Source: Ruania albidiflava DSM 18029
GTDB lineage: Bacteria > Actinomycetota > Actinomycetes > Actinomycetales > Beutenbergiaceae
DNA: 64,000 bases
Direction of reading: 5' to 3'
Assembly: GCF_000421225.1 (NCBI RefSeq)
Contig: NZ_ATWL01000001.1
Location: forward strand, 248,001 to 312,000
Shown here: one piece after another, positions 1-64,000 of the stretch
Layout: each line of letters starts with the position of its first letter
Numbering within the stretch: the stretch's first letter is position 1
Notes under the pieces: model-generated
What the model was told of the DNA's origin: nothing
Database searches by the model: none
The model's input: the letters and a program-made list of their open reading frames with translations, nothing else
Program-made: the position numbers and the translations under genes

Positions 1-222
1 GAGCGCGGCGCGCTGGCCACCTACGGTCTGGACTACGAGCGGCTCGGGTACCAGACCGGCGAGATGGCGGTACAGGTGCTCACCGAGGGCGCCGATCCGG
101 CAGCGATGCCGATCGAGACCCAGGACGAGCTGTCCCTGGTCTTGAACGCGGACACCGCCGAACGGATCGGGCTCGAGCTGCCGCCCGAGCTCGTGGACTC
201 CGCCGACACCGTCTACGAATGA
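1..222 (+). CDS. ABC transporter substrate-binding protein (C-terminal fragment, cut by window edge)
   Basis: Only the last 73 codons are present; the reading frame is open from base 1 and stops with TGA at 220-222. The visible part (ATYGLDYERLGYQTG, then PIETQDELSLVLNADTAER) resembles the C-terminal lobe of the PF04392 family of periplasmic-type binding proteins that pair with TrpXYZ-like importers. The gene lies 10 bp upstream of a matching permease and ATPase, so it is probably the extracytoplasmic receptor of that importer. The substrate cannot be read from sequence; relatives bind aromatic amino acids or other small solutes. The signal peptide and N-terminal lobe lie outside the window. 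Confidence 0.75.
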   Translation, partial: ERGALATYGLDYERLGYQTGEMAVQVLTEGADPAAMPIETQDELSLVLNADTAERIGLELPPELVDSADTVYE

Positions 223-232
223 TGTCTCCGCG

Positions 233-1144
233 ATGATCGGAGCTCTCGAGCTGGGCCTCATCTACGCGCTGATGGCACTGGGGGTCTACCTGACCTTCCG
301 GATCCTGGACTTCCCGGACCTCACCGTGGATGGTTCGTTCACCACCGGAGGCGGCACTGCTGCGGTGCTGATCCTCGCCGGCACGTCACCGTGGGTAGCC
401 ATGCTGGCGGCCACCGGAGCCGGTGTGCTGGCCGGGGTGACCACCGGTCTGCTGCACACCAAGGGCAGGATCAACCCGCTGTTGGCCGGCATCCTCACCC
501 AGATCGGTCTCTACTCGATCAACCTGCGCATCATGGGGGCGCCGAACCTCCCGCTGTTGCGCGAAGAGACGGTGATCACGCCGTTACGAGACGCCGGGCT
601 CCTCGGCGGGGCGGTCGCCGTGGCGATCTTCGCGGCGATGGCACTCGTGGTGAAGCTGGTGCTGGACTGGTTCCTGCACACCGACCAGGGCCTGGCGCTG
701 CAGGCCACCGGAGACAACGAGCGGATGATCCGCAGCTTCGGGGTGAACACCGACCGCACCAAGATCATCGGTCTGGCCGTGTCCAACGGTCTGGTGGGGC
801 TGTGCGGGGCCGTGGTGGTGCAGTACCAGGGGTACGCGAACATCGAGATGGGCATCGGGCTGATCATCGCCGGGCTCGCCTCGGTGATCGTGGGGCAGGC
901 GCTGATCCCGTCCCGGCTGATCGTGTGGGCGACCCTGGCGGTGGTGGTCGGGTCGGTGCTCTACCGGCTGGCCATCCAGGTCGCCCTGCAGGTGGGGCTG
1001 GAGGCGCAGGACATGAAGCTGATCTCCGCAGTGCTGGTGGTCATCGCGCTCCTGCTGCCGCAGTGGTCGCCGCTGCGGCGCCTGCCCACGCTCCGCTCGC
1101 TCACCCGGTCAGCGGCGGTGTCCGCCGACGGAGAGGGCCGCTGA
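233..1144 (+). CDS. ABC transporter permease (TrpY-like, BPD_transp_2 family)
   Basis: A 303-residue, highly hydrophobic protein with about eight membrane segments. It starts with MIGALELGLIYALMALGVYL and continues with the FPDLTVDGSF segment characteristic of permeases from the PF02653 branch that work with PF04392 receptors. It forms the membrane channel of the importer whose receptor ends 10 bp upstream and whose ATPase begins at the last base of this gene (TGATG overlap at 1142-1146). The ATG at 233 is the first good start after the receptor stop. The three genes are clearly one operon. The substrate is unassigned. Confidence 0.85.
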   Translation: MIGALELGLIYALMALGVYLTFRILDFPDLTVDGSFTTGGGTAAVLILAGTSPWVAMLAATGAGVLAGVTTGLLHTKGRINPLLAGILTQIGLYSINLRIMGAPNLPLLREETVITPLRDAGLLGGAVAVAIFAAMALVVKLVLDWFLHTDQGLALQATGDNERMIRSFGVNTDRTKIIGLAVSNGLVGLCGAVVVQYQGYANIEMGIGLIIAGLASVIVGQALIPSRLIVWATLAVVVGSVLYRLAIQVALQVGLEAQDMKLISAVLVVIALLLPQWSPLRRLPTLRSLTRSAAVSADGEGR

Positions 1145-1935
1145 TGCTCGAGCTGACCACGATCAGCAAGACGTTCTTCGCCGGGACGGTGAACGAGCGG
1201 TTGGCGCTGCGGGATGTGAGCCTGCGACTGGCACCGGCGGAGTTCGTGACCGTGATCGGTTCCAACGGCGCCGGGAAGTCCACACTGCTGAACATCGTTG
1301 CCGGCGCACTGACCCCGGACCACGGCAGCGTGCAGATCGATGGCAGAGACGTGACCCGGCTGCCGGACCACCGGCGGGCCCGCACCATCGGGCGGGTGTT
1401 CCAGGATCCGATGGCCGGGACCGCACCGTCGATGACCATCGAGGAGAACTTGGCGATCGCCTATGCCCGTGGACAGCGGCGGGGGCTGCACCGCGGGGTG
1501 ACCCGGTCGAAGCGGGAGCTGTTCCGCACTGAGCTCGCGTCGCTGGAGCTGGGCCTGGAGCACCGGCTGAAGACCACTGTCGGGCTGCTCTCCGGCGGCC
1601 AGCGGCAAGCACTGTCGCTGCTGATGGCCACCTTCTCCGAGCCGAAGATCCTGCTGCTGGACGAGCACACCGCCGCTCTCGACCCGAGGCGGGCCGAGCT
1701 GGTCGCAGGACTGACCACGGCAGCAGTGCGACGCCACCGGCTCACCACGTTGATGGTGACGCACAACATGGACCAGGCCCTGCGACTGGGCACCCGGCTG
1801 ATCATGATGCACGAGGGTCGGATCGTGGTGGACATCGAGGGTGAGCGCAAGCGGCGCGCCACCGTCGCGGACCTGCTCGACGCGTTCGAACGCGTCAAGG
1901 GTGCCGAGCTGGACGACCGGACGCTGCTGCAGTAA
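1144..1935 (+). CDS. ABC transporter ATP-binding protein of the TrpXYZ-like importer
   Basis: 263 residues when started at the ATG overlapping the permease stop; a longer open frame upstream is only the permease gene read in another phase. Walker A is GSNGAGKST near residue 40, the signature motif is LSGGQRQA, and Walker B is ILLLDEHTAALDP, followed by the switch histidine in MVTHNMDQAL. It powers the upstream permease at the cytoplasmic face. The glutamate-histidine pair DEH after Walker B, in place of the usual DEP, is common in this subfamily. It is the last gene of the operon; 84 bp separate it from the next gene. Confidence 0.88.
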   Translation: MLELTTISKTFFAGTVNERLALRDVSLRLAPAEFVTVIGSNGAGKSTLLNIVAGALTPDHGSVQIDGRDVTRLPDHRRARTIGRVFQDPMAGTAPSMTIEENLAIAYARGQRRGLHRGVTRSKRELFRTELASLELGLEHRLKTTVGLLSGGQRQALSLLMATFSEPKILLLDEHTAALDPRRAELVAGLTTAAVRRHRLTTLMVTHNMDQALRLGTRLIMMHEGRIVVDIEGERKRRATVADLLDAFERVKGAELDDRTLLQ

Positions 1936-2005
1936 CCCCCAGGACAGCACTGGGCTCGACCGCGCTCTCCCCCGCACGGCGGAGGACCGCCAGACCCACC
2001 GCGAC

Positions 2006-2011
2006 TATCCT
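2006..2011 (+). promoter_or_regulatory. Candidate -10 box for leaderless histidine kinase mRNA
   Basis: TATCCT ends 8 nt before the ATG at 2020, with no Shine-Dalgarno sequence between. This is the usual layout of actinobacterial leaderless promoters, where transcription starts at or within a base or two of the start codon. No clear -35 box is visible. Confidence 0.5.
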
Positions 2012-2019
2012 GGGTGGTC

Positions 2020-3417
2020 ATGTCCACCGCTGCCGCCACACCTGAGCAGCTCAGTCGCCGGACCCGGCTGTTCCACTGGTTGAACGACCCCGAGGATCCT
2101 CACTGGGAGCGGCCCGGGCCGACCCGGGCGCAGCGTCGGCACGACGTGCTCAGCGCGGTGCTCGCCCTCGGCGTGGGCCTGCTGATGGTGATGTTCGCCA
2201 AGTCCTTCGGGATGCGGATTCCTGCCGAGGCCACCTGGCGCGGCTATCTGGCGGTAGCGCTGATGGTGCTGCCCCTGGCGGCTCGGCGCACGTTCCCGCT
2301 GATCACCCTGGTGCTCGCCTCGGCGCTGTTCCTGGCGCTGAGCTACCTGAGTCCGGAGGCGGCCACGTCGCTGACGTTCCAGGTCGCCTACTTCGTCTCC
2401 CTCTACTCCGCCGTAGCGTGGGCACGGGACCGGCGGACGTTGTGGATCCTGGGTGCCCTGGTGATCGTGGAGATGGCGGTGTGGCTCACCGTCACGTTCA
2501 CACTGACCAACGCCTTCACCAGTGAGGACCTGTTCGAGGACGCCGCCGGCCCGATAGCACCGATGCTCGCCTACGTACTGTTCACCACGGTGATGAACCT
2601 GGCCTACTTCGGCGGTGCGATCCTGATCGGGCGGACCAGCTGGCGCGGTGCCCTGGAGCGCAGCCGCGCCGACGCCCATGCCCGGCAGCTGGCCGAGCAG
2701 GCCGAAGAGCTGGCCCGCCGTGCCGTGGTCGACGAACGGATCCGCATCGCCCGCGAGCTGCACGACGTGGTCGCCCACCACGTCTCGGTGATCGGGATCC
2801 AGGCTGCGGCGGCGCGGCGGGTGATGGACCGTTCCCCGGAGCAGGCGACCGGTGCGCTACGCACAGTGGAGTCGGCCAGCCGGGAGGCGGTCACCGAGAT
2901 GCGCTCCCTGCTCAAGCTGCTCCGGGACGACGAGGGCGTACCGGACGCGGACGGTGCCCGGTTGCCCGAGCCCGGGCTGGCTGACCTGGAGGACCTGGCC
3001 GCCACCTACGCCCCCTCCGGCCTGCAGGTGACGGTGAACCGGGTGGAGGCCTCCCCCGGTGACCTGGCGGCGGTGCCGTCCCCGCTCGCGCTCTCCGCGT
3101 ACCGGTGCGTGCAGGAGTCGCTGACCAACGTCAGCCGGCACTCCACCGCCACCCAGGCCCAGGTGACCGTGCGCTGCGGGGGCCGGGACTCGCAGCAGTG
3201 GTTGGAGGTGGAGGTGCTGGACGCCGGACGTCCGCGACCGGGTACGACCGGGACCGGGTACGGTCTACGCGGCATCACCGAGCGTGCCGACCTGCACCAG
3301 GGCCTGGTCGAGGTCGGTCCGCGGGCGCACCACCCCGGCTGGCGGGTGCGGGTCCGGTTCCCTCTGCCACGCCAGCAACAGCTCATCCAACCGGCCGACG
3401 AGAGGACCTTGGCATGA
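2020..3417 (+). CDS. Sensor histidine kinase, NarL/DesK type (HisKA_3)
   Basis: 465 residues from ATG 2020; an in-frame GTG at 2014 would add two residues but fits the leaderless -10 box less well. The N-terminal 200 residues hold about six membrane helices with little extracellular sequence, as in DesK-like sensors of the membrane or envelope. A cytoplasmic coiled segment (residues 205-240) leads to the HisKA_3 motif RIARELHDVVAHHVS with phospho-acceptor His248, and a C-terminal HATPase domain ending with the G-box GTGYGLRGITER. It overlaps its response regulator by ATGA. The next operon encodes a NatAB-like exporter, a plausible target, though no direct evidence shows this. Confidence 0.88.
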   Translation: MSTAAATPEQLSRRTRLFHWLNDPEDPHWERPGPTRAQRRHDVLSAVLALGVGLLMVMFAKSFGMRIPAEATWRGYLAVALMVLPLAARRTFPLITLVLASALFLALSYLSPEAATSLTFQVAYFVSLYSAVAWARDRRTLWILGALVIVEMAVWLTVTFTLTNAFTSEDLFEDAAGPIAPMLAYVLFTTVMNLAYFGGAILIGRTSWRGALERSRADAHARQLAEQAEELARRAVVDERIRIARELHDVVAHHVSVIGIQAAAARRVMDRSPEQATGALRTVESASREAVTEMRSLLKLLRDDEGVPDADGARLPEPGLADLEDLAATYAPSGLQVTVNRVEASPGDLAAVPSPLALSAYRCVQESLTNVSRHSTATQAQVTVRCGGRDSQQWLEVEVLDAGRPRPGTTGTGYGLRGITERADLHQGLVEVGPRAHHPGWRVRVRFPLPRQQQLIQPADERTLA

Positions 3418-4130
3418 CGATCCGCGTGGCACTGGTGGACGACCAGTCGCTGGTCCGGTCCGGGTTCGCGATGGTGCTCTCGGTCGAGGACGACATCGAG
3501 GTGGTCGGGCAGGCCTCCGATGGTGCCGAGGCGGTGCAGCTGATCACCCGGGAGCGACCGGACGTGGTGCTGATGGATGTGCAGATGCCGGTGCTGGACG
3601 GGATCGAGGCCACTCGGCAGGTGGTGGCCGCGGACCTGGCGAAGGTCATCATCCTGACCACCTTCGACCGGGACGACTACCTGTTCTCAGCGCTCCAGGC
3701 GGGGGCGAGCGGGTTCCTGCTGAAGAATGCCGACCCGGACGAGCTGGTCGGGGCGATCCATGCTGTGGCGGAGGGGCATGCGTTGCTCAGCCCGGAAGTG
3801 ACCGTCCGGGTGATTGCACGCCTGGCGCAGGACGAGTCCCGCCAGCCGGGCCCCAGCCCGTCGACGACGCCCCCTCCGCTGCCGCCGGTGGCCCCACCTG
3901 TCGATCCGCTCACCTCCCGCGAGCTGGACGTGCTCGCCCTGCTCGCCGAGGGGATGTCGAACGCGGAGATCGCCACCGAGCTGTACGTCGGCGAGGCAAC
4001 GGTCAAGACGCACGTCTCCCACGTGCTGGCCAAGATCGGTGCGCGGGACCGGGTGCAAGCCGTGGTCTACGCCCACCGCGCCGGCCTGATCCGCCCGCCC
4101 TCCGGCGTGTCACCCCGGCCGGGCGCCTGA
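3414..4130 (+). CDS. NarL-family response regulator
   Basis: 238 residues, starting with the ATG that overlaps the kinase stop. The receiver domain (1-120) has the acidic pair D9/D10, phospho-acceptor Asp55 in VVLMDVQMP, and conserved threonine and lysine residues in IILTTF and LLKNADPDE. A proline-rich linker (about 140-162) joins it to a C-terminal LuxR-type helix-turn-helix (LTSRELDVLALLAEG, then NAEIATELYVGEATVKTHV). It is the cognate DNA-binding partner of the kinase at 2020. Which genes it controls cannot be deduced; the downstream NatAB exporter is the nearest candidate. Confidence 0.9.
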   Translation: MTIRVALVDDQSLVRSGFAMVLSVEDDIEVVGQASDGAEAVQLITRERPDVVLMDVQMPVLDGIEATRQVVAADLAKVIILTTFDRDDYLFSALQAGASGFLLKNADPDELVGAIHAVAEGHALLSPEVTVRVIARLAQDESRQPGPSPSTTPPPLPPVAPPVDPLTSRELDVLALLAEGMSNAEIATELYVGEATVKTHVSHVLAKIGARDRVQAVVYAHRAGLIRPPSGVSPRPGA

Positions 4131-4226
4131 CCCGCTCCCCCGCAGGGCGGAGAGCCGCCGCCACCGGCGCTGCCACGCGCACCGATCTCCCTCCCGTGGC
4201 CGACGCGCCCGGTACCCCTGCCCGCA

Positions 4227-4232
4227 TAGTGT
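4227..4232 (+). promoter_or_regulatory. Candidate -10 box upstream of the NatAB-like exporter
   Basis: TAGTGT lies 33 nt before the ATG at 4266, with an AGGGAGA Shine-Dalgarno sequence in between. No convincing -35 element is seen, so this is a weak call. If real, the exporter has its own promoter in the 135-bp gap after the response regulator. Confidence 0.3.
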
Positions 4233-4265
4233 CGTGGCGTCAGCACGCCGTACCAGGGAGACACG

Positions 4266-5156
4266 ATGACCAGCCCACCCCAGCTCGACGTCCACCACCT
4301 GACCCGGCGGTTCGGGGCGAACGTCGCAGTCGATGACGTCTCGTTCTCCGTCCGGCCCGGGCAGATGACCGGTTTTGTCGGGGCCAACGGCGCCGGGAAG
4401 ACCTCGACGATGCGGATGATCATGGGCGTGCTGGCGATCCACGGTGGCGAGGTGCACTGGGACGGCCGACCGATCACCCGCGAGGACCGGGCACGGTTCG
4501 GCTACATGCCCGAGGAACGGGGCCTCTACCCGAAGCAGGGCATCCTCGACCAGCTGACCTACCTGGGCCAGCTGCGCGGGCTGAGCCGCCACGATGCCGC
4601 CCAGGAGGCGACCCGGCTGCTGGAACGCTTCGGCCTGGGCGGGCGCACGCGGGACAAGCTCGAGTCGCTCTCCCTGGGAAACCAGCAGCGCGTGCAGGTG
4701 GCCGCCGCACTGCTGCACGGTCCGACCGCCCTGATCCTGGACGAACCGTTCTCCGGTCTGGACCCGGTCGCGGTGGACTCTATGGTCGACCTGATCAGTG
4801 AACGGCTGCGGGACGGCGTGCCCGTGCTGTTCTCCAGCCACCAGCTGGACCTGGTGGACCGGTTGTGCGACTCGCTGGTGGTGCTGGCCGACGGACGGGT
4901 CCAGGCCTACGGCAGCGCCGACGAGCTGCGTTCCCGGGGTCCGCAGCGCTACCGCATCCGCACCGGCCACGACGCCGGCTGGCTGCGGGAGGAGCCGGGG
5001 GTGCAGGTACTGGACGTGGACGGTCCCACCGCCCTGCTGCAGCTGCCGGACGGTATCCCGGACGGGCTGCTCGCCCGCGCTGTGCAGCACGACCTGGTCG
5101 AGTTCTCCCCCCTCGTGCCCAGCCTGGCCGACATCTACCGTGAGGTGACCCGATGA
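4266..5156 (+). CDS. NatA-like ABC exporter ATPase
   Basis: 296 residues. Walker A GANGAGKTS lies near residue 39, the signature LSLGNQQRVQVA near 140, and Walker B LILDEPFSGLDPVAVD after it, with a C-terminal accessory domain of about 80 residues. The long extension after the nucleotide-binding domain and the MPEERGLYPKQ segment are typical of NatA/CcmA-type ATPases that pair with ABC-2 permeases. A good Shine-Dalgarno (AGGGAGA) precedes the ATG. It overlaps the following permease by ATGA, so the two make one exporter. The NatAB family is named for sodium export, but drugs or lipids are equally possible substrates here. Confidence 0.85.
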   Translation: MTSPPQLDVHHLTRRFGANVAVDDVSFSVRPGQMTGFVGANGAGKTSTMRMIMGVLAIHGGEVHWDGRPITREDRARFGYMPEERGLYPKQGILDQLTYLGQLRGLSRHDAAQEATRLLERFGLGGRTRDKLESLSLGNQQRVQVAAALLHGPTALILDEPFSGLDPVAVDSMVDLISERLRDGVPVLFSSHQLDLVDRLCDSLVVLADGRVQAYGSADELRSRGPQRYRIRTGHDAGWLREEPGVQVLDVDGPTALLQLPDGIPDGLLARAVQHDLVEFSPLVPSLADIYREVTR

Positions 5157-6373
5157 GTACCACTACCCAGTCCCCCGACCGGACCCCGACCGCGGCGGCA
5201 CCAGCGCGCACACCGGCACACCCGTGGCTGGTGGTGACCGTCCGGGAGGTGGTGGTCAAACTCACCGACCGGTCCTTCGTCCTGTCCACTGCGCTGATGG
5301 TCGTGCTGATCGTGGCCGGCGTCGGCATCTCCGCCTTCATGGGAGGCCGCAGCACGACCTTCGACGTCGGCGCTGTGGACACCTCCACCGGCACAGTCGC
5401 ACAGGGGGCGCAGCAGCTCATCGCTGCCGGCGGCGATGACCTGCAGGTGACCTCCTACGACTCCGAGGACGCGCTGCGGGCAGCGGTCCTGGACGAGGAG
5501 GTGGACGCCGGGCTGGTCCAGGGCCAGGACGGGTTCACGCTGATCGGTAACGACGAGATCGACCCGACGTTGCAGCGTGCGGTGAGCTCCGCCGTCGAGG
5601 AGCACGTGCTCAGCCAGAACGCTGAGGCGGCCGGCACCACGCTGGCCGAGCTGCGCGAGGGCGCCACGGTGAGCACCACGTTGATCGGCGCGGACGCGGG
5701 CCGGGCGACCGCAGCCCAGGTCGCGGGGTTCATCTTCGCGTTCCTGTTCTACATGTCCGCGATCATGTTCGGCATGACGATCGCCAACTCGGTGCTGGAG
5801 GAGAAGCAGAACCGGGTGGTGGAGATCCTCGCTACCGCGATCCCGGTCCGGCAGATCCTCTACGGCAAGGTGCTCGGCAACTCGCTGCTCGCCTTCGGTC
5901 AGATCGCCCTCTTCGGGGTGGTCGGTCTGATCGGGGTAAACGTCGCCGGGATGGCCTCGGACGTGGGCTGGCTGCTCAGCGCGTCCGGCTGGTTCGCCGC
6001 ATTCTTCGTGGCCGGGTTCATCGCGCTGGCCGCCGTCTGGGCGGTGCTCGGATCGCTGGCCAGCCGGTCGGAGGACCTGCAGTCCAGCACCGGCCCGGTG
6101 ATCGGCGTGATCATGGTGGCGCTGTTCGCCGGTCTCTTCGCCCAGGGAATGCTGCTGCAGGTGGCCAGCTTCGTGCCCGTGGTCTCCTCAGTGGCCATGC
6201 CCATCCGGCTGCTCGCCGGGGAGGTGCCGCTGTGGCAGCCGGTGGTCTCGTTGCTGCTCACCCTGGTGGCCGCCGGTCTGCTGATCCGCCTCGGTGAGCG
6301 CATCTACCAGCGAGCTGTCATGCACTCCGGTGCGGCGATCAGCTGGCGGCAGGCGTTCCGCCTGGAGTCCTGA
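5153..6373 (+). CDS. NatB-like ABC-2 exporter permease
   Basis: 406 residues with the ABC-2 permease plan: one N-terminal membrane helix after a 45-residue Pro/Thr-rich cytoplasmic stretch, a large extracytoplasmic loop (about residues 65-180), then five to six helices from residue 185. The segment SVLEEKQNRVVEILATAIPVR is the conserved cytoplasmic coupling motif of NatB/YhaP-type permeases. It overlaps the ATPase gene by four bases and ends 9 bp before the convergent gene at 6383. Together with the ATPase it forms an exporter possibly controlled by the upstream two-component system. Confidence 0.85.
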   Translation: MSTTTQSPDRTPTAAAPARTPAHPWLVVTVREVVVKLTDRSFVLSTALMVVLIVAGVGISAFMGGRSTTFDVGAVDTSTGTVAQGAQQLIAAGGDDLQVTSYDSEDALRAAVLDEEVDAGLVQGQDGFTLIGNDEIDPTLQRAVSSAVEEHVLSQNAEAAGTTLAELREGATVSTTLIGADAGRATAAQVAGFIFAFLFYMSAIMFGMTIANSVLEEKQNRVVEILATAIPVRQILYGKVLGNSLLAFGQIALFGVVGLIGVNVAGMASDVGWLLSASGWFAAFFVAGFIALAAVWAVLGSLASRSEDLQSSTGPVIGVIMVALFAGLFAQGMLLQVASFVPVVSSVAMPIRLLAGEVPLWQPVVSLLLTLVAAGLLIRLGERIYQRAVMHSGAAISWRQAFRLES

Positions 6374-6382
6374 CCGTCCCGG

Positions 6383-7624
6383 TCACTCCTTGCTGATCGT
6401 CAGCGTCCCGGAGACGTCGTCACCCCAGTACTCCTCGATCGACACCAGCAGCATGCCCTCCTCGGAGACCTCCACCTCCAGGTAGGGGTCCAGGTCGTTC
6501 TCCGTGTCCGGGTCGTCGCCGGAGCGGTCATCGCTGCTGGCAGACTCGCCGCCGGGTGCGATCACGGTCATCGTAGGATCTGCGTCGCTGGCCACGTCGA
6601 GAACGTACGTGCCCGGTTCCACCTCGAGGAGTCCCTCGAAGACCTGGTCGCCGGTGAGGTCGAAGCTGACCTCCCCGACGCTCAGCTCGTCCGCCTCCAC
6701 CGGTTCGGCCAGGACCTGGATGCTGCCGTCAGTGCCCCAGTAGTCCTCGACGAGGACGGTGTAGTCGCCGGGGGTGCCGGGAAGCACCAGTGAGGCGTCG
6801 AAGCTGTTCTCCGACTGGTACTCGGTGTCGTCATCGCCGGCGACCTCCGTCCCCTGGGCGTCCAGCACGGACAGCACCGGGTCCATGTCGTCACCGCTGT
6901 TGGTGTAGATGCGCAGCGGGCCGGCATCGGTCACGGTCAGAGCCAGCGAGGCCCGGCTACCGCCGGCTACCTGCACCTCCGTGGCGGAACCGACAGCCAG
7001 GGTGCCGCCGTCGGTGTCCTGCGGGGTGTCGTCGGTCGGCTCCTCAGTCGGCTCGTCCGTCTCCTCGGTGGCGGTGGGGACGCTGGTCGGCCCGGCGGTC
7101 GGCTCGTCGTCGGAGCCGCCGGACACCAGCTTCACGCCGAGGACGATGAGCAGCACAAGGATGACGACCCCAACGATCCCGCCGACGATCAACGGGGTGC
7201 GGTTCGGCTTGCCACCCGGTCCACCCGGGCCCCCCGGACCGTATCCGCCCGGTGCGCCATATCCTGGCGCGCCAGCACCGGGCGGCCCGTACCCCGCGGG
7301 CTGGGTGCCGTACTGCATGGCCGGGTCACCGGTCCCGTAGGGAGCGGTCTGGTCCGCCGTCCCAGGTGCGGGGGCCGAGCCGTACCCGGCACCATGCTGC
7401 TGCGGCGCTGAGGCGGCACCGAACCCGGTAGCTCCCTGCGGCGGGGCGGACGCCGCCCCGAAACCGCCGTCCGTCGGCCCAGGAGCCGCACCGGAGGCCG
7501 GGTCGCCGCCCATCGGGGCCGCCCCCTGAGCGGGGGCCTGGTGCTCGGTCCACGCCGCACCGTCCCAATAGCGCAGCTGGTCCTGCTGCTGCGGATCCGG
7601 GTACCAACCCGCCGGAGTGCTCAT
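6383..7624 (-). CDS. DUF2510 membrane-anchored protein with two C-terminal beta-sandwich repeats
   Basis: 413 residues. Residues 1-28 form a DUF2510 domain (PAGWYPDPQQQDQLRYWDG, then AWTEH). A Gly/Pro/Ala/Gln-rich low-complexity arm follows (about 30-145), then one membrane helix (LIVGGIVGVVILVLLIVLG), a Thr/Glu/Asp-rich spacer and about 200 residues of extracellular sequence. This last part holds two similar acidic units, each ending in a tyrosine-rich strand (VLVEDYWGTDG and VSIEEYWGDDV), which resemble PPC-type beta-sandwiches. The likely layout is a cytoplasmic DUF2510 tail and an exported sensor or binding domain. The function is unknown. Confidence 0.75.
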   Translation of the reverse strand: MSTPAGWYPDPQQQDQLRYWDGAAWTEHQAPAQGAAPMGGDPASGAAPGPTDGGFGAASAPPQGATGFGAASAPQQHGAGYGSAPAPGTADQTAPYGTGDPAMQYGTQPAGYGPPGAGAPGYGAPGGYGPGGPGGPGGKPNRTPLIVGGIVGVVILVLLIVLGVKLVSGGSDDEPTAGPTSVPTATEETDEPTEEPTDDTPQDTDGGTLAVGSATEVQVAGGSRASLALTVTDAGPLRIYTNSGDDMDPVLSVLDAQGTEVAGDDDTEYQSENSFDASLVLPGTPGDYTVLVEDYWGTDGSIQVLAEPVEADELSVGEVSFDLTGDQVFEGLLEVEPGTYVLDVASDADPTMTVIAPGGESASSDDRSGDDPDTENDLDPYLEVEVSEEGMLLVSIEEYWGDDVSGTLTISKE

Positions 7625-7893
7625 CCGTCTCTCACCTCAGTTTTTCCGTCCAGTGACCTGCCCGTGATTCCTGCATCACCGGCGGTGAGGATACCGGTCT
7701 CGAGCCGGTCCGTGCGGACGGTCTCACGGGGAGAGGTCCCCAGCCGAGCCCGCTGCGGTGCAACGCGACCGACGAACGTGCAGCAGACCGACCCCTGGTG
7801 TGATCTTGACCACGTCCGGTAGCGTGCTTTGCCGTCAGGGGCAGGCACGATCGACCGTCCGCCCAAGAAGCCGGACAGAGGGAGTTCACTGGA

Positions 7894-9246
7894 ATGGATG
7901 ACTTCGACTGGGTAGGGATGCTTACCAAGGTCGGTATAGCCATCATCATCGTCCTCGTCACCTGGATCCTTGCGAAGGTGGTGAAGTGGGCGATCAGCAA
8001 GCTGGTCGGCAAGATCGGCTTCCTGCAGCGGCCCGGTGCCGACGGACGGTCGATGGGTGAATCGATCGGTCAGGTCGGCTCGCTGCTCGTATGGCTCTTC
8101 GGTCTGATCGCTGTGCTGCAGGTGTTCGCGTTGGATGCGGTGCTCTCGCCGATCCAGGGCGCACTGAACACGGTGATGGAGTACCTGCCGAAGGTGCTCG
8201 GTGCTGCGTTCGTGTTCTTCATCGGCTACCTGATCGCCAAGGTGGCACGGCAGCTGGTGGAGGCCGCTGTCGGCATGGTCAACTTCGGAGGTATCGCCGC
8301 CAAGGTGAAGTCGGTGGACCCGACCGGGCACAGCGGTGCGAGACAGCCGGGTGCCGGCGACCAGGGCGCGGCGCAGCCGCAGCCGGATGCCACCGGCCAG
8401 GTGCCTCCGGCGCACCAGGCCGCCCCCGCGACGGGCTACCCGGCCCCGGGCGGCTACCCTGCCGCTGAGCAGTACCAGGGTGCACCGCAGACCGGGCAGC
8501 CACCGCAGGGCGCTGCCCAGCCCGCCCCGGGCGGGGGTTCGCAGAAGGTCGCCTCGATCGTGGGCAGCCTGGTCTTCGCCGTGATCCTCATCATGGTGAC
8601 CATCGCCGCGCTGCAGGTGCTCGGGATCTCCGCGATCTCCGAACCGGCAGTGAACATGCTCACCCTGATCCTCGACGCGATCCCGCTGATCCTCGCAGCA
8701 GTCCTGCTGCTGGGCATCGGCTACCTGATCGCCAAGTTCGTCGGGTCGATCCTGGAGAACACGTTGCGCGGGCTGGGCACCGACCGTGCGGTGGCGAGCC
8801 TGGGCATCATGGCCGAGGACAAGGGCGCCTCCCGGATCCTCACCCGCATCGTGCAGGTGGCGATCATGGTGTTCTTCGCCATCATGGCGGCCCGGGCGCT
8901 GCACTTCCCGGAGGTCACCGCGATCCTCGACGAGGTGCTCTCCCTCGGCGGGCGCGTGCTGTTCGGCGGGGTGATCATCGCAGTCGGCTTCCTGGTCGCC
9001 AAGATCGTGGCCAACGCGATCGGCACCGGCACCACCTCGACTGTGGTGCGGTACGCCACGATCGCCCTGTTCGTGGCGATGGGCCTGAAGTACATGGGCA
9101 TCGCCGACTCGATCATCACCCTGGCCTTCGGCTCGGTGGTGGTCGGCGGTGCACTGGCTGCGGCGCTGGCGTTCGGGCTGGGCGGGCGCGAGGCCGCCGC
9201 GCGCACCCTGGCCAAGGCGGAGGCGAAGAGGGACACGCCCTCCTGA
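7894..9246 (+). CDS. CmpX-like membrane protein (TM-helix repeat, MscS-related)
   Basis: 450 residues. The protein begins MDDFDWVGMLTKVGIAIIIVLV and has repeated pairs of membrane helices with the motif GYLIAKxV (GYLIAKVARQLVE, then GYLIAKFVGSIL), diagnostic of the conserved TM-helix repeat found in CmpX and some MscS relatives. A Pro/Gln/Gly/Tyr-rich insert (about residues 145-215) separates the two halves. The C-terminal FGLGGREAAARTLAK segment matches the usual ending of the family. A good Shine-Dalgarno (AGAGGGAG) precedes ATG 7894. CmpX homologues affect envelope stress responses, but the channel activity of this branch is unproven. Confidence 0.75.
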   Translation: MDDFDWVGMLTKVGIAIIIVLVTWILAKVVKWAISKLVGKIGFLQRPGADGRSMGESIGQVGSLLVWLFGLIAVLQVFALDAVLSPIQGALNTVMEYLPKVLGAAFVFFIGYLIAKVARQLVEAAVGMVNFGGIAAKVKSVDPTGHSGARQPGAGDQGAAQPQPDATGQVPPAHQAAPATGYPAPGGYPAAEQYQGAPQTGQPPQGAAQPAPGGGSQKVASIVGSLVFAVILIMVTIAALQVLGISAISEPAVNMLTLILDAIPLILAAVLLLGIGYLIAKFVGSILENTLRGLGTDRAVASLGIMAEDKGASRILTRIVQVAIMVFFAIMAARALHFPEVTAILDEVLSLGGRVLFGGVIIAVGFLVAKIVANAIGTGTTSTVVRYATIALFVAMGLKYMGIADSIITLAFGSVVVGGALAAALAFGLGGREAAARTLAKAEAKRDTPS

Positions 9247-9258
9247 CCCTTCACTCCA

Positions 9259-9296
9259 GGCGACGGCGGGCATCCGGGAGGGTGTCCGCCGTCGCC
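9259..9296 (+). terminator. Stem-loop terminator after the CmpX-like gene
   Basis: An 11-bp perfect stem (GGCGACGGCGG at 9259-9269 with CCGCCGTCGCC at 9286-9296) and a 16-nt loop begin 12 bp after the stop codon of the upstream gene. There is no U-tract, which is usual for terminators in high-GC actinobacteria. Confidence 0.65.
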
Positions 9297-9361
9297 CTGT
9301 GCAGGGCCGCAGCAGCTGTGCCACAACGTGGACGGATAGTAACGACAGGATAAAAAGCGGG

Positions 9362-9367
9362 TATGCT
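9362..9367 (+). promoter_or_regulatory. Candidate -10 box of gdhA
   Basis: TATGCT lies in the most A/T-rich stretch of the 248-bp gap before gdhA (locally ATAGTAACGACAGGATAAAAAG). It would give a leader of about 125 nt. The -35 region is poor, so this is tentative. The rest of the gap, apart from the terminator hairpin, shows no recognisable element. Confidence 0.35.
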
Positions 9368-9389
9368 CCAGGACGGCCCACCGCCGTGA

Positions 9390-10868
<1,479 letters not shown>

Positions 10869-10880
<12 letters not shown>

Positions 10881-13352
10881 GGCGCCGGTGTCCGCCAGCG
10901 AAGGCCCGCTGACGGCATCACCGGCGTCCGGCCACTGCCACTGGGCGACCTCGGGGATGTCGGTGCCGTGCTCACGGGTGTACCGCCGGGCGGCCAACCG
11001 GGCGTCGGCCATCTGCTGACGCAGGCCTGCGCACCGGGAGCCGAGCCCGGGTACCCGGTCGATCACGTCCATCACCAGGTGGTACCGGTCCAGGTCGTTG
11101 AGCATCACCATGTCGAACGGTGTGGTGGTGGTGCCGTTCTCCTTGTACCCGCGCACGTGGAGGTGTGCGTGCCCGTTCCGGCGGTAGGTGAGCCGGTGGA
11201 TCAGCCACGGGTAGCCGTGGTAGGCGAAGATCACCGGCGCATCCGTGGTGAAGATGGTGTCGTACTCGCGGTCGGTGAGCCCGTGCGGGTGCTCACCCGG
11301 GTCGTGCAGACGCATCAGGTCGACCACGTTCACCACCCGCACCTTCAGCTCCGGCAGGTGCCGGCGCAGCAGGTCGGCGGCGGCGAGGACCTCCACAGTG
11401 GGGATGTCACCGGCGCTCACCAGCACCACGTCCGGGTCCTCGCCCGGGACCTCTGAACCGGCCCACTCCCAGATGCCGACACCCCGGTAGCAGTGGTCCT
11501 GGGCCTGCTCCAAGGTGAGGTAGTTCGGGTTCGGTTGCTTCCCGGCGACGACGACGTTGATGTACTGGCGGGTGCGCAGCACGTGGTCGAAGGTGGCCAG
11601 CAGCGTGTTCGTGTCTGGCGGCAGGTAGACGCGGACCAGGTCGGCGCCCTTGTTCACCACGTGGTCGATGAAGCCGGGGTCCTGGTGGGAGAAGCCGTTG
11701 TGGTCCTGGCGCCACACGTGCGAGCTGAGCAGGTAGTTCAGCGAGGCGATCGGCCGCCGCCAGGACAGCTCGTCGGTGACCTTCAGCCACTTGGCGTGCT
11801 GGTTGACCATCGAGTCGACGATGTGGATGAACGCCTCGTAGGAGGTGAACAGCCCGTGCCGGCCGGTGAGCAGGTAGCCCTCCAACCAGCCTTGGCACTG
11901 GTGCTCGGAGAGCACCTCCATCACCCGACCGGCCCGGGCCAGGTGCTCGGCCCGGTCGGTCTCGGTCAGCTCGGCGTTCCACTGCTTGGCGGTGACGTCG
12001 TAGACGGCCTGCAGCCGGTTCGAGGCCACCTCGTCCGGTCCGAACAGGCGGAAGTTGTCCGGGTTGCGCTCGATCACCTCGGTGAGCCACTGTCCGAGGA
12101 TCTTCGTCGGTTCGGTGATCACCGCTCCGGGTGCTGGTACGTCGACGGCGTAGCTCGCCTGCTCCGGGAGGCGTAGGTCGCGCAGCAGCAGTCCGCCGTT
12201 GGTGTGCGGGTTGTCGCTCATCCGCAGCTGACCGGGCGGGGCGAGCGCGGCGACCTCGGCGACGAGCCGGCCGTCGTCGTCGAACAGCTCCTCGGCGCGG
12301 TAGGTGCGCATCCACTGCTCGAGCACCTGCAGGTGCTCGGGGTTCTCCCGGGCACCGGTGAGCGGCACCTGGTGGGCGCGCCAGGAACCTTCGGTCTGCT
12401 CGCCGTCGATCTGCTTCGGGCAGGTCCAGCCCTTCGGGGTGCGCAGGACGATCATCGGCCAGGCGGGTCGGGTCACCTGTTCCGGGTCGCTGGTAGCAGC
12501 GTCGGCCTTGATCTCGGCGATCTCGTCGAGCACGTCGTCCAGCAGTGCGGCGAACCGGGCGTGGATGGCGAGCGGATCCTCCTCGTCGAACCCGGCGGTG
12601 AACACGTGCGGCCGGTGCCCGTAGCCGCGCATCAGGGCGAGCAGCTCGTCTTCGGGGATGCGACCGAGCACGGTCGGGTTGGCGATCTTGTACCCGTTCA
12701 GGTGCAGGATCGGCAGCACCACGCCGTCCGTGGCGGGGTTGACGAACTTGGTGGAGTGCCAGCTGGTGGCCAGCGGGCCGGTCTCCGCCTCGCCGTCACC
12801 GACGACGGCGAGCACGAGCAGGTCCGGGTTGTCGAAGGCAGCGCCGTAGGCGTGCGACAGCGAGTAGCCGAGCTCACCGCCCTCGTTGATGGACCCTGGG
12901 GTCTCCGGGGCCGCGTGCGAGGGGATGCCGCCAGGGAAGGAGAACTGCCGCATCAGCCGCCGGAGGCCCTCGGTGTCCTGGGTGACGTCGGAGTAGATCT
13001 GCGAGTACGTGCCCTCTAGGTACGTGTTCGCCACGATACCGGGCCCTCCGTGCCCGGGGCCGGTGATGTACATCGCGGACTGGGCCCGTTCGGCGATCGC
13101 CCGGTTCGCGTGCGCGTACAGGAAGTTCAGGCCTGGTGTGGTCCCCCAGTGACCGAGGAGACGTGGCTTGATGTGCTCCGGGCGCAGCGGCTCGCGCAGC
13201 AGCGGGTTGTCCAGCAGGTAGATCTGCCCGACGGACAGGTAGTTCGCTGCGCGCCACCAGCCGTGGATCGCTTGCAGGGTCGCCTGGTCCGGTACCGGGC
13301 GGGTCCGGTGCTGCCATGGTCGAGCGACGGCGTCAGCGGTGCTCAGGCTCAT
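10869..13352 (-). CDS. xfp: Phosphoketolase (xylulose-5-phosphate/fructose-6-phosphate)
   Basis: 827 residues from ATG 13352, preceded by a perfect AGGAGG 5 nt upstream; the open frame continues another 105 codons but that part is MFS gene sequence read out of phase. It splits xylulose-5-P or fructose-6-P with phosphate to acetyl-phosphate in a ThDP-dependent reaction. Family marks include [11 protein letters not shown], the GPGHGGPG loop, and [15 protein letters not shown], which carries the ThDP/Mg site. The C-terminal domain has [21 protein letters not shown]. The first 20 bp overlap the end of the upstream MFS gene, implying translational coupling, an unexpected partnership for a carbon-metabolism enzyme. 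No phosphotransacetylase or acetate kinase lies nearby. Confidence 0.93.
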
Positions 13353-14922
13353 CGGGTCCTCCTGTGGGATCGCTGGTTCTCTCCCAGCCTGGACCGGATT
13401 CCGCCTCTGTGCGACCGCTGGAGGTCCGGAACGCACGCCAGGTGAGCAGAGCGGCAAGCAGCACCACGACGATCGCTGTCGCTGAGGCGTGCTGCACACC
13501 GGCGTCGAACGCGGACCGGGCGGCCGCGCTGAGCTGCTCGCCGACGACGGTCTCGAGACCGGCGGCATAGTCCAACGTGGCGCCGAGGGTCTCGAAGTGT
13601 GCCGGATCGACACCGTCGAGCTGGGCCGGCAGCTGCAGCCGGGAGGCGTAGGTGGCGGTGAGCACACTGCCGATCACTGCGGTGCCGAGCACGGCGCCCA
13701 CCTCGTAGGCCGTCTCCGAGATCGCTGAGGCGGTGCCGGCCTTGGCGGCCGGGGCGTTGGCCAGGATGAGGTCGTTGGTGAGCGTCTCGGCGATGCCGAT
13801 GCCCACGCCCATGGCCACGAACGCGACCATGATCACTCCCACCCGCGGGTGCCCGGAGAGGGCGACGATCGCGTACCCGGAGGCGGTGAGCAGCAGGCTG
13901 AGCGGTACCAGCACACGTACCGGGACACGCACCACGAGCCGGACGGCGACGAATCCCACCACCATCGACACCACAGTGCCGGGCAGCAGCACCAGAGCGG
14001 AGGCCAAGGGTCCCAGCCCGAGGTCGAGCTGCAGCAGCTGCGCTGCGAAGTACAGGAACCCGGCCAGTCCCATCAGGCTGAGCATGTTCGCACCGATGGC
14101 ACCGGTGAACATGGGGTTGCGGAGCAGTGCCAGGTCGAGCATCGGCCGCGCCCGCACCTGCTGACGCCGCGTGAAGGCGAGCGCGCAGACCACGGCGAGC
14201 ACCGCCGTCGCGATGGTGAGCCGGTCCACCCCGGCGGTGGCGCCGCGCTTGATGGCGAACACTGCAGGGCCCATCACCCCCAGGGACAGCACGATGGAGA
14301 GCAGGTCGAGCGGGCCTGGGTCCGGGTCCCGGGACTCGCGCAGCAGCAGCAGCGCGAGTGGGACGAAGACGATGATCAGCGGCACGTTGATGAGGAAGAC
14401 CGCACCCCAGGTGTAGTGCTCCAGCAGCCAGCCACCGACCACCGGACCGAGCGCCGCTCCCCCGGCGAAGAGCGCCGCCCAGGTGGCGATCGCCAGTCGG
14501 CGGTCCCCCTCGTTGGTGAACAGGTTCCGGATCATGGACAACGTGGAGGGCATCAACGTGGCCCCGAAGACACCCTGCAGCGCCCGGGCGAGGATCAGGT
14601 GCTCAGCGGTGACGGACGTGGCGGCATACACCGACGCCAGGCCGAAACCGACGGCGCCGACCAGCAGCAGGCGACGCCGCCCGAGCCGGTCCCCAAGCGA
14701 GCCCATCGCGAGCAGCAGTCCGGCGAGCATCAGGGAGTAGACGTCCACGATCCACATCAGCTGGGCCCCGCTCGGCTGCAGGTCGACGCTGATGGCGGGC
14801 AGGGCGAAGCTGAGCACCGTGCTGTCGATCGAGACGAGCAGCACGGGGATCATCAGCGCCGCCAGGGCGAGCCATTCGCGACGACCCGCCCGCGTGCTGG
14901 TGGTCGGGTCCAGGATCGTCAT
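13333..14922 (-). CDS. MFS drug efflux transporter, DHA2 (14-TMS) family
   Basis: 529 residues with about 14 membrane helices, as in EmrB/QacA/SmvA-type proton antiporters. Motif A is [16 protein letters not shown] after helix 2, and the first helix carries [14 protein letters not shown], matching motif D1 of the DHA2 family. The start ATG 14922 lies 7 nt after a TACAGT -10 box, so the mRNA is probably leaderless. The divergent TetR gene and the palindrome covering this -10 box point to repression by TetR and induction by an effluxed compound. The 3' end overlaps the phosphoketolase start. Confidence 0.9.
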
Positions 14923-14930
14923 GGCATCTA

Positions 14931-14952
14931 CTGTACCGGCTGGACGGTACAG
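14931..14952. promoter_or_regulatory. TetR-family operator between the MFS and tetR genes
   Basis: Perfect 8-bp inverted repeat CTGTACCG (14931-14938) and CGGTACAG (14945-14952) with a 6-bp spacer. It covers the TACAGT -10 box of the MFS gene (14930-14935 on the minus strand) and lies 36-57 bp from the TetR -10. Binding would block MFS transcription directly. Similar CTGTACCG-type palindromes are common for TetR regulators of DHA2 transporters. Confidence 0.8.
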
Positions 14953-14987
14953 CGTGGTCGTGGCCTCTGGTGACGTCGCTCACCACG

Positions 14988-14993
14988 TAGGCT
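14988..14993 (+). promoter_or_regulatory. -10 box of leaderless tetR
   Basis: TAGGCT ends 7 nt before ATG 15001 and no Shine-Dalgarno sequence is present. This matches the leaderless layout repeated across the window. Confidence 0.55.
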
Positions 14994-15000
14994 CGAATGC

Positions 15001-15525
15001 ATGACGACCCCGGATCGATCCACCCGCGACCGGTTGCTGAATGCGTTCGAGGCGCTGCTGGTGCAGCAGGGCCCGCGTGCGGCCACGCTCGAGGCGGTGG
15101 CAGCCGAGGCCGGTGTGAGCAAGGGTGGCCTGCTGTACCACTTCGCCAGCAAGGACGACCTGGTCGACGGCACCCTCGAGCGGCTGCTGACCCTGGCCCA
15201 CCAGGACGCGGAGGCGATGCGCACCTCGAGCAGCGGACCGGTGCAGTACTACCTGGAGACCTCGGTCTCCACCGGCTCGGACCTCGACCGGGCGCTGGTG
15301 GCCGCAGCACGGCTGGCGCAGGACAACACCGAGCGGGTCAGCGCTGCGCTGGCACAGGTCCGCGAGGCATGGCTGGAGGTGCTGCGGGCGGAGCTGGGCG
15401 ACGAGTCCCTGGCCCGGACCATCCAGCTGATCGGCGACGGCCTGTACTTCAACGATGTCTCCGGGATGCCCGATCCGGATGCGCTGGAGCACGTGCAGCA
15501 GGTGCTCGGGCGGCTGGGGCGCTGA
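15001..15525 (+). CDS. TetR-family transcriptional repressor of the adjacent efflux pump
   Basis: 174 residues. The N-terminal TetR_N domain (about residues 7-54) has the helix-turn-helix ATLEAVAAEAGVSKGGLLYHFASKDDLV; the rest is an all-helical ligand-binding and dimerisation region (TetR_C type, PF17937-like). The gene is divergent from the DHA2 transporter and shares with it a 78-bp intergenic region containing a perfect palindrome, so it most likely represses both genes until a drug-like ligand binds. An ATG at 14997 is out of frame; ATG 15001 fits the -10 box. Confidence 0.88.
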   Translation: MTTPDRSTRDRLLNAFEALLVQQGPRAATLEAVAAEAGVSKGGLLYHFASKDDLVDGTLERLLTLAHQDAEAMRTSSSGPVQYYLETSVSTGSDLDRALVAAARLAQDNTERVSAALAQVREAWLEVLRAELGDESLARTIQLIGDGLYFNDVSGMPDPDALEHVQQVLGRLGR

Positions 15526-15571
15526 GGCGGGGACCTCAGCCTGGTCGCCCGCAGCCGGAGACACCACCTCA

Positions 15572-15593
15572 TCGAGCCTGTCCCATGGCTCGA
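15572..15593. terminator. Bidirectional hairpin between tetR and the araC-type gene
   Basis: Perfect 7-bp stem TCGAGCC (15572-15578) with GGCTCGA (15587-15593) and an 8-nt loop, in the 70-bp gap between two convergent genes. It ends 3 bp from the AraC stop codon. Confidence 0.5.
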
Positions 15594-15595
15594 CA

Positions 15596-16540
15596 TCAGG
15601 TCGATGGCCGCGCGAGGGCATGGGCCCGGTAGCTGCGCGGGCTGAGACCGAACTGACGCTTGAAAGCGGTGCTGAGCGCGAACGGCGTGGCATAGCCGAC
15701 CTCGTGTGCCACCGCGGCCAGCGTGGCCTCGGAGGTGCGCAGCAGGTCGGCGGCGGTGGCGAGCCGCAGACTGGTGAGGTAGGAGATCGGCGGTCGGCCG
15801 ATCTCGGCCGTGAACCGCCTGGTCAGCGTGGCGCGGGAGGCGTTCGCGGCACGAGCGAGGGAGTCGAGGGTCCACCCATGGCCGAGCCGCTCATGCATCA
15901 GCTCCAGGGCGGTGCCCACCACCGTGTCCCGCGTGGTCAGCCAGGAGAGCAGGCTTCCGTTCGACCGAGCGGCATAGGATCGGACCGTGCCGACGAGCAC
16001 CACATCGAGCAGACGATCCAGCAGGCTGAGCTGGCCGGGACCATCCCAGGCGATCTCCCGTTCCATCAGTGCGACGACGTCGCTCACCTGGTTCTCGCCG
16101 CGGACCACCAGCGCTGCAGGAAGCGCCCCGGTGAGCAGCCGGCCGACCTCGCCGACCGACTGATAGACACCGATCAGCAGGGCATCTGTGCCGGAGCTCG
16201 CGTTGCCCCAGGTGCGCAGCCCGTGGCTCATCGACTCGGCGATCGGACGCCCCTCGAGGTCCACGCAGCGGTTGTCGGGCAGGATTCGCACCGTCGGCGC
16301 CGAGCCGTGCGCATCGCTCACGACATACGGCTGGGTGCCCTGGACGAGCGCGAGGTCCCCGGTCTGCAACTGTTCCTCGCTCCCACCGTGGCACAGGGTG
16401 GCGCGCCCGGTCAGGGTCGCGATCACGGTCAGGGCGGCACCGTCCCGCACGGAGAGGCCCCACGGCGGGTCGAACTGCGCGCGGAGCGTGAACGCGCCCT
16501 GCGCACGGAGCCCGCCAAGGAGATGGGTGAGCGGATCCAT
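15596..16540 (-). CDS. AraC-family transcriptional regulator with cupin sensor
   Basis: 314 residues. The N-terminal half is a cupin-type sensor (WGLSVRDGAALTVIATLTGRA, AraC_binding_2-like). The C-terminal 100 residues carry two helix-turn-helix motifs: LDSLARAANASRATLTRRFT and the AraC signature region LAAVAHEVGYATPFALSTAFKRQFGLSPRSYR. ATG 16540 lies 6 nt after a TAGCGT box, again suggesting a leaderless mRNA. It is divergent from an NmrA-like oxidoreductase and DUF1772 pair and likely regulates them; such AraC-reductase-DUF1772 groups are common in actinobacteria. Confidence 0.88.
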   Translation of the reverse strand: MDPLTHLLGGLRAQGAFTLRAQFDPPWGLSVRDGAALTVIATLTGRATLCHGGSEEQLQTGDLALVQGTQPYVVSDAHGSAPTVRILPDNRCVDLEGRPIAESMSHGLRTWGNASSGTDALLIGVYQSVGEVGRLLTGALPAALVVRGENQVSDVVALMEREIAWDGPGQLSLLDRLLDVVLVGTVRSYAARSNGSLLSWLTTRDTVVGTALELMHERLGHGWTLDSLARAANASRATLTRRFTAEIGRPPISYLTSLRLATAADLLRTSEATLAAVAHEVGYATPFALSTAFKRQFGLSPRSYRAHALARPST

Positions 16541-16546
16541 CCGGGC

Positions 16547-16552
16547 ACGCTA
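16547..16552 (-). promoter_or_regulatory. -10 box of the leaderless araC-type gene
   Basis: TAGCGT on the minus strand ends 6 nt before ATG 16540, with no Shine-Dalgarno sequence. Confidence 0.5.
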
Positions 16553-16630
16553 GCAGCGTGAGCCGATCGCGTATGTGCATGACGCTTCCGGCCATTCCGG
16601 CCGGGACCTGCCTTGACCAGGCTGAGAGGC

Positions 16631-17494
16631 ATGAACATCGAGCTCTCCCACCCTTATCTCCTCGTCGGCGGAACCGGGCGCACCGGCAGGCGGATCACCG
16701 CACAGCTGACCGCTCAGGGACGTCGCGTCCGCGTCACCTCACGGAACGGTCGACCGCCGTTCGACTGGCACGACGAGACCACCTGGGAGGACCAGCTGCG
16801 CGGCGTTCGCCGCGTGTTCGTCGCGTTCCATCCCGATGTCGCAGCACCTGGCGCCGCTGATCTGCTCGGCCGGTTCGCACAGCGCGCCGATACGCTCGGC
16901 GTGCGCCGCATCGTGCTGTTCTCCGGGCGTGGTGAGGAGGCCGCCCAGGACGCCGAGGCTCAGGTGGCGGACAACATACGCGAGTGCACCGTCCTGCGCT
17001 CGGCGTTCTTCATGGAGGACTTCACCGAGCACTTCCTGCTGGACGCGGTGCGCTCCGGGCTCGTCGCGATGCCCGCCGGAAGCGTCCCGGAGCCGTTCGT
17101 CGACCTCGAGGACCTGGCCGGTGTGGCCACCCGTGCACTCACCGGTGATGACCTGGTCGGCCAGACCCTGGAGCTGACCGGACCGGAGCTGCTCACGTTC
17201 GCAGACGTGGCCGCGGTGCTGTCCGGGGTCATCGGGTCTCCGATCGCCTACCACCCATGCTCGGTGGCCGAGTTCGCAGCCGGCGCCGAGGCCGAGGGGA
17301 TGGCCCCGGCGGAGGCGCAGGTGCTCGCCAGCGTGTTCGCGCAGGTGTTGGACGGGCGCAATGCACACCTCACCGATGACCTGCCCACGATCCTTGGTCG
17401 TCCGCCTCGGCGGTTCGCCGACTTCGCCCGGGCGGCCGCGGCGAGCGGCGCCTGGTCACCGGCCGATGCCCAAGAGCAAGGAACCCGGGGATGA
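16631..17494 (+). CDS. NmrA-like NAD(P)-binding oxidoreductase
   Basis: 287 residues from ATG 16631; an in-frame TTG at 16613 is an alternative start without a ribosome site. The N-terminus has the Rossmann motif VGGTGRTGRRI, and the segment VLRSAFFMEDFTEHFL matches the atypical SDR families related to NmrA and quinone reductase QOR2. The active-site tyrosine of classical SDRs is not evident, so it could be a redox sensor rather than an enzyme. It overlaps the DUF1772 gene by ATGA and faces an AraC regulator, which suggests joint induction by a small molecule. Confidence 0.8.
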   Translation: MNIELSHPYLLVGGTGRTGRRITAQLTAQGRRVRVTSRNGRPPFDWHDETTWEDQLRGVRRVFVAFHPDVAAPGAADLLGRFAQRADTLGVRRIVLFSGRGEEAAQDAEAQVADNIRECTVLRSAFFMEDFTEHFLLDAVRSGLVAMPAGSVPEPFVDLEDLAGVATRALTGDDLVGQTLELTGPELLTFADVAAVLSGVIGSPIAYHPCSVAEFAAGAEAEGMAPAEAQVLASVFAQVLDGRNAHLTDDLPTILGRPPRRFADFARAAAASGAWSPADAQEQGTRG

Positions 17495-17985
17495 GCGGCA
17501 CCGTCGTGGGCCTGCTCACCCTGGTCGCGGCCGTGGGCGCGGGCCTGAGCGCCGGTGTCTACCTGGCTTTCTCCACCGTCGTGGTGCCCGGGCTGAACAC
17601 CCGGATCCCGCGTGAGGCGATCGTGGCGATGAACGCCATCAACCACGCGGCACCGCGCAACCCGCTGCTGCTGCTCGTGCTGCTCGGGACCGGCCTGGTC
17701 TGCGTGGTGCTGCTCGTCCTCGGAGTCCTCCAGCGCGACGAGCCTGCTGGTCGGTGGGGGCTCCTCGGTGCCGTGCTGTACCTGCTCAGCGTGCTCATCC
17801 TGATCGGATACCACGCCCCGCACAATGAACGGCTGATGCGGGTCGACCCGACGACGGTGGACGCCGATGCGGTCTGGGCCCGCTTCTGCTCCCCGTGGAT
17901 GGTGTGGAACCACCTGCGCACGCTCACTGCGTCCATCGGAACGGTCTGCCTGACGATCGCGCTCACCGGTCTGCCAGCTCGCTAG
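17491..17985 (+). CDS. DUF1772 (anthrone oxygenase-like) membrane protein
   Basis: 164 residues with four predicted membrane helices. The pattern FSTVVVPGLN in the first half, YHAPHNERL in the middle and MVWNHLRTL near the end is typical of DUF1772, a family that includes fungal anthrone oxygenases. Bacterial members are mostly uncharacterised. Its ATG overlaps the stop of the NmrA-like gene, so the two are translated together. A very strong stem-loop follows 21 bp after the stop. Confidence 0.8.
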   Translation: MSGTVVGLLTLVAAVGAGLSAGVYLAFSTVVVPGLNTRIPREAIVAMNAINHAAPRNPLLLLVLLGTGLVCVVLLVLGVLQRDEPAGRWGLLGAVLYLLSVLILIGYHAPHNERLMRVDPTTVDADAVWARFCSPWMVWNHLRTLTASIGTVCLTIALTGLPAR

Positions 17986-18005
17986 ACCTCTGCGTCCACA
18001 CACGT

Positions 18006-18050
18006 GAGGCTTGCCGGGTACCCTCGCCCCTCGGGTACCCGGCAAGCCTC
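18006..18050. terminator. Strong bidirectional stem-loop terminator
   Basis: An 18-bp perfect stem (18006-18023 pairing with 18033-18050; arms begin GAGGCTTGCC and end GGCAAGCCTC) with a 9-nt loop TCGCCCCTC. It lies between the DUF1772 stop (17985) and the 3' end of the minus-strand tRNA (18055), so it can end transcription from both sides. No U-tract follows on either strand. Confidence 0.85.
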
Positions 18051-18054
18051 GAAG

Positions 18055-18128
18055 TCGGGCTGGCGGGATTTGAACCCACGACCCCCTGACCCCCAGTCAG
18101 GTGCGCTACCAAGCTGCGCCACAGCCCG
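18055..18128 (-). tRNA. tRNA-Pro (anticodon GGG)
   Basis: On the minus strand the 74-nt sequence folds as a cloverleaf. The acceptor stem is CGGGCTG with CAGCCCG and discriminator A. The D arm has GCGCAGCTTGGTAGCGC, and the anticodon stem-loop is CTGACTGGGGGTCAG with GGG in the loop. The T arm has GGGTTCAAATCCC. CCA is not encoded. The gene reads proline codons CCC and CCU. A possible promoter with TAGGCT at 18165-18170 lies upstream. Confidence 0.97.
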
Positions 18129-18164
18129 TGATGTGCAGTTGTCGTCCGCGAACGGACCGAGGTG

Positions 18165-18170
18165 AGCCTA
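18165..18170 (-). promoter_or_regulatory. Candidate -10 box for tRNA-Pro
   Basis: TAGGCT on the minus strand lies 37 nt before the mature tRNA 5' end. A weak TTGGGA -35-like sequence sits 19 bp further upstream. Confidence 0.35.
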
Positions 18171-18222
18171 CCGCAGGGTGGCCCGTTGCTCCCAATCCGG
18201 GACGTGGCGAAGATCGCAGACC

Positions 18223-18588
18223 TCAGGTGAGCCAGCAGAGGCAGAACGGGTGACCGGCGGGGTCGGAGTAGACCTGGAACGCCTCCCCCGGATCGTGCGT
18301 GGTGGTCGGCTTGAGTACCTGCGCACCCAGGGCCATGACACGAGCGTGCGCGGCCTCGAAGTCCTCCACCCACAGGTCCAGGTGGACTTGCTGCGGTGTG
18401 CCCTCCGGCCAGTCGGGGCGGATGTGCTCGGGATCGAGCTGGACGCCGATCCGGGGCCGGTCGTCGACGAGCACCATGTGCCAGTCGTCGTCGCGGTCCA
18501 CGGTCCCGCCGAGCACACCGGCCCAGAAGGCGCTCTCGGTCTCCAGGTCGGCACTGTCGAAGACGACCACCTGGTGGTTGATCTTCAT
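18223..18588 (-). CDS. VOC (glyoxalase-like) family protein
   Basis: 121 residues from ATG 18588, with GGAGGAG 8 nt upstream; the frame is open further upstream but that region belongs to the LysR gene. It has the paired beta-alpha-beta-beta-beta modules of the vicinal oxygen chelate fold: INHQVVVFDSADLETESAFWAGVLG, then VHLDLWVEDFEAAHARVMALGAQ, ending in YSDPAGHPFCLC. This is the Glyoxalase_6 branch, mostly of unknown substrate. The start overlaps the LysR stop by ATGA, so it is translated from the regulator's mRNA. Confidence 0.85.
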   Translation of the reverse strand: MKINHQVVVFDSADLETESAFWAGVLGGTVDRDDDWHMVLVDDRPRIGVQLDPEHIRPDWPEGTPQQVHLDLWVEDFEAAHARVMALGAQVLKPTTTHDPGEAFQVYSDPAGHPFCLCWLT

Positions 18589-19592
18589 CTTTCGTTCTCC
18601 TCCTCCGATGGTCCGGGCGCGGGCGTGGGTTCCTCCGCTGCAAGCCGCTCCGGTGCGGGCGCGGGGGACCCCGGTACCGCTGGCCCGGCCGCCAGCCCCT
18701 TTTGTGCCGCCACCGTGCGTACGGCATCGATCACCAGCTCGAGCGACTGGCGCGGTGTGCTGGCGGCCCGGTGCACGATGGAGACCGTGCGCATCACCGG
18801 TTCCCGGACCGCGACGATGTCCACACCGGCCGGCAGCAGGGTGAGCGCTAGGTCGGAGACCAGGCTGACTCCGAGGCCGCTGGCCACCATCGCCAGCGCT
18901 GTCGCCTGTTCTTCGACCTCGTGGTTGATCCTGGGCTCGAAGCCGTTGTTGCGGCAGGCGATGCGCACTGCGCGGCCGAAGTGGGAGCGGGGACCGGCGA
19001 GGATCCACGGGTGCTCGGCCAGGTCGGCCAGCGACATCGTGGCGGCGGGCACGATACCGGCCGGCACTGCGGCGTGCAGCCGTTCGACGGCGACCTCTCG
19101 CCGTTCCAGGGCGGGGTCGCGGGGCACGGCGTAGTCGGAGTAGTCGATGATGAAGGAGAAGTCCAGGGTGCCGTCCCGGACCGCCTCGGCAGTGTCCTCA
19201 GGCGCCAGCTCGCAGGTGCGCACCTCGATGCCGGGATGGTTCACCGCCAGCGCCGCCAGGGCCGGGGGAAGCAGGCCCGAGGCGACAGACGCCCACACCC
19301 CTCCCTCCAGCCGGGCGCTCACCCCGTCCTGGGCCCGCTCCAGCGCCACCGTGGCTCGTTCGACCGAGGCGAGGATGTCCTCGGCGTGCTCGTTCAGCAA
19401 CAGCCCCAGGTCGGTGAGCCGCACCCGGCGCCCGAGCCGTTCGATCAGCTGCACCCCCACCTCCCGCTCCAGCTGGGCGAGCTGCTGCGACACGGCCGAC
19501 GGGCTGTAGTGGAGCACGGCGGCAGCGGCGGTGATCGTGCCGCGCCGGTGCAGTTCGCGCAGCATCCGCAGTCTCCGCAGCGAGAGCTCCAT
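18585..19592 (-). CDS. LysR-family transcriptional regulator
   Basis: 335 residues. The N-terminal winged helix-turn-helix (residues 1-60) reads LRRLRMLRELHRRGTITAAAAVL, then YSPSAVSQQLAQLEREVG. The LysR substrate-binding domain follows (about 90-300), and a Pro/Glu-rich tail ends the protein. It is divergent from the GLFV dehydrogenase at 19772 with a 179-bp shared promoter region and is therefore a likely regulator of amino-acid catabolism. An A/T-rich stretch with TTG-N5-CAA at 19611-19621 could be part of its binding site. It is co-transcribed with the VOC gene. Confidence 0.9.
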   Translation of the reverse strand: MELSLRRLRMLRELHRRGTITAAAAVLHYSPSAVSQQLAQLEREVGVQLIERLGRRVRLTDLGLLLNEHAEDILASVERATVALERAQDGVSARLEGGVWASVASGLLPPALAALAVNHPGIEVRTCELAPEDTAEAVRDGTLDFSFIIDYSDYAVPRDPALERREVAVERLHAAVPAGIVPAATMSLADLAEHPWILAGPRSHFGRAVRIACRNNGFEPRINHEVEEQATALAMVASGLGVSLVSDLALTLLPAGVDIVAVREPVMRTVSIVHRAASTPRQSLELVIDAVRTVAAQKGLAAGPAVPGSPAPAPERLAAEEPTPAPGPSEEENER

Positions 19593-19610
19593 GATCCCTC
19601 AGGGTACGCA

Positions 19611-19621
19611 TTGTGAAGCAA
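19611..19621. promoter_or_regulatory. Possible LysR-type binding half-sites in the divergent promoter
   Basis: TTGTGAAGCAA (TTG-N5-CAA) lies in the most A/T-rich part of the lysR/GLFV intergenic region, 19 bp from the lysR start. LysR proteins bind dyads of this general kind, but the match is short. Confidence 0.25.
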
Positions 19622-19771
19622 CTATGGACATGAACGTGCATGAAACACCGATGGACGCACGTCGACACGCGTCGCACCCTGGGGACACAGGCCCCTTGGG
19701 GGTGCCACCGTGGTGCTCCCGGCAGGTGGAACAGCCGAACAGCAGCAGCAAGGACGCAGGAGGTGGTGGAA

Positions 19772-21016
19772 ATGACGACCCTGGACAACATCCCACGCGC
19801 AGGGAACGGACACGAGAAGGATGCTCGGCACACCCCTGCGAACCCGATCGACCAGGAGCCGTACCAGCGGCTGACCTGGCACGACGAGGTGACCGGCGCC
19901 ACCGGCTACCTGGTGGTGCACACGCTGGTGTGCGGTCTGGCCACCGGCGGCCTGCGGATGCGCCCGGGCTGCACGATGCACGAGGTGGAGGACCTGGCCC
20001 GCGGTATGGCCACCAAGACCGCCACGTTCGGTCTCCCGGTCGGCGGTGCGAAGGGCGGGATCGACTTCGACCCCAAGGACGAGCGCGCCTTCGGTGTGCT
20101 GGAGCGCTACTGCATGGCGATGCGCCCCTGGTTGGATGCGCACTGGGTGACCGCTGAGGACCTGGGCGTCACCCAGCACCTGATCGACGAGGTGTTCGAG
20201 CGGGTAGACCTGGGCCAGTCGTTCCACGCCGCGATCCAGCGATCGGAGAACCCAGAAGCGACGTTGGACCGGGTGCACGCCGGCCTGGCCGCCCGCACCG
20301 ACGACGGGCTGCTCCTCGGTGACATCATCGGTGGTTACGGTGTGGCCCAGGCCTGCCGGGCCGTGATGAACGCACGCGGCTGGGACGAACAGCGCACCAC
20401 CGTGGCGATCCAGGGTGTGGGCACGATGGGCGGCGGGACCGCCTGGTACCTGCACGAGGCCGGTGTCCCGGTCGTGGCCCTGGCCGACGCTCGCGGGACG
20501 CTCTACTCCCCCACCGGGCTGGATGTGCCCGCGCTGCTCGACCTGCGCGATGAGTATGGCGAGATCGACCGCACCAGGGTGCCGGACGACGTCGCCCAGC
20601 TGCCACGGGAGGCGGTCCTCTCGATGGAGGTCGATGTGCTGGTCCCGGCGGCGATCTCCTACGCGATCACTGCGGAGAACGTGGACACCGTCTCCGCCCG
20701 GGTGGTGGTGGAGGCGGCGAACACCGGGGTGCTGCCGGAGGCAGAGGCTGCGCTGACCGCCCGGGAGATCCTGGTGATCCCCGACTTCGTGGCCAACGCC
20801 GGCGCAGCCGCCTGGGCATGGTGGCTGCTGCTCGGTGAGGTCGGTCTGGACCCGTACGACTCCTTCGACCGGCTCCGCCTGGAGATGTTCGCCCGGGTGA
20901 ACCAGATGATGGCGGAGTGGAACACCGTCGGTGTCCCGCCCCGGACCACTGCCCTGGGGATCGCTGCAGCGAACCTGAAGTCGATGGCAGGGGTGCACGA
21001 GCTGACCATTCCCTGA
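19772..21016 (+). CDS. Glu/Leu/Phe/Val dehydrogenase family protein
   Basis: 414 residues from ATG 19772, which has AGGAGG 10 nt upstream; the frame is open 44 codons further upstream but that part lacks family similarity. The dimerisation and catalytic region holds GGLRMRPGCTMHEVEDLARGMATKT and GGAKGGIDFDPKD with the catalytic lysine. The Rossmann motif is IQGVGTMGGG. It reversibly deaminates an amino acid with NAD(P). Its length fits NAD-dependent leucine/valine or GudB-type glutamate dehydrogenases, and it differs strongly from gdhA at 9495. A divergent LysR gene suggests control by a nitrogen or amino-acid signal. Confidence 0.85.
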   Translation: MTTLDNIPRAGNGHEKDARHTPANPIDQEPYQRLTWHDEVTGATGYLVVHTLVCGLATGGLRMRPGCTMHEVEDLARGMATKTATFGLPVGGAKGGIDFDPKDERAFGVLERYCMAMRPWLDAHWVTAEDLGVTQHLIDEVFERVDLGQSFHAAIQRSENPEATLDRVHAGLAARTDDGLLLGDIIGGYGVAQACRAVMNARGWDEQRTTVAIQGVGTMGGGTAWYLHEAGVPVVALADARGTLYSPTGLDVPALLDLRDEYGEIDRTRVPDDVAQLPREAVLSMEVDVLVPAAISYAITAENVDTVSARVVVEAANTGVLPEAEAALTAREILVIPDFVANAGAAAWAWWLLLGEVGLDPYDSFDRLRLEMFARVNQMMAEWNTVGVPPRTTALGIAAANLKSMAGVHELTIP

Positions 21017-21025
21017 CGGCGGAGC

Positions 21026-21040
21026 TCACCGGGCCGGTGA
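21026..21040. terminator. Palindromic hairpin between convergent genes
   Basis: TCACCGG (21026-21032) and CCGGTGA (21034-21040) form a perfect inverted repeat around a single G, in the 29-bp gap between the GLFV dehydrogenase and DUF222-HNH stops. It may end transcription from both sides. Confidence 0.4.
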
Positions 21041-21045
21041 CCTGC

Positions 21046-22716
21046 TCAGCAGGGCGGGATCTCTGGGCCGTGGCTGAGCTGCGTGGTGCTGCCGTCGACA
21101 TTGCGGCGGTACCGGTGCCCGGTGGGGGTGGTCCATTCGAACTCCCCCGGTGCACTCTGGACCACCTGGAAGTCGCCGTGCGTCTTCACCTGGTGGTCCC
21201 GGTGGCACAGCGCCCCGAGGTTGGCTGGGCTGGTGCTGCCGCCAGCGGCAGGCTCCTGGTGGTCCCAGGGCCTGGTGTGGTCGAGCTGGCACTCCCGCGC
21301 TGGGGCGCTGCACCCCGGCCGGACACAGTGCTGGTCCCGGGCCCGGACGTGGTCGGCGAGCGGTGTCGAGGGTCGGTACCGGGTGTGGCCGAGGTCGAGC
21401 AGCCTGCCGCTGAGCGGGTCGGTGACCAGCCGGCGCCAGATGCCACCTGCAGCCAGCGCCCTGGCGGTCATCGGTGTGATGGGTCCATAACCGGTCAGGT
21501 GCGGCACCGCGTCCAGGTCGATCGCAGGTCCGGTGTCGGTGACCGGGTCGTCGGGAGGACGCCAGGGCGGTTCCAGACTGATCTCGTCGGCTGCGCCGGC
21601 CCACTCGACCCTGTTGGCCTCCTCGGCCCTGCCCGTGCCAGGTGGACCGGTGGCCATCCGCAGGATCGCGCCCGCCTCGCCCGAACCGGCGGCCGCGTCT
21701 GATGCAGCGGCGGCGCTCTGCGGGAGCAGGTGGGCCAGGGACACGGTCACGTGGATCTCCGGACGGCGACCGTCGGTGTGCGCCAGCGGCAGCGCAAGAT
21801 GCTCAGGGCCCAGGTGTCCGGTGGCCAGCGCCTCGGCGGCGATGGTCGCCAGGGCGTCGAACCGGAGCTGGTCCACAGTGCGCTGGTCCCCGCAGGTCTT
21901 CGCGGCGGTGGCGGCCGCCTGCAGGGCGGTGTCCAGGGCCAGTACGTCCGCTGCGGGGCCTTCGATGGTCATCGCGGCGGTCTCGTCCGGCAGCGCCCGG
22001 GGCCGGGTCACCCGACGGCATCTGCGGCGCCGCTCCGCGCGGCGTTCTGCTTCGGCCGGATCGACGGCGATCAGCGCGCGGGCCACGTCCCGGCGCAGCT
22101 GGCCGGCGGTGCGCGAAGGAGCTGTGGGCAGCACCTGGTCCTCGACGGCCAGGGCGACCTGCCAGGGCACATCGGCCAACGAGTCGAGGATGGCGCGGGA
22201 CCGACCGGTGTCGATCGTCCCGCGGCGAAGCTCCTCACCGGTGCCGAGCAGGTGGGTGCTGACCAGGCGGCCCCTGCGCACCAGGTCCCGGCACTGGTTC
22301 CGTGTCCAGCCCAACCGCACAGCGAGCTCCTCCGGCGCGGTGCACGCCTTCTCGGCCGCCACTGCGGTCCGCTCGCCGCTGTCGGCATCGGTGACGACGT
22401 CGGCCAGGGCCAGCGGGTTCATCGACTCGCGTTCGGACAGCACGCCGGCGGCTTGTGCCATCAGCGCCTCGGCGCACGCCGCGAGCCGGTTCGCAGCGGC
22501 GACGATCTCCACCAAGGTGGCGTCGTCGCTGTCGTCCAGATCCATCGCGAGCAGCCGATCCAGCAGCACGCCTCCGGTCCCGGTCGCGGCCAGCTGAGCG
22601 TCGGTGCCGAGCTGCTGGAACCCGGCAACCAGCCGGACCAGCGCTCGTTCCGCAGCACCGTCCCCGAGGCCGGCCGTGGGCCGCTCCTCGGGTGCGGTGT
22701 CGTCGATCTCGCTCAT
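21046..22716 (-). CDS. DUF222-HNH endonuclease protein (13E12 type), copy 1
   Basis: 556 residues. The N-terminal two-thirds is a helical DUF222 region (from about residue 40). The C-terminal HNH zinc-finger nuclease domain has CVRPGCSAPARECQLDHTR, then GGSTSPANLGALCHRDHQVKTHG. The family is abundant and multi-copy in actinobacteria (13E12 repeat proteins of Mycobacterium tuberculosis); its biological role is unsettled, and some members are DNA-damage inducible. ATG 22716 follows a TACACT -10 box by 6 nt, and that box is overlapped by a LexA-like sequence. A second member lies at 60589-62049. Confidence 0.9.
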   Translation of the reverse strand: MSEIDDTAPEERPTAGLGDGAAERALVRLVAGFQQLGTDAQLAATGTGGVLLDRLLAMDLDDSDDATLVEIVAAANRLAACAEALMAQAAGVLSERESMNPLALADVVTDADSGERTAVAAEKACTAPEELAVRLGWTRNQCRDLVRRGRLVSTHLLGTGEELRRGTIDTGRSRAILDSLADVPWQVALAVEDQVLPTAPSRTAGQLRRDVARALIAVDPAEAERRAERRRRCRRVTRPRALPDETAAMTIEGPAADVLALDTALQAAATAAKTCGDQRTVDQLRFDALATIAAEALATGHLGPEHLALPLAHTDGRRPEIHVTVSLAHLLPQSAAAASDAAAGSGEAGAILRMATGPPGTGRAEEANRVEWAGAADEISLEPPWRPPDDPVTDTGPAIDLDAVPHLTGYGPITPMTARALAAGGIWRRLVTDPLSGRLLDLGHTRYRPSTPLADHVRARDQHCVRPGCSAPARECQLDHTRPWDHQEPAAGGSTSPANLGALCHRDHQVKTHGDFQVVQSAPGEFEWTTPTGHRYRRNVDGSTTQLSHGPEIPPC

Positions 22717-22730
22717 AGAACTAGTGTACT
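22717..22730 (-). promoter_or_regulatory. Putative SOS box overlapping the -10 of DUF222-HNH copy 1
   Basis: AGAAC-TAGT-GTACT on the plus strand is one mismatch away from a symmetric GAAC-N4-GTTC LexA site. It covers the TACACT -10 box (22723-22728, minus strand) and abuts the start codon, so LexA binding would block transcription. The actinobacterial consensus is TCGAAC-N4-GTTCGA; the outer bases match poorly. Confidence 0.4.
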
Positions 22731-22806
22731 AACGCGCACTGACACTCGCCGGTATTCCCACGGCGTGGCGCCCAGGGCTGCGGACCTCTCCGGCCCCGAG
22801 CGTCGG

Positions 22807-22812
22807 TAGGCT
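22807..22812 (+). promoter_or_regulatory. -10 box of the leaderless MFS gene
   Basis: TAGGCT ends 7 nt before GTG 22820, with no Shine-Dalgarno sequence in between. Confidence 0.55.
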
Positions 22813-22819
22813 CGCGGTC

Positions 22820-24067
22820 GTGCCCGCTCAGTTCTCCCGCACGCCCACCGTCACCCAACAGCACGCCCGAGCGGCTGTCGCGGCACTCTTCCTCACCAAT
22901 GGCGCCCTGATCGCCAACCTGCTCCCCCGCTACCCGGAGATCAAGTCAGCACTCGCCCTGGGCAACACCACCTACGGGCTGACCATCGCGGCACTGCCCA
23001 CCGGCGCGATCGCCGCGGGTCTGTTCGCCGCCGCGTTGATCCGGCGTTTCGGTTCCGCACCGGTCGCTGTGATCGGCACAGTGGGCACCAGCATCGCCAT
23101 CCTGCTGGCCGGGATCTCGCCGTCGGCCGGCCTGTTCGCGGTCGGGTTGTTCCTGGCCGGCGCCCTGGACGCGATCACCGACGTCGCCCAGAACGCCCAT
23201 GCCCTGCGGGTACAGCGGGAGTACCGTCGCTCGATCCTGAACTCCTTCCACGCCGTCTGGTCGATCGGTGCGGTGCTCGGCGGTTCGATGGCTGCCGCTG
23301 CGATCGCGCTGAACGTACCGCTGGGCTGGCACCTGGGCGTCTCGGCGCTCGTCTTCGCGATCGTCGCCCTGGTCGCGCTGCGGTTCTGCCTACCCGGCCC
23401 GGACCAGGTCGCGCAGCAACCGGACGGTCCCGGTCAGGGCACCTCGGCGGCTGCGGCACGGGGCGGCGGTCCGTCGCGCACCCCGGTCTCCGGCCGCACG
23501 GTGCTCGTGCTGCTGGCGTTCGTGCTGGTGGCGATCTCCGGTGCCCTGGTCGAGGACGCCGGCAACTCCTGGGCGGCGTTGTACCTCTCCGCCGACCTGG
23601 GTGCACCGGCAGCGCTGGCCGCTACTGGCTACATCGCACTGGTGGGTGCACAGACGGTGGGTCGGCTGCTCGGCGACCGGCTGGTGGACCGCTACGGGCA
23701 GCGGGCCGTCGCCCGGGCCGGTGGAGTGATCGTGACCGTCGGGATGGGCACCGCTCTGGCGCTACCCACAGTGCCGGGCACGATCGCCGGCTTCGCGCTC
23801 GCAGGGTTCGGGGTGGCCACCCTGGTGCCGGCGGCGATGTCCGAGGCGAACGACCTGCCGGGCCTGCGCCCGGGCACCGGACTGACTGTGGTGTCCTGGC
23901 TGATGCGGCTCGGGTTCCTCGCCTCCCCGCCGGTGGTGGGCCTGGTCGCGGACGCCACGTCGTTGCGGGTCGGGTTGCTGGTGGTGCCGCTGGCGGGTGT
24001 GCTGGTGGTCCTGCTCGCCGGGGTGCTCTCTGGCCGCAGACGTCGCACCATCACGGCACCGGGATGA
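22820..24067 (+). CDS. MFS transporter, YbjJ/FucP-like
   Basis: 415 residues, about 12 membrane helices, GTG start at 22820 on a probable leaderless mRNA. The N-terminal segment FLTNGALIANLLPRYPEIK, and DVAQNAHALRVQREYRRSILNSFHAVWS in the middle, match the branch of MFS proteins that includes YbjJ and sugar porters such as FucP. Such proteins move sugars or small metabolites across the membrane with protons. It ends by overlapping the convergent anmK remnant by 17 bp. A role in importing a peptidoglycan sugar is possible from the neighbours but unproven. Confidence 0.8.
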   Translation: MPAQFSRTPTVTQQHARAAVAALFLTNGALIANLLPRYPEIKSALALGNTTYGLTIAALPTGAIAAGLFAAALIRRFGSAPVAVIGTVGTSIAILLAGISPSAGLFAVGLFLAGALDAITDVAQNAHALRVQREYRRSILNSFHAVWSIGAVLGGSMAAAAIALNVPLGWHLGVSALVFAIVALVALRFCLPGPDQVAQQPDGPGQGTSAAAARGGGPSRTPVSGRTVLVLLAFVLVAISGALVEDAGNSWAALYLSADLGAPAALAATGYIALVGAQTVGRLLGDRLVDRYGQRAVARAGGVIVTVGMGTALALPTVPGTIAGFALAGFGVATLVPAAMSEANDLPGLRPGTGLTVVSWLMRLGFLASPPVVGLVADATSLRVGLLVVPLAGVLVVLLAGVLSGRRRRTITAPG

Positions 24068-24908
24068 TCTGTCCGCCCGCCGGGGCCACGACCAGCCGGC
24101 GCACCGGCGCCAGCGCGGCGGTCCGCGGCACGGGCACCGGCGGCGTCAGCGAACCGAGCACTGTGGGCAGACGTGCTCCGGTGGCGCGCGGCCCGTCCGG
24201 GTCGGCAGGGTCGGCGGGTGCGGTGCCGGGCAGCCCGTGCACGGACAGGTAGCCGAGCAGCGCGAACAGGTACGCCTCTTTCGCGTCGGCGTCCAGGCCC
24301 CAGTCGGTCGCGGTCCGCAGCGGTGGCAGCAGCTCGGCCAGGCGCGCCATCAGCACCGGATTGCGCACTCCGCCACCGGAGACCACCACCCGGGTCACAC
24401 CGGAGCCAGTGATCGCATCGGCCACAGTACGCGCGGTCAGCTCGGTGAGCGTGGCGAACAGGTCGGCCCCCTGCGGCGCCGGTACGCCTGCTGCGGCCAG
24501 GCGCTCGGCCACGTAGCCGGCGTGGAAGTGCTCCCGGCCGGTGGTCCGCGGCAACGGCTGGCGGTAGAAGTGCCGGTCTCCTGCGCAGCGGCGTCGAGCA
24601 GGCTGACCAGGGGTGCTCCGTGCCCGCCGGCGGCCACGTCCGCAGTGCGGAAGTCGTGCACCACCGGCAGCCCGGTCGCCGCGTGGATCCATGCGGGTGC
24701 GCCGATCTGCAACGTGCTGCGCACATCTACTGCGCGCACGTCGTGGAACAGCGTCTGGCCGTGGCTGGCGACCAGGTTTGGGCCAGGGCACCTCCAGGTG
24801 ACCGCACGGGACCAGCTGGAGCGCGCCGTCGTCGACCGGGCTGAGCTCTGCCAGGGCGACGTCGATCGCGTCCACCGACGTGCCAGAGCTCACGGCGAGG
24901 ACTCGCAT
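24051..24908 (-). pseudogene. anmK: anmK remnant: anhydro-N-acetylmuramic acid kinase with two internal frameshifting deletions
   Basis: AnmK converts 1,6-anhydro-MurNAc to MurNAc-6-P. The frame from ATG 24908 begins like AnmK ([17 protein letters not shown]) up to VPWP, then loses similarity. The next family block, [15 protein letters not shown] to [15 protein letters not shown], lies in another frame (about 24780-24580). From [20 protein letters not shown] (about 24570) to the end, similarity returns in the first frame. About 40-50 residues are missing at the first junction and 80-100 at the second, including the conserved NIGG and D-T-G-P-GN region. No in-frame stop arises because the two shifts cancel. 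The 285-residue product, against roughly 370-400 for the family, cannot be an active kinase. It overlaps nagZ by one base, so both were once one operon. Confidence 0.85.
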
Positions 24909-26449
24909 CAGTCGCCGAGCACCAGGCGCAGCGCGGCCTCCGCGTTCGCCCGGCCCACCCCGTGGGCGAGCACCAGCCGGGGCGCGGGCGGGGCGGCTGA
25001 CGCCATCCCGCCGTGCAGCACGACGGCGTCACCTCGCCGGTCCAGCAGCAGGTCCAGGTCCGCCTGCTCCCGCGGGTCGGCGAGCGGTTCGCGGGTCAGG
25101 GCCATCACCGCAGCGTCACCCAGGCCGTCGAGAACGTCCTCCAGGGGCGGGGCGTCGTCAGCACCGGCGAGCACGACGCGGGCGTCCGGGAAGCGTTCGA
25201 CCAGCGCGTTCGCGAACCCTGGTGCGACCCGGCCGGTGGCCTGGTTGTAGCGTCGCCGCAGGTCGACCAGCACCGGGGGTGGCCCGGCGGATCCGGGCCC
25301 AGGCAGCCGCGCGTCGCCAGCTGCCACCTGCACGGCTGCGCGCGCCACGTCACGCCCGACAGCGGTCACCGCAGCCTCGGCCGCAGCCAGGTCCGGCACC
25401 GGGGCCTGCCCCTGGTACCGGGCCACATCTGAGCGGAGCCCGTCCAGGCGGGTGATGCTCGCCGCCAGTGCGGCGGGGTCCAGCTCACCGCGGTGCAGGG
25501 CGGTGAGGATGCCGTCGACGGCGGTGGTCAGCATCGCTTCGTCGTCCCGTCCGCTGGTGGTGCCCAGGCAGAGCAGGTCCGCACCGGCCTGCAGTGCCCG
25601 TACGCAGGCCACCGCCAGACCGGGACCGTCCCCGTCACTGACGGCAGCCATGTCCAGGGCGTCGGTGATGATCACCCGGTCCGCTCCTCCGGGGAGGGTG
25701 CGGACCAGGGCGGTGACGGCCGGTTCCAGGCTGGCTGGCCGGGGGCCGAGCGCGGGGATGTGCAGGTGCCCGGTCATCATCGCGTCCAGTCCGGCGGTGG
25801 CCGCGGCATGGAACGGTGGTAGGTCACGGACGGTCAGCTCCTCGGCGGTCACGTCCAGGCGGGGGAGCTCGAGGTGGGAGTCGGTGGTGGTGGCGCCGTG
25901 GCCGGGGAAGTGCTTGCCGCATCCCGCCACGCCCCCGGTGTGCAGCCCGGTCAGGAATGCGCTGCCGTGCCGGGCCACCTGCTGCGGGTCTGGGCCGAAC
26001 GAGCGGACCCCGATCACCGGGTTCGTCGGTTCGCTGGCCACGTCCAGCACCGGCGCCAGGTCCAGGTCGATGCCCGTGGCCCGCAGCAGCGCGCCGAGCG
26101 CGGCGCCGGCCCGTTCGGTGAGCGCGAGGTCGTCGGCAGCGCCCAGTGCGGCCGCCCCGGGCAGGGCTGATCCCGACCCGGCCTGCAGCCGGGAGACGTC
26201 CCCGCCCTCCTCGTCCACGCTGATCAGCACCGGACCAGCGGCGTGCAGCGCAGCGGTCAGGGCGCGAGTGGTCTCCAGGTCGGGGGCGTTCTGGGCGACC
26301 AGCATCACCCCGCCCAACCCGTCCGCGACGGCACGGGTGAGCCATCGCGGCGCCGTGCTGCCGCTGAAACCGGGCATCAGCACCCCGAGGGCGAGCCTGC
26401 TGAGCGGGTCGAGCGAGACGCCGCCGGACGGCGTGGGGCTTCTGTCCAT
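24908..26449 (-). CDS. nagZ: Beta-N-acetylhexosaminidase NagZ (GH3)
   Basis: 513 residues from ATG 26449; a GTG at 26455 is a possible alternative. It removes terminal GlcNAc from muropeptides. Catalytic motifs are the GH3 signature KHFPGHGATTTDSH, carrying the His/Asp acid-base pair, and ITDALDM with the nucleophile aspartate. The N-terminal barrel contains GGVMLVAQNAPD and SVDEEGGDVSRL. About 150 residues follow the barrel as a C-terminal domain, as in Bacillus NagZ. No signal peptide or lipobox is visible, so it should act in the cytoplasm. It is transcribed with the anmK remnant and is divergent from the namZ operon, marking it as part of the muropeptide salvage locus. Confidence 0.9.
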   Translation of the reverse strand: MDRSPTPSGGVSLDPLSRLALGVLMPGFSGSTAPRWLTRAVADGLGGVMLVAQNAPDLETTRALTAALHAAGPVLISVDEEGGDVSRLQAGSGSALPGAAALGAADDLALTERAGAALGALLRATGIDLDLAPVLDVASEPTNPVIGVRSFGPDPQQVARHGSAFLTGLHTGGVAGCGKHFPGHGATTTDSHLELPRLDVTAEELTVRDLPPFHAAATAGLDAMMTGHLHIPALGPRPASLEPAVTALVRTLPGGADRVIITDALDMAAVSDGDGPGLAVACVRALQAGADLLCLGTTSGRDDEAMLTTAVDGILTALHRGELDPAALAASITRLDGLRSDVARYQGQAPVPDLAAAEAAVTAVGRDVARAAVQVAAGDARLPGPGSAGPPPVLVDLRRRYNQATGRVAPGFANALVERFPDARVVLAGADDAPPLEDVLDGLGDAAVMALTREPLADPREQADLDLLLDRRGDAVVLHGGMASAAPPAPRLVLAHGVGRANAEAALRLVLGD

Positions 26450-26458
26450 GGACACATC

Positions 26459-26464
26459 ATGCTA
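26459..26464 (-). promoter_or_regulatory. -10 box of nagZ
   Basis: TAGCAT on the minus strand ends 9 nt before ATG 26449 (3 nt before GTG 26455). No ribosome-binding site is seen, so a leaderless mRNA is likely. The 85-bp region between nagZ and namZ also holds a TTGACG (26479-26484) pointing toward namZ. Confidence 0.45.
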
Positions 26465-26534
26465 GGTTCTGTGACTCATTGACGAAAACCGGATTCCGTA
26501 CGTCAGTGCCTTACACCGATGTGGGGAGACATCT

Positions 26535-27719
26535 GTGCCGATCGCACCGCCGCGGACCGGGCTGGACCGCGTGCTCGACGACCCGGACCTGCTCCGGGTT
26601 GGCAGCATCGCCCTGTGCACCAACTACACCGCCGTCACCGGTGCACTGGGCCGCGGGGTGGACGCCCTGGTGACGGCGGGTCTACCGGTGCGACGTCTGC
26701 TCACCCCCGAGCACGGCTACTGGGGCGGTGTCCAGGCCGGCGAGAGCGAGGGCGACGGCCAGGACGAGGCCACCGGGCTCCCGGTGCTGGACACCTATGG
26801 CGTGTCCGGTGCCGACCTGGACACGCTGCTGGAACGCACCGGCGCCGACCAGGTGGTGCTCGACCTGCAGGACATCGGCACCCGGTTCTACACCTACACC
26901 TGGACACTGTTCGACCTGCTCTGCTCCGCGGCCCGAACCGGGCACCAGGTCGTGGTGTTGGACCGGCCCAACCCGCTCGGCGGCGTGGCAGCGGGTCCCG
27001 GGCTGGACCCGGCCTGCACCAGCTTCGTCGGCCGGGTGTCCGTGCCGCTGCAGCACGGCCTGACCCTGGGTGAGCTGGCCCGCTGGTTCAATGCCGTGCA
27101 CGTGCCGGAGGCGACCGGCGCCCGGGCCGCGCTCCAGGTGGTCCAGGCCGCCGGCTGGACCCGGGAGGCGGCACCGCTCGGGCAGCTGTGGGTGCCGCCC
27201 TCGCCGAACATGCCGACCCGCACCACTGCTCAGCTCTACCCGGGCACCGGGCTGCTGGAGGGCACCACCCTCTCCGAGGGCCGGGGCACCACGAAACCGT
27301 TCGAGCTGTTCGGCGCCCCGTGGACCGACGCCCGGCTGGCAGCTGCCCTCGCCGAGCAGGCGCTGCCCGGGGTGCAGGTGCGGGAGGCAGTGTTCACTCC
27401 GATGTTCGCCAAGCACGCCGGTGCGCGGGTGCACGGCGCACAGCTGCACCTGAACGACCCGTCCGCCTTCGACCCGGTGCGCACGGGGCACACGCTGCTG
27501 AGCACCCTCGCCACGCTCTACCCCGAGCAGCCGCTCTGGCGGGAGGCGGCCCCCGGGCGGCCACACTTCCTCGACCTGCTCTGGGGCAGCCCGGCACTGC
27601 GCGAAGGCATCGATGCGGGCCGCTCGCTGGCCCAGGTGCTGGCCGCGAGCCCACCGGCACCCACCCCACCACCGGACACCCTGCTCTACTCCCCCACCAC
27701 CACGGAGGTTCTCGCGTGA
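26535..27719 (+). CDS. namZ: Exo-beta-N-acetylmuramidase NamZ-like (DUF1343, GH171)
   Basis: 394 residues, GTG start with GGGGAGA 5 nt upstream. NamZ of Bacillus subtilis (YbbC) releases MurNAc from the non-reducing end of peptidoglycan fragments. Family marks are CTNYTAV near the N-terminus, the catalytic-site segment RRLLTPEHGYWGG, VLDLQDIGTRFYTYTWTL, LDRPNPLGG, and PSPNMPTRTTAQLYPGTGLLEG with TLSEGRGTTKPFE. The Bacillus enzyme is secreted; this one starts directly with the mature fold and has no signal peptide, so cytosolic action is inferred. First gene of a tightly overlapping eight-gene operon. The GTGA overlap with the next gene implies translational coupling. Confidence 0.9.
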   Translation: MPIAPPRTGLDRVLDDPDLLRVGSIALCTNYTAVTGALGRGVDALVTAGLPVRRLLTPEHGYWGGVQAGESEGDGQDEATGLPVLDTYGVSGADLDTLLERTGADQVVLDLQDIGTRFYTYTWTLFDLLCSAARTGHQVVVLDRPNPLGGVAAGPGLDPACTSFVGRVSVPLQHGLTLGELARWFNAVHVPEATGARAALQVVQAAGWTREAAPLGQLWVPPSPNMPTRTTAQLYPGTGLLEGTTLSEGRGTTKPFELFGAPWTDARLAAALAEQALPGVQVREAVFTPMFAKHAGARVHGAQLHLNDPSAFDPVRTGHTLLSTLATLYPEQPLWREAAPGRPHFLDLLWGSPALREGIDAGRSLAQVLAASPPAPTPPPDTLLYSPTTTEVLA

Positions 27720-28426
27720 CTGGCCGAACGATCCTCGCTGTCGGCGGGCACATCGGCGACATGGACCTGGCCGCCGGCCCGCTGCTGGCGCAGAACACCC
27801 TCGACGGCGGTCGGTCGGTGCTCCTGGCGCTCACCCCGGGTGAACGGGGCCACCCGCGGCTCGGCGTGGCCGAGTACAAGGAGCAGAAGATCACCGAGGC
27901 CCGCACGTTCGCCGCGGGCATCGGTGCCGAGGTGATCGTCTACGATGACCTGTCCGACGGGTTCCTGCACTGCACCGACGACGTCGCCGCTCGCCTGGCG
28001 CGGGACATCCGCACCATCCGCCCCGACCTGCTGCTCGCGCACTGGGGGCGCAGCATCCACACCGACCACGAGCAGGCGAGCCTGCTCGCCGAGCGGGCCC
28101 GGTTCCTGGCCGGGCTGCCCGGTTGGGAGGAGGACCCCGGCGCCGCCGATGGTCCGGGCCGCCGGCACGGGGTGGGTCAGCTGCTCTACACCGAGAACTG
28201 GGAGGACACGGACGGCTTCCTCGCTACCCGCTACACCGCCGTCTCACAGCGTGCCCGGGACCTGTGGCTGGAGGCGATCGGCTGCCAGGCCTTCGCTCGC
28301 GGGGAGACCTACGGCTTCCGCTACATCGACTACTACGATGCCCAGCTGATCACCCGAGGGTGCCTGGCCGGGGTGAGCCACGCCGTCGCACTGGCCGAGG
28401 GCGGCCACGGGCTGCGGGAGGTGTGA
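27716..28426 (+). CDS. PIG-L/LmbE-family deacetylase
   Basis: 236 residues from the GTG overlapping the namZ stop. The PIG-L fold is indicated by the N-terminal strand plus metal-binding motif and by the C-terminal H-x-D-H motif (IHTDHEQASLLAERA). The usual A-H-P-D-D-E is replaced by G-H-I-G-D-M-D, a variant seen in a PIG-L branch from sugar-degradation clusters; the first histidine and one aspartate are kept. Known family members deacetylate N-acetylglucosamine-type amino sugars with zinc. Here a GlcNAc- or MurNAc-containing fragment is the natural candidate substrate. No signal peptide is present. Confidence 0.75.
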   Translation: MTGRTILAVGGHIGDMDLAAGPLLAQNTLDGGRSVLLALTPGERGHPRLGVAEYKEQKITEARTFAAGIGAEVIVYDDLSDGFLHCTDDVAARLARDIRTIRPDLLLAHWGRSIHTDHEQASLLAERARFLAGLPGWEEDPGAADGPGRRHGVGQLLYTENWEDTDGFLATRYTAVSQRARDLWLEAIGCQAFARGETYGFRYIDYYDAQLITRGCLAGVSHAVALAEGGHGLREV

Positions 28427-28430
28427 TCCG

Positions 28431-29411
28431 ATGGCGACCACCTTCCGCACCCACCGGGCCGGCGATGCTGCGGCGTTGGCGGCACTGACCACGCTGGCGA
28501 TGCCGCAGGACGCCGTCGACGTGCCCACGCTCACCGAGAACGTGCTGCTGGACGAGAACTTCCAGCCCGAAGGGCTGATCGTCGCTGAGCACGACGGCGT
28601 CCCCGTGGGTTTCGTCTACGCGGTCACCAGTGCCGGGGCCGGGTCGGGCCAGGAGGCACCCGGCGGTTGGCTGACCATCGGCTGTGTGCACCCCGACCAC
28701 CGCGGCCGCGGTGTGGGCACCGGGCTGCTCACCCGAGCGGTTCGCTACCTCGCCGAGCGGGGCGCTGCCTGGGTGAACGTGGCCGCCTACGCCCCCGCCT
28801 ACTTCGTGCCCGGGCTGGACGTGGTCGCCTACCCGGAGGCGGCACGGCTGCTGGAGCAGCACGGTTTCACCCGGTTGTACACCGCGGCGGCGATGGCGCT
28901 GGAGCTGAGCACCTACCGCACTCCTGCGGACGTGCTCGCTCTCGCCGAGGAACGAACCGCGCAGGGCTACCAGCTCGGTCCGGCCACCCCGGACGACCTG
29001 CCGGAGGTGATCGACTTCGCCGGCCGCGAGCTCGCCCCGGACTGGGCGGACGCAGTGCGGGAAGCGGTGCTGCGCCACGGCCACCTGCACCGGCTGCGGA
29101 TCGTGCGCGGCCCCACCGGTGTGGCCGGTTTCGCCATCTACGGCGCCTACCGGGGCCTGCGAGAGCGGTTCGGCCCGTTCGGGGTGGACGAGTCCCTGCG
29201 CGGCACCGGTCTGGGCAAGATCCTGCTGCACCACACACTGACCGCGATGCGTGCGGAGGGGGCGCACAGCGCCTGGTTCCTGTGGACCGGTGAGGACTCG
29301 CCGGCCGGGCACCTGTACCGACGCACCGGCTTCACCGTGACCCGGCGGTTCGACGTCCTCCGGCACGAGCTCACACCATCCACCCAGACCACGAGGGAGA
29401 GGTCCGAATGA
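28431..29411 (+). CDS. Protein with two GNAT acetyltransferase domains
   Basis: 326 residues. The first GNAT domain (about 5-160) has the acetyl-CoA loop GCVHPDHRGRGVGTGLL. The second (about 185-310) carries a weaker version, GVDESLRGTGLGKILLHHTL, and FLWTGEDSPAGHLYRRTGF at its end. It starts 4 bp after the PIG-L stop and overlaps the binding-protein gene by ATGA, so it belongs to the muropeptide operon. A role in acetylating an amino sugar or peptide amine released by the deacetylase or hydrolases is possible, but no substrate is known. Confidence 0.8.
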   Translation: MATTFRTHRAGDAAALAALTTLAMPQDAVDVPTLTENVLLDENFQPEGLIVAEHDGVPVGFVYAVTSAGAGSGQEAPGGWLTIGCVHPDHRGRGVGTGLLTRAVRYLAERGAAWVNVAAYAPAYFVPGLDVVAYPEAARLLEQHGFTRLYTAAAMALELSTYRTPADVLALAEERTAQGYQLGPATPDDLPEVIDFAGRELAPDWADAVREAVLRHGHLHRLRIVRGPTGVAGFAIYGAYRGLRERFGPFGVDESLRGTGLGKILLHHTLTAMRAEGAHSAWFLWTGEDSPAGHLYRRTGFTVTRRFDVLRHELTPSTQTTRERSE

Positions 29412-31060
29412 GAACCCGACGACTCACCACTGCGGCGGCTGCGCTGACCGGCGCCGCACTGATCCTGTCGGCCTGCTCCGGCGGCGGGAACGAGGGCGGC
29501 GGTGATGGCACCGGTGAGGTGCAGCCGCTGACGATCCACGCCAACTCCGCGAACACCTACCAACGCAACTTCAACCCGTTCTCCGCCAGCGTGCTGCACG
29601 GCGCCCGCGGCTACATCTACGAACCATTGGTCGCCTCCAGCCCGCAGATGGATGAACCGGTGCCATGGTTGGCGGAGTCGGTGGAGTTCAACGACGACGG
29701 CACGATGATGACCTACACGCTGCGCGACGGTGTCACCTGGTCCGACGGGGAGGACTTCACCGCCGAGGACGTGGCGTTCACGTTCAACCTGTTCGTCGAC
29801 GAGCCGGCCACGAACCTGGCCGCTCTGGACGTGGTGGAGGCGAGGGCCACCGACGATCTGACCGTGGAGATCGACTTCTCCGAGCCGATGTTCGCCTTCG
29901 AGCATGCCGTGGGCAACACGCTGATCGTGCCCGAGCACATCTGGGCCGACGTCGAGGACCCGATGGAGGACACCAACGAGGATCCGGTGGGCACCGGACC
30001 GTTCCTGCTCGAGGACTTCTCCCAGCAGCTGTACACGATGACCAAGAACGAGGACTACTGGGCCGCGGACGAGGTCCAGGTGGAGCAGCTGCGCTACCCG
30101 GCGAACACCGACCAGACGTTCACCACCAGCCTGCAGTCCGGTGAGATCGACTGGTCCGGCGGTTTCGTGGCGAACGTGGAGGACATCTTCGTGGCCCAGG
30201 ACCCGGACAACCGCGGGTACTGGTACCCCGGTGGCGGGCTGGTCAGCCTCACCCCGAACACCCAGGAGGCACCGTTCGACGACCCGCAGCTGCGGGAGGC
30301 GCTCAGCCTGGCGATGGACCGGGAGCAGATCTCCGAGGTGGCGATGCAGGGCTACACCCCGCCGGCGCACCCGACCGGTCTGCCGATGCCCGCCTATGAG
30401 TCCTCGCTGTCCGCCGAGTACGCCGACGCGGCCTACAGCCGGGACGTCGAGGCTGCCAACGACCTCCTGGACGAGGCCGGCTACGAGATGGGCGCCGACG
30501 GTGTGCGCACCACCCCGGACGGTGAGCCGATGTCCTACCCGCTGGAGATCCCCTCGGACTGGGTGGACTGGGTGACGATCAGCCAGCTGCTGGTGGAGCA
30601 GTTCGCCGAGGTCGGCATCGAGATCACACCGCAGGGTGTCTCCTTCGACTCCTGGGTGGAGACGCGCAACTCCGGGAGCTTCGACCTGACCATCTCTGCG
30701 ACCGCGATCGGGCAGAGCCCGTTCGACATGTACCGGTCGATGATGAGCTCGGAGTACGCCAGCGACGGTGCGGTCCGGCAGAACTTCAGCAGGTTCTACG
30801 ACGACGCTGCGGACGCTGCCCTGGACGACTACGCCGCCACCGCCGACGAGGCGGAGCAGCAGGCGGCACTGGACACCTTGGAGCAGATCTTCGTCGAGGA
30901 GCTGCCGCTGGTCCCGATGATCCAGTCGCCGAACTGGTTCCAGTACAACACCGAACACTGGGAAGGCTTCCCGAACGAGGACGACCCGTACGCGTTCGGC
31001 GCGCCGTTCCAGAACCCGGACATCATGATCGTGCTGCGACACCTCACCCCGGCACAGTGA
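29408..31060 (+). CDS. Oligopeptide-type ABC transporter substrate-binding lipoprotein
   Basis: 550 residues, SBP_bac_5 family. A lipoprotein signal peptide ends at the lipobox LSAC (Cys23), followed by a Gly-rich linker. The mature part has the family plan of two lobes with RGYIYEPLV, TMMTYTLRDGVTWSDGEDFTAEDVAFTF and NVEDIFVAQD. It would capture its ligand outside the membrane for the two permeases downstream. Opp/Dpp-type proteins bind peptides, and members such as MppA bind murein tripeptide. In this locus, muropeptides or MurNAc-peptides are the likely ligand. Overlaps with genes on both sides place it in the operon. Confidence 0.88.
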   Translation: MRTRRLTTAAAALTGAALILSACSGGGNEGGGDGTGEVQPLTIHANSANTYQRNFNPFSASVLHGARGYIYEPLVASSPQMDEPVPWLAESVEFNDDGTMMTYTLRDGVTWSDGEDFTAEDVAFTFNLFVDEPATNLAALDVVEARATDDLTVEIDFSEPMFAFEHAVGNTLIVPEHIWADVEDPMEDTNEDPVGTGPFLLEDFSQQLYTMTKNEDYWAADEVQVEQLRYPANTDQTFTTSLQSGEIDWSGGFVANVEDIFVAQDPDNRGYWYPGGGLVSLTPNTQEAPFDDPQLREALSLAMDREQISEVAMQGYTPPAHPTGLPMPAYESSLSAEYADAAYSRDVEAANDLLDEAGYEMGADGVRTTPDGEPMSYPLEIPSDWVDWVTISQLLVEQFAEVGIEITPQGVSFDSWVETRNSGSFDLTISATAIGQSPFDMYRSMMSSEYASDGAVRQNFSRFYDDAADAALDDYAATADEAEQQAALDTLEQIFVEELPLVPMIQSPNWFQYNTEHWEGFPNEDDPYAFGAPFQNPDIMIVLRHLTPAQ

Positions 31061-32034
31061 AGTACCTGCTGCGCAAGGTTGCGCTGTACGCGTTCATCGC
31101 CTGGTCGGCGATCACGCTGAACTTCCTCATCCCCCGGCTCATGCCGGGGGACCCGGTCACCCTGCTGGTGGAGCGGATGGAAGGGCGGATCGAACCGGAG
31201 GCGATGGCAGCGATCGCGGAGAGCTACGGCATCACCGACGACCCGTTGCACGTGCAGTACTGGACCTACCTGGGCAACCTGTTCCAGGGCGATCTCGGCC
31301 TGTCGATCGGGTTCCACCCCACCCCCGTGGCCGAGATCGTCATGGGTGCCCTGCCCTGGACGCTCGGGCTGGTCGGCATCACCACCATCATCAGCTTCGT
31401 GATCGGCACCGGCCTGGGCGTGGTGCTCGCCTGGCGCCGCGGCTCCTGGAGCGACCACGCGCTGCCCACGCTGACGTTCCTGAACGCCGTGCCGTACTTC
31501 TGGATGGCGCTGATCCTGGTGCTGGTGTTCTCGGTGAACCTGGGCGTGTTCCCGGTGGCCGGCGCCTACGACGTGAACATCGACCGGGCCTGGAGCTGGG
31601 AGTTCGTCTCCTCGGTGCTCTACTACGGCACGCTGCCGGCGATCACCATCGTGATCGCATCGTTCGCCGGCTGGGTGCTGAACATGCGGAACATGACCGT
31701 GACCGTGCTCGGGGAGGACTTCGTCACCCTCGCCGAGGCCAAGGGGCTGCCCAAGCGGATGGTGCTGGTGAACTATGCCGCCCGGAACGCGATCCTGCCC
31801 TCGGTCACCGGTTTCGCCCTCGCCCTGGGTGCGGTGGTCGGCGGTTCGATGCTCACCGAGGTGATCTTCAACTACCCCGGTGTGGGCTACACCCTGTTCC
31901 AGGCGGTGCAGAACCACGACTTCCCGCTGATGCAGGGGCTGTTCCTGATCATCTCCCTGGCGGTGATCGTGGCGAACCTGCTCGCCGACATCGTCTACAT
32001 CTTCCTCGACCCGCGCACCCGAGCGGAGGCCTGA
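31057..32034 (+). CDS. ABC transporter permease, DppB/OppB type
   Basis: 325 residues from the GTG overlapping the lipoprotein stop. It has six membrane helices and the BPD_transp_1 coupling segment TVLGEDFVTLAEAKGLPKRMVLVNYAARNAILPSV, with the usual EAA-G pattern. The N-terminal FLIPRLMPGDPVTLLVERM is typical of DppB/OppB. It forms one half of the channel; the other half is fused to an ATPase in the next gene. Only 3 bp separate the two genes. Confidence 0.9.
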   Translation: MKYLLRKVALYAFIAWSAITLNFLIPRLMPGDPVTLLVERMEGRIEPEAMAAIAESYGITDDPLHVQYWTYLGNLFQGDLGLSIGFHPTPVAEIVMGALPWTLGLVGITTIISFVIGTGLGVVLAWRRGSWSDHALPTLTFLNAVPYFWMALILVLVFSVNLGVFPVAGAYDVNIDRAWSWEFVSSVLYYGTLPAITIVIASFAGWVLNMRNMTVTVLGEDFVTLAEAKGLPKRMVLVNYAARNAILPSVTGFALALGAVVGGSMLTEVIFNYPGVGYTLFQAVQNHDFPLMQGLFLIISLAVIVANLLADIVYIFLDPRTRAEA

Positions 32035-32037
32035 AGG

Positions 32038-33801
32038 ATGCGGCTGCGTTCCTGGCTCCCCACCTCCGGCAAGGTCCTGGCCGGTCTGGTGATCGTCGTC
32101 GTCTTCGCGCTGGTGGCGATCGTCGGACCGATGGTCGCCCAGTACGGGCCGCGTGCCTCCGGTCCGGAGGTCCTCGCCCCACCCTCGGCCGCGCACTGGT
32201 TCGGGACCACGCAGACCGGGCAGGACGTGTTCGCCCAGTTCGTCTACGGTGCTCGGGTGTCCCTGGCGGTGGGCGTGTTCGCCGGTGTGGTCTCCCAGGT
32301 GGTGTCCATCGTGGTGGGCGTGATCGGCGGCTACTTCCGCGGGCTGGTCGACGACGGGATGTACATCCTCACCGCTGTGTTCCTGGTGATGCCGGGGATG
32401 CCGCTGCTGATCGTGCTCACCGGCTACCTGCCCTCGCGCGGGATGATCTCGGTGGCAGTGGTCATCGCGATCACCTCGTGGGCCGGGTCGGCGCGCGTGC
32501 TGCGGGCCCAGACGATGTCGCTGCGGCGCCGCGACTTCGTGGAGGCCGCGCGGGCGACGGGTGAGTCCCGGGTGCGGATCATCGTCAGCGAGATCATGCC
32601 GAACGCGTTGCCGCTGATCGCCTCCGGGTTCCTGTTCTCGGTGATCACCGGCATCCTGTCCGAGGCGGGTCTGTCCTTCCTCGGGCTCGGGTCGCTGACC
32701 TCCACCAGCTGGGGCACGATGCTGTACTTCGCGCAGAACGCGCAGGCGTTCCTCATCGGTGCCTGGTGGTGGTTCGTCCCCCCTGGGCTCGCGATCGCGA
32801 TCATCGGGGCAGGGCTGGCGCTGATCAACTTCGGCATCGACGAGTACGCCAACCCCCGGCTGCGCACCGGGAAGAGCCGGGCGAAGAGCGCCCCCGCGCC
32901 GCTGGCTGCGGCCACCGCCGAGGAGCCCCACTCGCCTGTGCCCGACCAGGAGCCGCAGATCCGGCCGGGCGGCAGCCAGGCCGACCCGGTGATCGAGGTG
33001 GCTGGTCTGACGGTCGACTATGACACCGCCGAGGGGCGGGTGCATGCGGTCAAGGACGTCTCGCTGACCGTGCGCCGCGGTGAGCTGCTCGGCCTGGCCG
33101 GCGAGTCCGGCAGCGGCAAGTCGACGTTGACGAACACCATCACCCGGTTGCTGCGGCCACCAGCAGAGGTGACAGGTGGTTCGGTCACCTACCACCGCCG
33201 CGGCACCGGTGCTCAGCAGGAGCCGGTGGACCTGCTGCACCTGCCGGCTGATGAGCTGCGCCGGTTCCGCTGGACCGAGCTGTCCATCGTGTTCCAGAGT
33301 GCGATGAACGCGCTGAACCCGGTGATGCGCATCTCTGCACAGTTCGACGACGTCCTGCGCGTGCACCGGCCGCAGATGCGCCCGGCGGCGCGGCTGGAGC
33401 TGGCCCGCACGATGCTCACCCGTGTGGGAATCGACCCGGAGCGGGTCAGCGCCTACCCGCACGAGCTCTCCGGTGGGATGAAGCAGCGGGTGGCGATCGC
33501 GATCGCCCTGGTCTGCGACCCGGACGTGATCGTGATGGACGAGCCCACCACAGCGCTCGACCTGCTGGTGCAGCGGGAGGTGCTGGACCAGGTGATGGCG
33601 CTGCAGGAGGAGTTCGGCTTCGCGATCATCTTCACCACGCACGACCTGTCCCTGCTGCTGGAGGTCTCCGACACCATCGCAGTGATGCAGCAGGGCCGAC
33701 TGGTGGAGTACGGCGCCGCCATGGACGTCTACACCGACCCGCGTCACCCCTATACGCAGACTCTGCTGCGTTCGCTGTCCGACCTGGGAGCCCTGGTATG
33801 A
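32038..33801 (+). CDS. Fused ABC permease (DppC type) and ATP-binding protein (DppD type)
   Basis: 587 residues. Residues 1-280 are a complete DppC-like permease: six helices, HWFGTTQTGQDVFAQFVYGAR near the N-terminus and the coupling loop RRDFVEAARATGESRVRII. A Pro/Glu-rich linker of about 40 residues leads to a full DppD-like ATPase with Walker A GESGSGKST, signature LSGGMKQRVAIA, Walker B VIVMDEPTTALD and the C-terminal HPYTQTLLRSL motif. Such permease-ATPase fusions occur in some actinobacterial oligopeptide importers. The fusion gives a 1:1 ratio of one channel half and one motor. It overlaps the second ATPase gene by ATGA. Confidence 0.9.
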   Translation: MRLRSWLPTSGKVLAGLVIVVVFALVAIVGPMVAQYGPRASGPEVLAPPSAAHWFGTTQTGQDVFAQFVYGARVSLAVGVFAGVVSQVVSIVVGVIGGYFRGLVDDGMYILTAVFLVMPGMPLLIVLTGYLPSRGMISVAVVIAITSWAGSARVLRAQTMSLRRRDFVEAARATGESRVRIIVSEIMPNALPLIASGFLFSVITGILSEAGLSFLGLGSLTSTSWGTMLYFAQNAQAFLIGAWWWFVPPGLAIAIIGAGLALINFGIDEYANPRLRTGKSRAKSAPAPLAAATAEEPHSPVPDQEPQIRPGGSQADPVIEVAGLTVDYDTAEGRVHAVKDVSLTVRRGELLGLAGESGSGKSTLTNTITRLLRPPAEVTGGSVTYHRRGTGAQQEPVDLLHLPADELRRFRWTELSIVFQSAMNALNPVMRISAQFDDVLRVHRPQMRPAARLELARTMLTRVGIDPERVSAYPHELSGGMKQRVAIAIALVCDPDVIVMDEPTTALDLLVQREVLDQVMALQEEFGFAIIFTTHDLSLLLEVSDTIAVMQQGRLVEYGAAMDVYTDPRHPYTQTLLRSLSDLGALV

Positions 33802-34640
33802 CCGCCATCGAGACCGAGCCAGCCTCCCCCACAGCCGAGGTCGTGCTCGAGGCCCGCGACCTGGTCAAGGACTTCGCCGGCCGGCGGCGAGGGCTGCGCC
33901 GGGAACGGATGCGTGCCGTCGACCAGGTCTCGCTGCAGCTGCGCCGCGGGGAGGTCACCGCGTTGGTGGGGCAGAGCGGTTCCGGGAAGAGCACAGTGGG
34001 CCGTCTGCTCGCCCAGCTGCTGCCGCCCACCTCCGGGCAGATTCTGCTGCACGGCACACCCGTGGCCGCCACCAGCGGTCGGGCGTTCATCCGGTACACC
34101 GGCGCAGTGCAGATGACGCTGCAGGATCCGTTCGCCTCGCTGAACCCGGTGCACCGGGTGGACCATGTGCTCGGGCGTGCGCTGGCCATCCACGGCCGGG
34201 CCCGCGGCCGGGACCAGGTGCACGAGCAGAGCCTGGCGTTGCTGGAGAAGGTGGAGCTCACCCCGCCGGAGCGCTACCTGCACCGGTTCCCGCACGAGCT
34301 CTCCGGTGGGGAGCGGCAACGGATCTCCTTCGCCCGGGCGCTGGCGGCCCAGCCCCAGGTGTTGCTCGCCGACGAACCGGTGTCCATGCTGGACGTGACG
34401 ATCCGCAAGGAGATGCTGGACCTGCTGGACAGTCTGCGACGCAGCGAGAACCTGGCGGTGCTGTACATCACCCACGACCTGGGGTCGGCGCGGGCCTACT
34501 CCAGCCGGACGCTGGTGATGTATCACGGGGTGGTCGTGGAGCGTGGCAGCAGCGCCGCCGTGATCGACGACCCGCAGCACGAGTACACCCGACGGCTGCT
34601 GGCAGCGGCCCCGAACCCGCGCCGGCGTCTGGCCGGCTGA
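33798..34640 (+). CDS. ABC transporter ATP-binding protein, DppF/OppF type
   Basis: 280 residues. Walker A is GQSGSGKST, the signature is LSGGERQRISFARAL, Walker B is VLLADEPVSMLD, and the C-terminal HEYTRRLLAA segment is the shortened oligopeptide-binding ATPase tail. It is the second motor of the importer together with the fused ATPase. Its ATG overlaps the preceding stop and murQ starts 12 bp after it, linking transport and sugar catabolism in one mRNA. Confidence 0.9.
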   Translation: MTAIETEPASPTAEVVLEARDLVKDFAGRRRGLRRERMRAVDQVSLQLRRGEVTALVGQSGSGKSTVGRLLAQLLPPTSGQILLHGTPVAATSGRAFIRYTGAVQMTLQDPFASLNPVHRVDHVLGRALAIHGRARGRDQVHEQSLALLEKVELTPPERYLHRFPHELSGGERQRISFARALAAQPQVLLADEPVSMLDVTIRKEMLDLLDSLRRSENLAVLYITHDLGSARAYSSRTLVMYHGVVVERGSSAAVIDDPQHEYTRRLLAAAPNPRRRLAG

Positions 34641-34652
34641 GAGGTGCAGCAG

Positions 34653-35573
34653 ATGACCAGCAGCGCACAGGACGCCCGCCACCTGGCGACCCTGACCACC
34701 GAGCGGGTGGACGAGCGCTACCACGACCTGGACCGGCGTTCCACCCTCGAGGTGCTCACCGCGCTGAACGATGCCGAGGCACAGGTGCCGCTTGCGGTGC
34801 GGGCGGTGCTGCCGGAGCTGGCACTCCTGGTGGATGCGACCGCGCGCCGGCTGCGGGCGGGCGGCCGCCTGGTGTATGTGGGGGCCGGCACGTCCGGTCG
34901 CCTCGGCGTGCTGGACGCCGCGGAGTGCCCGCCGACGTTCCACGTCGCTCCGGAGACGGTGACCGGGGTGATCGCCGGCGGACCGGCGGCCGTCTTCGCC
35001 TCGGTGGAGGCGGCGGAGGACTCTGCCGAGGCTGGGGCGGCCGAGATGACCGACCTGGCGGTCGGTGCCGGTGACACCGTGGTGGGCATCGCTGCCAGCG
35101 GGCGCACCCCGTTCGTGCTCGGTGCAGTACGTGCCGCCCGGGCAGCCGGGGCCCTGACCGCCGCGATCTCCTGCAACACCGGGTCCCCGCTGGCGGCGCA
35201 GGTGGACCACCCGTTGGAGGTGGAGGTCGGCCCGGAGGTGATCGCCGGCTCCACCCGGCTGAAGGCCGGATCGGCCACCAAGCAGCTGCTGAACATGCTC
35301 TCCACAGCGGTGATGGTCCGCAACGGCAAGACCTATCAGAACCTGATGGTGGACCTGACGATCAGCAACGGCAAGCTGCGCGACCGGGGGGAACGCCTGC
35401 TGGTGCGGATCACCGGCTGCAGCCGACAGGACGCGGCCACCGCGCTGCGCGCTGCCGGCGACCGGGTTCCGGTGGCGGCGGTGATGCTGGTGCACGAGGT
35501 CGACCCCGGCCGGGCGGACGATCTGCTCGCTGCCGCCGACGGCCATCTGGCCCAGGTCATCGACCCCGCCTGA
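34653..35573 (+). CDS. murQ: N-acetylmuramic acid 6-phosphate etherase
   Basis: 306 residues from ATG 34653 (GAGAGG 8 nt upstream); a GTG at 34644 is in frame but without a ribosome site. MurQ removes the D-lactyl ether from MurNAc-6-P to give GlcNAc-6-P. The SIS domain contains VYVGAGTSGRLGVLDAAECPPTF with the conserved catalytic glutamate, EAAEDSAEAG with the second glutamate, and RLKAGSATKQLLNMLSTAVMVR. It is the last gene of the namZ operon and convergent with the amiE-like gene. Its substrate must come from phosphorylation of MurNAc; the only such kinase in the window, AnmK, is broken. Confidence 0.95.
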   Translation: MTSSAQDARHLATLTTERVDERYHDLDRRSTLEVLTALNDAEAQVPLAVRAVLPELALLVDATARRLRAGGRLVYVGAGTSGRLGVLDAAECPPTFHVAPETVTGVIAGGPAAVFASVEAAEDSAEAGAAEMTDLAVGAGDTVVGIAASGRTPFVLGAVRAARAAGALTAAISCNTGSPLAAQVDHPLEVEVGPEVIAGSTRLKAGSATKQLLNMLSTAVMVRNGKTYQNLMVDLTISNGKLRDRGERLLVRITGCSRQDAATALRAAGDRVPVAAVMLVHEVDPGRADDLLAAADGHLAQVIDPA

Positions 35574-35594
35574 CCACTCTCAGGGGGTGGCCGG

Positions 35595-36719
35595 TCAGGT
35601 GGCGGTGCGGGCGAGCCTGGCCAGGTCCTGACGGAGCCCGGACACCTCGAAGCGGTCGCGGTGTGGATGCACCCGGTTGGTGAGCAGCACGGTGACCAGC
35701 TCCCGGGCCGGGTCGATCACCACTGCGGTGCCGGTGAAGCCGCTGTGGCCGAGCACGCCGGGATCGGTGGTGGCCATCAGCGACTCCTGCCCGAGGCGGA
35801 ACCCGATCGCCTGGTCATACCCGACCCGCTGCGCCTCCGCTGCGGAGAGCGTGCCGGTGCGCAGCAGCGCGCGAGAGTCCTCGCTGAGCAGGCCCGCCGC
35901 CCCAGTGCGCACCTCCTCGCCGAAGACGAGCAGGTCATCCGCTGTGGAGAAGATCCCGGCGTTACCGGCGCCGCCCAGGGTCCAGGCGGTCTCGTCGTGC
36001 ACCTGGCCGCGGACCAGCCCGCGCGGTGGGTCCTGCTGGTACTCGGTGGCCACGACCGGCCGCCCTCCCGGGTCGTAGCCGGTGTCGGTGAGCCCCAGCG
36101 GACCGGTGACGCTCGCCTGCACCAGCTCCGGCAACGGCCGACCGGTGAGGCGCTCCAGCAGCAGCCCGAGCACCAGGTAGCCGACGCAGGAGTACTCGTG
36201 CCGCTCCCCCGGTGGGGCGGTGAGCGGTGCGGACAGCACGCGCCGGGCGTGCTCGGCGCGGCTGCCCGGGGTACGCCACAGCTGTCGCACGGCCGGCAGG
36301 CCGGCCGTGTGGTTCAGCAGGTGCCGGGGCAGGATCCGGCGTCGGTCGGTATCTCCCCCGGCAGCGAGGTCGGGCAGGTCCTCGGCGACCGGGCGGTCCA
36401 GGTCGAGCACCCCGGCATCCACCTGCACCAGGGCGGTGACGGCGGTGAGCAGCTTGGTCACCGAGGCCACGTCCCACAGGTGCTCGCCGGTGACCGGTTC
36501 CCGCTCGGTCTCCGGCAGCAGGTCGCCGTCGGCGTCGAACGCGACCGCCCAGCCCGACCGTGCCTGGGCGAGCACCTCGCCCCGGCGGGCGATCAACGCC
36601 ACTGCCCCCGGCGCGCCGTCGAGAGGACCATCCTGCCCCGGTGCGCCCGCCCGGGCCACCGAGGTGGCGCCGTCGAGCAGGTCCTGCAGCTCGCGCTGCA
36701 GCTGCCGGTGTGCGGTCAT
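35595..36719 (-). CDS. Beta-lactamase-fold serine hydrolase, AmiE-like muropeptide amidase candidate
   Basis: 374 residues. It has the serine-hydrolase motifs S86-x-x-K (VASVTKLL), Tyr176 in the YSC motif (Y-S-N in most relatives), and HSG near residue 320. In Bacillus subtilis a member of this family, AmiE (YbbE), cleaves MurNAc from L-alanine and sits in the same operon as MurQ, MurR, NagZ and NamZ, so the same role is the best guess here. No signal peptide is visible, which points to cytosolic action on imported muropeptides. It overlaps the MurR-like gene by ATGA and is transcribed with it. A different esterase or peptidase specificity cannot be excluded. Confidence 0.72.
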   Translation of the reverse strand: MTAHRQLQRELQDLLDGATSVARAGAPGQDGPLDGAPGAVALIARRGEVLAQARSGWAVAFDADGDLLPETEREPVTGEHLWDVASVTKLLTAVTALVQVDAGVLDLDRPVAEDLPDLAAGGDTDRRRILPRHLLNHTAGLPAVRQLWRTPGSRAEHARRVLSAPLTAPPGERHEYSCVGYLVLGLLLERLTGRPLPELVQASVTGPLGLTDTGYDPGGRPVVATEYQQDPPRGLVRGQVHDETAWTLGGAGNAGIFSTADDLLVFGEEVRTGAAGLLSEDSRALLRTGTLSAAEAQRVGYDQAIGFRLGQESLMATTDPGVLGHSGFTGTAVVIDPARELVTVLLTNRVHPHRDRFEVSGLRQDLARLARTAT

Positions 36720-37564
36720 CGGCGCTGCCGGACCACGTCGTAGGTGCCGCGCAGCGCCTCGGCGGTCTCCTCCATCCTGCGCTGCGCCACGGCCACGAAC
36801 AGGCAGTCCACCACCAGCAGCTGGGCGGTGCGCGAGGCCATCGCGCCGGAGCGGAACCTCGCCTCCCGCACTGTGGTCTGCAGCACCAGGTCGGCAGCCT
36901 TCGCCACCGGGGAGCTGCCCACGTTGGTCACCGCCACCGTCGTGACCCCACGTTCGCGGGCGGCGGCCAGAAAGGTGACCACCTCAGTGGTGGTGCCGCG
37001 GTGGGAGAAGCCGATCGCCACGTCCCCCTCGCCCATCAGTGCGATCGAGGTGAGCGCATCGTGCCCGTCGGCGAAGCAGTATGCGGTGCGCCCGATCCGG
37101 AACAGCTTGCGGTGCAGGTCGGCGGCACTCCAGCCGGACCCGCTGACCCCGTACAGGGAGATCCGGGAAGCGCCGTCGACGGCGTCCACCACCCGGGCCA
37201 GCTCGTCCAGGTCCAGGCTCTCGATCGTCTCCTCGATGCACAGGCTCTCGGTGTACCGGACGGAGTCCACCAGCTCGGCGAGCGTGGAGGAGGCGGAGAT
37301 GTCCGCCACGTCGGTGCCCCCGCGGTGCGCCCCGTCGCGCCCCACCTCAGTGGCCAGCTGCACCCGGAGCTGGACGAACCCGTCCAGACCGAGCTCGCGG
37401 CAGAACCGCACCACCGTGGTCTCCGAGGTGTGGCAGCGGCGGGCCAGGTCGGTGATCGTGCCGCCCAGCATCCGTTGCGGGTCCGCCAGCACGTCCTCGG
37501 CGACGCGCCGGATCGAGGGCGGGTAGCTCTCCAGGCTCGCCTGGATGCGGGACTGGATGTTCAT
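36716..37564 (-). CDS. murR: RpiR-family regulator, MurR-like
   Basis: 282 residues. The N-terminal RpiR helix-turn-helix (1-77) has ITDLARRCHTSETTVVRFCRELG; the SIS sugar-phosphate domain (about 125-265) has ISLYGVSGSGWSAADLHRKL and ISFSHRG-like AIGFSHRGTTTE. MurR of E. coli and B. subtilis senses MurNAc-6-P and controls the mur genes. Genome context (murQ, namZ, nagZ, amiE-like gene) supports that role. A palindrome 37-54 bp upstream of its start may be its own operator. It is the first gene of the murR-amiE pair. Confidence 0.82.
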   Translation of the reverse strand: MNIQSRIQASLESYPPSIRRVAEDVLADPQRMLGGTITDLARRCHTSETTVVRFCRELGLDGFVQLRVQLATEVGRDGAHRGGTDVADISASSTLAELVDSVRYTESLCIEETIESLDLDELARVVDAVDGASRISLYGVSGSGWSAADLHRKLFRIGRTAYCFADGHDALTSIALMGEGDVAIGFSHRGTTTEVVTFLAAARERGVTTVAVTNVGSSPVAKAADLVLQTTVREARFRSGAMASRTAQLLVVDCLFVAVAQRRMEETAEALRGTYDVVRQRR

Positions 37565-37600
37565 CGCTGTTGCCCTCCTGCCCGCTTCGCAGCGGCTTCC

Positions 37601-37618
37601 CTCTGGTCCGGTCCAGAG
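37601..37618. promoter_or_regulatory. Candidate MurR operator upstream of murR
   Basis: Perfect inverted repeat CTCTGG (37601-37606) and CCAGAG (37613-37618), spacer TCCGGT, overlapping a TACTCT -10-like box (minus strand, 37615-37620). The surrounding CCGGTCCAGAGTATCG resembles CCGGTGAGAGTACCG upstream of ddh (38691-38705). Confidence 0.5.
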
Positions 37619-37633
37619 TATCGGGCTCCAGGC

Positions 37634-38620
37634 TCAGAGCAGGTCCGCTCGCAGCTCTTCGGCCGAGCGCGGGGAGAGCAGACCGGGTGGCACGTCGAAC
37701 AGCGTGAGGGCGCCGTGCCGGTGCTGGGCGGCGAGCCGGTGGGTGGCGCGGGCGTAAGCGACCAGCACGCTGGCGGTGAATCCCGGGTTGTCGGCGAGGG
37801 TGAGACCGAACTCGACCAGCTGCCTGTCACCCGCGCCGGTCTGGCCGCTGCGCAGCACGAAACCCCCGTGCGGCATACCGGTGTGGTCGCGGTCCAGCTC
37901 CTCGGCCGTGATGAAGTGCACCGTCGTCTGGTACGGCTCGAAGTAGTCCGGCATGGTGACGATCGCCTCCCGCACCTCCTCGGCGTCCGCACCCTCGGCG
38001 AGCACCACGAAGCACTCCCGGGTGTGCTTCTCCCGGGTGGTCAGGTCCGGGTCCTCGCCCCGGCGCACCGCGTCCACCGCCGCCTGCGACGGGATCGTGT
38101 ACTGCACGCCCGCGGCCACCCCGGGTACGCGGCGCACCGCGTCGGAGTGCCCCTGGCTGAGCCCGCGTCCCCAGAACGTGTACGTCTGCCCTGCGGGCAG
38201 GATCGCCTCGCCCAGCATCCGGTTCAGGGAGAACAGACCCGGGTCCCAGCCGGTGGAGATCAGCGCGGTCCGGCCGCCGGCGCGCGCGCGGGCGTCGACG
38301 GCGGAGAAGTAGTCGGGGATGCGGGCGTGGGTGTCGTAGGAGTCCACGGTGTGGAACATCCCGGCCAGCTCGGGCCCCTGCACCGGCAGGTCCTCCTTCG
38401 AGCCGCCGCAGAGGATGAGCACGTCGACGTCCTCGGTGCTGCTCGGCAGCCTGTCCCAGGCGAGCACCCGGGTCTCCGGCCGCTCGGGGCGCACCTGGGC
38501 CGGGTCGCGGCGGGTGAAGACTCCCACCAAGGTCATGTCCGCATTCTGTGCGACCGCGGCCTCCACCCCCCGTCCGAGGTTGCCGTACCCTGCGATTCCG
38601 ATCCGGATGGTCTCGCTCAC
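37634..38620 (-). CDS. ddh: meso-Diaminopimelate D-dehydrogenase
   Basis: 328 residues from GTG 38620, with GGGAGGG 6 nt upstream; the upstream open frame is not conserved. Ddh interconverts meso-DAP and L-2-amino-6-oxopimelate with NADP and ammonia. Marks are the Rossmann motif RIGIAGYGNLGRG, ILCGGSKEDLP, FHTVDSYDTHARIPDYF, STGWDPGLFSLNR and FWGRGLSQGHSDAVRR, all strongly conserved in the family. It normally serves the lysine and peptidoglycan biosynthesis route, but its location in a salvage locus suggests it may also degrade meso-DAP from imported muropeptides. Its promoter region shares a motif with that of murR. Confidence 0.93.
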   Translation of the reverse strand: MSETIRIGIAGYGNLGRGVEAAVAQNADMTLVGVFTRRDPAQVRPERPETRVLAWDRLPSSTEDVDVLILCGGSKEDLPVQGPELAGMFHTVDSYDTHARIPDYFSAVDARARAGGRTALISTGWDPGLFSLNRMLGEAILPAGQTYTFWGRGLSQGHSDAVRRVPGVAAGVQYTIPSQAAVDAVRRGEDPDLTTREKHTRECFVVLAEGADAEEVREAIVTMPDYFEPYQTTVHFITAEELDRDHTGMPHGGFVLRSGQTGAGDRQLVEFGLTLADNPGFTASVLVAYARATHRLAAQHRHGALTLFDVPPGLLSPRSAEELRADLL

Positions 38621-38690
38621 CTGTTGCCCTCCCGTGCCTTCCTGTGCGTGACTGGGAACCCGCCGTCGGCAACGTACACCACGCCGGCGA

Positions 38691-38710
38691 CCGGTGAGAG
38701 TACCGACCGG
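38691..38710. promoter_or_regulatory. Motif shared with the murR promoter, upstream of ddh
   Basis: CCGGTGAGAGTACCG (38691-38705) resembles CCGGTCCAGAGTATCG upstream of murR, and its arms CCGGT/ACCGG (38691-38695, 38706-38710) form an inverted repeat. It contains TACTCT on the minus strand, a possible -10 element for ddh. Confidence 0.35.
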
Positions 38711-38724
38711 ACGATGGAGGAACG

Positions 38725-39066
38725 ATGAGCGAAGACGTGCTGGCCACGCTGCCCGCACCGGTGCAGCAGTTCGTGGCGGCGATCAACTCCGGGGACACCG
38801 AGGCGTTCGTCGGCGTATTCACCGCCGACGGCTACGTGGACGACTGGGGCCGGGTGCTGCGCGGCCCGGACGGGGTGCGCTCCTGGGCCGGTTCGGATGC
38901 GATCGGCGCCGGGGCGCAGATGACGATCCTGTCCGGGGCCACCGAAGGGGACACGGTGCACACGCACTTCTCCTGGTCCTCGAGCGTGTTCAACGGGGAG
39001 TCCGACGGGATCTTCACCCTGGACGGGGACAAGATCGCCGGGTTCCGCATCCCACCGGCGCACTGA
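38725..39066 (+). CDS. NTF2-like (SnoaL-type) small protein
   Basis: 113 residues with GGAGG 6 nt before ATG 38725. The sequence VQQFVAAINSGDTEAFVGVFTADGYVDDWGR, followed by beta strands ending in FTLDGDKIAGFRI, matches the cone-shaped NTF2-like fold found in SnoaL cyclases, isomerases and many proteins of unknown role. No catalytic residues can be assigned. It is divergent from ddh with a 104-bp shared promoter region and appears monocistronic. Confidence 0.75.
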   Translation: MSEDVLATLPAPVQQFVAAINSGDTEAFVGVFTADGYVDDWGRVLRGPDGVRSWAGSDAIGAGAQMTILSGATEGDTVHTHFSWSSSVFNGESDGIFTLDGDKIAGFRIPPAH

Positions 39067-39129
39067 AGGGGACCCTGACGGCGGAGCACCTGGTCGTGGT
39101 CGAGTCCACCTTCAAGCGGGCTGTCCTGG

Positions 39130-39504
39130 TCACTGCCGCCAGCTGGCGATCAGGTACTCGATGGCCTCTCCGGCCTCCCCCTGGTCGCAGCCGCCGACGT
39201 TGATGTGGTAGCTGCCCTCGGGCGTGGTGTAGTCCACGTACGTGCTGCGCCCGCCCGGGCAGGACTCACCGAGCTTGATGTCCCCGGACAGTCCGTGCTC
39301 GTGCAGCAGGTCGGCGAGCTGGGCGGTCTGCTCCGGGTCGTCGGTGGTGGCCTCGCTGGTGTCGAAGCCCTCGATCGCCTGGTCCTGGCTGTAGACCGCG
39401 CTGGTGATCGTCATCGGGTCCGGGTCCTGGCAGCCGGCGAGCAGCAGCACGCCGGCCGCGGCTGCCAGCAGGGCGCCGCCAGCTCGACTGATGGAGAAGG
39501 TCAT
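39130..39504 (-). CDS. Small lipoprotein of unknown function
   Basis: 124 residues. An N-terminal signal peptide ends in the lipobox LLAGC (Cys25), so the protein should be anchored to the outer face of the membrane. The mature part is acidic, holds two further cysteines (ESCPGG, VGGCDQG) that could form a disulfide, and matches no family I recognise. It lies downstream of the der gene on the same strand, 53 bp away, and may be its own unit. Confidence 0.7.
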   Translation of the reverse strand: MTFSISRAGGALLAAAAGVLLLAGCQDPDPMTITSAVYSQDQAIEGFDTSEATTDDPEQTAQLADLLHEHGLSGDIKLGESCPGGRSTYVDYTTPEGSYHINVGGCDQGEAGEAIEYLIASWRQ

Positions 39505-39557
39505 TCGACGAGCGTGGCAGTCCGGCCCTGGGCCGTCGATGGGGAGAACTGCTCAGC

Positions 39558-41048
39558 TCAGCGCCGACGTTTCTCCCGGATGCGCACACTGATCTCGATC
39601 GGGGTGCCCTCGAAGGAGAACGTCTCCCGCAGCCGGCGTTCGATGAACCGCCGGTAGCCGGGATCGAGGAACCCGGTGGTGAACAGCACGAACCGGGGCG
39701 GCCGGGAGTCGGCCTGGGTGCCGAACAGGATCCGGGGTTGCTTCCCGCCGCGCACCGGGTGCGGGTGGGCCGCGGTGAGCTCGCCGAGGAAGGCGTTCAG
39801 CCTGCCGGTGGGCACGCGCCGGTCCCAGGACTCCAGAGCCGTGTCCAGGGCCCGCACCAGCCGGTTGGTGTGCCAGCCAGTGGTGGCCGTGAGGTTCACC
39901 CTGGGCGCCCAGGTGACCTGCACCAGCTGCTGGGCGATCTCCCGCTCGAGAAACCCGCGCCGCTCCTCGTCCACGAGGTCCCACTTGTTGTAGGCGATCA
40001 CCAGCGCACGTCCGGCGTCGATGACCTGCTGCACCACCCGGACGTCCTGCTCGGTGATCGGGGTACCGGCATCGATCAGCACCACACCGACCTCCGCCTT
40101 CTCCAGGGCACCCTGGGTGCGCAGCGAGGCGTAGAAGTCCGCCCCCGAGCTCTGGTGCACCCGGCGGCGGATACCCGCAGTGTCCACGAACCACCAGGGC
40201 CGTCCGTCCAGCACCACCAGCTCGTCCACCGGGTCGCGGGTGGTGCCGCCGACATCGTCGACCACCACCCGGTCGCTGCGGGTGAGCGTGTTCAGCAGCG
40301 AGGACTTGCCCACGTTCGGCCGGCCGACCAGCGCCACCCGCCGCGGCCCGCCCTCCGGGAGCTGCCCGGCCACGCCGGAGACCGCCGGGAGCATCGCCAG
40401 AGCAGCATCCAACAGGTCGCCGGAGCCGCGGCCGTGCAGTGCGGACACCGGGAACGGCTCCCCCAGGCCGAGGGACCAGAGCATCGCGGCGTCTGCCTCC
40501 CCCCGCTGGTCGTCCACCTTGTTCGCCACCAGCATGGTCGGCTTCTCGGCGCGGCGCAGCATCCGTACCACGCGTTCGTCCTCGTCGGTGGGGCCCACGG
40601 TGGCGTCCACGACGAACAGCACGGCGTCGGCGAGCTCGATGGCGATCTCTGCCTGGTCTGCCACTCGTCCGCCGAGCCCCTTGGTGCTGCGTTCCCAGCC
40701 GCCGGTGTCCACCACGGTGAACTCTCGTCCGGCCCACTCCGCCGGGTAGCTGACCCGATCGCGGGTGACGCCCGGGGTGTCCTGCACCACGGCCACCCGG
40801 CGGCCGAGGAACCTGTTCACCAGTGTGGACTTGCCCACGTTCGGCCGGCCGATGACGGCCAGCACCGGTGGCGGCCCGCTCGGTTCCGCCGCTGCGCCGC
40901 CGGCCTCCGGCTCCTGGAGCAGGGCACGATCCTCCTCGTCCAGCGCATAGTCGGCCAGCCCCGCACGCAGGGACTCGGCCCGCTGAGCCTCCTCCGCGGT
41001 CTCCGGTACGTCGTGGTCGGGAGCGGAACCCGCAGAGTCGTCAGTCAC
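39558..41048 (-). CDS. der: Ribosome-associated GTPase Der (EngA)
   Basis: 496 residues from GTG 41048, which follows a GACAAT -10-like box by 7 nt. Der assists 50S subunit assembly. It has two tandem G domains: [16 protein letters not shown] with [14 protein letters not shown] and NKVD; and [14 protein letters not shown] with [13 protein letters not shown] and NKWD. A KH-like C-terminal domain follows ([25 protein letters not shown]). The acidic N-terminal extension of about 65 residues is common in actinobacteria. It is the last gene of the conserved block from parA to der, 47 bp after plsC. Confidence 0.95.
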
Positions 41049-41055
41049 GCCCGCT

Positions 41056-41061
41056 ATTGTC
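41056..41061 (-). promoter_or_regulatory. Candidate -10 box of der
   Basis: GACAAT on the minus strand ends 7 nt before GTG 41048 with no Shine-Dalgarno sequence, so der may be made from its own leaderless mRNA in addition to read-through from plsC. Confidence 0.35.
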
Positions 41062-41095
41062 CACGTCGCACAGCGCACAACTCAACTGCAGCAGA

Positions 41096-41803
41096 TCAGA
41101 TCTCCGTGTCCTCCGGCAGCGGCACCCCGTGCTCGGCGGCGGAGCCGGTCACATGCTCGCTCAGCCGGGCCTGGATCCGGCCCATCGCGGCGGACACGGC
41201 GGCCCGCCCGATCCCGGCGCCGGGGTCCACCGCGGCGAACGGCTCACCGAACACCACCGTCAGCCGCGCCCGCGGACCAGGCACGTGCCCGGGCTTCTTC
41301 CCGGTCGGGCGGGTGCCCAGGATCGCCGCCGGCACCACCGGTGCCCCGGAGCGTACTGCGAGCCAGGCGATGCCGGCCTTGGTCTCTTTCACGTCCCCAC
41401 GCCCGCGGGAGCCCTCGGGGAACACGCCCACGAGCCGTTCCTCGTTCAGCAGTGCGAGCGCGGTCTGCAGCGCGGCCCGCCCGTTGCGCCGGTCCACCGG
41501 GATCTGCCCAGCGGTCCGCATCAGGAAGCCGATGAACCCGGAGAACATCTCCTCCTTGATGATCATGTGCGACTCGCGCGGGATCACGCCGTGCAGCAGC
41601 GGGCCGTCGATGATGCCGGTGTGGTTCGCGGCGACCAGCAGCCTGCCGGTGCGTGGGATGCTCTCCGCACCGACCACCTGGGTGTTCCAGAAGCCGCGGG
41701 CGAGGAACCAGCCCACCCGGCGCGACCAGGTCGGCCCCCACCGCTTGATCTTCTCGGGGGTGATCGACTGGCCCGGCGAGGCCTTCTGCTCGGGTGCGCT
41801 CAC
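41096..41803 (-). CDS. 1-Acyl-sn-glycerol-3-phosphate acyltransferase (PlsC family)
   Basis: 235 residues from the GTG overlapping the cmk stop (GTGA). The acyltransferase motif H-x4-D appears as NHTGIIDGP; the second block is VGVFPEGSRGRGD and the third GAPVVPAAILGT. It transfers an acyl chain to lysophosphatidic acid in phospholipid synthesis at the membrane. PlsC-like genes between cmk and der are common in actinobacteria. The exact acceptor is not proven. Confidence 0.88.
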   Translation of the reverse strand: MSAPEQKASPGQSITPEKIKRWGPTWSRRVGWFLARGFWNTQVVGAESIPRTGRLLVAANHTGIIDGPLLHGVIPRESHMIIKEEMFSGFIGFLMRTAGQIPVDRRNGRAALQTALALLNEERLVGVFPEGSRGRGDVKETKAGIAWLAVRSGAPVVPAAILGTRPTGKKPGHVPGPRARLTVVFGEPFAAVDPGAGIGRAAVSAAMGRIQARLSEHVTGSAAEHGVPLPEDTEI

Positions 41804-42522
41804 TGCTGCTCCTGCGTGCGGGGGTTCTCGTCGGCTGCGGTGATCACGGCCCGCACCGTGGCCACCGCTTCGTCCAGGGTGAGGGTCGAGGTGTCCACGG
41901 TGACCACGCCGTCGGCGGCAGTGGTGAAGTTGGCGACAGTGGAGTCGTCGGCGTCCCGCCGGACCACCTGGTCCCGGGTCGCAGCCAGCGCCCCGGCGTC
42001 TGCGGTGCCGTGCAGCTCTCGAGCCCGCCGTTGCAGCCGGGCCTCCTCGTCGGCGAGCAGCAGGATCCGCACCGGGGCGTCCGGGGCGACCACTGTGGTG
42101 ATGTCCCGGCCCTCGGCGATCACGCCGCGCCCGCCGCTGAACGAGCCGGGTTGCAGCTCGGCGGCGATCGCCTCTCGTTGTCGCTGCTGCAGCTCTGGGC
42201 GCACACCCAGGTTGGTGGCCACGGCCGAGACCGCGGTGGAGATGCGGGTGCTGCGGATCTCGCGCGCCACATCGTGGCCGTCGACGGCGAAGGTGGGGCG
42301 GGCAGGGTCGGTCCCGATCTCCATCGGGATGGTCCGCACGGCTGCGGCGACCGCTTCGTGGTCGGTCAGGTCCAGGCCCAGGTGCAGGCACCACCAGGTC
42401 GCCACCCGGTACATCGCGCCGGTGTCCAGGTAGGCCAGACCGAGCTCACCGGCGAGCCGTCGGCTGATCGTGGACTTGCCGGTGCCGCTGGGGCCGTCGA
42501 TGGCGACCACCAGCCCGGTCAC
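41800..42522 (-). CDS. cmk: Cytidylate kinase
   Basis: 240 residues, GTG start overlapping the tyrA stop. It phosphorylates CMP and dCMP. The P-loop is IDGPSGTGKSTISRRLA, followed by YLDTGAMYR and the GRDITTVVAPDAPVRILLLADEEARLQRRARE lid region, all typical of Cmk. It is translationally coupled both to tyrA and to plsC. Length is close to the usual 220-230. Confidence 0.95.
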   Translation of the reverse strand: MTGLVVAIDGPSGTGKSTISRRLAGELGLAYLDTGAMYRVATWWCLHLGLDLTDHEAVAAAVRTIPMEIGTDPARPTFAVDGHDVAREIRSTRISTAVSAVATNLGVRPELQQRQREAIAAELQPGSFSGGRGVIAEGRDITTVVAPDAPVRILLLADEEARLQRRARELHGTADAGALAATRDQVVRRDADDSTVANFTTAADGVVTVDTSTLTLDEAVATVRAVITAADENPRTQEQQ

Positions 42523-43655
42523 TGGGCCACCACCCGCCAGTTGCGCTCCTCCAGCGCTGCCTCGAGCCTCGCCGCGGCTGTGGGCATCACCGACACGATC
42601 GCCATCCCTACCTTCTGCTTCGGGGAGTGCTCCATCTGGAAGTCCTCGATGTTCACGCCGATCTCGCCGACCTCGGAGAACAGCCGGCCCAGCTCACCAG
42701 GCTCGTCCGGGACCAGCACGCTCACCTCGGCGTACCGCTTGCGGGTGCCGCCGTGCTTGCCGGGCACCTTGGCCACACCTTCGTTCCCGGCACCGATGAC
42801 TGCGGCCAGACCGGCCACCGCCCCAGGCGCCAAGGGGCCGTCCTCAGCGGCGGCGGTCAGTGCGGCGATCAGCTCGTCCAGACCGGTGCGCACGCCACGC
42901 AGCAGGTCCAGCACCGCAGCGGCGTTCCCCGTGAGGATCGCCGACCACAGCCTCGGGTCGGAGGCGGCGACCCGGGTGACGTCCCGCAGCCCCTGCCCGG
43001 CCAGGGCGAGCGCGGAGTCCGGGGTGTCGACGAGCTGGGCCGCGGTGAGCGAGGACATCAGCTGGGGCAGGTGGGAGACTGCGGCGACGGCGTCATCGTG
43101 CTCGGCCGGGGCCATCGTGGCCACGGCGGCGCCCAGGTCCACGGCGAGGGTGCGCACGGCCAGCACCGCTGCTGCTGCGGACTGCTCGTGCGCGGCGACC
43201 ACCCACGGACGGCCGAGGAACAGGTCTGCGGAGGCGGCGCCGGCGCCGGAACGCTCCCGGCCGGCCATCGGGTGGGAGCCGACGTACCGGGTCAGGTCCA
43301 GCCCCGGGTCGGCGGCGGCCATCTCGGTGAGCTCGGTGAGGATGATGCCCTTCACGCTGGCGACGTCGGTGACGACGGCGTGCGGCCGGGCCCGCAGCTG
43401 GGCAGCGACCAGGTCGGCGGTGACGTCCGGTGGTACAGCGACCACCACGAGCGCGGGCTCTGGGTCTGCGGCTGTGGCGATGCTGCCACCGCCCAGGTCG
43501 CGGGACAGCGCCAGCGCCGAAGGTGAGGTGTCGGTGAGGGTGACTGGCACGTCCCGTGCGGTGAGCGCGAGCGCGATAGAGGTGCCGAGCAGCCCGGTGC
43601 CGACGATGTGCACCGGGCCGGTGGTGGCCGTCGCGTCGGCCGCCTCCGCGGTCAC
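42519..43655 (-). CDS. tyrA: Prephenate dehydrogenase with ACT domain
   Basis: 378 residues from GTG 43655 (CAGGAG upstream); the open frame continues but without similarity. It converts prephenate to 4-hydroxyphenylpyruvate for tyrosine. The Rossmann motif is VGTGLLGTSIAL; active-site marks include DVASVKG, SHPMAGRERSG, HDDAVAAVSHLPQLMSS and VAASDPRLWSAI. The C-terminal 80 residues form an ACT domain (VLVPDEPGELGRLFSEVGEIGVNIEDF), probably for tyrosine feedback. It overlaps cmk by four bases. Confidence 0.92.
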   Translation of the reverse strand: MTAEAADATATTGPVHIVGTGLLGTSIALALTARDVPVTLTDTSPSALALSRDLGGGSIATAADPEPALVVVAVPPDVTADLVAAQLRARPHAVVTDVASVKGIILTELTEMAAADPGLDLTRYVGSHPMAGRERSGAGAASADLFLGRPWVVAAHEQSAAAAVLAVRTLAVDLGAAVATMAPAEHDDAVAAVSHLPQLMSSLTAAQLVDTPDSALALAGQGLRDVTRVAASDPRLWSAILTGNAAAVLDLLRGVRTGLDELIAALTAAAEDGPLAPGAVAGLAAVIGAGNEGVAKVPGKHGGTRKRYAEVSVLVPDEPGELGRLFSEVGEIGVNIEDFQMEHSPKQKVGMAIVSVMPTAAARLEAALEERNWRVVAQ

Positions 43656-43681
43656 TGTTGCTCCTGCCTGGTCACGAGCGC

Positions 43682-44701
43682 CTACTGTACCGGCGCGTGC
43701 CGTCCCCTCGTGTGCGCGGCACCGGTCAGCCAGTGCAGGTCGCGCCCGTGCGGGTGCGTGGTGGCCAGCGCACGTCCGTCCAGGCTGAGCACGAACCGAC
43801 CGGGGGCCGCCTCCGGCACGTCGCGAACGCCCAGCTCGGTGCTCACCTGCGGACCTTCGAGGCCGATGCGGCGGACGTCCAGGCCGGTGAGCATGTCGGT
43901 GAGGACGGTGCGCTCCTCGCGGCCCAGGTACGCGGCCGCGGCGCTGTGCAGCACCACCACAGTGGCGTCCGGTTCGAACTGGCGCAGCCGGGACACCGCC
44001 GCGGGTACGTCGGCGGGGAACAGGCCCTGCGCCACCGGTGGTGGGGTGGCCCCTGCCCGGTCCAGGGCGGCCCGGAGCAGGCTCGCGCGGTCGGTGTGCT
44101 CCGGCCAGACCAGGCACTGCAGCCAGCGCCGCTGGTCGGCATCGCGCACGTCCACCGGTGCGGCGTCCAGGCCGAGCCGGGCGACGATCGGGGGCAGCTC
44201 CGTCGGTAGCGGCACGGGCCCGGTCACCTGGGTGCGCAGCCGCACCGGACCAGTGCCCAGCCGGGTGACGGCGCCGCTCTCGTCGGTCCACTCATACGCC
44301 CAGGTGTCCAGCAGCAGGCACAGGCCCGCGCTGGCGCCGAGCTCGAGCACCGCCAGCGGTCCGGGCAGCAGGGCGAGGGCGGGTAGCAGCACCGCACACC
44401 GGGTGGCCTCGTTGGTCTGGGTGGCGCGGGTGCGCATCAGCGCGTGCAGCGCCTCGGCGTGCTCGGCCAGGAACGTCAGGGCGGCGATCGGGTCCTCGAC
44501 CGGTGCGTCGAACCAGCGCAAGGCGCCGAAGAACAGGTTCGGTTGCCGCTTCTGTCGGGGCAGGGTGTGCAGGAAGGCCAGTGCCGTCGGGTCGTCGGCG
44601 ACGGCGTGGGCGAGCCGTTCGTAGGTCGGTGAGCTGCCGTGGGCCTCCAGCTGCGCCCAGCGGCGGTAGAAGGCGGCAGTGTCAGTCGCCTGGGTCTCCA
44701 T
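43682..44701 (-). CDS. DUF2332 protein
   Basis: 339 residues matching DUF2332. The opening FYRRWAQLEAHGSSPTYERLAHAVADD, then QPNLFFGALRW, TNEATRCAVLLPALALLPGPLAVLELGASAGLCLLLDTWAY and GLFPADVPAAVSRL are hallmarks. The LELGASAGL segment looks like the SAM-binding glycine loop of methyltransferases, but no activity is known. It sits between rluB (6 bp) and tyrA (26 bp) inside the otherwise conserved block, so it is co-transcribed with housekeeping genes. Confidence 0.8.
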   Translation of the reverse strand: METQATDTAAFYRRWAQLEAHGSSPTYERLAHAVADDPTALAFLHTLPRQKRQPNLFFGALRWFDAPVEDPIAALTFLAEHAEALHALMRTRATQTNEATRCAVLLPALALLPGPLAVLELGASAGLCLLLDTWAYEWTDESGAVTRLGTGPVRLRTQVTGPVPLPTELPPIVARLGLDAAPVDVRDADQRRWLQCLVWPEHTDRASLLRAALDRAGATPPPVAQGLFPADVPAAVSRLRQFEPDATVVVLHSAAAAYLGREERTVLTDMLTGLDVRRIGLEGPQVSTELGVRDVPEAAPGRFVLSLDGRALATTHPHGRDLHWLTGAAHTRGRHAPVQ

Positions 44702-44707
44702 TGGCGG

Positions 44708-45460
44708 TCACAGGCCGACAGCGGTCATCAGTGCGCCGAGCTCTCTGCCGCTGACCACCCGGGTGCGGCCCGGACGGAGGGTGCCCAGCCGGACCGGGCC
44801 CACCTGGGTGCGGCTCAGCCGGGTGACCGGGTGGCCGACGTGCTCCAGCAGCCGGCGCACGATCCGGTTCCTCCCTTCGTGCAGCACGATCTCCAGGATG
44901 GAGGCCTCGGCGCTGGTCTCCAGGATGGTGACGGCATCGGCCGCCACCGGGCCGTCGTCCAGCTCCACTCCGTCCATCAGGGTGCGGCGCAGCCCGCGTG
45001 GCACCCGGCCGGCCACCTGGGCGACATAGGTCTTGGCGATCTCGTAGGAAGGGTGGCTGAGCCGGTGCGCGAGCTCACCGTCGCCGGTGAGCAGGATCAG
45101 GCCGGTGGTCTCGGCGTCCAACCTGCCCACGTGGAACAGCCGCTCGGTGCGGTCGGCCACGTAGCGGGACAGGTCCGGGCGGCCCTGCTCGTCGGCCATC
45201 GTGGAGTACACCCCGGCCGGCTTGTGCAGGGCGAGGGTGACCACGCTGTCGTCGAGCTGCAGGCGCAGCCCGTCGACGTGGATGACGGCGGTGCGTGGGT
45301 CCACGCGTACGCCCTGCTCGCGGACCTGCACCCCGTCCACGGTGACCTTGCCGGCGGCGATCAGCGCCTCGCAGGCGCGTCGGGAACCGAGACCGGCACC
45401 GGCGAGCACCTTCTGCAGCCGGATCCCGTCCGGGTCGTGCACGTCGCGACCGGTGTTCAC
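44708..45460 (-). CDS. rluB: 23S rRNA pseudouridine synthase, RluB/RsuA family
   Basis: 250 residues, GTG start 4 bp after scpB. An N-terminal S4 RNA-binding domain (IRLQKVLAGAGLGSRRACEALIAAGKVTVDG) is followed by the synthase domain with the catalytic aspartate in HVGRLDAETTGLILLT and the motif GRNRIVRRLLEHVGHPV. In actinobacteria this gene regularly follows scpB. It modifies large-subunit rRNA, probably at the site equivalent to E. coli U2605. Confidence 0.92.
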   Translation of the reverse strand: MNTGRDVHDPDGIRLQKVLAGAGLGSRRACEALIAAGKVTVDGVQVREQGVRVDPRTAVIHVDGLRLQLDDSVVTLALHKPAGVYSTMADEQGRPDLSRYVADRTERLFHVGRLDAETTGLILLTGDGELAHRLSHPSYEIAKTYVAQVAGRVPRGLRRTLMDGVELDDGPVAADAVTILETSAEASILEIVLHEGRNRIVRRLLEHVGHPVTRLSRTQVGPVRLGTLRPGRTRVVSGRELGALMTAVGL

Positions 45461-45464
45461 GTCC

Positions 45465-46055
45465 TCACTCTCCTTCGCCCGTGCCGTCGATGTCCTCGAG
45501 CGTATCGATGTCCGGCAGGTACGGGGCCAGCGGCGGCAGGTCGTCCAGGTGACGCAGCCCGAGGCGCTCCAGGAAGTAGCTGCTGGTGCGGTACAGCGTG
45601 GCGCCGCCGTCGGCGTCCTGACCGGCCTCCTCCACCAGTCCGCGGGTGAGCAGCGTACGCACCACGGAGTCCACGTTCACCCCGCGGATGGCGGAGATCC
45701 GGCCCCGGGAGACCGGCTGCCGGTAGGCGATCACCGCCAGCGTCTCCAGGGCGGCCTGGGTGAGTCTCGCCGTCTGCCCGTCCAGCACGAACTTCTCCAC
45801 CGCCGGTGCGAATGCCGGTGCGGAGTAGAACCGCCACCCTCCGCCGGCCTCCCGCAGCTCCAGCCCGCGGGGTCGCGGTGAGGTGTCCAGCTCCTCGGCG
45901 AGGGCAGCCAGCGCGTCCGCCACCGCTGGCACCGGCACACCGAGCACTGTGGCGAGCTGCTCCGTCGCCAGCGGTGTCTCGGTGACCATGAGGATCGCCT
46001 CCACGGCACCGAGCAGCTCCTCACCTGCCCACGCAGGTTCCTCCGGGTCGGTCAC
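45465..46055 (-). CDS. scpB: Segregation and condensation protein B
   Basis: 196 residues, GTG start overlapping the scpA stop. ScpB dimers bind ScpA and bridge SMC heads in chromosome condensation. Two winged-helix domains are visible; family marks include AILMVTETPLATEQLATVLGV, LTQAALETLAVIAYRQPVSRGRISAIRGVNVDSVVRTLLTRGL and TTSSYFLERLGL-like RTSSYFLERLGLRHLDDLP. The acidic C-terminal tail is common. Confidence 0.94.
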   Translation of the reverse strand: MTDPEEPAWAGEELLGAVEAILMVTETPLATEQLATVLGVPVPAVADALAALAEELDTSPRPRGLELREAGGGWRFYSAPAFAPAVEKFVLDGQTARLTQAALETLAVIAYRQPVSRGRISAIRGVNVDSVVRTLLTRGLVEEAGQDADGGATLYRTSSYFLERLGLRHLDDLPPLAPYLPDIDTLEDIDGTGEGE

Positions 46056-46981
46056 TGGTCCTCCTCTGTCCGGGTCTGCTGACCGCCGTGGTCGTCGTAG
46101 TCGTCGTACTCCTCGCCCACGTCGATCTGCTCGTCCTGACCGCCGGTCCAGTGCACGCTCAGGTCACCGAGCGGCCCGGCCTGGTCGAAGGCGACCACCC
46201 CTTGGCGAAACAGCTCCAGCAGCGCCAGGAATCGGGCCACCACCACAGCGGTGGAACCGGCGTCGTCGGTGAGCGTGCGGAACGAGGCGCGGCGCAACCG
46301 GCGCAGCCGGCCGGCGATGTGTGCCGCCTGCTCCCGGACGCTGACCACGGGGGCGTGCAGGTGGGAGACGTCCACACCGGCAGGTTCCGGCCGGGGGGCG
46401 AGGGCTTTGGCGGCGAGCTGGGCCAGGTCCTCCGGGCCGATCTGCATCACCAGCTCGGGCAGCAGGGCTGCCAACCGGGGCTCCAGCGCCACCTGCCGCG
46501 GGAAGGAGCGCCCCGCCCGCTGCCAGGCGGTGTCCAGGTCGGCGGCGGCCTGCTTGAACGCGCGGTACTGCAGCAGCCGGGCAAAGAGCAGGTCGCGGGC
46601 CTCGAGCAGCTCCAGGTCCTCGGCGTCCTCCACGTCCCCGCGGGGCAGCAGCCGGGCAGCCTTGAGGTCCAGCAGCGTGGCGGCGATCACCAGGAACTCG
46701 CTCGCCTGGGACAGGTCCCAGGCCTCCTGGCCCCGGATGTGGGCGATGAAGTCGTCGGTGACCACGGCCAGTGCCACCTCGGTCACGTCCAGCTTGTGCT
46801 TGGCGATCAGGGAGAGCAGGAGGTCGAACGGGCCGGTGAAGTTCTCCAGCCGCACCTGGAACACCGGACGGTCGGAGACCGTCTCGGCTTCCTGCCCCTC
46901 CGCAGTGGCGACGTACGTGGCCGGGGCGGGTTCCGCCGTCACCGGCCCGGCCGGGGGTTGCTGGTCAGGCGACGTCGCCAC
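46052..46981 (-). CDS. scpA: Segregation and condensation protein A
   Basis: 309 residues, GTG start, overlapping the parA end by 17 bp. ScpA is the kleisin that links SMC heads. The conserved N-terminal helix region is FQVRLENFTGPFDLLLSLIAKHKLDVTEVALA, followed by EFLVIAATLLDLKAARLLP, and the C-terminal winged helix has VVARFLALLELFRQGVVAFDQ. An N-terminal extension of about 45 residues and an acidic C-terminal tail are typical of actinobacteria. Confidence 0.94.
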   Translation of the reverse strand: MATSPDQQPPAGPVTAEPAPATYVATAEGQEAETVSDRPVFQVRLENFTGPFDLLLSLIAKHKLDVTEVALAVVTDDFIAHIRGQEAWDLSQASEFLVIAATLLDLKAARLLPRGDVEDAEDLELLEARDLLFARLLQYRAFKQAAADLDTAWQRAGRSFPRQVALEPRLAALLPELVMQIGPEDLAQLAAKALAPRPEPAGVDVSHLHAPVVSVREQAAHIAGRLRRLRRASFRTLTDDAGSTAVVVARFLALLELFRQGVVAFDQAGPLGDLSVHWTGGQDEQIDVGEEYDDYDDHGGQQTRTEEDQ

Positions 46982-47810
46982 GGTAGATGAGCTCGCGGGC
47001 CAGCTTGCGGTAGTGGTAGGCGCCCTGGTGGTTCGGGGCGAAGGACGTGATCGGTTCCGTAGCCACCGAGGCGTCCGGGAACTTCACCGACCGGGTGATC
47101 ACCGTGTCGAACACCACATCACCGAAGTGGTCCCGCACCCGGGCGAGCACCTCGCGGGAGTGCAGGGTGCGCAGGTCCACCATGGTGGCCAGGATGCCGT
47201 CGGTGTGCAGCTTCGGGTTCAGCCTCGAGCGCACCTTGTCGATGGTCTCCACCAGCAGCGCCACCCCGCGAAGCGCGAAGAACTCGGTCTCCAACGGCAC
47301 GATCACCCCGTGCGCGGCGGTCAGCGCGTTGATGGTGAGCAGACCGAGCGAGGGCTGGCAGTCGATGATGATCGCGTCGTAGTCGTCGGTGATGGGGCGC
47401 AGCACCCGGGCCAGCGCCTGCTCCCGGGCCACCTCACCGACGAGCTGCACCTCAGCGGCAGACAGGTCGATGTTCGCCGGGATGAGGTCCATCCCCTCCA
47501 CAGCGGTCGGGTGGATCACCCGGTGCACGTCCGGCTCGGCTGCCATCAGCTCGGTGTAGATGGTGTCGTCCAGCTCGTGCGCAGCCACGCCGAGGCCGGC
47601 AGAGGCGGCGCCCTGCGGGTCGAAGTCGACGATCAGGACCTTGCGACCGTACTCGGCGAGGGCGGCGCCCAGGTTGATGGTGGTGGTGGTCTTGCCCACC
47701 CCGCCCTTCTGGTTGCACATGGCGATGACGCGGGCCGGCCCGTGACCGCTCAGCGGGGCCGGGACGGGGAAGTCACGGTCGGTGCGGGTGTCGGAGGCTT
47801 CGCTACTCAC
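46965..47810 (-). CDS. ParA/Soj-family ATPase
   Basis: 281 residues from GTG 47810, placed 7 nt after a TAGTGT -10 box; a longer open frame upstream is not conserved. The deviant Walker A is KGGVGKTTTTINLGAALAE; Walker A' is VLIVDFDPQGAAS and Walker B is IIIDCQPSLG. This ParA paralogue upstream of scpA is found throughout actinobacteria and is distinct from the origin-linked parAB pair; its partner is unclear, but the context suggests a role in chromosome organisation with ScpAB. It heads the minus-strand block ending at der. Confidence 0.9.
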   Translation of the reverse strand: MSSEASDTRTDRDFPVPAPLSGHGPARVIAMCNQKGGVGKTTTTINLGAALAEYGRKVLIVDFDPQGAASAGLGVAAHELDDTIYTELMAAEPDVHRVIHPTAVEGMDLIPANIDLSAAEVQLVGEVAREQALARVLRPITDDYDAIIIDCQPSLGLLTINALTAAHGVIVPLETEFFALRGVALLVETIDKVRSRLNPKLHTDGILATMVDLRTLHSREVLARVRDHFGDVVFDTVITRSVKFPDASVATEPITSFAPNHQGAYHYRKLARELIYRGDVA

Positions 47811-47817
47811 GCTGCCC

Positions 47818-47823
47818 ACACTA
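47818..47823 (-). promoter_or_regulatory. -10 box of leaderless parA
   Basis: TAGTGT on the minus strand lies 7 nt before GTG 47810. No Shine-Dalgarno sequence precedes the start. This is probably the main promoter of the parA-scpAB-rluB block. Confidence 0.55.
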
Positions 47824-47890
47824 CTGGTCGTCGGCAGCGCTGCCCCGCCCAACACCCGCTGTACGGCCGTAGGCCCCGGCTGGGGAGCCG

Positions 47891-47896
47891 TAGGGT
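47891..47896 (+). promoter_or_regulatory. -10 box of the leaderless Eis-like gene
   Basis: TAGGGT ends 8 nt before ATG 47905, back-to-back with the parA promoter. Confidence 0.5.
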
Positions 47897-47904
47897 GGAC
47901 GCTC

Positions 47905-49098
47905 ATGAGCTTCTCCGTCCGTGCGTTGCACACCGCCGACCAGGGCGCCGCCCGGCGGCTCGGCCGGGAGGCGTTCGGCATGCCCGATGCCGCCCGCCCG
48001 GACCCGGAGCCTCCTGCCGACCGCCCGTGGCCCCGCCCGGGTACGCACGCTCTCGGTACGTTCCACGGTGCGCAGCTGGCGGCGAAGGCGGTAGCCCTCG
48101 ACCTGGGCACCTGGGCCGCTGGGCACGAGCTACGCACCTGTGGTGTGGCCGGGGTGACTGTCGCGGCCGAGTACCGCGGCCAGGGTCTGACCCACCCGCT
48201 GCTGGTCGAGCTGCTCCGGGCCGCCGCCGACCGTGGGGACGTGCTCGCCACCCTGTTCGCTACCGCACCGGGGATCTATCGGCGGCTCGGTTTCGAGCTG
48301 GTCAGCACAGTGGACGAGGTGGTGGTGCCGGCCACTGCTGCTGCAGCGGTGCGCCCTGGTGGTCCGGTGCAGCTGCGGCGGGCCGAGCCGGCCGACGTTC
48401 CGGCGCTGCGGGCCTGCTACACCGCCTGGGCCCGGCAGCGGTACGGCCCGCTGACCCGCACCGGCGCCCTGGCCGACAGCGACGAGGCGCTGCTCGAAGG
48501 TTCCGATGCAGTCACCTTGGCCACAGATGCCGACGGGGAGGTACTCGGCTACGCCTGCTGGGACCGTGGCGGCATGGTTGCGCGGACGCTGACCATCACC
48601 GAGCTGGTCGGTCTGACCTCGGACGCCTACCGGGCGCTGTGGCGGATGGCGGGGGCGCTGGCGATGAAGGTGGACCAGGTGGTGCTGCACGCCCCGGCCG
48701 GGGACGTGGCCCGGCACTTCCTGCCGTCCAAGCACTGGCAGGTGGCGAGCCAGGAGCCCTACCTGCTGCGGGTGCTGGACCTCCCGGCGGCGCTGGCCGC
48801 CCGTGGCGGCTGCGGCAGCGGGCAGGTGTCGTTCACCGTGGCAGGCGATCCGCTCGGCCTGGTCGAGGGGTCCTACCAGGTGGTGGTCGACGGCGGAGCG
48901 TTGCGGTGCGAGCAGATCGCACCTCGTGAGGCTGGTCCGGTGCTCACCGTGAATGGGTTGTCCTTGCTGTTCGCGGGCGCTGCCAGGTGCGCGGACCTGC
49001 GCGTTCTGGGCCACCTCAGCGGAGGCGAGGCTGCCTCGGACCGAGCGCTGGAGGATCTGCTGAGCAGCCCGCCGTGGCAGCTGCGGGACACGTTCTGA
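47905..49098 (+). CDS. Eis-like GNAT acetyltransferase
   Basis: 397 residues. It has the Eis architecture: an N-terminal GNAT domain with CGVAGVTVAAEYRGQGLTHPLL (acetyl-CoA loop), a second degenerate GNAT domain, and a C-terminal SCP2-like domain (VSFTVAGDPLGLVEGSYQVVVDGG). The chain ends with the conserved C-terminal carboxylate as phenylalanine. Eis enzymes acetylate amines on aminoglycosides, peptides or histone-like proteins; the substrate here is unknown. The gene starts an accessory stretch between parA and xerD. Confidence 0.85.
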   Translation: MSFSVRALHTADQGAARRLGREAFGMPDAARPDPEPPADRPWPRPGTHALGTFHGAQLAAKAVALDLGTWAAGHELRTCGVAGVTVAAEYRGQGLTHPLLVELLRAAADRGDVLATLFATAPGIYRRLGFELVSTVDEVVVPATAAAAVRPGGPVQLRRAEPADVPALRACYTAWARQRYGPLTRTGALADSDEALLEGSDAVTLATDADGEVLGYACWDRGGMVARTLTITELVGLTSDAYRALWRMAGALAMKVDQVVLHAPAGDVARHFLPSKHWQVASQEPYLLRVLDLPAALAARGGCGSGQVSFTVAGDPLGLVEGSYQVVVDGGALRCEQIAPREAGPVLTVNGLSLLFAGAARCADLRVLGHLSGGEAASDRALEDLLSSPPWQLRDTF

Positions 49099-49105
49099 GG
49101 CGACC

Positions 49106-49543
49106 TCAGCCCTCGGTGACGGGAATCTGCGCGATCGGTTCGAAGCCCGGTACCTCGAGGGTCAGCGCCTCCGGCTCGCTCTCGCCGCCCAGCGGACCGT
49201 ATCGCGCGTTGAGGATCTGACCGGTGGGCGGGACGAACCGTTCTGCCTCAGGGTCGACCAGGCGCAGACCGTCGACGAAGTGCTGGTCGCCATCCAAGGA
49301 GAGGCTCTTGTGCTGTTCCGGGGAGAGCGACGTTTCCTCCGGCCAGGACAGCCGCACCCGCAGCAGGTAGCCGCTGCTGCCGGTGCGCTCCAGCTGCAGC
49401 ACGTCCAGGGTGGCCCCCGAGGGCAGTCCCTCGGTGTGGGTGGAGGTGCTGGCGACCGGGTCGGGCTCGGCGGTCACGGCGGCGTCCAGCCCCTCGATCA
49501 CGTCCTCCGGGATCAGCGGGACGGGTGCCCGAGCCGCGGGCAC
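49106..49543 (-). CDS. Hypothetical protein
   Basis: 145 residues if started at GTG 49543; the frame stays open to 49618, but that would cover the merR promoter. The composition is acidic, with segments LPSGATLDVLQLERTGSSGYLLRVRLSWPE and HFVDGLRLVDPEAERFVPPTGQ that suggest a small beta-rich domain. No signal peptide or family is recognised. It is convergent with the Eis-like gene and divergent from merR. Confidence 0.5.
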   Translation of the reverse strand: MPAARAPVPLIPEDVIEGLDAAVTAEPDPVASTSTHTEGLPSGATLDVLQLERTGSSGYLLRVRLSWPEETSLSPEQHKSLSLDGDQHFVDGLRLVDPEAERFVPPTGQILNARYGPLGGESEPEALTLEVPGFEPIAQIPVTEG

Positions 49544-49560
49544 AGCGTCAATCCTGGCGC

Positions 49561-49591
49561 TTGACCTTCCCCGTGGGGGAAGCACCAGACT
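49561..49591 (+). promoter_or_regulatory. MerR-type promoter and operator of merR
   Basis: TTGACC (-35, 49561-49566) and CAGACT (-10, 49586-49591) are separated by 19 bp, the over-long spacing typical of MerR-activated promoters. The spacer holds a perfect 7-bp dyad CTTCCCC (49566-49572) and GGGGAAG (49576-49582). The GTG start of merR follows the -10 by 7 nt, so the mRNA is leaderless. Confidence 0.85.
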
Positions 49592-49598
49592 CGGCCTC

Positions 49599-50420
49599 GT
49601 GACCGAGCACCTGACCATCGGCGCGTTCGCCAGGCGAACCGGGCTGTCGTTGAAGGCGCTGCGCCGCTACGACGAGTCCGGGCTGCTGGTGCCCGACGCC
49701 GTGGACGAACGCACCGGTTACCGGTACTACTCCCCGGCACAGGTGAACCGCGCCCGGCAGATCAGCCTGCTCCGTCGGGTGGAGATGCCGTTGGCGCAGA
49801 TCGCCGACCTGCTCGCGACCAGCGACCCGGTCGCAGCGAGCGAAACGCTGCTGGGCTGGTGGGCGGAGCAGGAGAGGCTGCTCACCCACCGGCGCGGAAC
49901 TGTGGACTACCTGCTCGATCAGTGGCGTCGCGCCCCGGAGGAGCCGTTCCAGGTGGAGGTGCGGTCAGCGCCGGAGAGGACTCTGGCCACGATCACCTCC
50001 CGGGTGCTGCAGGCCGACCTGGTGGCCACCCTCGTGGAGAACGTGCACCGGCTTCGGGAGCACCTGACCGCGTCCGAGGCGGTGGTGACCGAGGAGTGGT
50101 GGGCGATCTACCACGGCGTCGTCTCCCCGGACAGCGACGGACCGCTGGAGGTGTGCGTACCGTTCGAGGGCCTGGTACCACCGGTCGGCCGGATCGCGAT
50201 CCGGATCGAGGAGGGGCGCACCGAGGCGTACGCCCCGATCAGCGCCGCCCAGTGCTCCTACCCCCGCATCCTTCACGCCTACGATGCCGTGACCGACTGG
50301 GTACGTCGACACGGGGAGCCCACCGGTCCCCCGCGCGAGGTCTACCGGGTGCCCTGGCCCGAGGACCCGACCGCCTACGTGGCCGACATCGCCTTGCCCT
50401 ACCGAGAGGCTCCCTGGTGA
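49599..50420 (+). CDS. MerR-family regulator with GyrI-like effector domain
   Basis: 273 residues from GTG 49599. The MerR winged helix is at the N-terminus (TIGAFARRTGLSLKALRRYDESGLLVP, then TGYRYYSPAQVNRARQI). A coiled dimer helix of about 40 residues and a GyrI-like ligand-binding domain (residues about 120-270) follow, as in BmrR/TipA-type drug sensors. The promoter is a textbook MerR site, so it likely controls itself and the overlapping transglutaminase gene (GTGA) in response to a hydrophobic or cationic compound. Confidence 0.88.
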   Translation: MTEHLTIGAFARRTGLSLKALRRYDESGLLVPDAVDERTGYRYYSPAQVNRARQISLLRRVEMPLAQIADLLATSDPVAASETLLGWWAEQERLLTHRRGTVDYLLDQWRRAPEEPFQVEVRSAPERTLATITSRVLQADLVATLVENVHRLREHLTASEAVVTEEWWAIYHGVVSPDSDGPLEVCVPFEGLVPPVGRIAIRIEEGRTEAYAPISAAQCSYPRILHAYDAVTDWVRRHGEPTGPPREVYRVPWPEDPTAYVADIALPYREAPW

Positions 50421-51343
50421 CCCTGCTACGCGACCTACCTTCCGCCGTCGACCGCTGGACCCGGCACTCCGCCTACAGTGACCCGGGACCGTACGGCGAC
50501 CTGCTGCGCGCCGTGGACCCGACCACCGAGGCGGTCTCCGCGACCGCTCGCAACCTCATCGCGCACTACCGCGGTGAGGCGCACCTCGTGCCGGCGAGCA
50601 CGCGGGCGGACATCCACCTGCGATGGTTGGCCGACCAGCTCGCCACCGACCAGGACCGGCACCACACGCCGCTGACCGAACCACGCGCGCTGTCCGACCG
50701 GCTGCAGGGCTGCTGCCGGGACCACTCGCTGTTCTGCGTCGGCGCGCTCCGCGAGCACGGGGTGCCGGCGCGCACCCGGATCGGCTTCGCCGGCTACCTC
50801 AGCCCCGGCTTCCACCACGACCACGTCGTCGTCGAACGCCTGGACGGCACCCGGTGGGTGCGGTTCGACCCGGAGCTGGCCGCAGGTTTCACCGACGAGT
50901 TCGATGTGACCGACATGCCTACCGGGCCTTCCTCGCCGTTTCAGACGGCTGCCGAGGTGTGGCGCGAGCACCGCACCGGGCACCTGGACGTCACCCGCTA
51001 CGGCGTGGACCTGACCATGGACGAGCCGCTGCGCGGGGCGCCGATCGTCGCCGCCTACGTGATCGGTGAGGTGGCCCACCGGCACGGCGACGAGCTGCTG
51101 CTCTGGGACGTGTGGGGCCAGTGCGCCGAGGACCCGACCGCGGATCCGGACCTGATCGACGACGTCGCGGCACTGCTGCTGGCGGCCGATGCGGAGGAAC
51201 AGGCCGGAGAGCTGGACGGTCCCCGCGCGCGGGCGCTGGCCGACCGGTACGCCGCCGACGAGCGGCTGCACCCCGGAGCAGCCGTCTGGCAGCTCAGCCC
51301 GCTGCAGCCCGGCCGGGCGCCGGTGCAGGTGCCGTTGCGCTGA
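50417..51343 (+). CDS. Transglutaminase-like superfamily protein
   Basis: 308 residues from the GTG overlapping the merR stop. The core has the Cys-His-Asp arrangement: CCRDHSLFCVGALREHGVPARTRIGFAGYL with the cysteine, HHDHVVVERL with the histidine, and RWVRFDPEL with the aspartate. Bacterial proteins of this type are mostly cysteine proteases, not true transglutaminases. No signal peptide is present, so a cytosolic target is implied. Regulation with the MerR gene suggests an inducible role, perhaps in handling a peptide-like compound. Confidence 0.75.
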   Translation: MTLLRDLPSAVDRWTRHSAYSDPGPYGDLLRAVDPTTEAVSATARNLIAHYRGEAHLVPASTRADIHLRWLADQLATDQDRHHTPLTEPRALSDRLQGCCRDHSLFCVGALREHGVPARTRIGFAGYLSPGFHHDHVVVERLDGTRWVRFDPELAAGFTDEFDVTDMPTGPSSPFQTAAEVWREHRTGHLDVTRYGVDLTMDEPLRGAPIVAAYVIGEVAHRHGDELLLWDVWGQCAEDPTADPDLIDDVAALLLAADAEEQAGELDGPRARALADRYAADERLHPGAAVWQLSPLQPGRAPVQVPLR

Positions 51344-51350
51344 CCGACCT

Positions 51351-51365
51351 CGGCCCGCGGGGCCG
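51351..51365. terminator. Hairpin between convergent genes
   Basis: CGGCCC (51351-51356) and GGGCCG (51360-51365) pair perfectly around GCG, 8 bp after the transglutaminase-like stop and before the convergent hypothetical gene. It is a short but G+C-rich terminator candidate. Confidence 0.4.
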
Positions 51366-51376
51366 CAGCCGCTTCG

Positions 51377-51952
51377 TCATCGCTCCGGCACGCGGCTCCA
51401 CACCTCCGCCTCGGCCAGGAACGCAGAGGAGGACGGACGCGATGGAGTACCGCTGCGGTGTACCTGGCCCGGCACCGGCTGCCCGCCGATGCTCAGCCGG
51501 CCGGTGCGGCACGGTGCGAGCACGAGCCGCAGACTGTGCGGCACGCTCCCGAGCGGGAACTCCTCCGTTGCCACCGCGCGCACGTCGAGCACGCCGGACA
51601 GCTGGACCTCCACGTCACCGGCCCGGGCGTGCATCCCCGCCGCGAGGTCGATCGCCAGCTCCACCGGCTCCCGCTGATAGTCCGGCGCCGGCCAGGGCAG
51701 CCCGTCCAGCTCCGGGAAGTGCCGGGTGAAGTCCTCGGCAAGCCACCGGGCGAGCGCGAGGTCGCTGCTCAGCACCCGCACCGTGTCCGGCTGCCAGAGC
51801 ACCAGCGCCGTGCCGGCGCCATGCTGCCGGGACCAGTCCACCCGCCACACCGAGGCGTAGCCGGTGCACCCGCCATCGGCGTCGAACAGCTGCAGGCCCG
51901 GGTTGGCACCGACCAGCACCGGTCGGCGCAGGGCCGGGTCGTCGCCGCTCAT
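51377..51952 (-). CDS. Hypothetical protein downstream of xerD
   Basis: 191 residues from ATG 51952, which overlaps the xerD stop by ATGA. The start [28 protein letters not shown] and the segments [32 protein letters not shown] and [28 protein letters not shown] suggest a soluble mixed alpha/beta protein. I recognise no domain. Co-translation with xerD is clear from the overlap, but no link to recombination can be inferred. Confidence 0.6.
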
Positions 51953-52905
51953 CCGCGCGCCCGTGGGTGGCTCGCGGCGTAGACCTCTCGCAAGGTGTCC
52001 GGAGTGACCATCGTGTAGATCTGCGTAGTGGTGACCGAGGCGTGCCCGAGCAGCTCCTGGACCACGCGTACGTCGGCACCCCCGGCGAGCAGGTGGGTGG
52101 CGTAGGAGTGGCGCAGCGTGTGCGGGGAGATGTGTCCGCTCACCCCGCCGCGCTCGGCCGCTGCCTGCAGCACCGCCCAGGCGCTCTGCCGGCTGAGCGG
52201 GTTGCCCCGCTGGTTGAGGAACACGGCCGAGTTGCCGCGCCCGGACTGCGCCAGCACCGGCCGGGAGCGCACCAGGTAGGCCTCCAGAGCCTCCACGGCG
52301 AACCGCCCCACAGGCACGATGCGTTCTTTGCGGCCCTTGCCGAACAACCGCAGGCTCGGGTGCTGGGCGCCGATGTCCACGTCGTCCACGTCCAGGCCGA
52401 CCGCCTCGGAGATCCGGGCACCGGTGCCGTAGAGCACCTCCACCAGGGCCCGGTCGCGCAGGCCCAGCACCCCCTCGGCCATCGAGGCTCCGGCGAGCAG
52501 CTTGTCCACCTCCTCCACGGCGATCGCCTTCGGCAGCCGCTTGGTGGTGCCCGGCGGGCGGACCGCTGCCGCAGGGTCGGTGTCCGTGTGCCCCTCGAGC
52601 GTGGCGAACCGGTGCCAACCGCGCACGGCGACCACAGCACGTGAGGTGGACGTCGGGGAGAGGGGATGCCCGCCGTCGGCGCCGGTACGGACCGCCTCCA
52701 CGTAGGAGGCGACGTCCTCCTCGGTGACCTCGCCGAAGCCGGTGCGCCCCCGTCTGGCCAGGAACCGGGCGTAGCGCCGTAGATCGCGCCGGTAGGCGGC
52801 CAGCGTGTGCTCGGACAACCCACGCTCGACACCCAGGTGCGCCAGGTACTCGGTCAGCTCGACCTGGAACGGCGCCTCCGGGTCCTCCGGCGTCGGGTCA
52901 GCCAT
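51949..52905 (-). CDS. xerD: Site-specific tyrosine recombinase XerD
   Basis: 318 residues. XerD resolves chromosome dimers at dif with XerC. The N-terminal SAM-like core-binding domain ([33 protein letters not shown]) precedes the catalytic domain with Arg in [17 protein letters not shown], Lys in [12 protein letters not shown]-x-x-R in [12 protein letters not shown], the second His in [14 protein letters not shown], and the nucleophilic tyrosine there. In many actinobacteria xerD lies next to parA-scpA; here about 4 kb of accessory genes separates them. Confidence 0.93.
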
Positions 52906-52908
52906 CGA

Positions 52909-53853
52909 TCACCAAGGCAGGAACGGATCGATCGAGATCGCCACGAACACGATGGTCAGGTACATGATCGAGGCGTGGAACACCTTCATCGCACCCAGCT
53001 TGCGCGAGGTTCCAGCAGCGGTGCGGCGGTAGAGCTGGATGCAGGCCGCGCCGAACCAACCGCCGGCGGCCACCGCCACCACCGAGTAGAACCAGCCCAT
53101 CTGGGCCACGGGGATGAGCACCAGGGTGCAGGCGACCATCGCAGCGGCGTAACCGATCATCTGCCGGGCGACCTTGGTGTCCGCAGCGACCACCGGCAGC
53201 ATCGGCACGCCGGCCGCCGCATAGTCCTTCTTGAACTTCATCGACAGCGGCCAGTAGTGCGGCGGGGTCCAGAAGAAGATGATCCCGAACAGCAGGAACG
53301 GTGCCACGCCGAGCGACCCGGTGACCGCGGCCCAGCCGATCAGCACCGGCATGCAGCCGGCCGCCCCGCCCCAGACGATGTTCTGCCGGGTGTGTCGCTT
53401 CAGCAGCACGGTGTACCCGTAGGAGTACATCAGGTTCGCAGCGGCGGCGAGCGCGGCGGCCACCCAGTTCACCGTGAGCCACAGCCACACCACGGAGAAC
53501 GCGCCGAGCAGCAGGGCGAACACCAACGCACCTCGCGGAGTGACCTCGCCGGTCACCAGCGGTCGCTTGCGGGTGCGGGCCATCACCGCGTCGATGTCCC
53601 TGTCGTAGTACATGTTGAACGTGTTCGCCGACCCCGCTGCAGCAGCACCACCGATCAGGGTGGCGATGATCAGCCACCAGGACGGGAACCCGCCAGCGGC
53701 GAGGATCATCGTGGGCACGGTGGTGATCAGCAGCAGCTCGATGATCCGCGGCTTGGTCAGCGCCACATAGGCGCGCAACCGGTTCCGCAGCGGTACCCGG
53801 TCCGCGGCGGCCCTGCTGGCGGACTCCGCTGCGGACAGTGGCACGTGGGGCAC
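52909..53853 (-). CDS. ctaB: Protoheme IX farnesyltransferase
   Basis: 314 residues from GTG 53853; GTG 53844 is an alternative. It attaches farnesyl to heme B, making heme O for cytochrome oxidase, within the membrane. Prenyltransferase motifs are ANTFNMYYDRDIDAVMARTRKRPLVTG (first Asp-rich motif), YTVLLKRHTRQNIVWGGAAG and FFWTPPHYWPLSMKFKKDYAAAGVPMLPV (second). About nine membrane helices are visible. It lies 3 bp upstream of xerD and is divergent from tkt, as in many actinobacteria. Confidence 0.93.
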   Translation of the reverse strand: MPHVPLSAAESASRAAADRVPLRNRLRAYVALTKPRIIELLLITTVPTMILAAGGFPSWWLIIATLIGGAAAAGSANTFNMYYDRDIDAVMARTRKRPLVTGEVTPRGALVFALLLGAFSVVWLWLTVNWVAAALAAAANLMYSYGYTVLLKRHTRQNIVWGGAAGCMPVLIGWAAVTGSLGVAPFLLFGIIFFWTPPHYWPLSMKFKKDYAAAGVPMLPVVAADTKVARQMIGYAAAMVACTLVLIPVAQMGWFYSVVAVAAGGWFGAACIQLYRRTAAGTSRKLGAMKVFHASIMYLTIVFVAISIDPFLPW

Positions 53854-53993
53854 TGGGACTTCACTCTCCGTGGGCTCGGGTCGCGCCGGGTGCGGCGCGC
53901 GCTGACGGTCGGCACACCGTCCTGCCCAGTGTAGGCCGTCACCACAGGTGTCCATCCTGCGAATGGCCGCGCGACCGGTACCCCACGATTGAG

Positions 53994-53999
53994 TAGGGT
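53994..53999 (+). promoter_or_regulatory. Candidate -10 box for the tkt operon
   Basis: TAGGGT within GATTGAGTAGGGTTCTG lies 87 nt before the tkt GTG. A GCGACC sequence at 53971-53976 sits 17 bp upstream as a weak -35. The rest of the 233-bp ctaB/tkt gap shows no other clear element. Confidence 0.4.
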
Positions 54000-54086
54000 T
54001 CTGTGCAGGACCTGCACAGGTCAGCACGCGAACACCGATCCATCGCGCCCGCGCCGTGGGCGCTAGGAACGCAGGAAGAAGGCCCC

Positions 54087-56210
54087 GTGAACGCTCCAGC
54101 CCCCAAGTCCGATGCCGTCGGGTGGACCGACGTCGACGTCAAGGCCGTCAACACCATCCGTGCCCTCGCGGCGGACGCCGTGGAGAAGACCGGGAACGGC
54201 CACCCCGGCGCCGCGATCTCGCTGGCCCCGCTGGCCTACCTGCTCTACCAGCAGACGATGCGGATCGACCCGGCGGACCCGGACTGGCTGGGCCGGGACC
54301 GGTTCGTGCTGTCGGCGGGCCACTCCTCGCTCACCCAGTACATCCAGCTCTACCTGTCCGGTTACGGCCTGGAGCTGTCCGACATCGAGGCGCTGCGCAC
54401 CTGGGGCTCACTGACCCCCGGGCACCCTGAGGTCGGGCACACCAAGGGTGTGGAGACCACCACCGGACCGCTCGGCCAGGGCTTGGCCACCGCGGTGGGG
54501 ATGGCGTTCGCCCAACGCCGGGTACGGGGTCTGCTCGACCCGGACGCCCCCGAAGGCACCTCCCCGTTCGACCACCGGGTGTACGTGATCGCCTCGGACG
54601 GCGACCTGCAGGAGGGCGTCTCCGCCGAGGCATCCTCGCTGGCCGGCACCCAAGAGCTGGGCAACCTCATCGTCTTCTGGGACGACAACCACATCTCCAT
54701 CGAGGGCGACACGGACGTGGCGTTCACCGAAGACGTCCTCGCCCGCTACGACGCCTACGGCTGGCACACGCAGAGCGTGGACTGGACCGCTGGTGGGGAG
54801 TACCGGGAGGACGTGGACGCACTGGCCGCCGCGATCGAGGAGGCGAAGAAGGTCACCGACCGCCCTTCGTTCATCGCGTTGCGCACCATCATCGCCTGGC
54901 CCTCCCCCGGCAAGCAGGGCACCGGGGCAGCGCACGGCGCGAAGCTCGGTGCGGAAGAGGTGGCCGGTCTGAAGAAGGCCATCGGGTTCGACCCGGAGAA
55001 GCACTTCGACGTGGACCCGGCAGTGCTGGAGCACACCCGTTCGGTCATCGCCCGTGGCGCCGCTGCGCACCTGGAGTGGGACCGGGACTTCGAGAAGTGG
55101 GCGGCGGCCAACCCGGAACGGGCGGCGCTGCTGGAGCGGCTGCGTGCCAAGGAGCTGCCGGAGTCCTGGGCCAGTGCGCTGCCCCGGTTCGAAGCGGGCA
55201 AGGCGCTGGCCACCCGCGCCGCCTCCGGGCAGGTGCTCAATGCGCTCGCCCCGGTGCTGCCGGAGCTGTGGGGTGGGTCGGCAGACCTGGCCGGCTCGAA
55301 CAACACCACGATGTCCGGGGAGCCGTCCTTCCTGCCGGCGGACCGGTCCACTGATGACTTCTCCGGCAACATCTACGGCCGCACGATGCACTTCGGCATC
55401 CGCGAGCACGCGATGGGGGCGATCGTCAACGGCATCGCCCTGGACGGCATCACCCGCCCGTACGGCGGCACCTTCTTCACCTTCAGCGACTACATGCGCG
55501 CGGCTGTGCGCCTGGCGGCGCTGATGCAGGCACCGTCGATCTATGTGTGGACGCACGACTCGATCGGTCTCGGGGAGGACGGACCCACGCACCAGCCGGT
55601 GGAGCACCTGGCTGCTTGCCGGGCGATCCCGGGGCTCGCCGTGGTCCGTCCGGCGGACGCGAACGAGACCGCGGCCGCGTGGCGTGCCGTGCTGGAGAAC
55701 CGGGAGGGACCAGCCGGTCTGGTGCTCACCCGCCAGGGTGTGCCCACCTTCCCCCGCGGGGAGGAGGGGTTCGCCGAGGCGGACGGCGTCTCTCGGGGTG
55801 CGTACGTGCTGCTGGAGTCGTCCACTGCTACCCCGCAGGTGATCCTGATCGGCACCGGGTCGGAGGTGCAGCTCGCGGTCGAGGCACGCACCCAGCTGGA
55901 GGCAGAGGGGATCGGTACCCGCGTGGTGTCCGCCCCCTGCCTGGAGTGGTTCGACGCTCAGGACGAGACCTACCGGGAGCAGGTGCTGCCGGCCGCGGTC
56001 CGTGCACGGGTCAGCGTGGAGGCGGGGATCGCGATGCCCTGGTACCGCTACCTGGGTGAGGCCGGTCGCGCCGTCTCGCTGGAGCACTACGGCGCTTCGG
56101 CCGACTACAAGACGCTGTTCGAGCAGTTTGGCATCACCGCCGAAGCCACTGTGGCGGCGGCGAAGGAATCCATCGCGGCCGCCTCGGCCGCAGGCAGCGA
56201 AGGGAACTGA
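54087..56210 (+). CDS. tkt: Transketolase
   Basis: 707 residues from GTG 54087, with AGGAAGAAGG just upstream; the longer open frame is unlikely. It moves two-carbon ketol units in the pentose phosphate pathway. Marks: [20 protein letters not shown], the ThDP motif [18 protein letters not shown] to [14 protein letters not shown], and the central [19 protein letters not shown] and [13 protein letters not shown]. The C-terminal domain holds [12 protein letters not shown]. First gene of the operon tkt-tal-zwf-opcA-pgl; tal starts 2 bp after it. Confidence 0.97.
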
Positions 56211-56212
56211 CG

Positions 56213-57340
56213 ATGACCAGCGCCACCCACGCACTCCAGCAGATCAGCGACGCCGGCGTCTCCATCTGGTTGGACGACCTGTCCCGAGAGGCCCTCACCT
56301 CCGGCGAGCTCGCTGGTCTGATCACGGACCGGAACGTCGTCGGCGTGACGACCAACCCGACCATCTTCGCCAAGGCGCTCTCGGAGGGTACTGCCTACGA
56401 TGCACAGCTCGGTCAGCTGGCCGCAGCCGGTGCGGACACCGAAGAAGCAGTGCTCACCCTCACCACGGACGACGTGCGCAACGCCTGTGATGCGTTCGCC
56501 GACACGTTCCGCGCCACCGATGGTAAGGACGGGCGGGTGTCCATCGAGGTGGACCCGCGGCTGGCACGAGACACCCAAGGCACGATCGAGGCCGCGCACA
56601 AGCTGTGGAACACGGTCGACCGGCCGAACCTGTGCGTGAAGATCCCGGCGACGGTGGAGGGGTTGCCGGCGATCACCGCGGCCACGGCTGCCGGGATCAG
56701 CGTGAACGTGACGTTGATCTTCAGCCTGGACCGGTACCGGGCAGTCACCCAGGCGTACGTGGACGGCCTGGAGCAGGCGCACCAGGCTGGAATCGACCTG
56801 ACCACGATCCGGTCGGTCGCCTCGGTGTTCCTCTCCCGGATCGACACCAAGGTCGACGACGCGCTCGAGGCGGTCGGCACCGACGAGGCGTTGGCACTGC
56901 GTGGCAAGGCGGCGATCGCTGGGGCTCGGCTGTGCTACCAGGTGTTCGAGGAGGTGTTCTCCACCCCGCGGTTCGCGGCCCTGGCTGCCGCAGGTGCGCA
57001 CCGGCAGCGGCCGCTGTGGGCATCTACCGGTACGAAGAACCCGGACTACCCGGACACCATGTACGTGGACGAGCTGGTCGCTGCCGACGTGGTGAACACC
57101 ATGCCGCACAAGACCCTGGACGCGGTCTACGACCACTCCCGGGCCACTGGGGCGGACACGGTGCACGGCACCTACGAAGCCTCCCGCGCCGTGCTCGATG
57201 ACGTGGTCCGCGTCGGGGTACCGTACGAGAAGATCCTGGCCGACCTGGAGACCGCCGGTGTGGACTCCTTCGAGGCGAGCTGGGCCGAGCTGCTGCAGAC
57301 GGTGACCCAGGGTCTGCAGGCCGCCGCAGAGAAGGGCTGA
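56213..57340 (+). CDS. tal: Transaldolase
   Basis: 375 residues, the long actinobacterial form. It transfers dihydroxyacetone units between sedoheptulose-7-P and glyceraldehyde-3-P. The N-terminal motif [13 protein letters not shown] and the Schiff-base lysine in [15 protein letters not shown] are clear, with [15 protein letters not shown] next. It lies 2 bp after tkt and 9 bp before zwf. Confidence 0.96.
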
Positions 57341-57349
57341 CCGACCCGC

Positions 57350-58882
57350 ATGCCGTCTGCCGCACGAGACAACCCGCTGCGCGACCCGGCCGACCGCCGT
57401 CTCCCCCGCATCGCCGGACCTGGCGGTCTGGTGCTGTTCGGGGTGACCGGTGACCTGTCCCGGAAGAAGCTGCTGCCCGCTGTCTACGACCTGTCCAACC
57501 GCGGTCTGCTGCCGCCCGGGTTTGGCCTGACCGGCTTCGCCCGGCGGGAGTGGGACGACGAGGACTTCCGCAAGATCGCCCACGATGCGATCCGGGAGAA
57601 CTCCCGCACCCCGTTCGACGAGGGAGTCTGGGAACAGCTCTCGAAGGGTTTCCGGTTCGTCCAGGGCCAGTTCGGCGACGACGAATCCTTCGCCCGCCTG
57701 GCCGAGACCGTGGAGCGGCTGGACGTCGAGCGCGGCACCGGTGGCAACCACGCGTTCTACCTGTCCATCCCGCCCTCGCAGTTCCCGGTGGTGTGCCAGC
57801 AGCTGTCCGAGTCCGGGCTCTCCTCCCCCAAGCCGGGGACCTGGCGGCGGGTGGTGATCGAGAAGCCGTTCGGCCACGACCTGGTCTCGGCCCGGGAGCT
57901 GAACGACGTGGTGGAGAAGGTGTTTCCCCCGGACGCGGTGTTCCGCATCGACCACTACCTGGGCAAGGAGACGGTCCAGAACCTGCTGGCGCTGCGGTTC
58001 GCCAACCAGCTGTTCGAGCCGATCTGGAACGCCCACTACGTGGACCACGTGCAGATCACCATGGCTGAGGACATCGGCATCGGGTCGCGCGCCGGCTACT
58101 ACGACGGCATCGGCGCCGCCCGGGACGTGATCCAGAACCACCTGCTCCAGCTGCTCGCACTGACTGCGATGGAGGAGCCGGTCTCCTTCGAGGCCGAAGC
58201 ACTGCGCACGGAGAAGGAGAAGGTGCTCTCCGCCGTCCAGGTGCCGGTCGACCTGGAACGGCACGCCGCCCGCGGACAGTACACCGGCGGCTGGCAGGGT
58301 GGTGCGCAGGTGCAGGGCTACCTGGAGGAGGACGGTGTGCCGCCGGACTCGGTCACCGAGACCTACGCGGCGGTGCGGTTGGACGTGGATACCCGCCGGT
58401 GGGCCGAGGTGCCGTTCTACCTGCGCACCGGGAAGCGGCTGGGTCGGCGGGTCACCGAGATCGCGGTGGTGTTCAAGCGCGCGCCGCACCTGCCGTTCGA
58501 CCTGAACGAGACCCAGGAGCTGGGCCAGAACGCGCTGGTGATCCGGGTGCAGCCGGACGAAGGGGTGACCATCCGGTTCGGGTCGAAGGTTCCCGGCACC
58601 GCGATGGAGGTCCGGGACGTCACGATGGACTTCGGCTACGGGCACGCGTTCACCGAGTCCTCTCCGGAGGCCTACGAGCGACTGCTGCTCGATGTGCTGC
58701 TCGGTGACCCGCCGCTGTTCCCGCACCAGCGGGAGGTGGAGCTGTCCTGGCAGATCCTGGATCCGATCATCAACCACTGGTACAGCAGCGGACGACCCGA
58801 GCCGTACCGCGCCGGTACCTGGGGGCCGGCTTCCGCCGACGCCATGCTCGGCCGGGACGGACGAACCTGGAGGCGACCGTGA
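57350..58882 (+). CDS. zwf: Glucose-6-phosphate 1-dehydrogenase
   Basis: 510 residues. It oxidises glucose-6-P to 6-phosphogluconolactone with NADP. The coenzyme site is LFGVTGDLSRKKLLPAVYDL, the active site RIDHYLGKETVQN with the substrate-binding histidine and lysine. It overlaps opcA by ATGA. In actinobacteria its activity depends on OpcA. Confidence 0.97.
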   Translation: MPSAARDNPLRDPADRRLPRIAGPGGLVLFGVTGDLSRKKLLPAVYDLSNRGLLPPGFGLTGFARREWDDEDFRKIAHDAIRENSRTPFDEGVWEQLSKGFRFVQGQFGDDESFARLAETVERLDVERGTGGNHAFYLSIPPSQFPVVCQQLSESGLSSPKPGTWRRVVIEKPFGHDLVSARELNDVVEKVFPPDAVFRIDHYLGKETVQNLLALRFANQLFEPIWNAHYVDHVQITMAEDIGIGSRAGYYDGIGAARDVIQNHLLQLLALTAMEEPVSFEAEALRTEKEKVLSAVQVPVDLERHAARGQYTGGWQGGAQVQGYLEEDGVPPDSVTETYAAVRLDVDTRRWAEVPFYLRTGKRLGRRVTEIAVVFKRAPHLPFDLNETQELGQNALVIRVQPDEGVTIRFGSKVPGTAMEVRDVTMDFGYGHAFTESSPEAYERLLLDVLLGDPPLFPHQREVELSWQILDPIINHWYSSGRPEPYRAGTWGPASADAMLGRDGRTWRRP

Positions 58883-59817
58883 TCATCACGCTCGAGGACA
58901 CCAGCACCGCCGAGATCGGCGCGCGGCTGGTCGACCTGCGCGAGGAGGGTGGCGTGGTGGCGCTCGGCCGGGTGCTCACCCTCGTGATCATCGCCACCGG
59001 GGACGAGGCCGAGACCGCGGTGGAGGCTGCCAACCGCGCCAGCCGGGAGCACCCGTGCCGGGTGATCGTCGTGGACCGGGCGAACGGTCGCGACGACGTC
59101 GCCCTGGACGCCGAGATCCGGATCGGCGCGGACGCTGGCGCTTCTGACGTGGTGGTGCTGCGACCCTCCGGCGGGGCACGTGCCGAGGTGGACACGCTGG
59201 TGATGCCGCTGCTGCTGCCAGACGCACCGATCGTGGTGTGGTGGCCGAGCCAGCCCCCGGAGGTGCTCGGAGCGGACCCACTGGGTGCGATGGCCTACCG
59301 GCGGATCAGCGACGTGGGCGAGTGCGAGGACGCGATCGAGCTGCTCGCCGGCCTGGGCGAGCGCTACACCGCCGGGGACACCGACCTGTCCTGGGCACGG
59401 ACCACGCTCTGGCGCGGGATCACCGCCGCATCGCTGGACGGTGTCACCGGTCCGGTGCGCAACGTGACTGTGCGGGGGGCGGTGGCCCGTCCCTCCACCC
59501 ACCTGTTCGCCGCGTGGCTGGCCGCCTACCTGGACGTGCCGACCGTGGTGGAGGCCGACCCGGTGGCCACGGCGATCACCGGAGTGGACCTGGAGCTGGC
59601 CGATGGGGTCATCTCGATGCGCCGCCCGGAGGGGTCGTCCGTGGTGACGATCAACCAACCGGGGCAGCCGGAGCACCAGATCGCGATGCCGAAACGACCG
59701 TTGGAGGACTGCTTGATGGAAGACCTGCGCCGTCTCGATCCCGACGAGGCGTACCGCAAGAGCCTGGTGGACGGCCTGCCGAGGGTTCAGGTCACCACGG
59801 CGGAGGCGGTCCGATGA
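58879..59817 (+). CDS. opcA: Glucose-6-phosphate dehydrogenase assembly protein OpcA
   Basis: 312 residues. OpcA stabilises or activates Zwf in actinobacteria and cyanobacteria. Typical segments are LVIIATGDEAETAVEAANRASREHPCRVIVV, APIVVWWPSQPPEVLGADPLGAMAYRRISD and DLSWARTTLWRGITAASLD. It overlaps zwf and pgl by four bases each, so the three are translated together. Confidence 0.95.
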   Translation: MIITLEDTSTAEIGARLVDLREEGGVVALGRVLTLVIIATGDEAETAVEAANRASREHPCRVIVVDRANGRDDVALDAEIRIGADAGASDVVVLRPSGGARAEVDTLVMPLLLPDAPIVVWWPSQPPEVLGADPLGAMAYRRISDVGECEDAIELLAGLGERYTAGDTDLSWARTTLWRGITAASLDGVTGPVRNVTVRGAVARPSTHLFAAWLAAYLDVPTVVEADPVATAITGVDLELADGVISMRRPEGSSVVTINQPGQPEHQIAMPKRPLEDCLMEDLRRLDPDEAYRKSLVDGLPRVQVTTAEAVR

Positions 59818-60560
59818 CCGGTGCTGAACGCGCAGTGGTGGTGCACCCGGACGCCGACACGCTGGCCCGTGCCACGGCCGCCCGCTTCCTGCTCGCGCTG
59901 GCCGATGCACAGTCACTGCGCCACCCGGTGCACGTGGCGATCACCGGCGGCACGATCGGCACCCAGGTGCTCGCCGAGATCGGCCGCTCGGACCTGCTCG
60001 GTGTGGTGGACTTCACCGGGGTGCACGTGTGGTGGATCGACGAACGGTTCGTACCCACAGGTGATCCGGATCGGAACGAGGGCCAGGCCGGCGAGGCGTT
60101 GCTGGCGCGGCTGCCCATCCCCGAGGAGAACGTGCACCGGATGCCTTCTAGCGAGGAGGCGAAGGATGTCGAGGCCGCTGCCCGGGCCTATGCTGAGCAG
60201 CTGGCGCGGTTCGCTCCCGAGGGAGCGCTGGCCCCGGAGCTGGACCTGGTGCTGCTCGGTATGGGCCCGGACGGTCATATCGCCTCGCTGTTCCCCGGCC
60301 AGGGCACTGTCTCCATCACGGACCGGGCGGTGATCGGGGTGCACGACTCCCCCAAGCCGCCGCCAGAGCGGATCTCGCTGACCCTGCCGGTGCTGAACAA
60401 CACGCGGCAGACCTGGATCGTGGTGTCCGGCGCCGCCAAGGCGGAGCCGGTACGTCGCGCGCTCGAGGGGGCAGACCCGGACGACCTGCCCGTCGCGGCC
60501 GCTGCCGGCCGGGACGTGACCCTGTGGCTGGTGGATGCGGAGGCCGCCGGACAGGGCTGA
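59814..60560 (+). CDS. pgl: 6-Phosphogluconolactonase
   Basis: 248 residues. It hydrolyses 6-phosphogluconolactone. Family motifs are ITGGTIGTQVL, VWWIDERFVPTGDPDRNEGQA and LLGMGPDGHIASLFPG with the active-site region. Last gene of the pentose-phosphate operon. A 16-bp perfect palindrome begins at the base after its stop codon. Confidence 0.96.
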   Translation: MTGAERAVVVHPDADTLARATAARFLLALADAQSLRHPVHVAITGGTIGTQVLAEIGRSDLLGVVDFTGVHVWWIDERFVPTGDPDRNEGQAGEALLARLPIPEENVHRMPSSEEAKDVEAAARAYAEQLARFAPEGALAPELDLVLLGMGPDGHIASLFPGQGTVSITDRAVIGVHDSPKPPPERISLTLPVLNNTRQTWIVVSGAAKAEPVRRALEGADPDDLPVAAAAGRDVTLWLVDAEAAGQG

Positions 60561-60576
60561 TGCTCCCGCGGGAGCA
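60561..60576. repeat. Palindrome copy 1 (after pgl)
   Basis: TGCTCCCGCGGGAGCA, a perfect 16-bp palindrome immediately after the pgl stop and 12 bp before the DUF222-HNH stop. The same sequence recurs at 61078 and 62134. With GA before and C after, copies 1 and 3 share 19 bp in the same orientation. It could act as a terminator hairpin. Confidence 0.9.
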
Positions 60577-60588
60577 CATCGGGTGGCC

Positions 60589-62049
60589 TCAGGCTGCGCG
60601 AGGTTCGGTCGTCTGCCGCTCCTCCCGCAGCTGCCGGTTCACCAGCAGCGTGGAGACGGCGTAGCCCAGGTTGAACGGGCGGCCGTCCATGGCGGTCAGG
60701 TCACCTGTGCAGCTGTCCTGGGTCCTCCCAGCGCTGACCGCGGCCGGTACTGTGCGCACCATCTGTCCGTCGGGTGCGTAGGTGCACAGTGTGCCGTCCG
60801 GGCCGCGGCGCAGGTCGAAGCCACCCTCGTGGTGGGCGCGATGGTGCTCCCCGCAGAGCAGCGCCATGTTCGCCAGCGTGGTCGGCCCACCGCGGACCCA
60901 GTGCCGCAGGTGGTGGGCGTGCAGGAAGCGGCGGCGCCCGCACCCCGGGAACACACAGCCCTGGTCGCGGTGCCACAGCGCCCGGAACAGGGCAGCGTTG
61001 GGCCGGCGGCTGCGGCGGCCGACGTCGATGGTGCGGCCGGGCCGTGGGCTGGACATCGACACCATCCCCTCCGCTGCTGCTCCCGCGGGAGCATCCTCGT
61101 GCAGGTGCATCACCACCCCGGTGTCACAGCACAGCCGCCTGGCGGTCTCCGCATGCAGGGCCGGTCCGAGCTCCAGATGGGTGTCGCCGCCGGCAGCGGC
61201 GGCCAGAGCGGTGAGCGTGGTGTGCAGCACCGTCTCGCTGCGCCGCGAGGCCCGCACGGGCTCGACGTCGCCGTTCGTGCCCGGGGACTGGACCTGCTCC
61301 TCCGCCTCGGCCTCCTCCGGCGCTGCGGCCACGTCGCTCTGTGCGCAGATGAGCACCAGGGCGTCCAGCAGGCTGTGGCCTGGCCGAGCGACCTCCTCCT
61401 CCACCGCCTGCACCGGATCCAGGTGCGCTGCGGCGTCACTGCTGGCCGCGGTACGTTCCAGGTAGTCCTGCGCGCGGCGCAGCGCCTCGAGGATCTCCGC
61501 ACCGTCCTCCGGTGAGCTGCGCACGGAGAAGCACACCGACCCGTCCTCCTCGACCCGGTAGGACAGCCGACGGCGCCGGTGCCGGGCGTTGACGTCGTCG
61601 AGAGAGGCGCCGTTGCGGATGCCGGCGCACAGCCGGTCCAGCTGCACCGCACTGGCAGCCCTGGCCACCTGCACCAGCTCGTCCTCGTTCACCGCCGTGC
61701 CCACGCGTGTGATCGCCCGCACCTTGGAATAGCTGAGCCGACCGGCGGCGAACTCGGCCTGCGTCACGGGTAGGTCCCGCAGAGCGCGCGCGACTCGGAC
61801 GTGCTCTCGTGCGGTGGAGCCGGACATACCGCACCGCCAGGAGAGCCAGTGCGCGCACGAGCACATGCCGACGTACTGGCGCCAGCCCTCCTGGGCGTCG
61901 AACTCCCCCAGCACCTGCAGGAAACGGCAGGTGTGCGCCGCGATCTCGGCGGCCAGCGTGCCGAGCTCCGCTGCCAGCTGGGCCAACGGCCGCACCTGCT
62001 CGGTCTCACCGGGGTGCTCGTCCACAGGGTGCCCCGTCGTCTGGCTCAT
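60589..62049 (-). CDS. DUF222-HNH endonuclease protein (13E12 type), copy 2
   Basis: 486 residues from ATG 62049 (GGAGGGAGAAGG upstream); 21 further upstream codons are open but would overlap the SOS-like box. DUF222 (about 40-300) is followed by the HNH domain with CVFPGCGRRRFLHAHHLRHW, then GGPTTLANMALLCGEHHRAHHEGG. It is only distantly related to copy 1. The gene interrupts the pgl-rbpA-secG-tpiA neighbourhood. A palindrome copy lies within its coding sequence in a flexible Ala-rich linker (EDAPAGAAAEG), and two more copies bracket the gene. Confidence 0.9.
   Translation of the reverse strand: MSQTTGHPVDEHPGETEQVRPLAQLAAELGTLAAEIAAHTCRFLQVLGEFDAQEGWRQYVGMCSCAHWLSWRCGMSGSTAREHVRVARALRDLPVTQAEFAAGRLSYSKVRAITRVGTAVNEDELVQVARAASAVQLDRLCAGIRNGASLDDVNARHRRRRLSYRVEEDGSVCFSVRSSPEDGAEILEALRRAQDYLERTAASSDAAAHLDPVQAVEEEVARPGHSLLDALVLICAQSDVAAAPEEAEAEEQVQSPGTNGDVEPVRASRRSETVLHTTLTALAAAAGGDTHLELGPALHAETARRLCCDTGVVMHLHEDAPAGAAAEGMVSMSSPRPGRTIDVGRRSRRPNAALFRALWHRDQGCVFPGCGRRRFLHAHHLRHWVRGGPTTLANMALLCGEHHRAHHEGGFDLRRGPDGTLCTYAPDGQMVRTVPAAVSAGRTQDSCTGDLTAMDGRPFNLGYAVSTLLVNRQLREERQTTEPRAA
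61078..61093. repeat. Palindrome copy 2 (inside DUF222-HNH copy 2)
   Basis: The same 16-bp palindrome, here coding for part of APAGAAA on the minus strand. Its flanks match the other copies only in the opposite orientation (18 bp). Confidence 0.9.
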
Positions 62050-62071
62050 GGTGCCTTCTCCCTCCACCTGC

Positions 62072-62087
62072 TCGAACGGTAGTTCCA
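62072..62087 (-). promoter_or_regulatory. SOS box upstream of DUF222-HNH copy 2
   Basis: TCGAAC-GGTA-GTTCCA matches the actinobacterial LexA consensus TCGAAC-N4-GTTCGA except at one position. It lies 23-38 bp upstream of the start codon, just after a TAGCCT -10-like box on the minus strand, where LexA binding would block transcription. Confidence 0.7.
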
Positions 62088-62133
62088 GGCTAGAGCGAGG
62101 GTCTGACATCACGACCGCGCGAGCTCCCCGAGA

Positions 62134-62149
62134 TGCTCCCGCGGGAGCA
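62134..62149. repeat. Palindrome copy 3 (after the RNHCP gene)
   Basis: Third copy of the 16-bp palindrome, 2 bp beyond the stop of the minus-strand RNHCP gene and upstream of the DUF222-HNH promoter. It is in the same relation to the RNHCP stop as copy 1 is to the pgl stop. Confidence 0.9.
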
Positions 62150-62151
62150 CC

Positions 62152-62508
62152 TCACCTCACGCCACACACCCCGATCGCCCCGCGCGTCCCGACGGTTGCC
62201 ACCGCCACCGGGTCGTCCGGCTGCACGAGATCCGCCAAGGCGAGCCGGTTCGGCCGCCGTGCGCCGCAGCTCGTGCACTCGTGCACCACCACCCAGCCTT
62301 TGCCCCGGCGCTGCTCCACCGCGACCGGGCGCATCACCGCACCACAGCCTGCCGCCCGGTCCCCCGGCTGCACGTCCAGGTGCACCGAGCACAGGCAGGC
62401 CGGGCAGTGGTTACGGAAACGTCCCCCTGTGCACGGACGGACCGCCGTCGCGCAGCACACACACCGGAACGCGACGTTCTCCACGATCCGGACCGAAGTT
62501 CTGGTCAT
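62152..62508 (-). CDS. RNHCP-domain protein
   Basis: 118 residues from ATG 62508 (GTGGAGCAGG upstream). The RNHCP domain begins FRCVCCATAVRP and includes the name-giving RNHCPACLCS with VQPGDRAAGCGAVM and HECTSCGARRPNRLALADL. Four C-x-x-C pairs suggest a zinc-binding fold. The family is short and widespread in bacteria, without known function. It is convergent with pgl if the DUF222-HNH cassette is removed. Confidence 0.85.
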   Translation of the reverse strand: MTRTSVRIVENVAFRCVCCATAVRPCTGGRFRNHCPACLCSVHLDVQPGDRAAGCGAVMRPVAVEQRRGKGWVVVHECTSCGARRPNRLALADLVQPDDPVAVATVGTRGAIGVCGVR

Positions 62509-62850
62509 GACCTGCTCCACGTCGTCGCGACAACGAGTGGTGCAGGGTTCCGTTGGTTCTCCCCCGGGCTTGCGGGGTCTCGGGCTGGCGGAGCGAGGGA
62601 CGCGATTCACCGCAGGTGCGATTACTTCCGGTTCCTGCTTCACCGCACGGCGAGCGGGTGCTCGGGTGCGGCTCCGGACCACGACCGGGTTCCCCGGCCA
62701 CTGTCACCAGCCGGCGCTGCGCAGGTGCGCTCACGCGGCGGGTGCCACCGGTAGGTGTCAGCTCCGCGCCACCGACGTCGGCGCCGTCCCCTGACGGTCA
62801 GGCCATGACGATGGCAACAGGTGCCATGTGCTCTCCTCTTCCAGAGGTTC
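62509..62850. other. 342-bp intergenic stretch without a recognised protein gene
   Basis: It lies between rbpA and the RNHCP gene, both on the minus strand. It holds a small hairpin (CCTCT-TCC-AGAGG, 62835-62847) just after rbpA, a nine-residue minus-strand mini-ORF at 62827-62798 with a good Shine-Dalgarno (AGAGGAGAG), and an inverted repeat CCTGAC-G-GTCAGG at about 62790-62802, which may end rbpA transcription. The rest shows no conserved coding signal that I can recognise. Confidence 0.6.
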
Positions 62851-63198
62851 TCAGCCGCCGCGGCGGGCGCGCAGCGCCTCCAGCGCCTCGTCCAGCAGGG
62901 CGGCGCCCTCGGCGTCGCTGCGGCGCTCCTTCACGTACGCCAGGTGGGTCTTGTACGGCTCGTTCCTCGGCGCCGAGGGCGGGTTCTCCCGGTCCTGCCC
63001 GGCGGGCAGCCCACAGCGTGGGCAGTCCCAGGTCTCCGGGATCGCCAGACCGGGCTCCTCGGCGAAGCTGGGCTTGGTCTCGTGCCCACCGGCGCACCAG
63101 TAGGACACCCACACCCGCGGCGCGGCCTCCCCGCGCTCCGCCTCTCCCATCGGGCCCGCTCCGACGCGGGACCCTCGGATCGCACTACCGCCTGCCAT
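62851..63198 (-). CDS. rbpA: RNA polymerase-binding protein RbpA
   Basis: 115 residues. RbpA binds the sigma factor and RNA polymerase and stabilises open complexes; it is found only in actinobacteria. The N-terminal AIRGSRVGAGPMGEAERGEAAPR and the core YWCAGGHETKPSFA with WDCPRCGLPAG are diagnostic; the C-terminal half (YKTHLAYVKERRSDAEGAALLDEALEALR) is the sigma-interaction domain. It lies 8 bp after secG on the same strand. Confidence 0.97.
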   Translation of the reverse strand: MAGGSAIRGSRVGAGPMGEAERGEAAPRVWVSYWCAGGHETKPSFAEEPGLAIPETWDCPRCGLPAGQDRENPPSAPRNEPYKTHLAYVKERRSDAEGAALLDEALEALRARRGG

Positions 63199-63206
63199 GC
63201 TGCTCC

Positions 63207-63452
63207 TCAGATCGCGAACCGCTGCACGAGACCGAGCAGCACGATGACGACGCCCCAGACGATGGCCGAGCCGACCGTGATCCGGTTCAGGTTGCGCTCG
63301 GCGACCCCGGAGGAGCCGAGGCTGGAGGACAACCCGCCGCCGAACATGTCGGACAGACCGCCCCCCTTCCCCTTGTGCATGAGGATGGTCAGCACCAGCA
63401 TCGCACTGGTGAGCACCAGCAGGACCTGAAGGACGATGGTCAGAATGGTCAC
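63207..63452 (-). CDS. secG: Preprotein translocase subunit SecG
   Basis: 81 residues with two membrane helices (ILTIVLQVLLVLTSAMLVLTIL and VGSAIVWGVVIVLLGLV) and the conserved HKGKGGGLSDMFGGG loop between them. SecG assists protein export through SecYEG. It sits between tpiA and rbpA, the usual actinobacterial place. Confidence 0.95.
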   Translation of the reverse strand: MTILTIVLQVLLVLTSAMLVLTILMHKGKGGGLSDMFGGGLSSSLGSSGVAERNLNRITVGSAIVWGVVIVLLGLVQRFAI

Positions 63453-63541
63453 GGCCTGGCGTACTTCCTCAACTGGACGGCTCGCGCGCGACGTCGGCGC
63501 GCCTGGGACTCACGTGATTCTACGCGATGTGCGCAGCGGGT

Positions 63542-64000
63542 CTACAGACCCACCTGGTGGGACTGGTAGCGGGCGATGGCGGCGAACTCCTCCGCCTGCA
63601 GGCTCGCACCACCCACCAGTGCGCCGTCCACATCCGTCTGCGCCATGATCGAGGCGACGTTGCTGGACTTCACCGAGCCGCCGTAGAGCACGCGCACCGC
63701 CTCTGCCACCTCCGTGGAGTACAGCTCGGCGATCCGGGCGCGGATCGCCGCGCACACCTCCTGGGCGTCCTCCGGGGTGGCGACCTCGCCGGTACCGATG
63801 GCCCAGACCGGCTCGTAGGCCACGACGGTGCGGGCGGCGTCCTCGGCGGAGATACCGGTATAGGCGCCGTCCACCTGGGCGATGGTGTGCGGCACCTGCT
63901 CACCGGCCTGGCGGACCTCGAGCCCCTCACCCACGCAGATGATGGGTGTGATGTCGGCACCCAGTGCCGCCTTCGCCTTGGCCCCGACCAGCGCGTCGTC
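63542..64000 (-). CDS. tpiA: Triosephosphate isomerase (C-terminal part, cut by window edge)
   Basis: The last 152 residues are present; the gene continues beyond base 64000. Visible marks are TPIICVGE, the catalytic glutamate in [13 protein letters not shown], the flexible loop there, and [11 protein letters not shown] with GALVGGASL. It interconverts dihydroxyacetone phosphate and glyceraldehyde-3-P. It is followed by secG after 89 bp on the same strand. Confidence 0.96.

Follow-up and report, generated by a model that had tools for sequence, protein, structure and literature searches.

An eight-gene operon of Ruania albidiflava DSM 18029 probably serves the salvage of muramyl sugars. Unphosphorylated fragments of the MurNAc-GlcNAc type would be taken up by an ABC importer, cleaved in the cytosol, phosphorylated by a MurK-type kinase encoded elsewhere and passed on to MurQ. 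The window analysed is the whole stretch of 64,000 nucleotides containing the operon, and all coordinates refer to it. The proposal builds on direct observations of gene families, missing visible signal segments (by inspection), synteny in relatives and the receptor subgroup.

Gene content of the locus

All open reading frames lie at the positions given in a preliminary description of this DNA, and families assigned with Pfam agree with that placement. Eight plus-strand genes (26535..35573) overlap by 4 bases or are spaced by 3-4 bases, which bears out the operon proposed earlier. The first encodes a signal-less exo-N-acetylmuramidase of the NamZ type (26535..27719; PF07075 and PF20732). It is followed by a PIG-L-fold protein (27716..28426; PF02585, 53 bits), a tandem-GNAT protein with two Acetyltransf_1 stretches (28431..29411) and a lipoprotein solute receptor with an LSAC lipobox (29408..31060). 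The importer further comprises permease B (31057..32034; PF00528), a fusion of permease C and ATPase D (32038..33801) and ATPase F (33798..34640; PF00005). Two permeases and two ATPases had been described, which is accurate for the domains. Permease C and the first ATPase form a single in-frame protein (587 aa; PF00528 at 91-276, PF00005 at 338-505), so that the four domains reside in three proteins. The last gene encodes the MurNAc 6-phosphate etherase MurQ (34644..35573), which passes the curated equivalog score (TIGR00274, 338.5 bits versus a cut-off of 302).

The flanking genes are on the minus strand. Upstream lies a NagZ-like GH3 beta-N-acetylglucosaminidase (24908..26455; PF00933, 200.8 bits), and downstream an AmiE/YfeW-like serine hydrolase (35595..36719; PF00144, 206.7 bits) and an RpiR/MurR-like regulator with HTH_6 and SIS domains (36716..37564). 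The names NagZ, MurR and AmiE-like rest on family and context because curated cut-offs were missed: NagZ reaches 168 of 207 bits (NCBIfam), the regulator 120 of 408 bits for the equivalog with clear RpiR-type domains, and the hydrolase 104 of 385 bits with PBP4B as best model. All 16 reads of the hydrolase, drawn from 13 genomes, keep its SxxK and YSC motifs. The divergent nagZ/namZ intergenic region (26456..26534) has bases conserved in a three-genome alignment, and its window copy contains no inverted repeat of at least 8 or palindrome upstream of namZ. Ddh, a meso-diaminopimelate dehydrogenase (37634..38620, minus strand; DAPDH_C, start at 38620 set by eye), had been counted among the pathway members. 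Only two genomes have it linked to the operon; the remaining genomes examined carry it at an unlinked place or lack it. On this distribution we dropped it from the pathway and regard it as a neighbour gene.

Directly 3' of nagZ lies an anmK pseudogene (24051..24908, minus strand), correctly recognized earlier as a remnant. Its open frame matches the AnmK profile at positions 226-366/367 only, a second piece is in another frame, and no full-length frame was found in the window. Locus L092 has an intact AnmK frame of 390 aa at the corresponding place. Since AnmK is dead in the window and the operon contains no kinase, a MurNAc kinase must be encoded elsewhere. The PTS importer MurP was not found among the reading frames of the locus with Pfam and curated models. 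Genome-wide, none of 12 genomes exceeded the MurP cut-off (516), and 11 of the 12 had weak matches, of which two (119-124 bits) spanned almost the full length; as only 1 of 14 control genomes passed this cut-off, a Bacillus-type MurP is not excluded genome-wide.

HPDD is the zinc/general-base motif of PIG-L deacetylases. The PIG-L proteins of the locus and its relatives have H-[IA]-G-D (GH[IA]GD) in its place in every one of 16 reads, which cover 14 genomes, the general-base Asp being replaced by Gly. The deacetylase function named in the preliminary description is hence doubtful. The tandem-GNAT protein has weak matches to 7q3a, 5kf1 and GNAT-like parts of the N-acetylglucosaminidase chain 4zm6, and is a candidate amino-sugar N-acetyltransferase. 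A swap of acyl groups by deacylation and re-acetylation of N-glycolyl-muramic acid is a speculation found in an excerpt of PMC13041923. We considered the PIG-L and GNAT proteins as such a pair and rejected the idea, as the PIG-L motif gives deacetylation no support.

The importer, its receptor and their gene company

The importer shows family-level similarity to Opp/Dpp/Nik systems, as its earlier naming as an oligopeptide-type importer implied, but the receptor is of a sugar type and not a peptide type. The receptor profile matches Vibrio chitooligosaccharide binders at about E 1e-100 and other sugar binders at 1e-83 to 1e-69, with every remaining listed match at 1e-38 or weaker. Within SBP_bac_5, the receptor is closer to solved sugar binders than to peptide binders (cluster C-IV in PMC8449061). 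The murein-peptide binder MppA is far from it (76 bits versus 270), and YejA-type receptors reach 90 bits only. These profile comparisons place the receptor in the chitooligosaccharide-binding group. The closest solved receptor is Vibrio VhCBP, for which parts of PMC8449061 give Asp D365 and the stacking Trp W363 as essential. Mapped by hand on 12 receptor rows, the D365 place is Asp in all 12, the Trp363 place is aromatic in all 12 (Trp in 4) and the Trp513 place is Phe or Tyr in 10. In contrast, Asn204 is not generally kept, the N-acetyl-reading R436/F437 are lost in most rows, and the gene company differs from that of VhCBP. The AlphaFold model of the receptor is poor (mean pLDDT 55.9) and was not used in the conclusions. 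The receptor is 85% identical to that of 'Candidatus Ruania gallistercoris'. A chitooligosaccharide-type receptor far from MppA makes it likely that the cargo is a muramyl disaccharide, either bare or carrying peptide.

Synteny was weighed by recurrence and not by a random-gene-order model. The linkage of importer and nam/mur genes sought in relatives was found at every further locus of the order seen to encode a lower-scoring, signal-less (second-kind) NamZ, 11 in total. Each of the 11 encodes the double GNAT together with this importer, which is largely or partly deleted in L040. Only 5 of them include MurQ within the stretch. With the receptor as anchor, NamZ is in the stretch in 12 of 15 loci (named genomes) at 45% identity or higher; where the receptor is more distant, NamZ was seen at 1 of 31 loci.

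In another family, f35, all eight loci with signal-less NamZ also encode MurQ, an AmiE-like hydrolase, the double GNAT and a different Opp-family importer. Its receptor is 22-25% identical to the window receptor (first seven loci). A kinase and NagZ are encoded in 5 of the 7 f35 loci whose stretch reaches that far. The genes of L198 were assigned with Pfam, and its kinase matches a MurNAc/GlcNAc kinase at 1.9e-15, second to a hexokinase at 5e-17. The same gene company around a second importer sustains the earlier view that import comes first and cleavage follows inside the cell. Actinomycetes might have recruited two different Opp-family ABC importers on separate occasions for the uptake of muramyl disaccharides in unphosphorylated form. 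The receptor of one would descend from chitobiose binders, and both importers would be tied to MurQ, a glucosaminide acetyltransferase and a cytosolic NamZ that lacks a signal. We advance this tentatively, with nearly as much confidence as doubt.

Import of whole disaccharide-peptides, corresponding to the larger muropeptides of the preliminary description, would make a cytosolic amidase an essential step. In favour of such a cargo, the window encodes an AmiE-like hydrolase with no visible signal, as do 9 of the 11 other order loci or their extensions and the 8 loci with the second importer. YejBEF-YepA, an importer of the same superfamily, carries anhydromuropeptides according to parts of PMC9790009. 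However, the hydrolase is a putative amidase (PF00144 only), it is missing in L034 (with extension) and in L035, and the receptor belongs to a disaccharide-binding subgroup distant from MppA. A disaccharide is at least as likely, and we regard this version, with its essential amidase, as possible but rather unlikely.

The importer might alternatively carry chitin or other GlcNAc oligosaccharides, with NamZ and MurQ sharing only its regulation and the products merging at GlcNAc-6P. Beyond the proximity of the receptor to Vibrio (GlcNAc)2 binders, the occurrence of the importer subgroup without NamZ agrees with this and indicates a subgroup with no exclusive role in muramyl-sugar uptake. Such loci are two in Microlunatus, four in Streptosporangium/Nonomuraea with GNAT and PIG-L only, and 26 in Alicyclobacillus, other Bacillota, Chloroflexi and one unclassified MAG, several on short contigs. 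Yet NamZ is encoded by the first gene of the operon, the N-acetyl-reading residues of VhCBP are mostly lost and a second, different importer has the same partner genes. L097 likewise retains a namZ-importer-murQ-murR row, and its piece of contig shows neither GNAT nor PIG-L nor a hydrolase. We consider this alternative unlikely. An ordinary peptide importer adjoining murein genes by chance would fit the Opp/Dpp/Nik similarity but is very improbable given a sugar-type receptor and a linkage recurring in several genera.

Signal-less NamZ and the site of cleavage

The window NamZ has NamZ_N and NamZ_C domains with conserved PEHG and SEGRGT motifs, and its profile matches structure 4k05 (E 2e-70). 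The protein is a putative MurNAc-releasing enzyme that would act at non-reducing ends, in the family presumably named GH171. Signal segments were judged by inspection and hydropathy, with no predictor. None was seen on NamZ, NagZ or the AmiE-like hydrolase in the window and relatives, NagZ being the least clear-cut, in keeping with the earlier reading. A branch (100/98) of a first NamZ tree splits 18 signal-less from 30 signal-bearing proteins. With 17 rows added from the class, the 65-row tree has a branch (100/99) splitting 33 signal-less, including that of the window, from 32 signal-bearing proteins. PEHGYWG marks the NamZ branch of the window. We dropped it as a mark of signal-less NamZ in general, because PEHGLRG, PEHGMAG and others occur in signal-less NamZ elsewhere. 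Among 16 signal-less NamZ loci fetched outside the order, six have no importer in the stretch and one has a distant Opp-like set only. L204 is an actinobacterial counterpart of the Bacillus cluster: it encodes a signal-bearing NamZ, NagZ and AmiE-like, MurR-like and MurQ proteins, and no importer was seen in it.

First-kind NamZ has 36 matches in the order, and all 30 examined carry signal segments. First-kind NamZ is also encoded in 7 of the 12 genomes with signal-less NamZ, including R. albidiflava DSM 18029, whose copy carries a signal segment. The earlier claim that all hydrolases are cytosolic therefore applies to the locus but not to the genome, and some MurNAc may be freed outside. Export of the hydrolases by a route without visible signal peptide, making the process extracellular as in Bacillus, is scarcely credible: their cytosolic location is predicted only and some f35 NamZ frames permit upstream starts with a moderately hydrophobic stretch, but the first-kind NamZ carry signal segments and the importer of the operon would be left with no disaccharide to carry.

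A proposed salvage route and its counterparts

For the favoured route of ABC-fed muramyl-sugar salvage, we infer substrate, order of steps, kinase, regulation and the role of the GNAT protein as follows. The receptor, related to chitobiose binders, would catch a MurNAc-containing disaccharide (MurNAc-GlcNAc and/or GlcNAc-MurNAc), perhaps with a short peptide, and uptake by the dipeptide/oligopeptide-family importer would leave it unphosphorylated. Cleavage would follow in the cytosol, with the AmiE-like hydrolase stripping off any peptide, NamZ releasing MurNAc from GlcNAc where MurNAc forms the end, and NagZ detaching GlcNAc from MurNAc. Non-acetylated amino sugars would be re-N-acetylated by the tandem GNAT and so become substrates for the hydrolases. 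A MurK-type (BadF/BcrAD) kinase would then form MurNAc-6P, from which MurQ would take off D-lactate to yield GlcNAc-6P. A candidate for this step is the BadF-type kinase encoded beyond the window, at positions 333611-334420 of the contig itself. The RpiR-type regulator may sense MurNAc-6P.

Clostridium acetobutylicum has the MurNAc/GlcNAc kinase MurK and the glucosaminide N-acetyltransferase GlmA for cell-wall recovery. The murK and glmA genes are presumably neighbours of nagZ, and perhaps of genes for an Opp-type importer. The likeness of MurK and GlmA to the kinase and GNAT proposed here is by description only. The name MurK is used in an excerpt of PMC10465942. The Bacillus subtilis cluster is given in part of PMC5061867 as murQ-murR-murP-amiE-nagZ-ybbC. 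The window shares its set of MurQ, MurR-like, AmiE-like, NagZ and NamZ proteins and adds the double GNAT and PIG-L, but has an ABC importer instead of the PTS MurP and needs a separate kinase. NagZ, NamZ and AmiE are secreted in B. subtilis, whereas no signal segment was seen on the three proteins of the window. We take ybbC of B. subtilis to be namZ.

Uptake of whole MurNAc-GlcNAc with internal cleavage is established for MurP/MupG of Staphylococcus aureus in passages of PMC6262408. Import of the disaccharide, cleavage by an internal exo-muramidase and subsequent use of MurQ resemble the proposed route. Unlike in the proposed route, the disaccharide is phosphorylated in S. aureus as the PTS takes it up, and MupG, a 6-phospho-muramidase, belongs to a different family from NamZ. 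Agrobacterium YejBEF-YepA also combines a peptide-superfamily ABC importer for cell-wall fragments with cytoplasmic NagZ (excerpt of PMC9790009), but handles Gram-negative anhydromuropeptides with YejA-type receptors.

A search of open-licence papers found no paper on a cluster that combines an ABC importer with a signal-less NamZ set. If two importers were indeed recruited, they would represent a further way of muramic-acid salvage beside the PTS MurP and AmpG-type uptake. The receptor subgroup makes a clear prediction of disaccharide over peptide. According to parts of a 2026 preprint (PMC13041923), no tested Mycobacteriales encode MurP homologues, and how MurNAc is recycled there is largely unclear. 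The set of importer, receptor and cytosolic NamZ in culturable genera such as Ruania, Occultella and Brachybacterium would provide a directly testable answer for the uptake of muramic acid without MurP.

Gene content of the locus

All genes named in the preliminary description are present in the ORF listing and Pfam matches. Eight plus-strand genes (26535-35573), joined by 4-base overlaps or 3-4-base gaps, encode in order NamZ, a PIG-L-fold protein, a double-GNAT protein, a lipoprotein receptor, permease B, a permease C/ATPase D fusion, ATPase F and MurQ. One 587-aa reading frame makes up the fusion and holds both the permease domain (91-276) and the ATPase domain (338-505). nagZ and an anmK remnant lie divergently on the minus strand, and the genes of a serine hydrolase and an RpiR-type regulator, at the far end of the operon, point towards murQ. 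MurQ scores above its curated equivalog threshold. No curated cut-off is reached by NagZ, the regulator or the AmiE-like hydrolase, so their exact names are contextual. The window also encodes a DUF222/HNH-endonuclease protein (21046-22716, minus strand), a type ordinary in actinobacteria. The in-frame match to anmK is limited to the C-terminal part, with another piece in a second frame, and a Candidatus Ruania gallistercoris contig (L092) carries an intact 390-aa anmK frame at the equivalent place. No further AnmK match above the cut-off was found in the own genome, and none in G234, the second member of the genus to carry the operon. The window anmK has thus decayed, and the operon is independent of AnmK.

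Two kinds of NamZ

Searching for NamZ_N across 248 genomes from the order gave 48 matches in 41 genomes, 36 of them above 230 bits (first kind) and 12, the window copy and 11 others, at 158-207 bits (second kind). Loci of all 11 other second-kind copies were compared with nine wider (L042-L050) and 30 short (L001-L030) first-kind loci, and signal segments were judged by inspection and hydropathy. The 12 second-kind proteins start a few residues from the domain (about 20 in L034) without a signal-like segment, and the 30 first-kind proteins examined carry a signal segment, often preceded by paired arginines. The signal-less pattern recurs in 24 reads from 18 genomes (the broken locus L135 left out), with longest uncharged runs of 5-14 residues, compared with 15-35 in full-length lipoprotein receptors as a control, whose hydropathy scores overlap slightly with those of the 24 reads. 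In the window, these runs span 16 residues in NagZ (at low hydropathy), 9 in NamZ and 6 in the AmiE-like protein, so NagZ appears less clear-cut as signal-less than the other two. Of the NagZ and AmiE-like genes adjoining first-kind NamZ, those whose upstream sequence is covered mostly have a hydrophobic leader.

When 48 NamZ are placed in an unrooted tree, a single branch (100/98) parts 30 signal-bearing from 18 signal-less rows. With 17 sequences from elsewhere in the class added, two of them signal-bearing (L203 and L204), the branch (100/99) parts 32 from 33. Seven of the 12 genomes with second-kind NamZ, the own genome included, hold both kinds and five hold the second only, so cytosolic hydrolysis appears to be a property of the locus and not of the whole genome. 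The earlier proposal of cytosolic hydrolases thus holds for the second-kind locus and fails genome-wide, as a first-kind NamZ also occurs in the own genome.

The receptor and the distribution of the importers

Among all solved structures, the receptor profile matched Vibrio chitooligosaccharide-binding proteins best (1e-96 to 1e-101), followed by other sugar binders, those of Thermotoga (1e-69 to 1e-83); the match after these stood at 1e-38. The window receptor alone scored 270 bits against the Vibrio protein versus 76 bits against the murein peptide-binding protein MppA. Much of the binding by the Vibrio protein VhCBP is carried by Trp363, Asp365 and Trp513 (PMC8449061). Mapped by hand through a HMMER alignment onto 12 aligned receptors, the Asp365 place is Asp in 12/12, the Trp363 place is aromatic in 12/12 and the Trp513 place is Phe or Tyr in 10/12. 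There is no general conservation of Asn204, Asn409, Phe411 or Phe437, and among the 12 receptors Arg436 is retained by those of the window and G234 alone. A sugar-type receptor whose pocket has changed in this way would suit a muramyl disaccharide well, which is no proof of that ligand. "Sugar importer of Opp architecture" describes the system better than "peptide importer", and its most likely cargo is a MurNAc-containing disaccharide.

Double GNAT and the importer set occur at all 11 other second-kind loci of the order, read as 20-kb stretches (five extended), with MurQ within the stretch in 5/11, an AmiE-like gene in 9/11 and PIG-L in 5/11. One of these, L040 of Brachybacterium halotolerans (= L110), lacks permease B, the fusion and parts of the receptor and ATPase F; its receptor frame runs into the ATPase F end at ~11300-12920, through either an internal deletion or an assembly error. 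A test without the NamZ anchor, scanning named genomes with the receptor profile, gave 46 loci. Where the receptor was at least 45% identical, NamZ lay nearby in 12 of 15 loci (Ruania, Occultella, Isoptericola, Brachybacterium and Phytoactinopolyspora), the others being two Microlunatus loci and a second receptor of Brachybacterium timonense. The remaining 31 included one with NamZ (Fodinicola, frames broken). The barest form, in a Brachybacterium MAG (L097), comprises namZ, receptor, permease B, permease C/ATPase, ATPase, murQ and a murR-like gene before the contig ends.

Several loci vary in their neighbours. In Streptosporangium and Nonomuraea (L105, L107-L109) the window-type importer stands together with double GNAT and PIG-L, and neither NamZ nor MurQ was matched within the stretch. 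At Microlunatus loci L098 and L100 the importer stands alone, downstream of a gene for a right-handed beta-helix protein. G212 carries tandem receptor genes (L034, 13043-16508), and its MurQ lies elsewhere, adjoining a BadF-type kinase. In Brachybacterium timonense, a lactate-racemase-type gene (Lar_N) adjoins the operon (L035 12497-14041; L101 5776-7320) and may serve the use of D-lactate, since MurQ releases it.

Searching 394 genomes of the class with a second-kind NamZ profile gave matches in 75, from which 18 loci were fetched: most of the top-scoring ones outside the own family, all eight matching genomes of another family (f35) and a second f35 copy (L203). All eight f35 loci with signal-less NamZ carry a different Opp-family importer with double GNAT, MurQ and an AmiE-like gene. 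Identity to the window importer in the first seven is 22-25% for the receptor and 36-39% for permease B; the L202 stretch breaks off within the receptor. L202 aside, a BadF-type kinase and NagZ head the row in 5/7. Two of the eight NamZ leave no room for a leader (L197, L202); starts of the others are less sure because upstream starts are possible, up to 36 codons away, with a hydrophobic patch in L200. The L198 genes were confirmed by Pfam; its kinase matched a solved MurNAc/GlcNAc kinase (1.9e-15), second to a hexokinase (5e-17), and its receptor matched solved structures weakly (best 3e-16). The extra copy L203 encodes a NamZ with a signal segment and gave no match to MurQ or GNAT. Among the nine non-f35 loci, L189 has the window-type importer and L190 a distant Opp-like set ~3 kb away, and in six no importer was seen in the stretch (L192 keeps a scrap of ATPase F). 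The importer can thus be missing at some loci while NamZ, GNAT, PIG-L and the regulator persist. The ninth locus, L204 (G274:C1:640001-660000), combines a signal-bearing NamZ with NagZ, AmiE-like, MurR-like and MurQ genes and a partial kinase match ~3.6 kb on; no importer was seen, and the arrangement is of the Bacillus kind, in an actinobacterium.

Another Opp-linked murein salvage locus (L142, G189:C2:514001-530000) exists in a genus member without second-kind NamZ. At ~3911-15620 it holds a MurR-like gene, a receptor of the peptide-binding kind, permeases, ATPases, murQ, an intact anmK and a gene of the mandelate-racemase/muconate-cycloisomerase type that may encode an Ala-Glu epimerase. 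Given this separate row, murein salvage and Opp-family import have come together more than once in the genus.

Partner enzymes and the proposed order of steps

Apart from the importer, double GNAT is the most constant partner, found in 17/18 genomes with signal-less NamZ and a whole or partly deleted window-type importer (broken Fodinicola locus left out; L097 is the exception). Its best solved relatives are weak; among them are a chain designated N-acetyl-beta-D-glucosaminidase, in which two stretches are GNAT-like, and a predicted acetyltransferase that matches across both halves. Clostridium acetobutylicum GlmA reportedly re-acetylates glucosaminides during wall recovery, and our best guess is that double GNAT would re-acetylate amino sugars ahead of NagZ and NamZ action. 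The PIG-L motif HPDD contains the general-base Asp, which is replaced by Gly in 16/16 reads from 14 genomes, and the nearest solved relatives include a hydratase; the deacetylase label given earlier is therefore doubtful and should not be assumed. Ddh, previously placed in the pathway, occurs in both genus members with the operon and in 0/5 without second-kind NamZ, is unlinked or absent in eight examined genomes of other genera, and is at most a co-acquired neighbour.

ABC uptake leaves the sugar unphosphorylated while MurQ needs a 6-phosphate, so a separate kinase is needed. The single BadF/BcrAD-type match over the cut-off in the own genome lies on the window's contig, outside the window (333611-334420), and adjoins a MurR-like regulator. 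BadF-type kinases of relatives stand directly beside murQ (G212, G245) or head the second-importer row, which supports a MurK-like step that in the own genome would fall to this gene. Two further MurQ-like genes below the MurQ cut-off occur in the own genome (G000:C2:187283-188113 and G000:C12:91547-92398), one of them ~1.4 kb away from a gene of the PTS enzyme I type.

Import first and cleavage in the cytosol, as initially proposed, is well supported by comparison. The working principle is similar to that of the Staphylococcus aureus MurP/MupG route (PMC6262408), but here an ABC importer would replace the PTS and NamZ would replace MupG.
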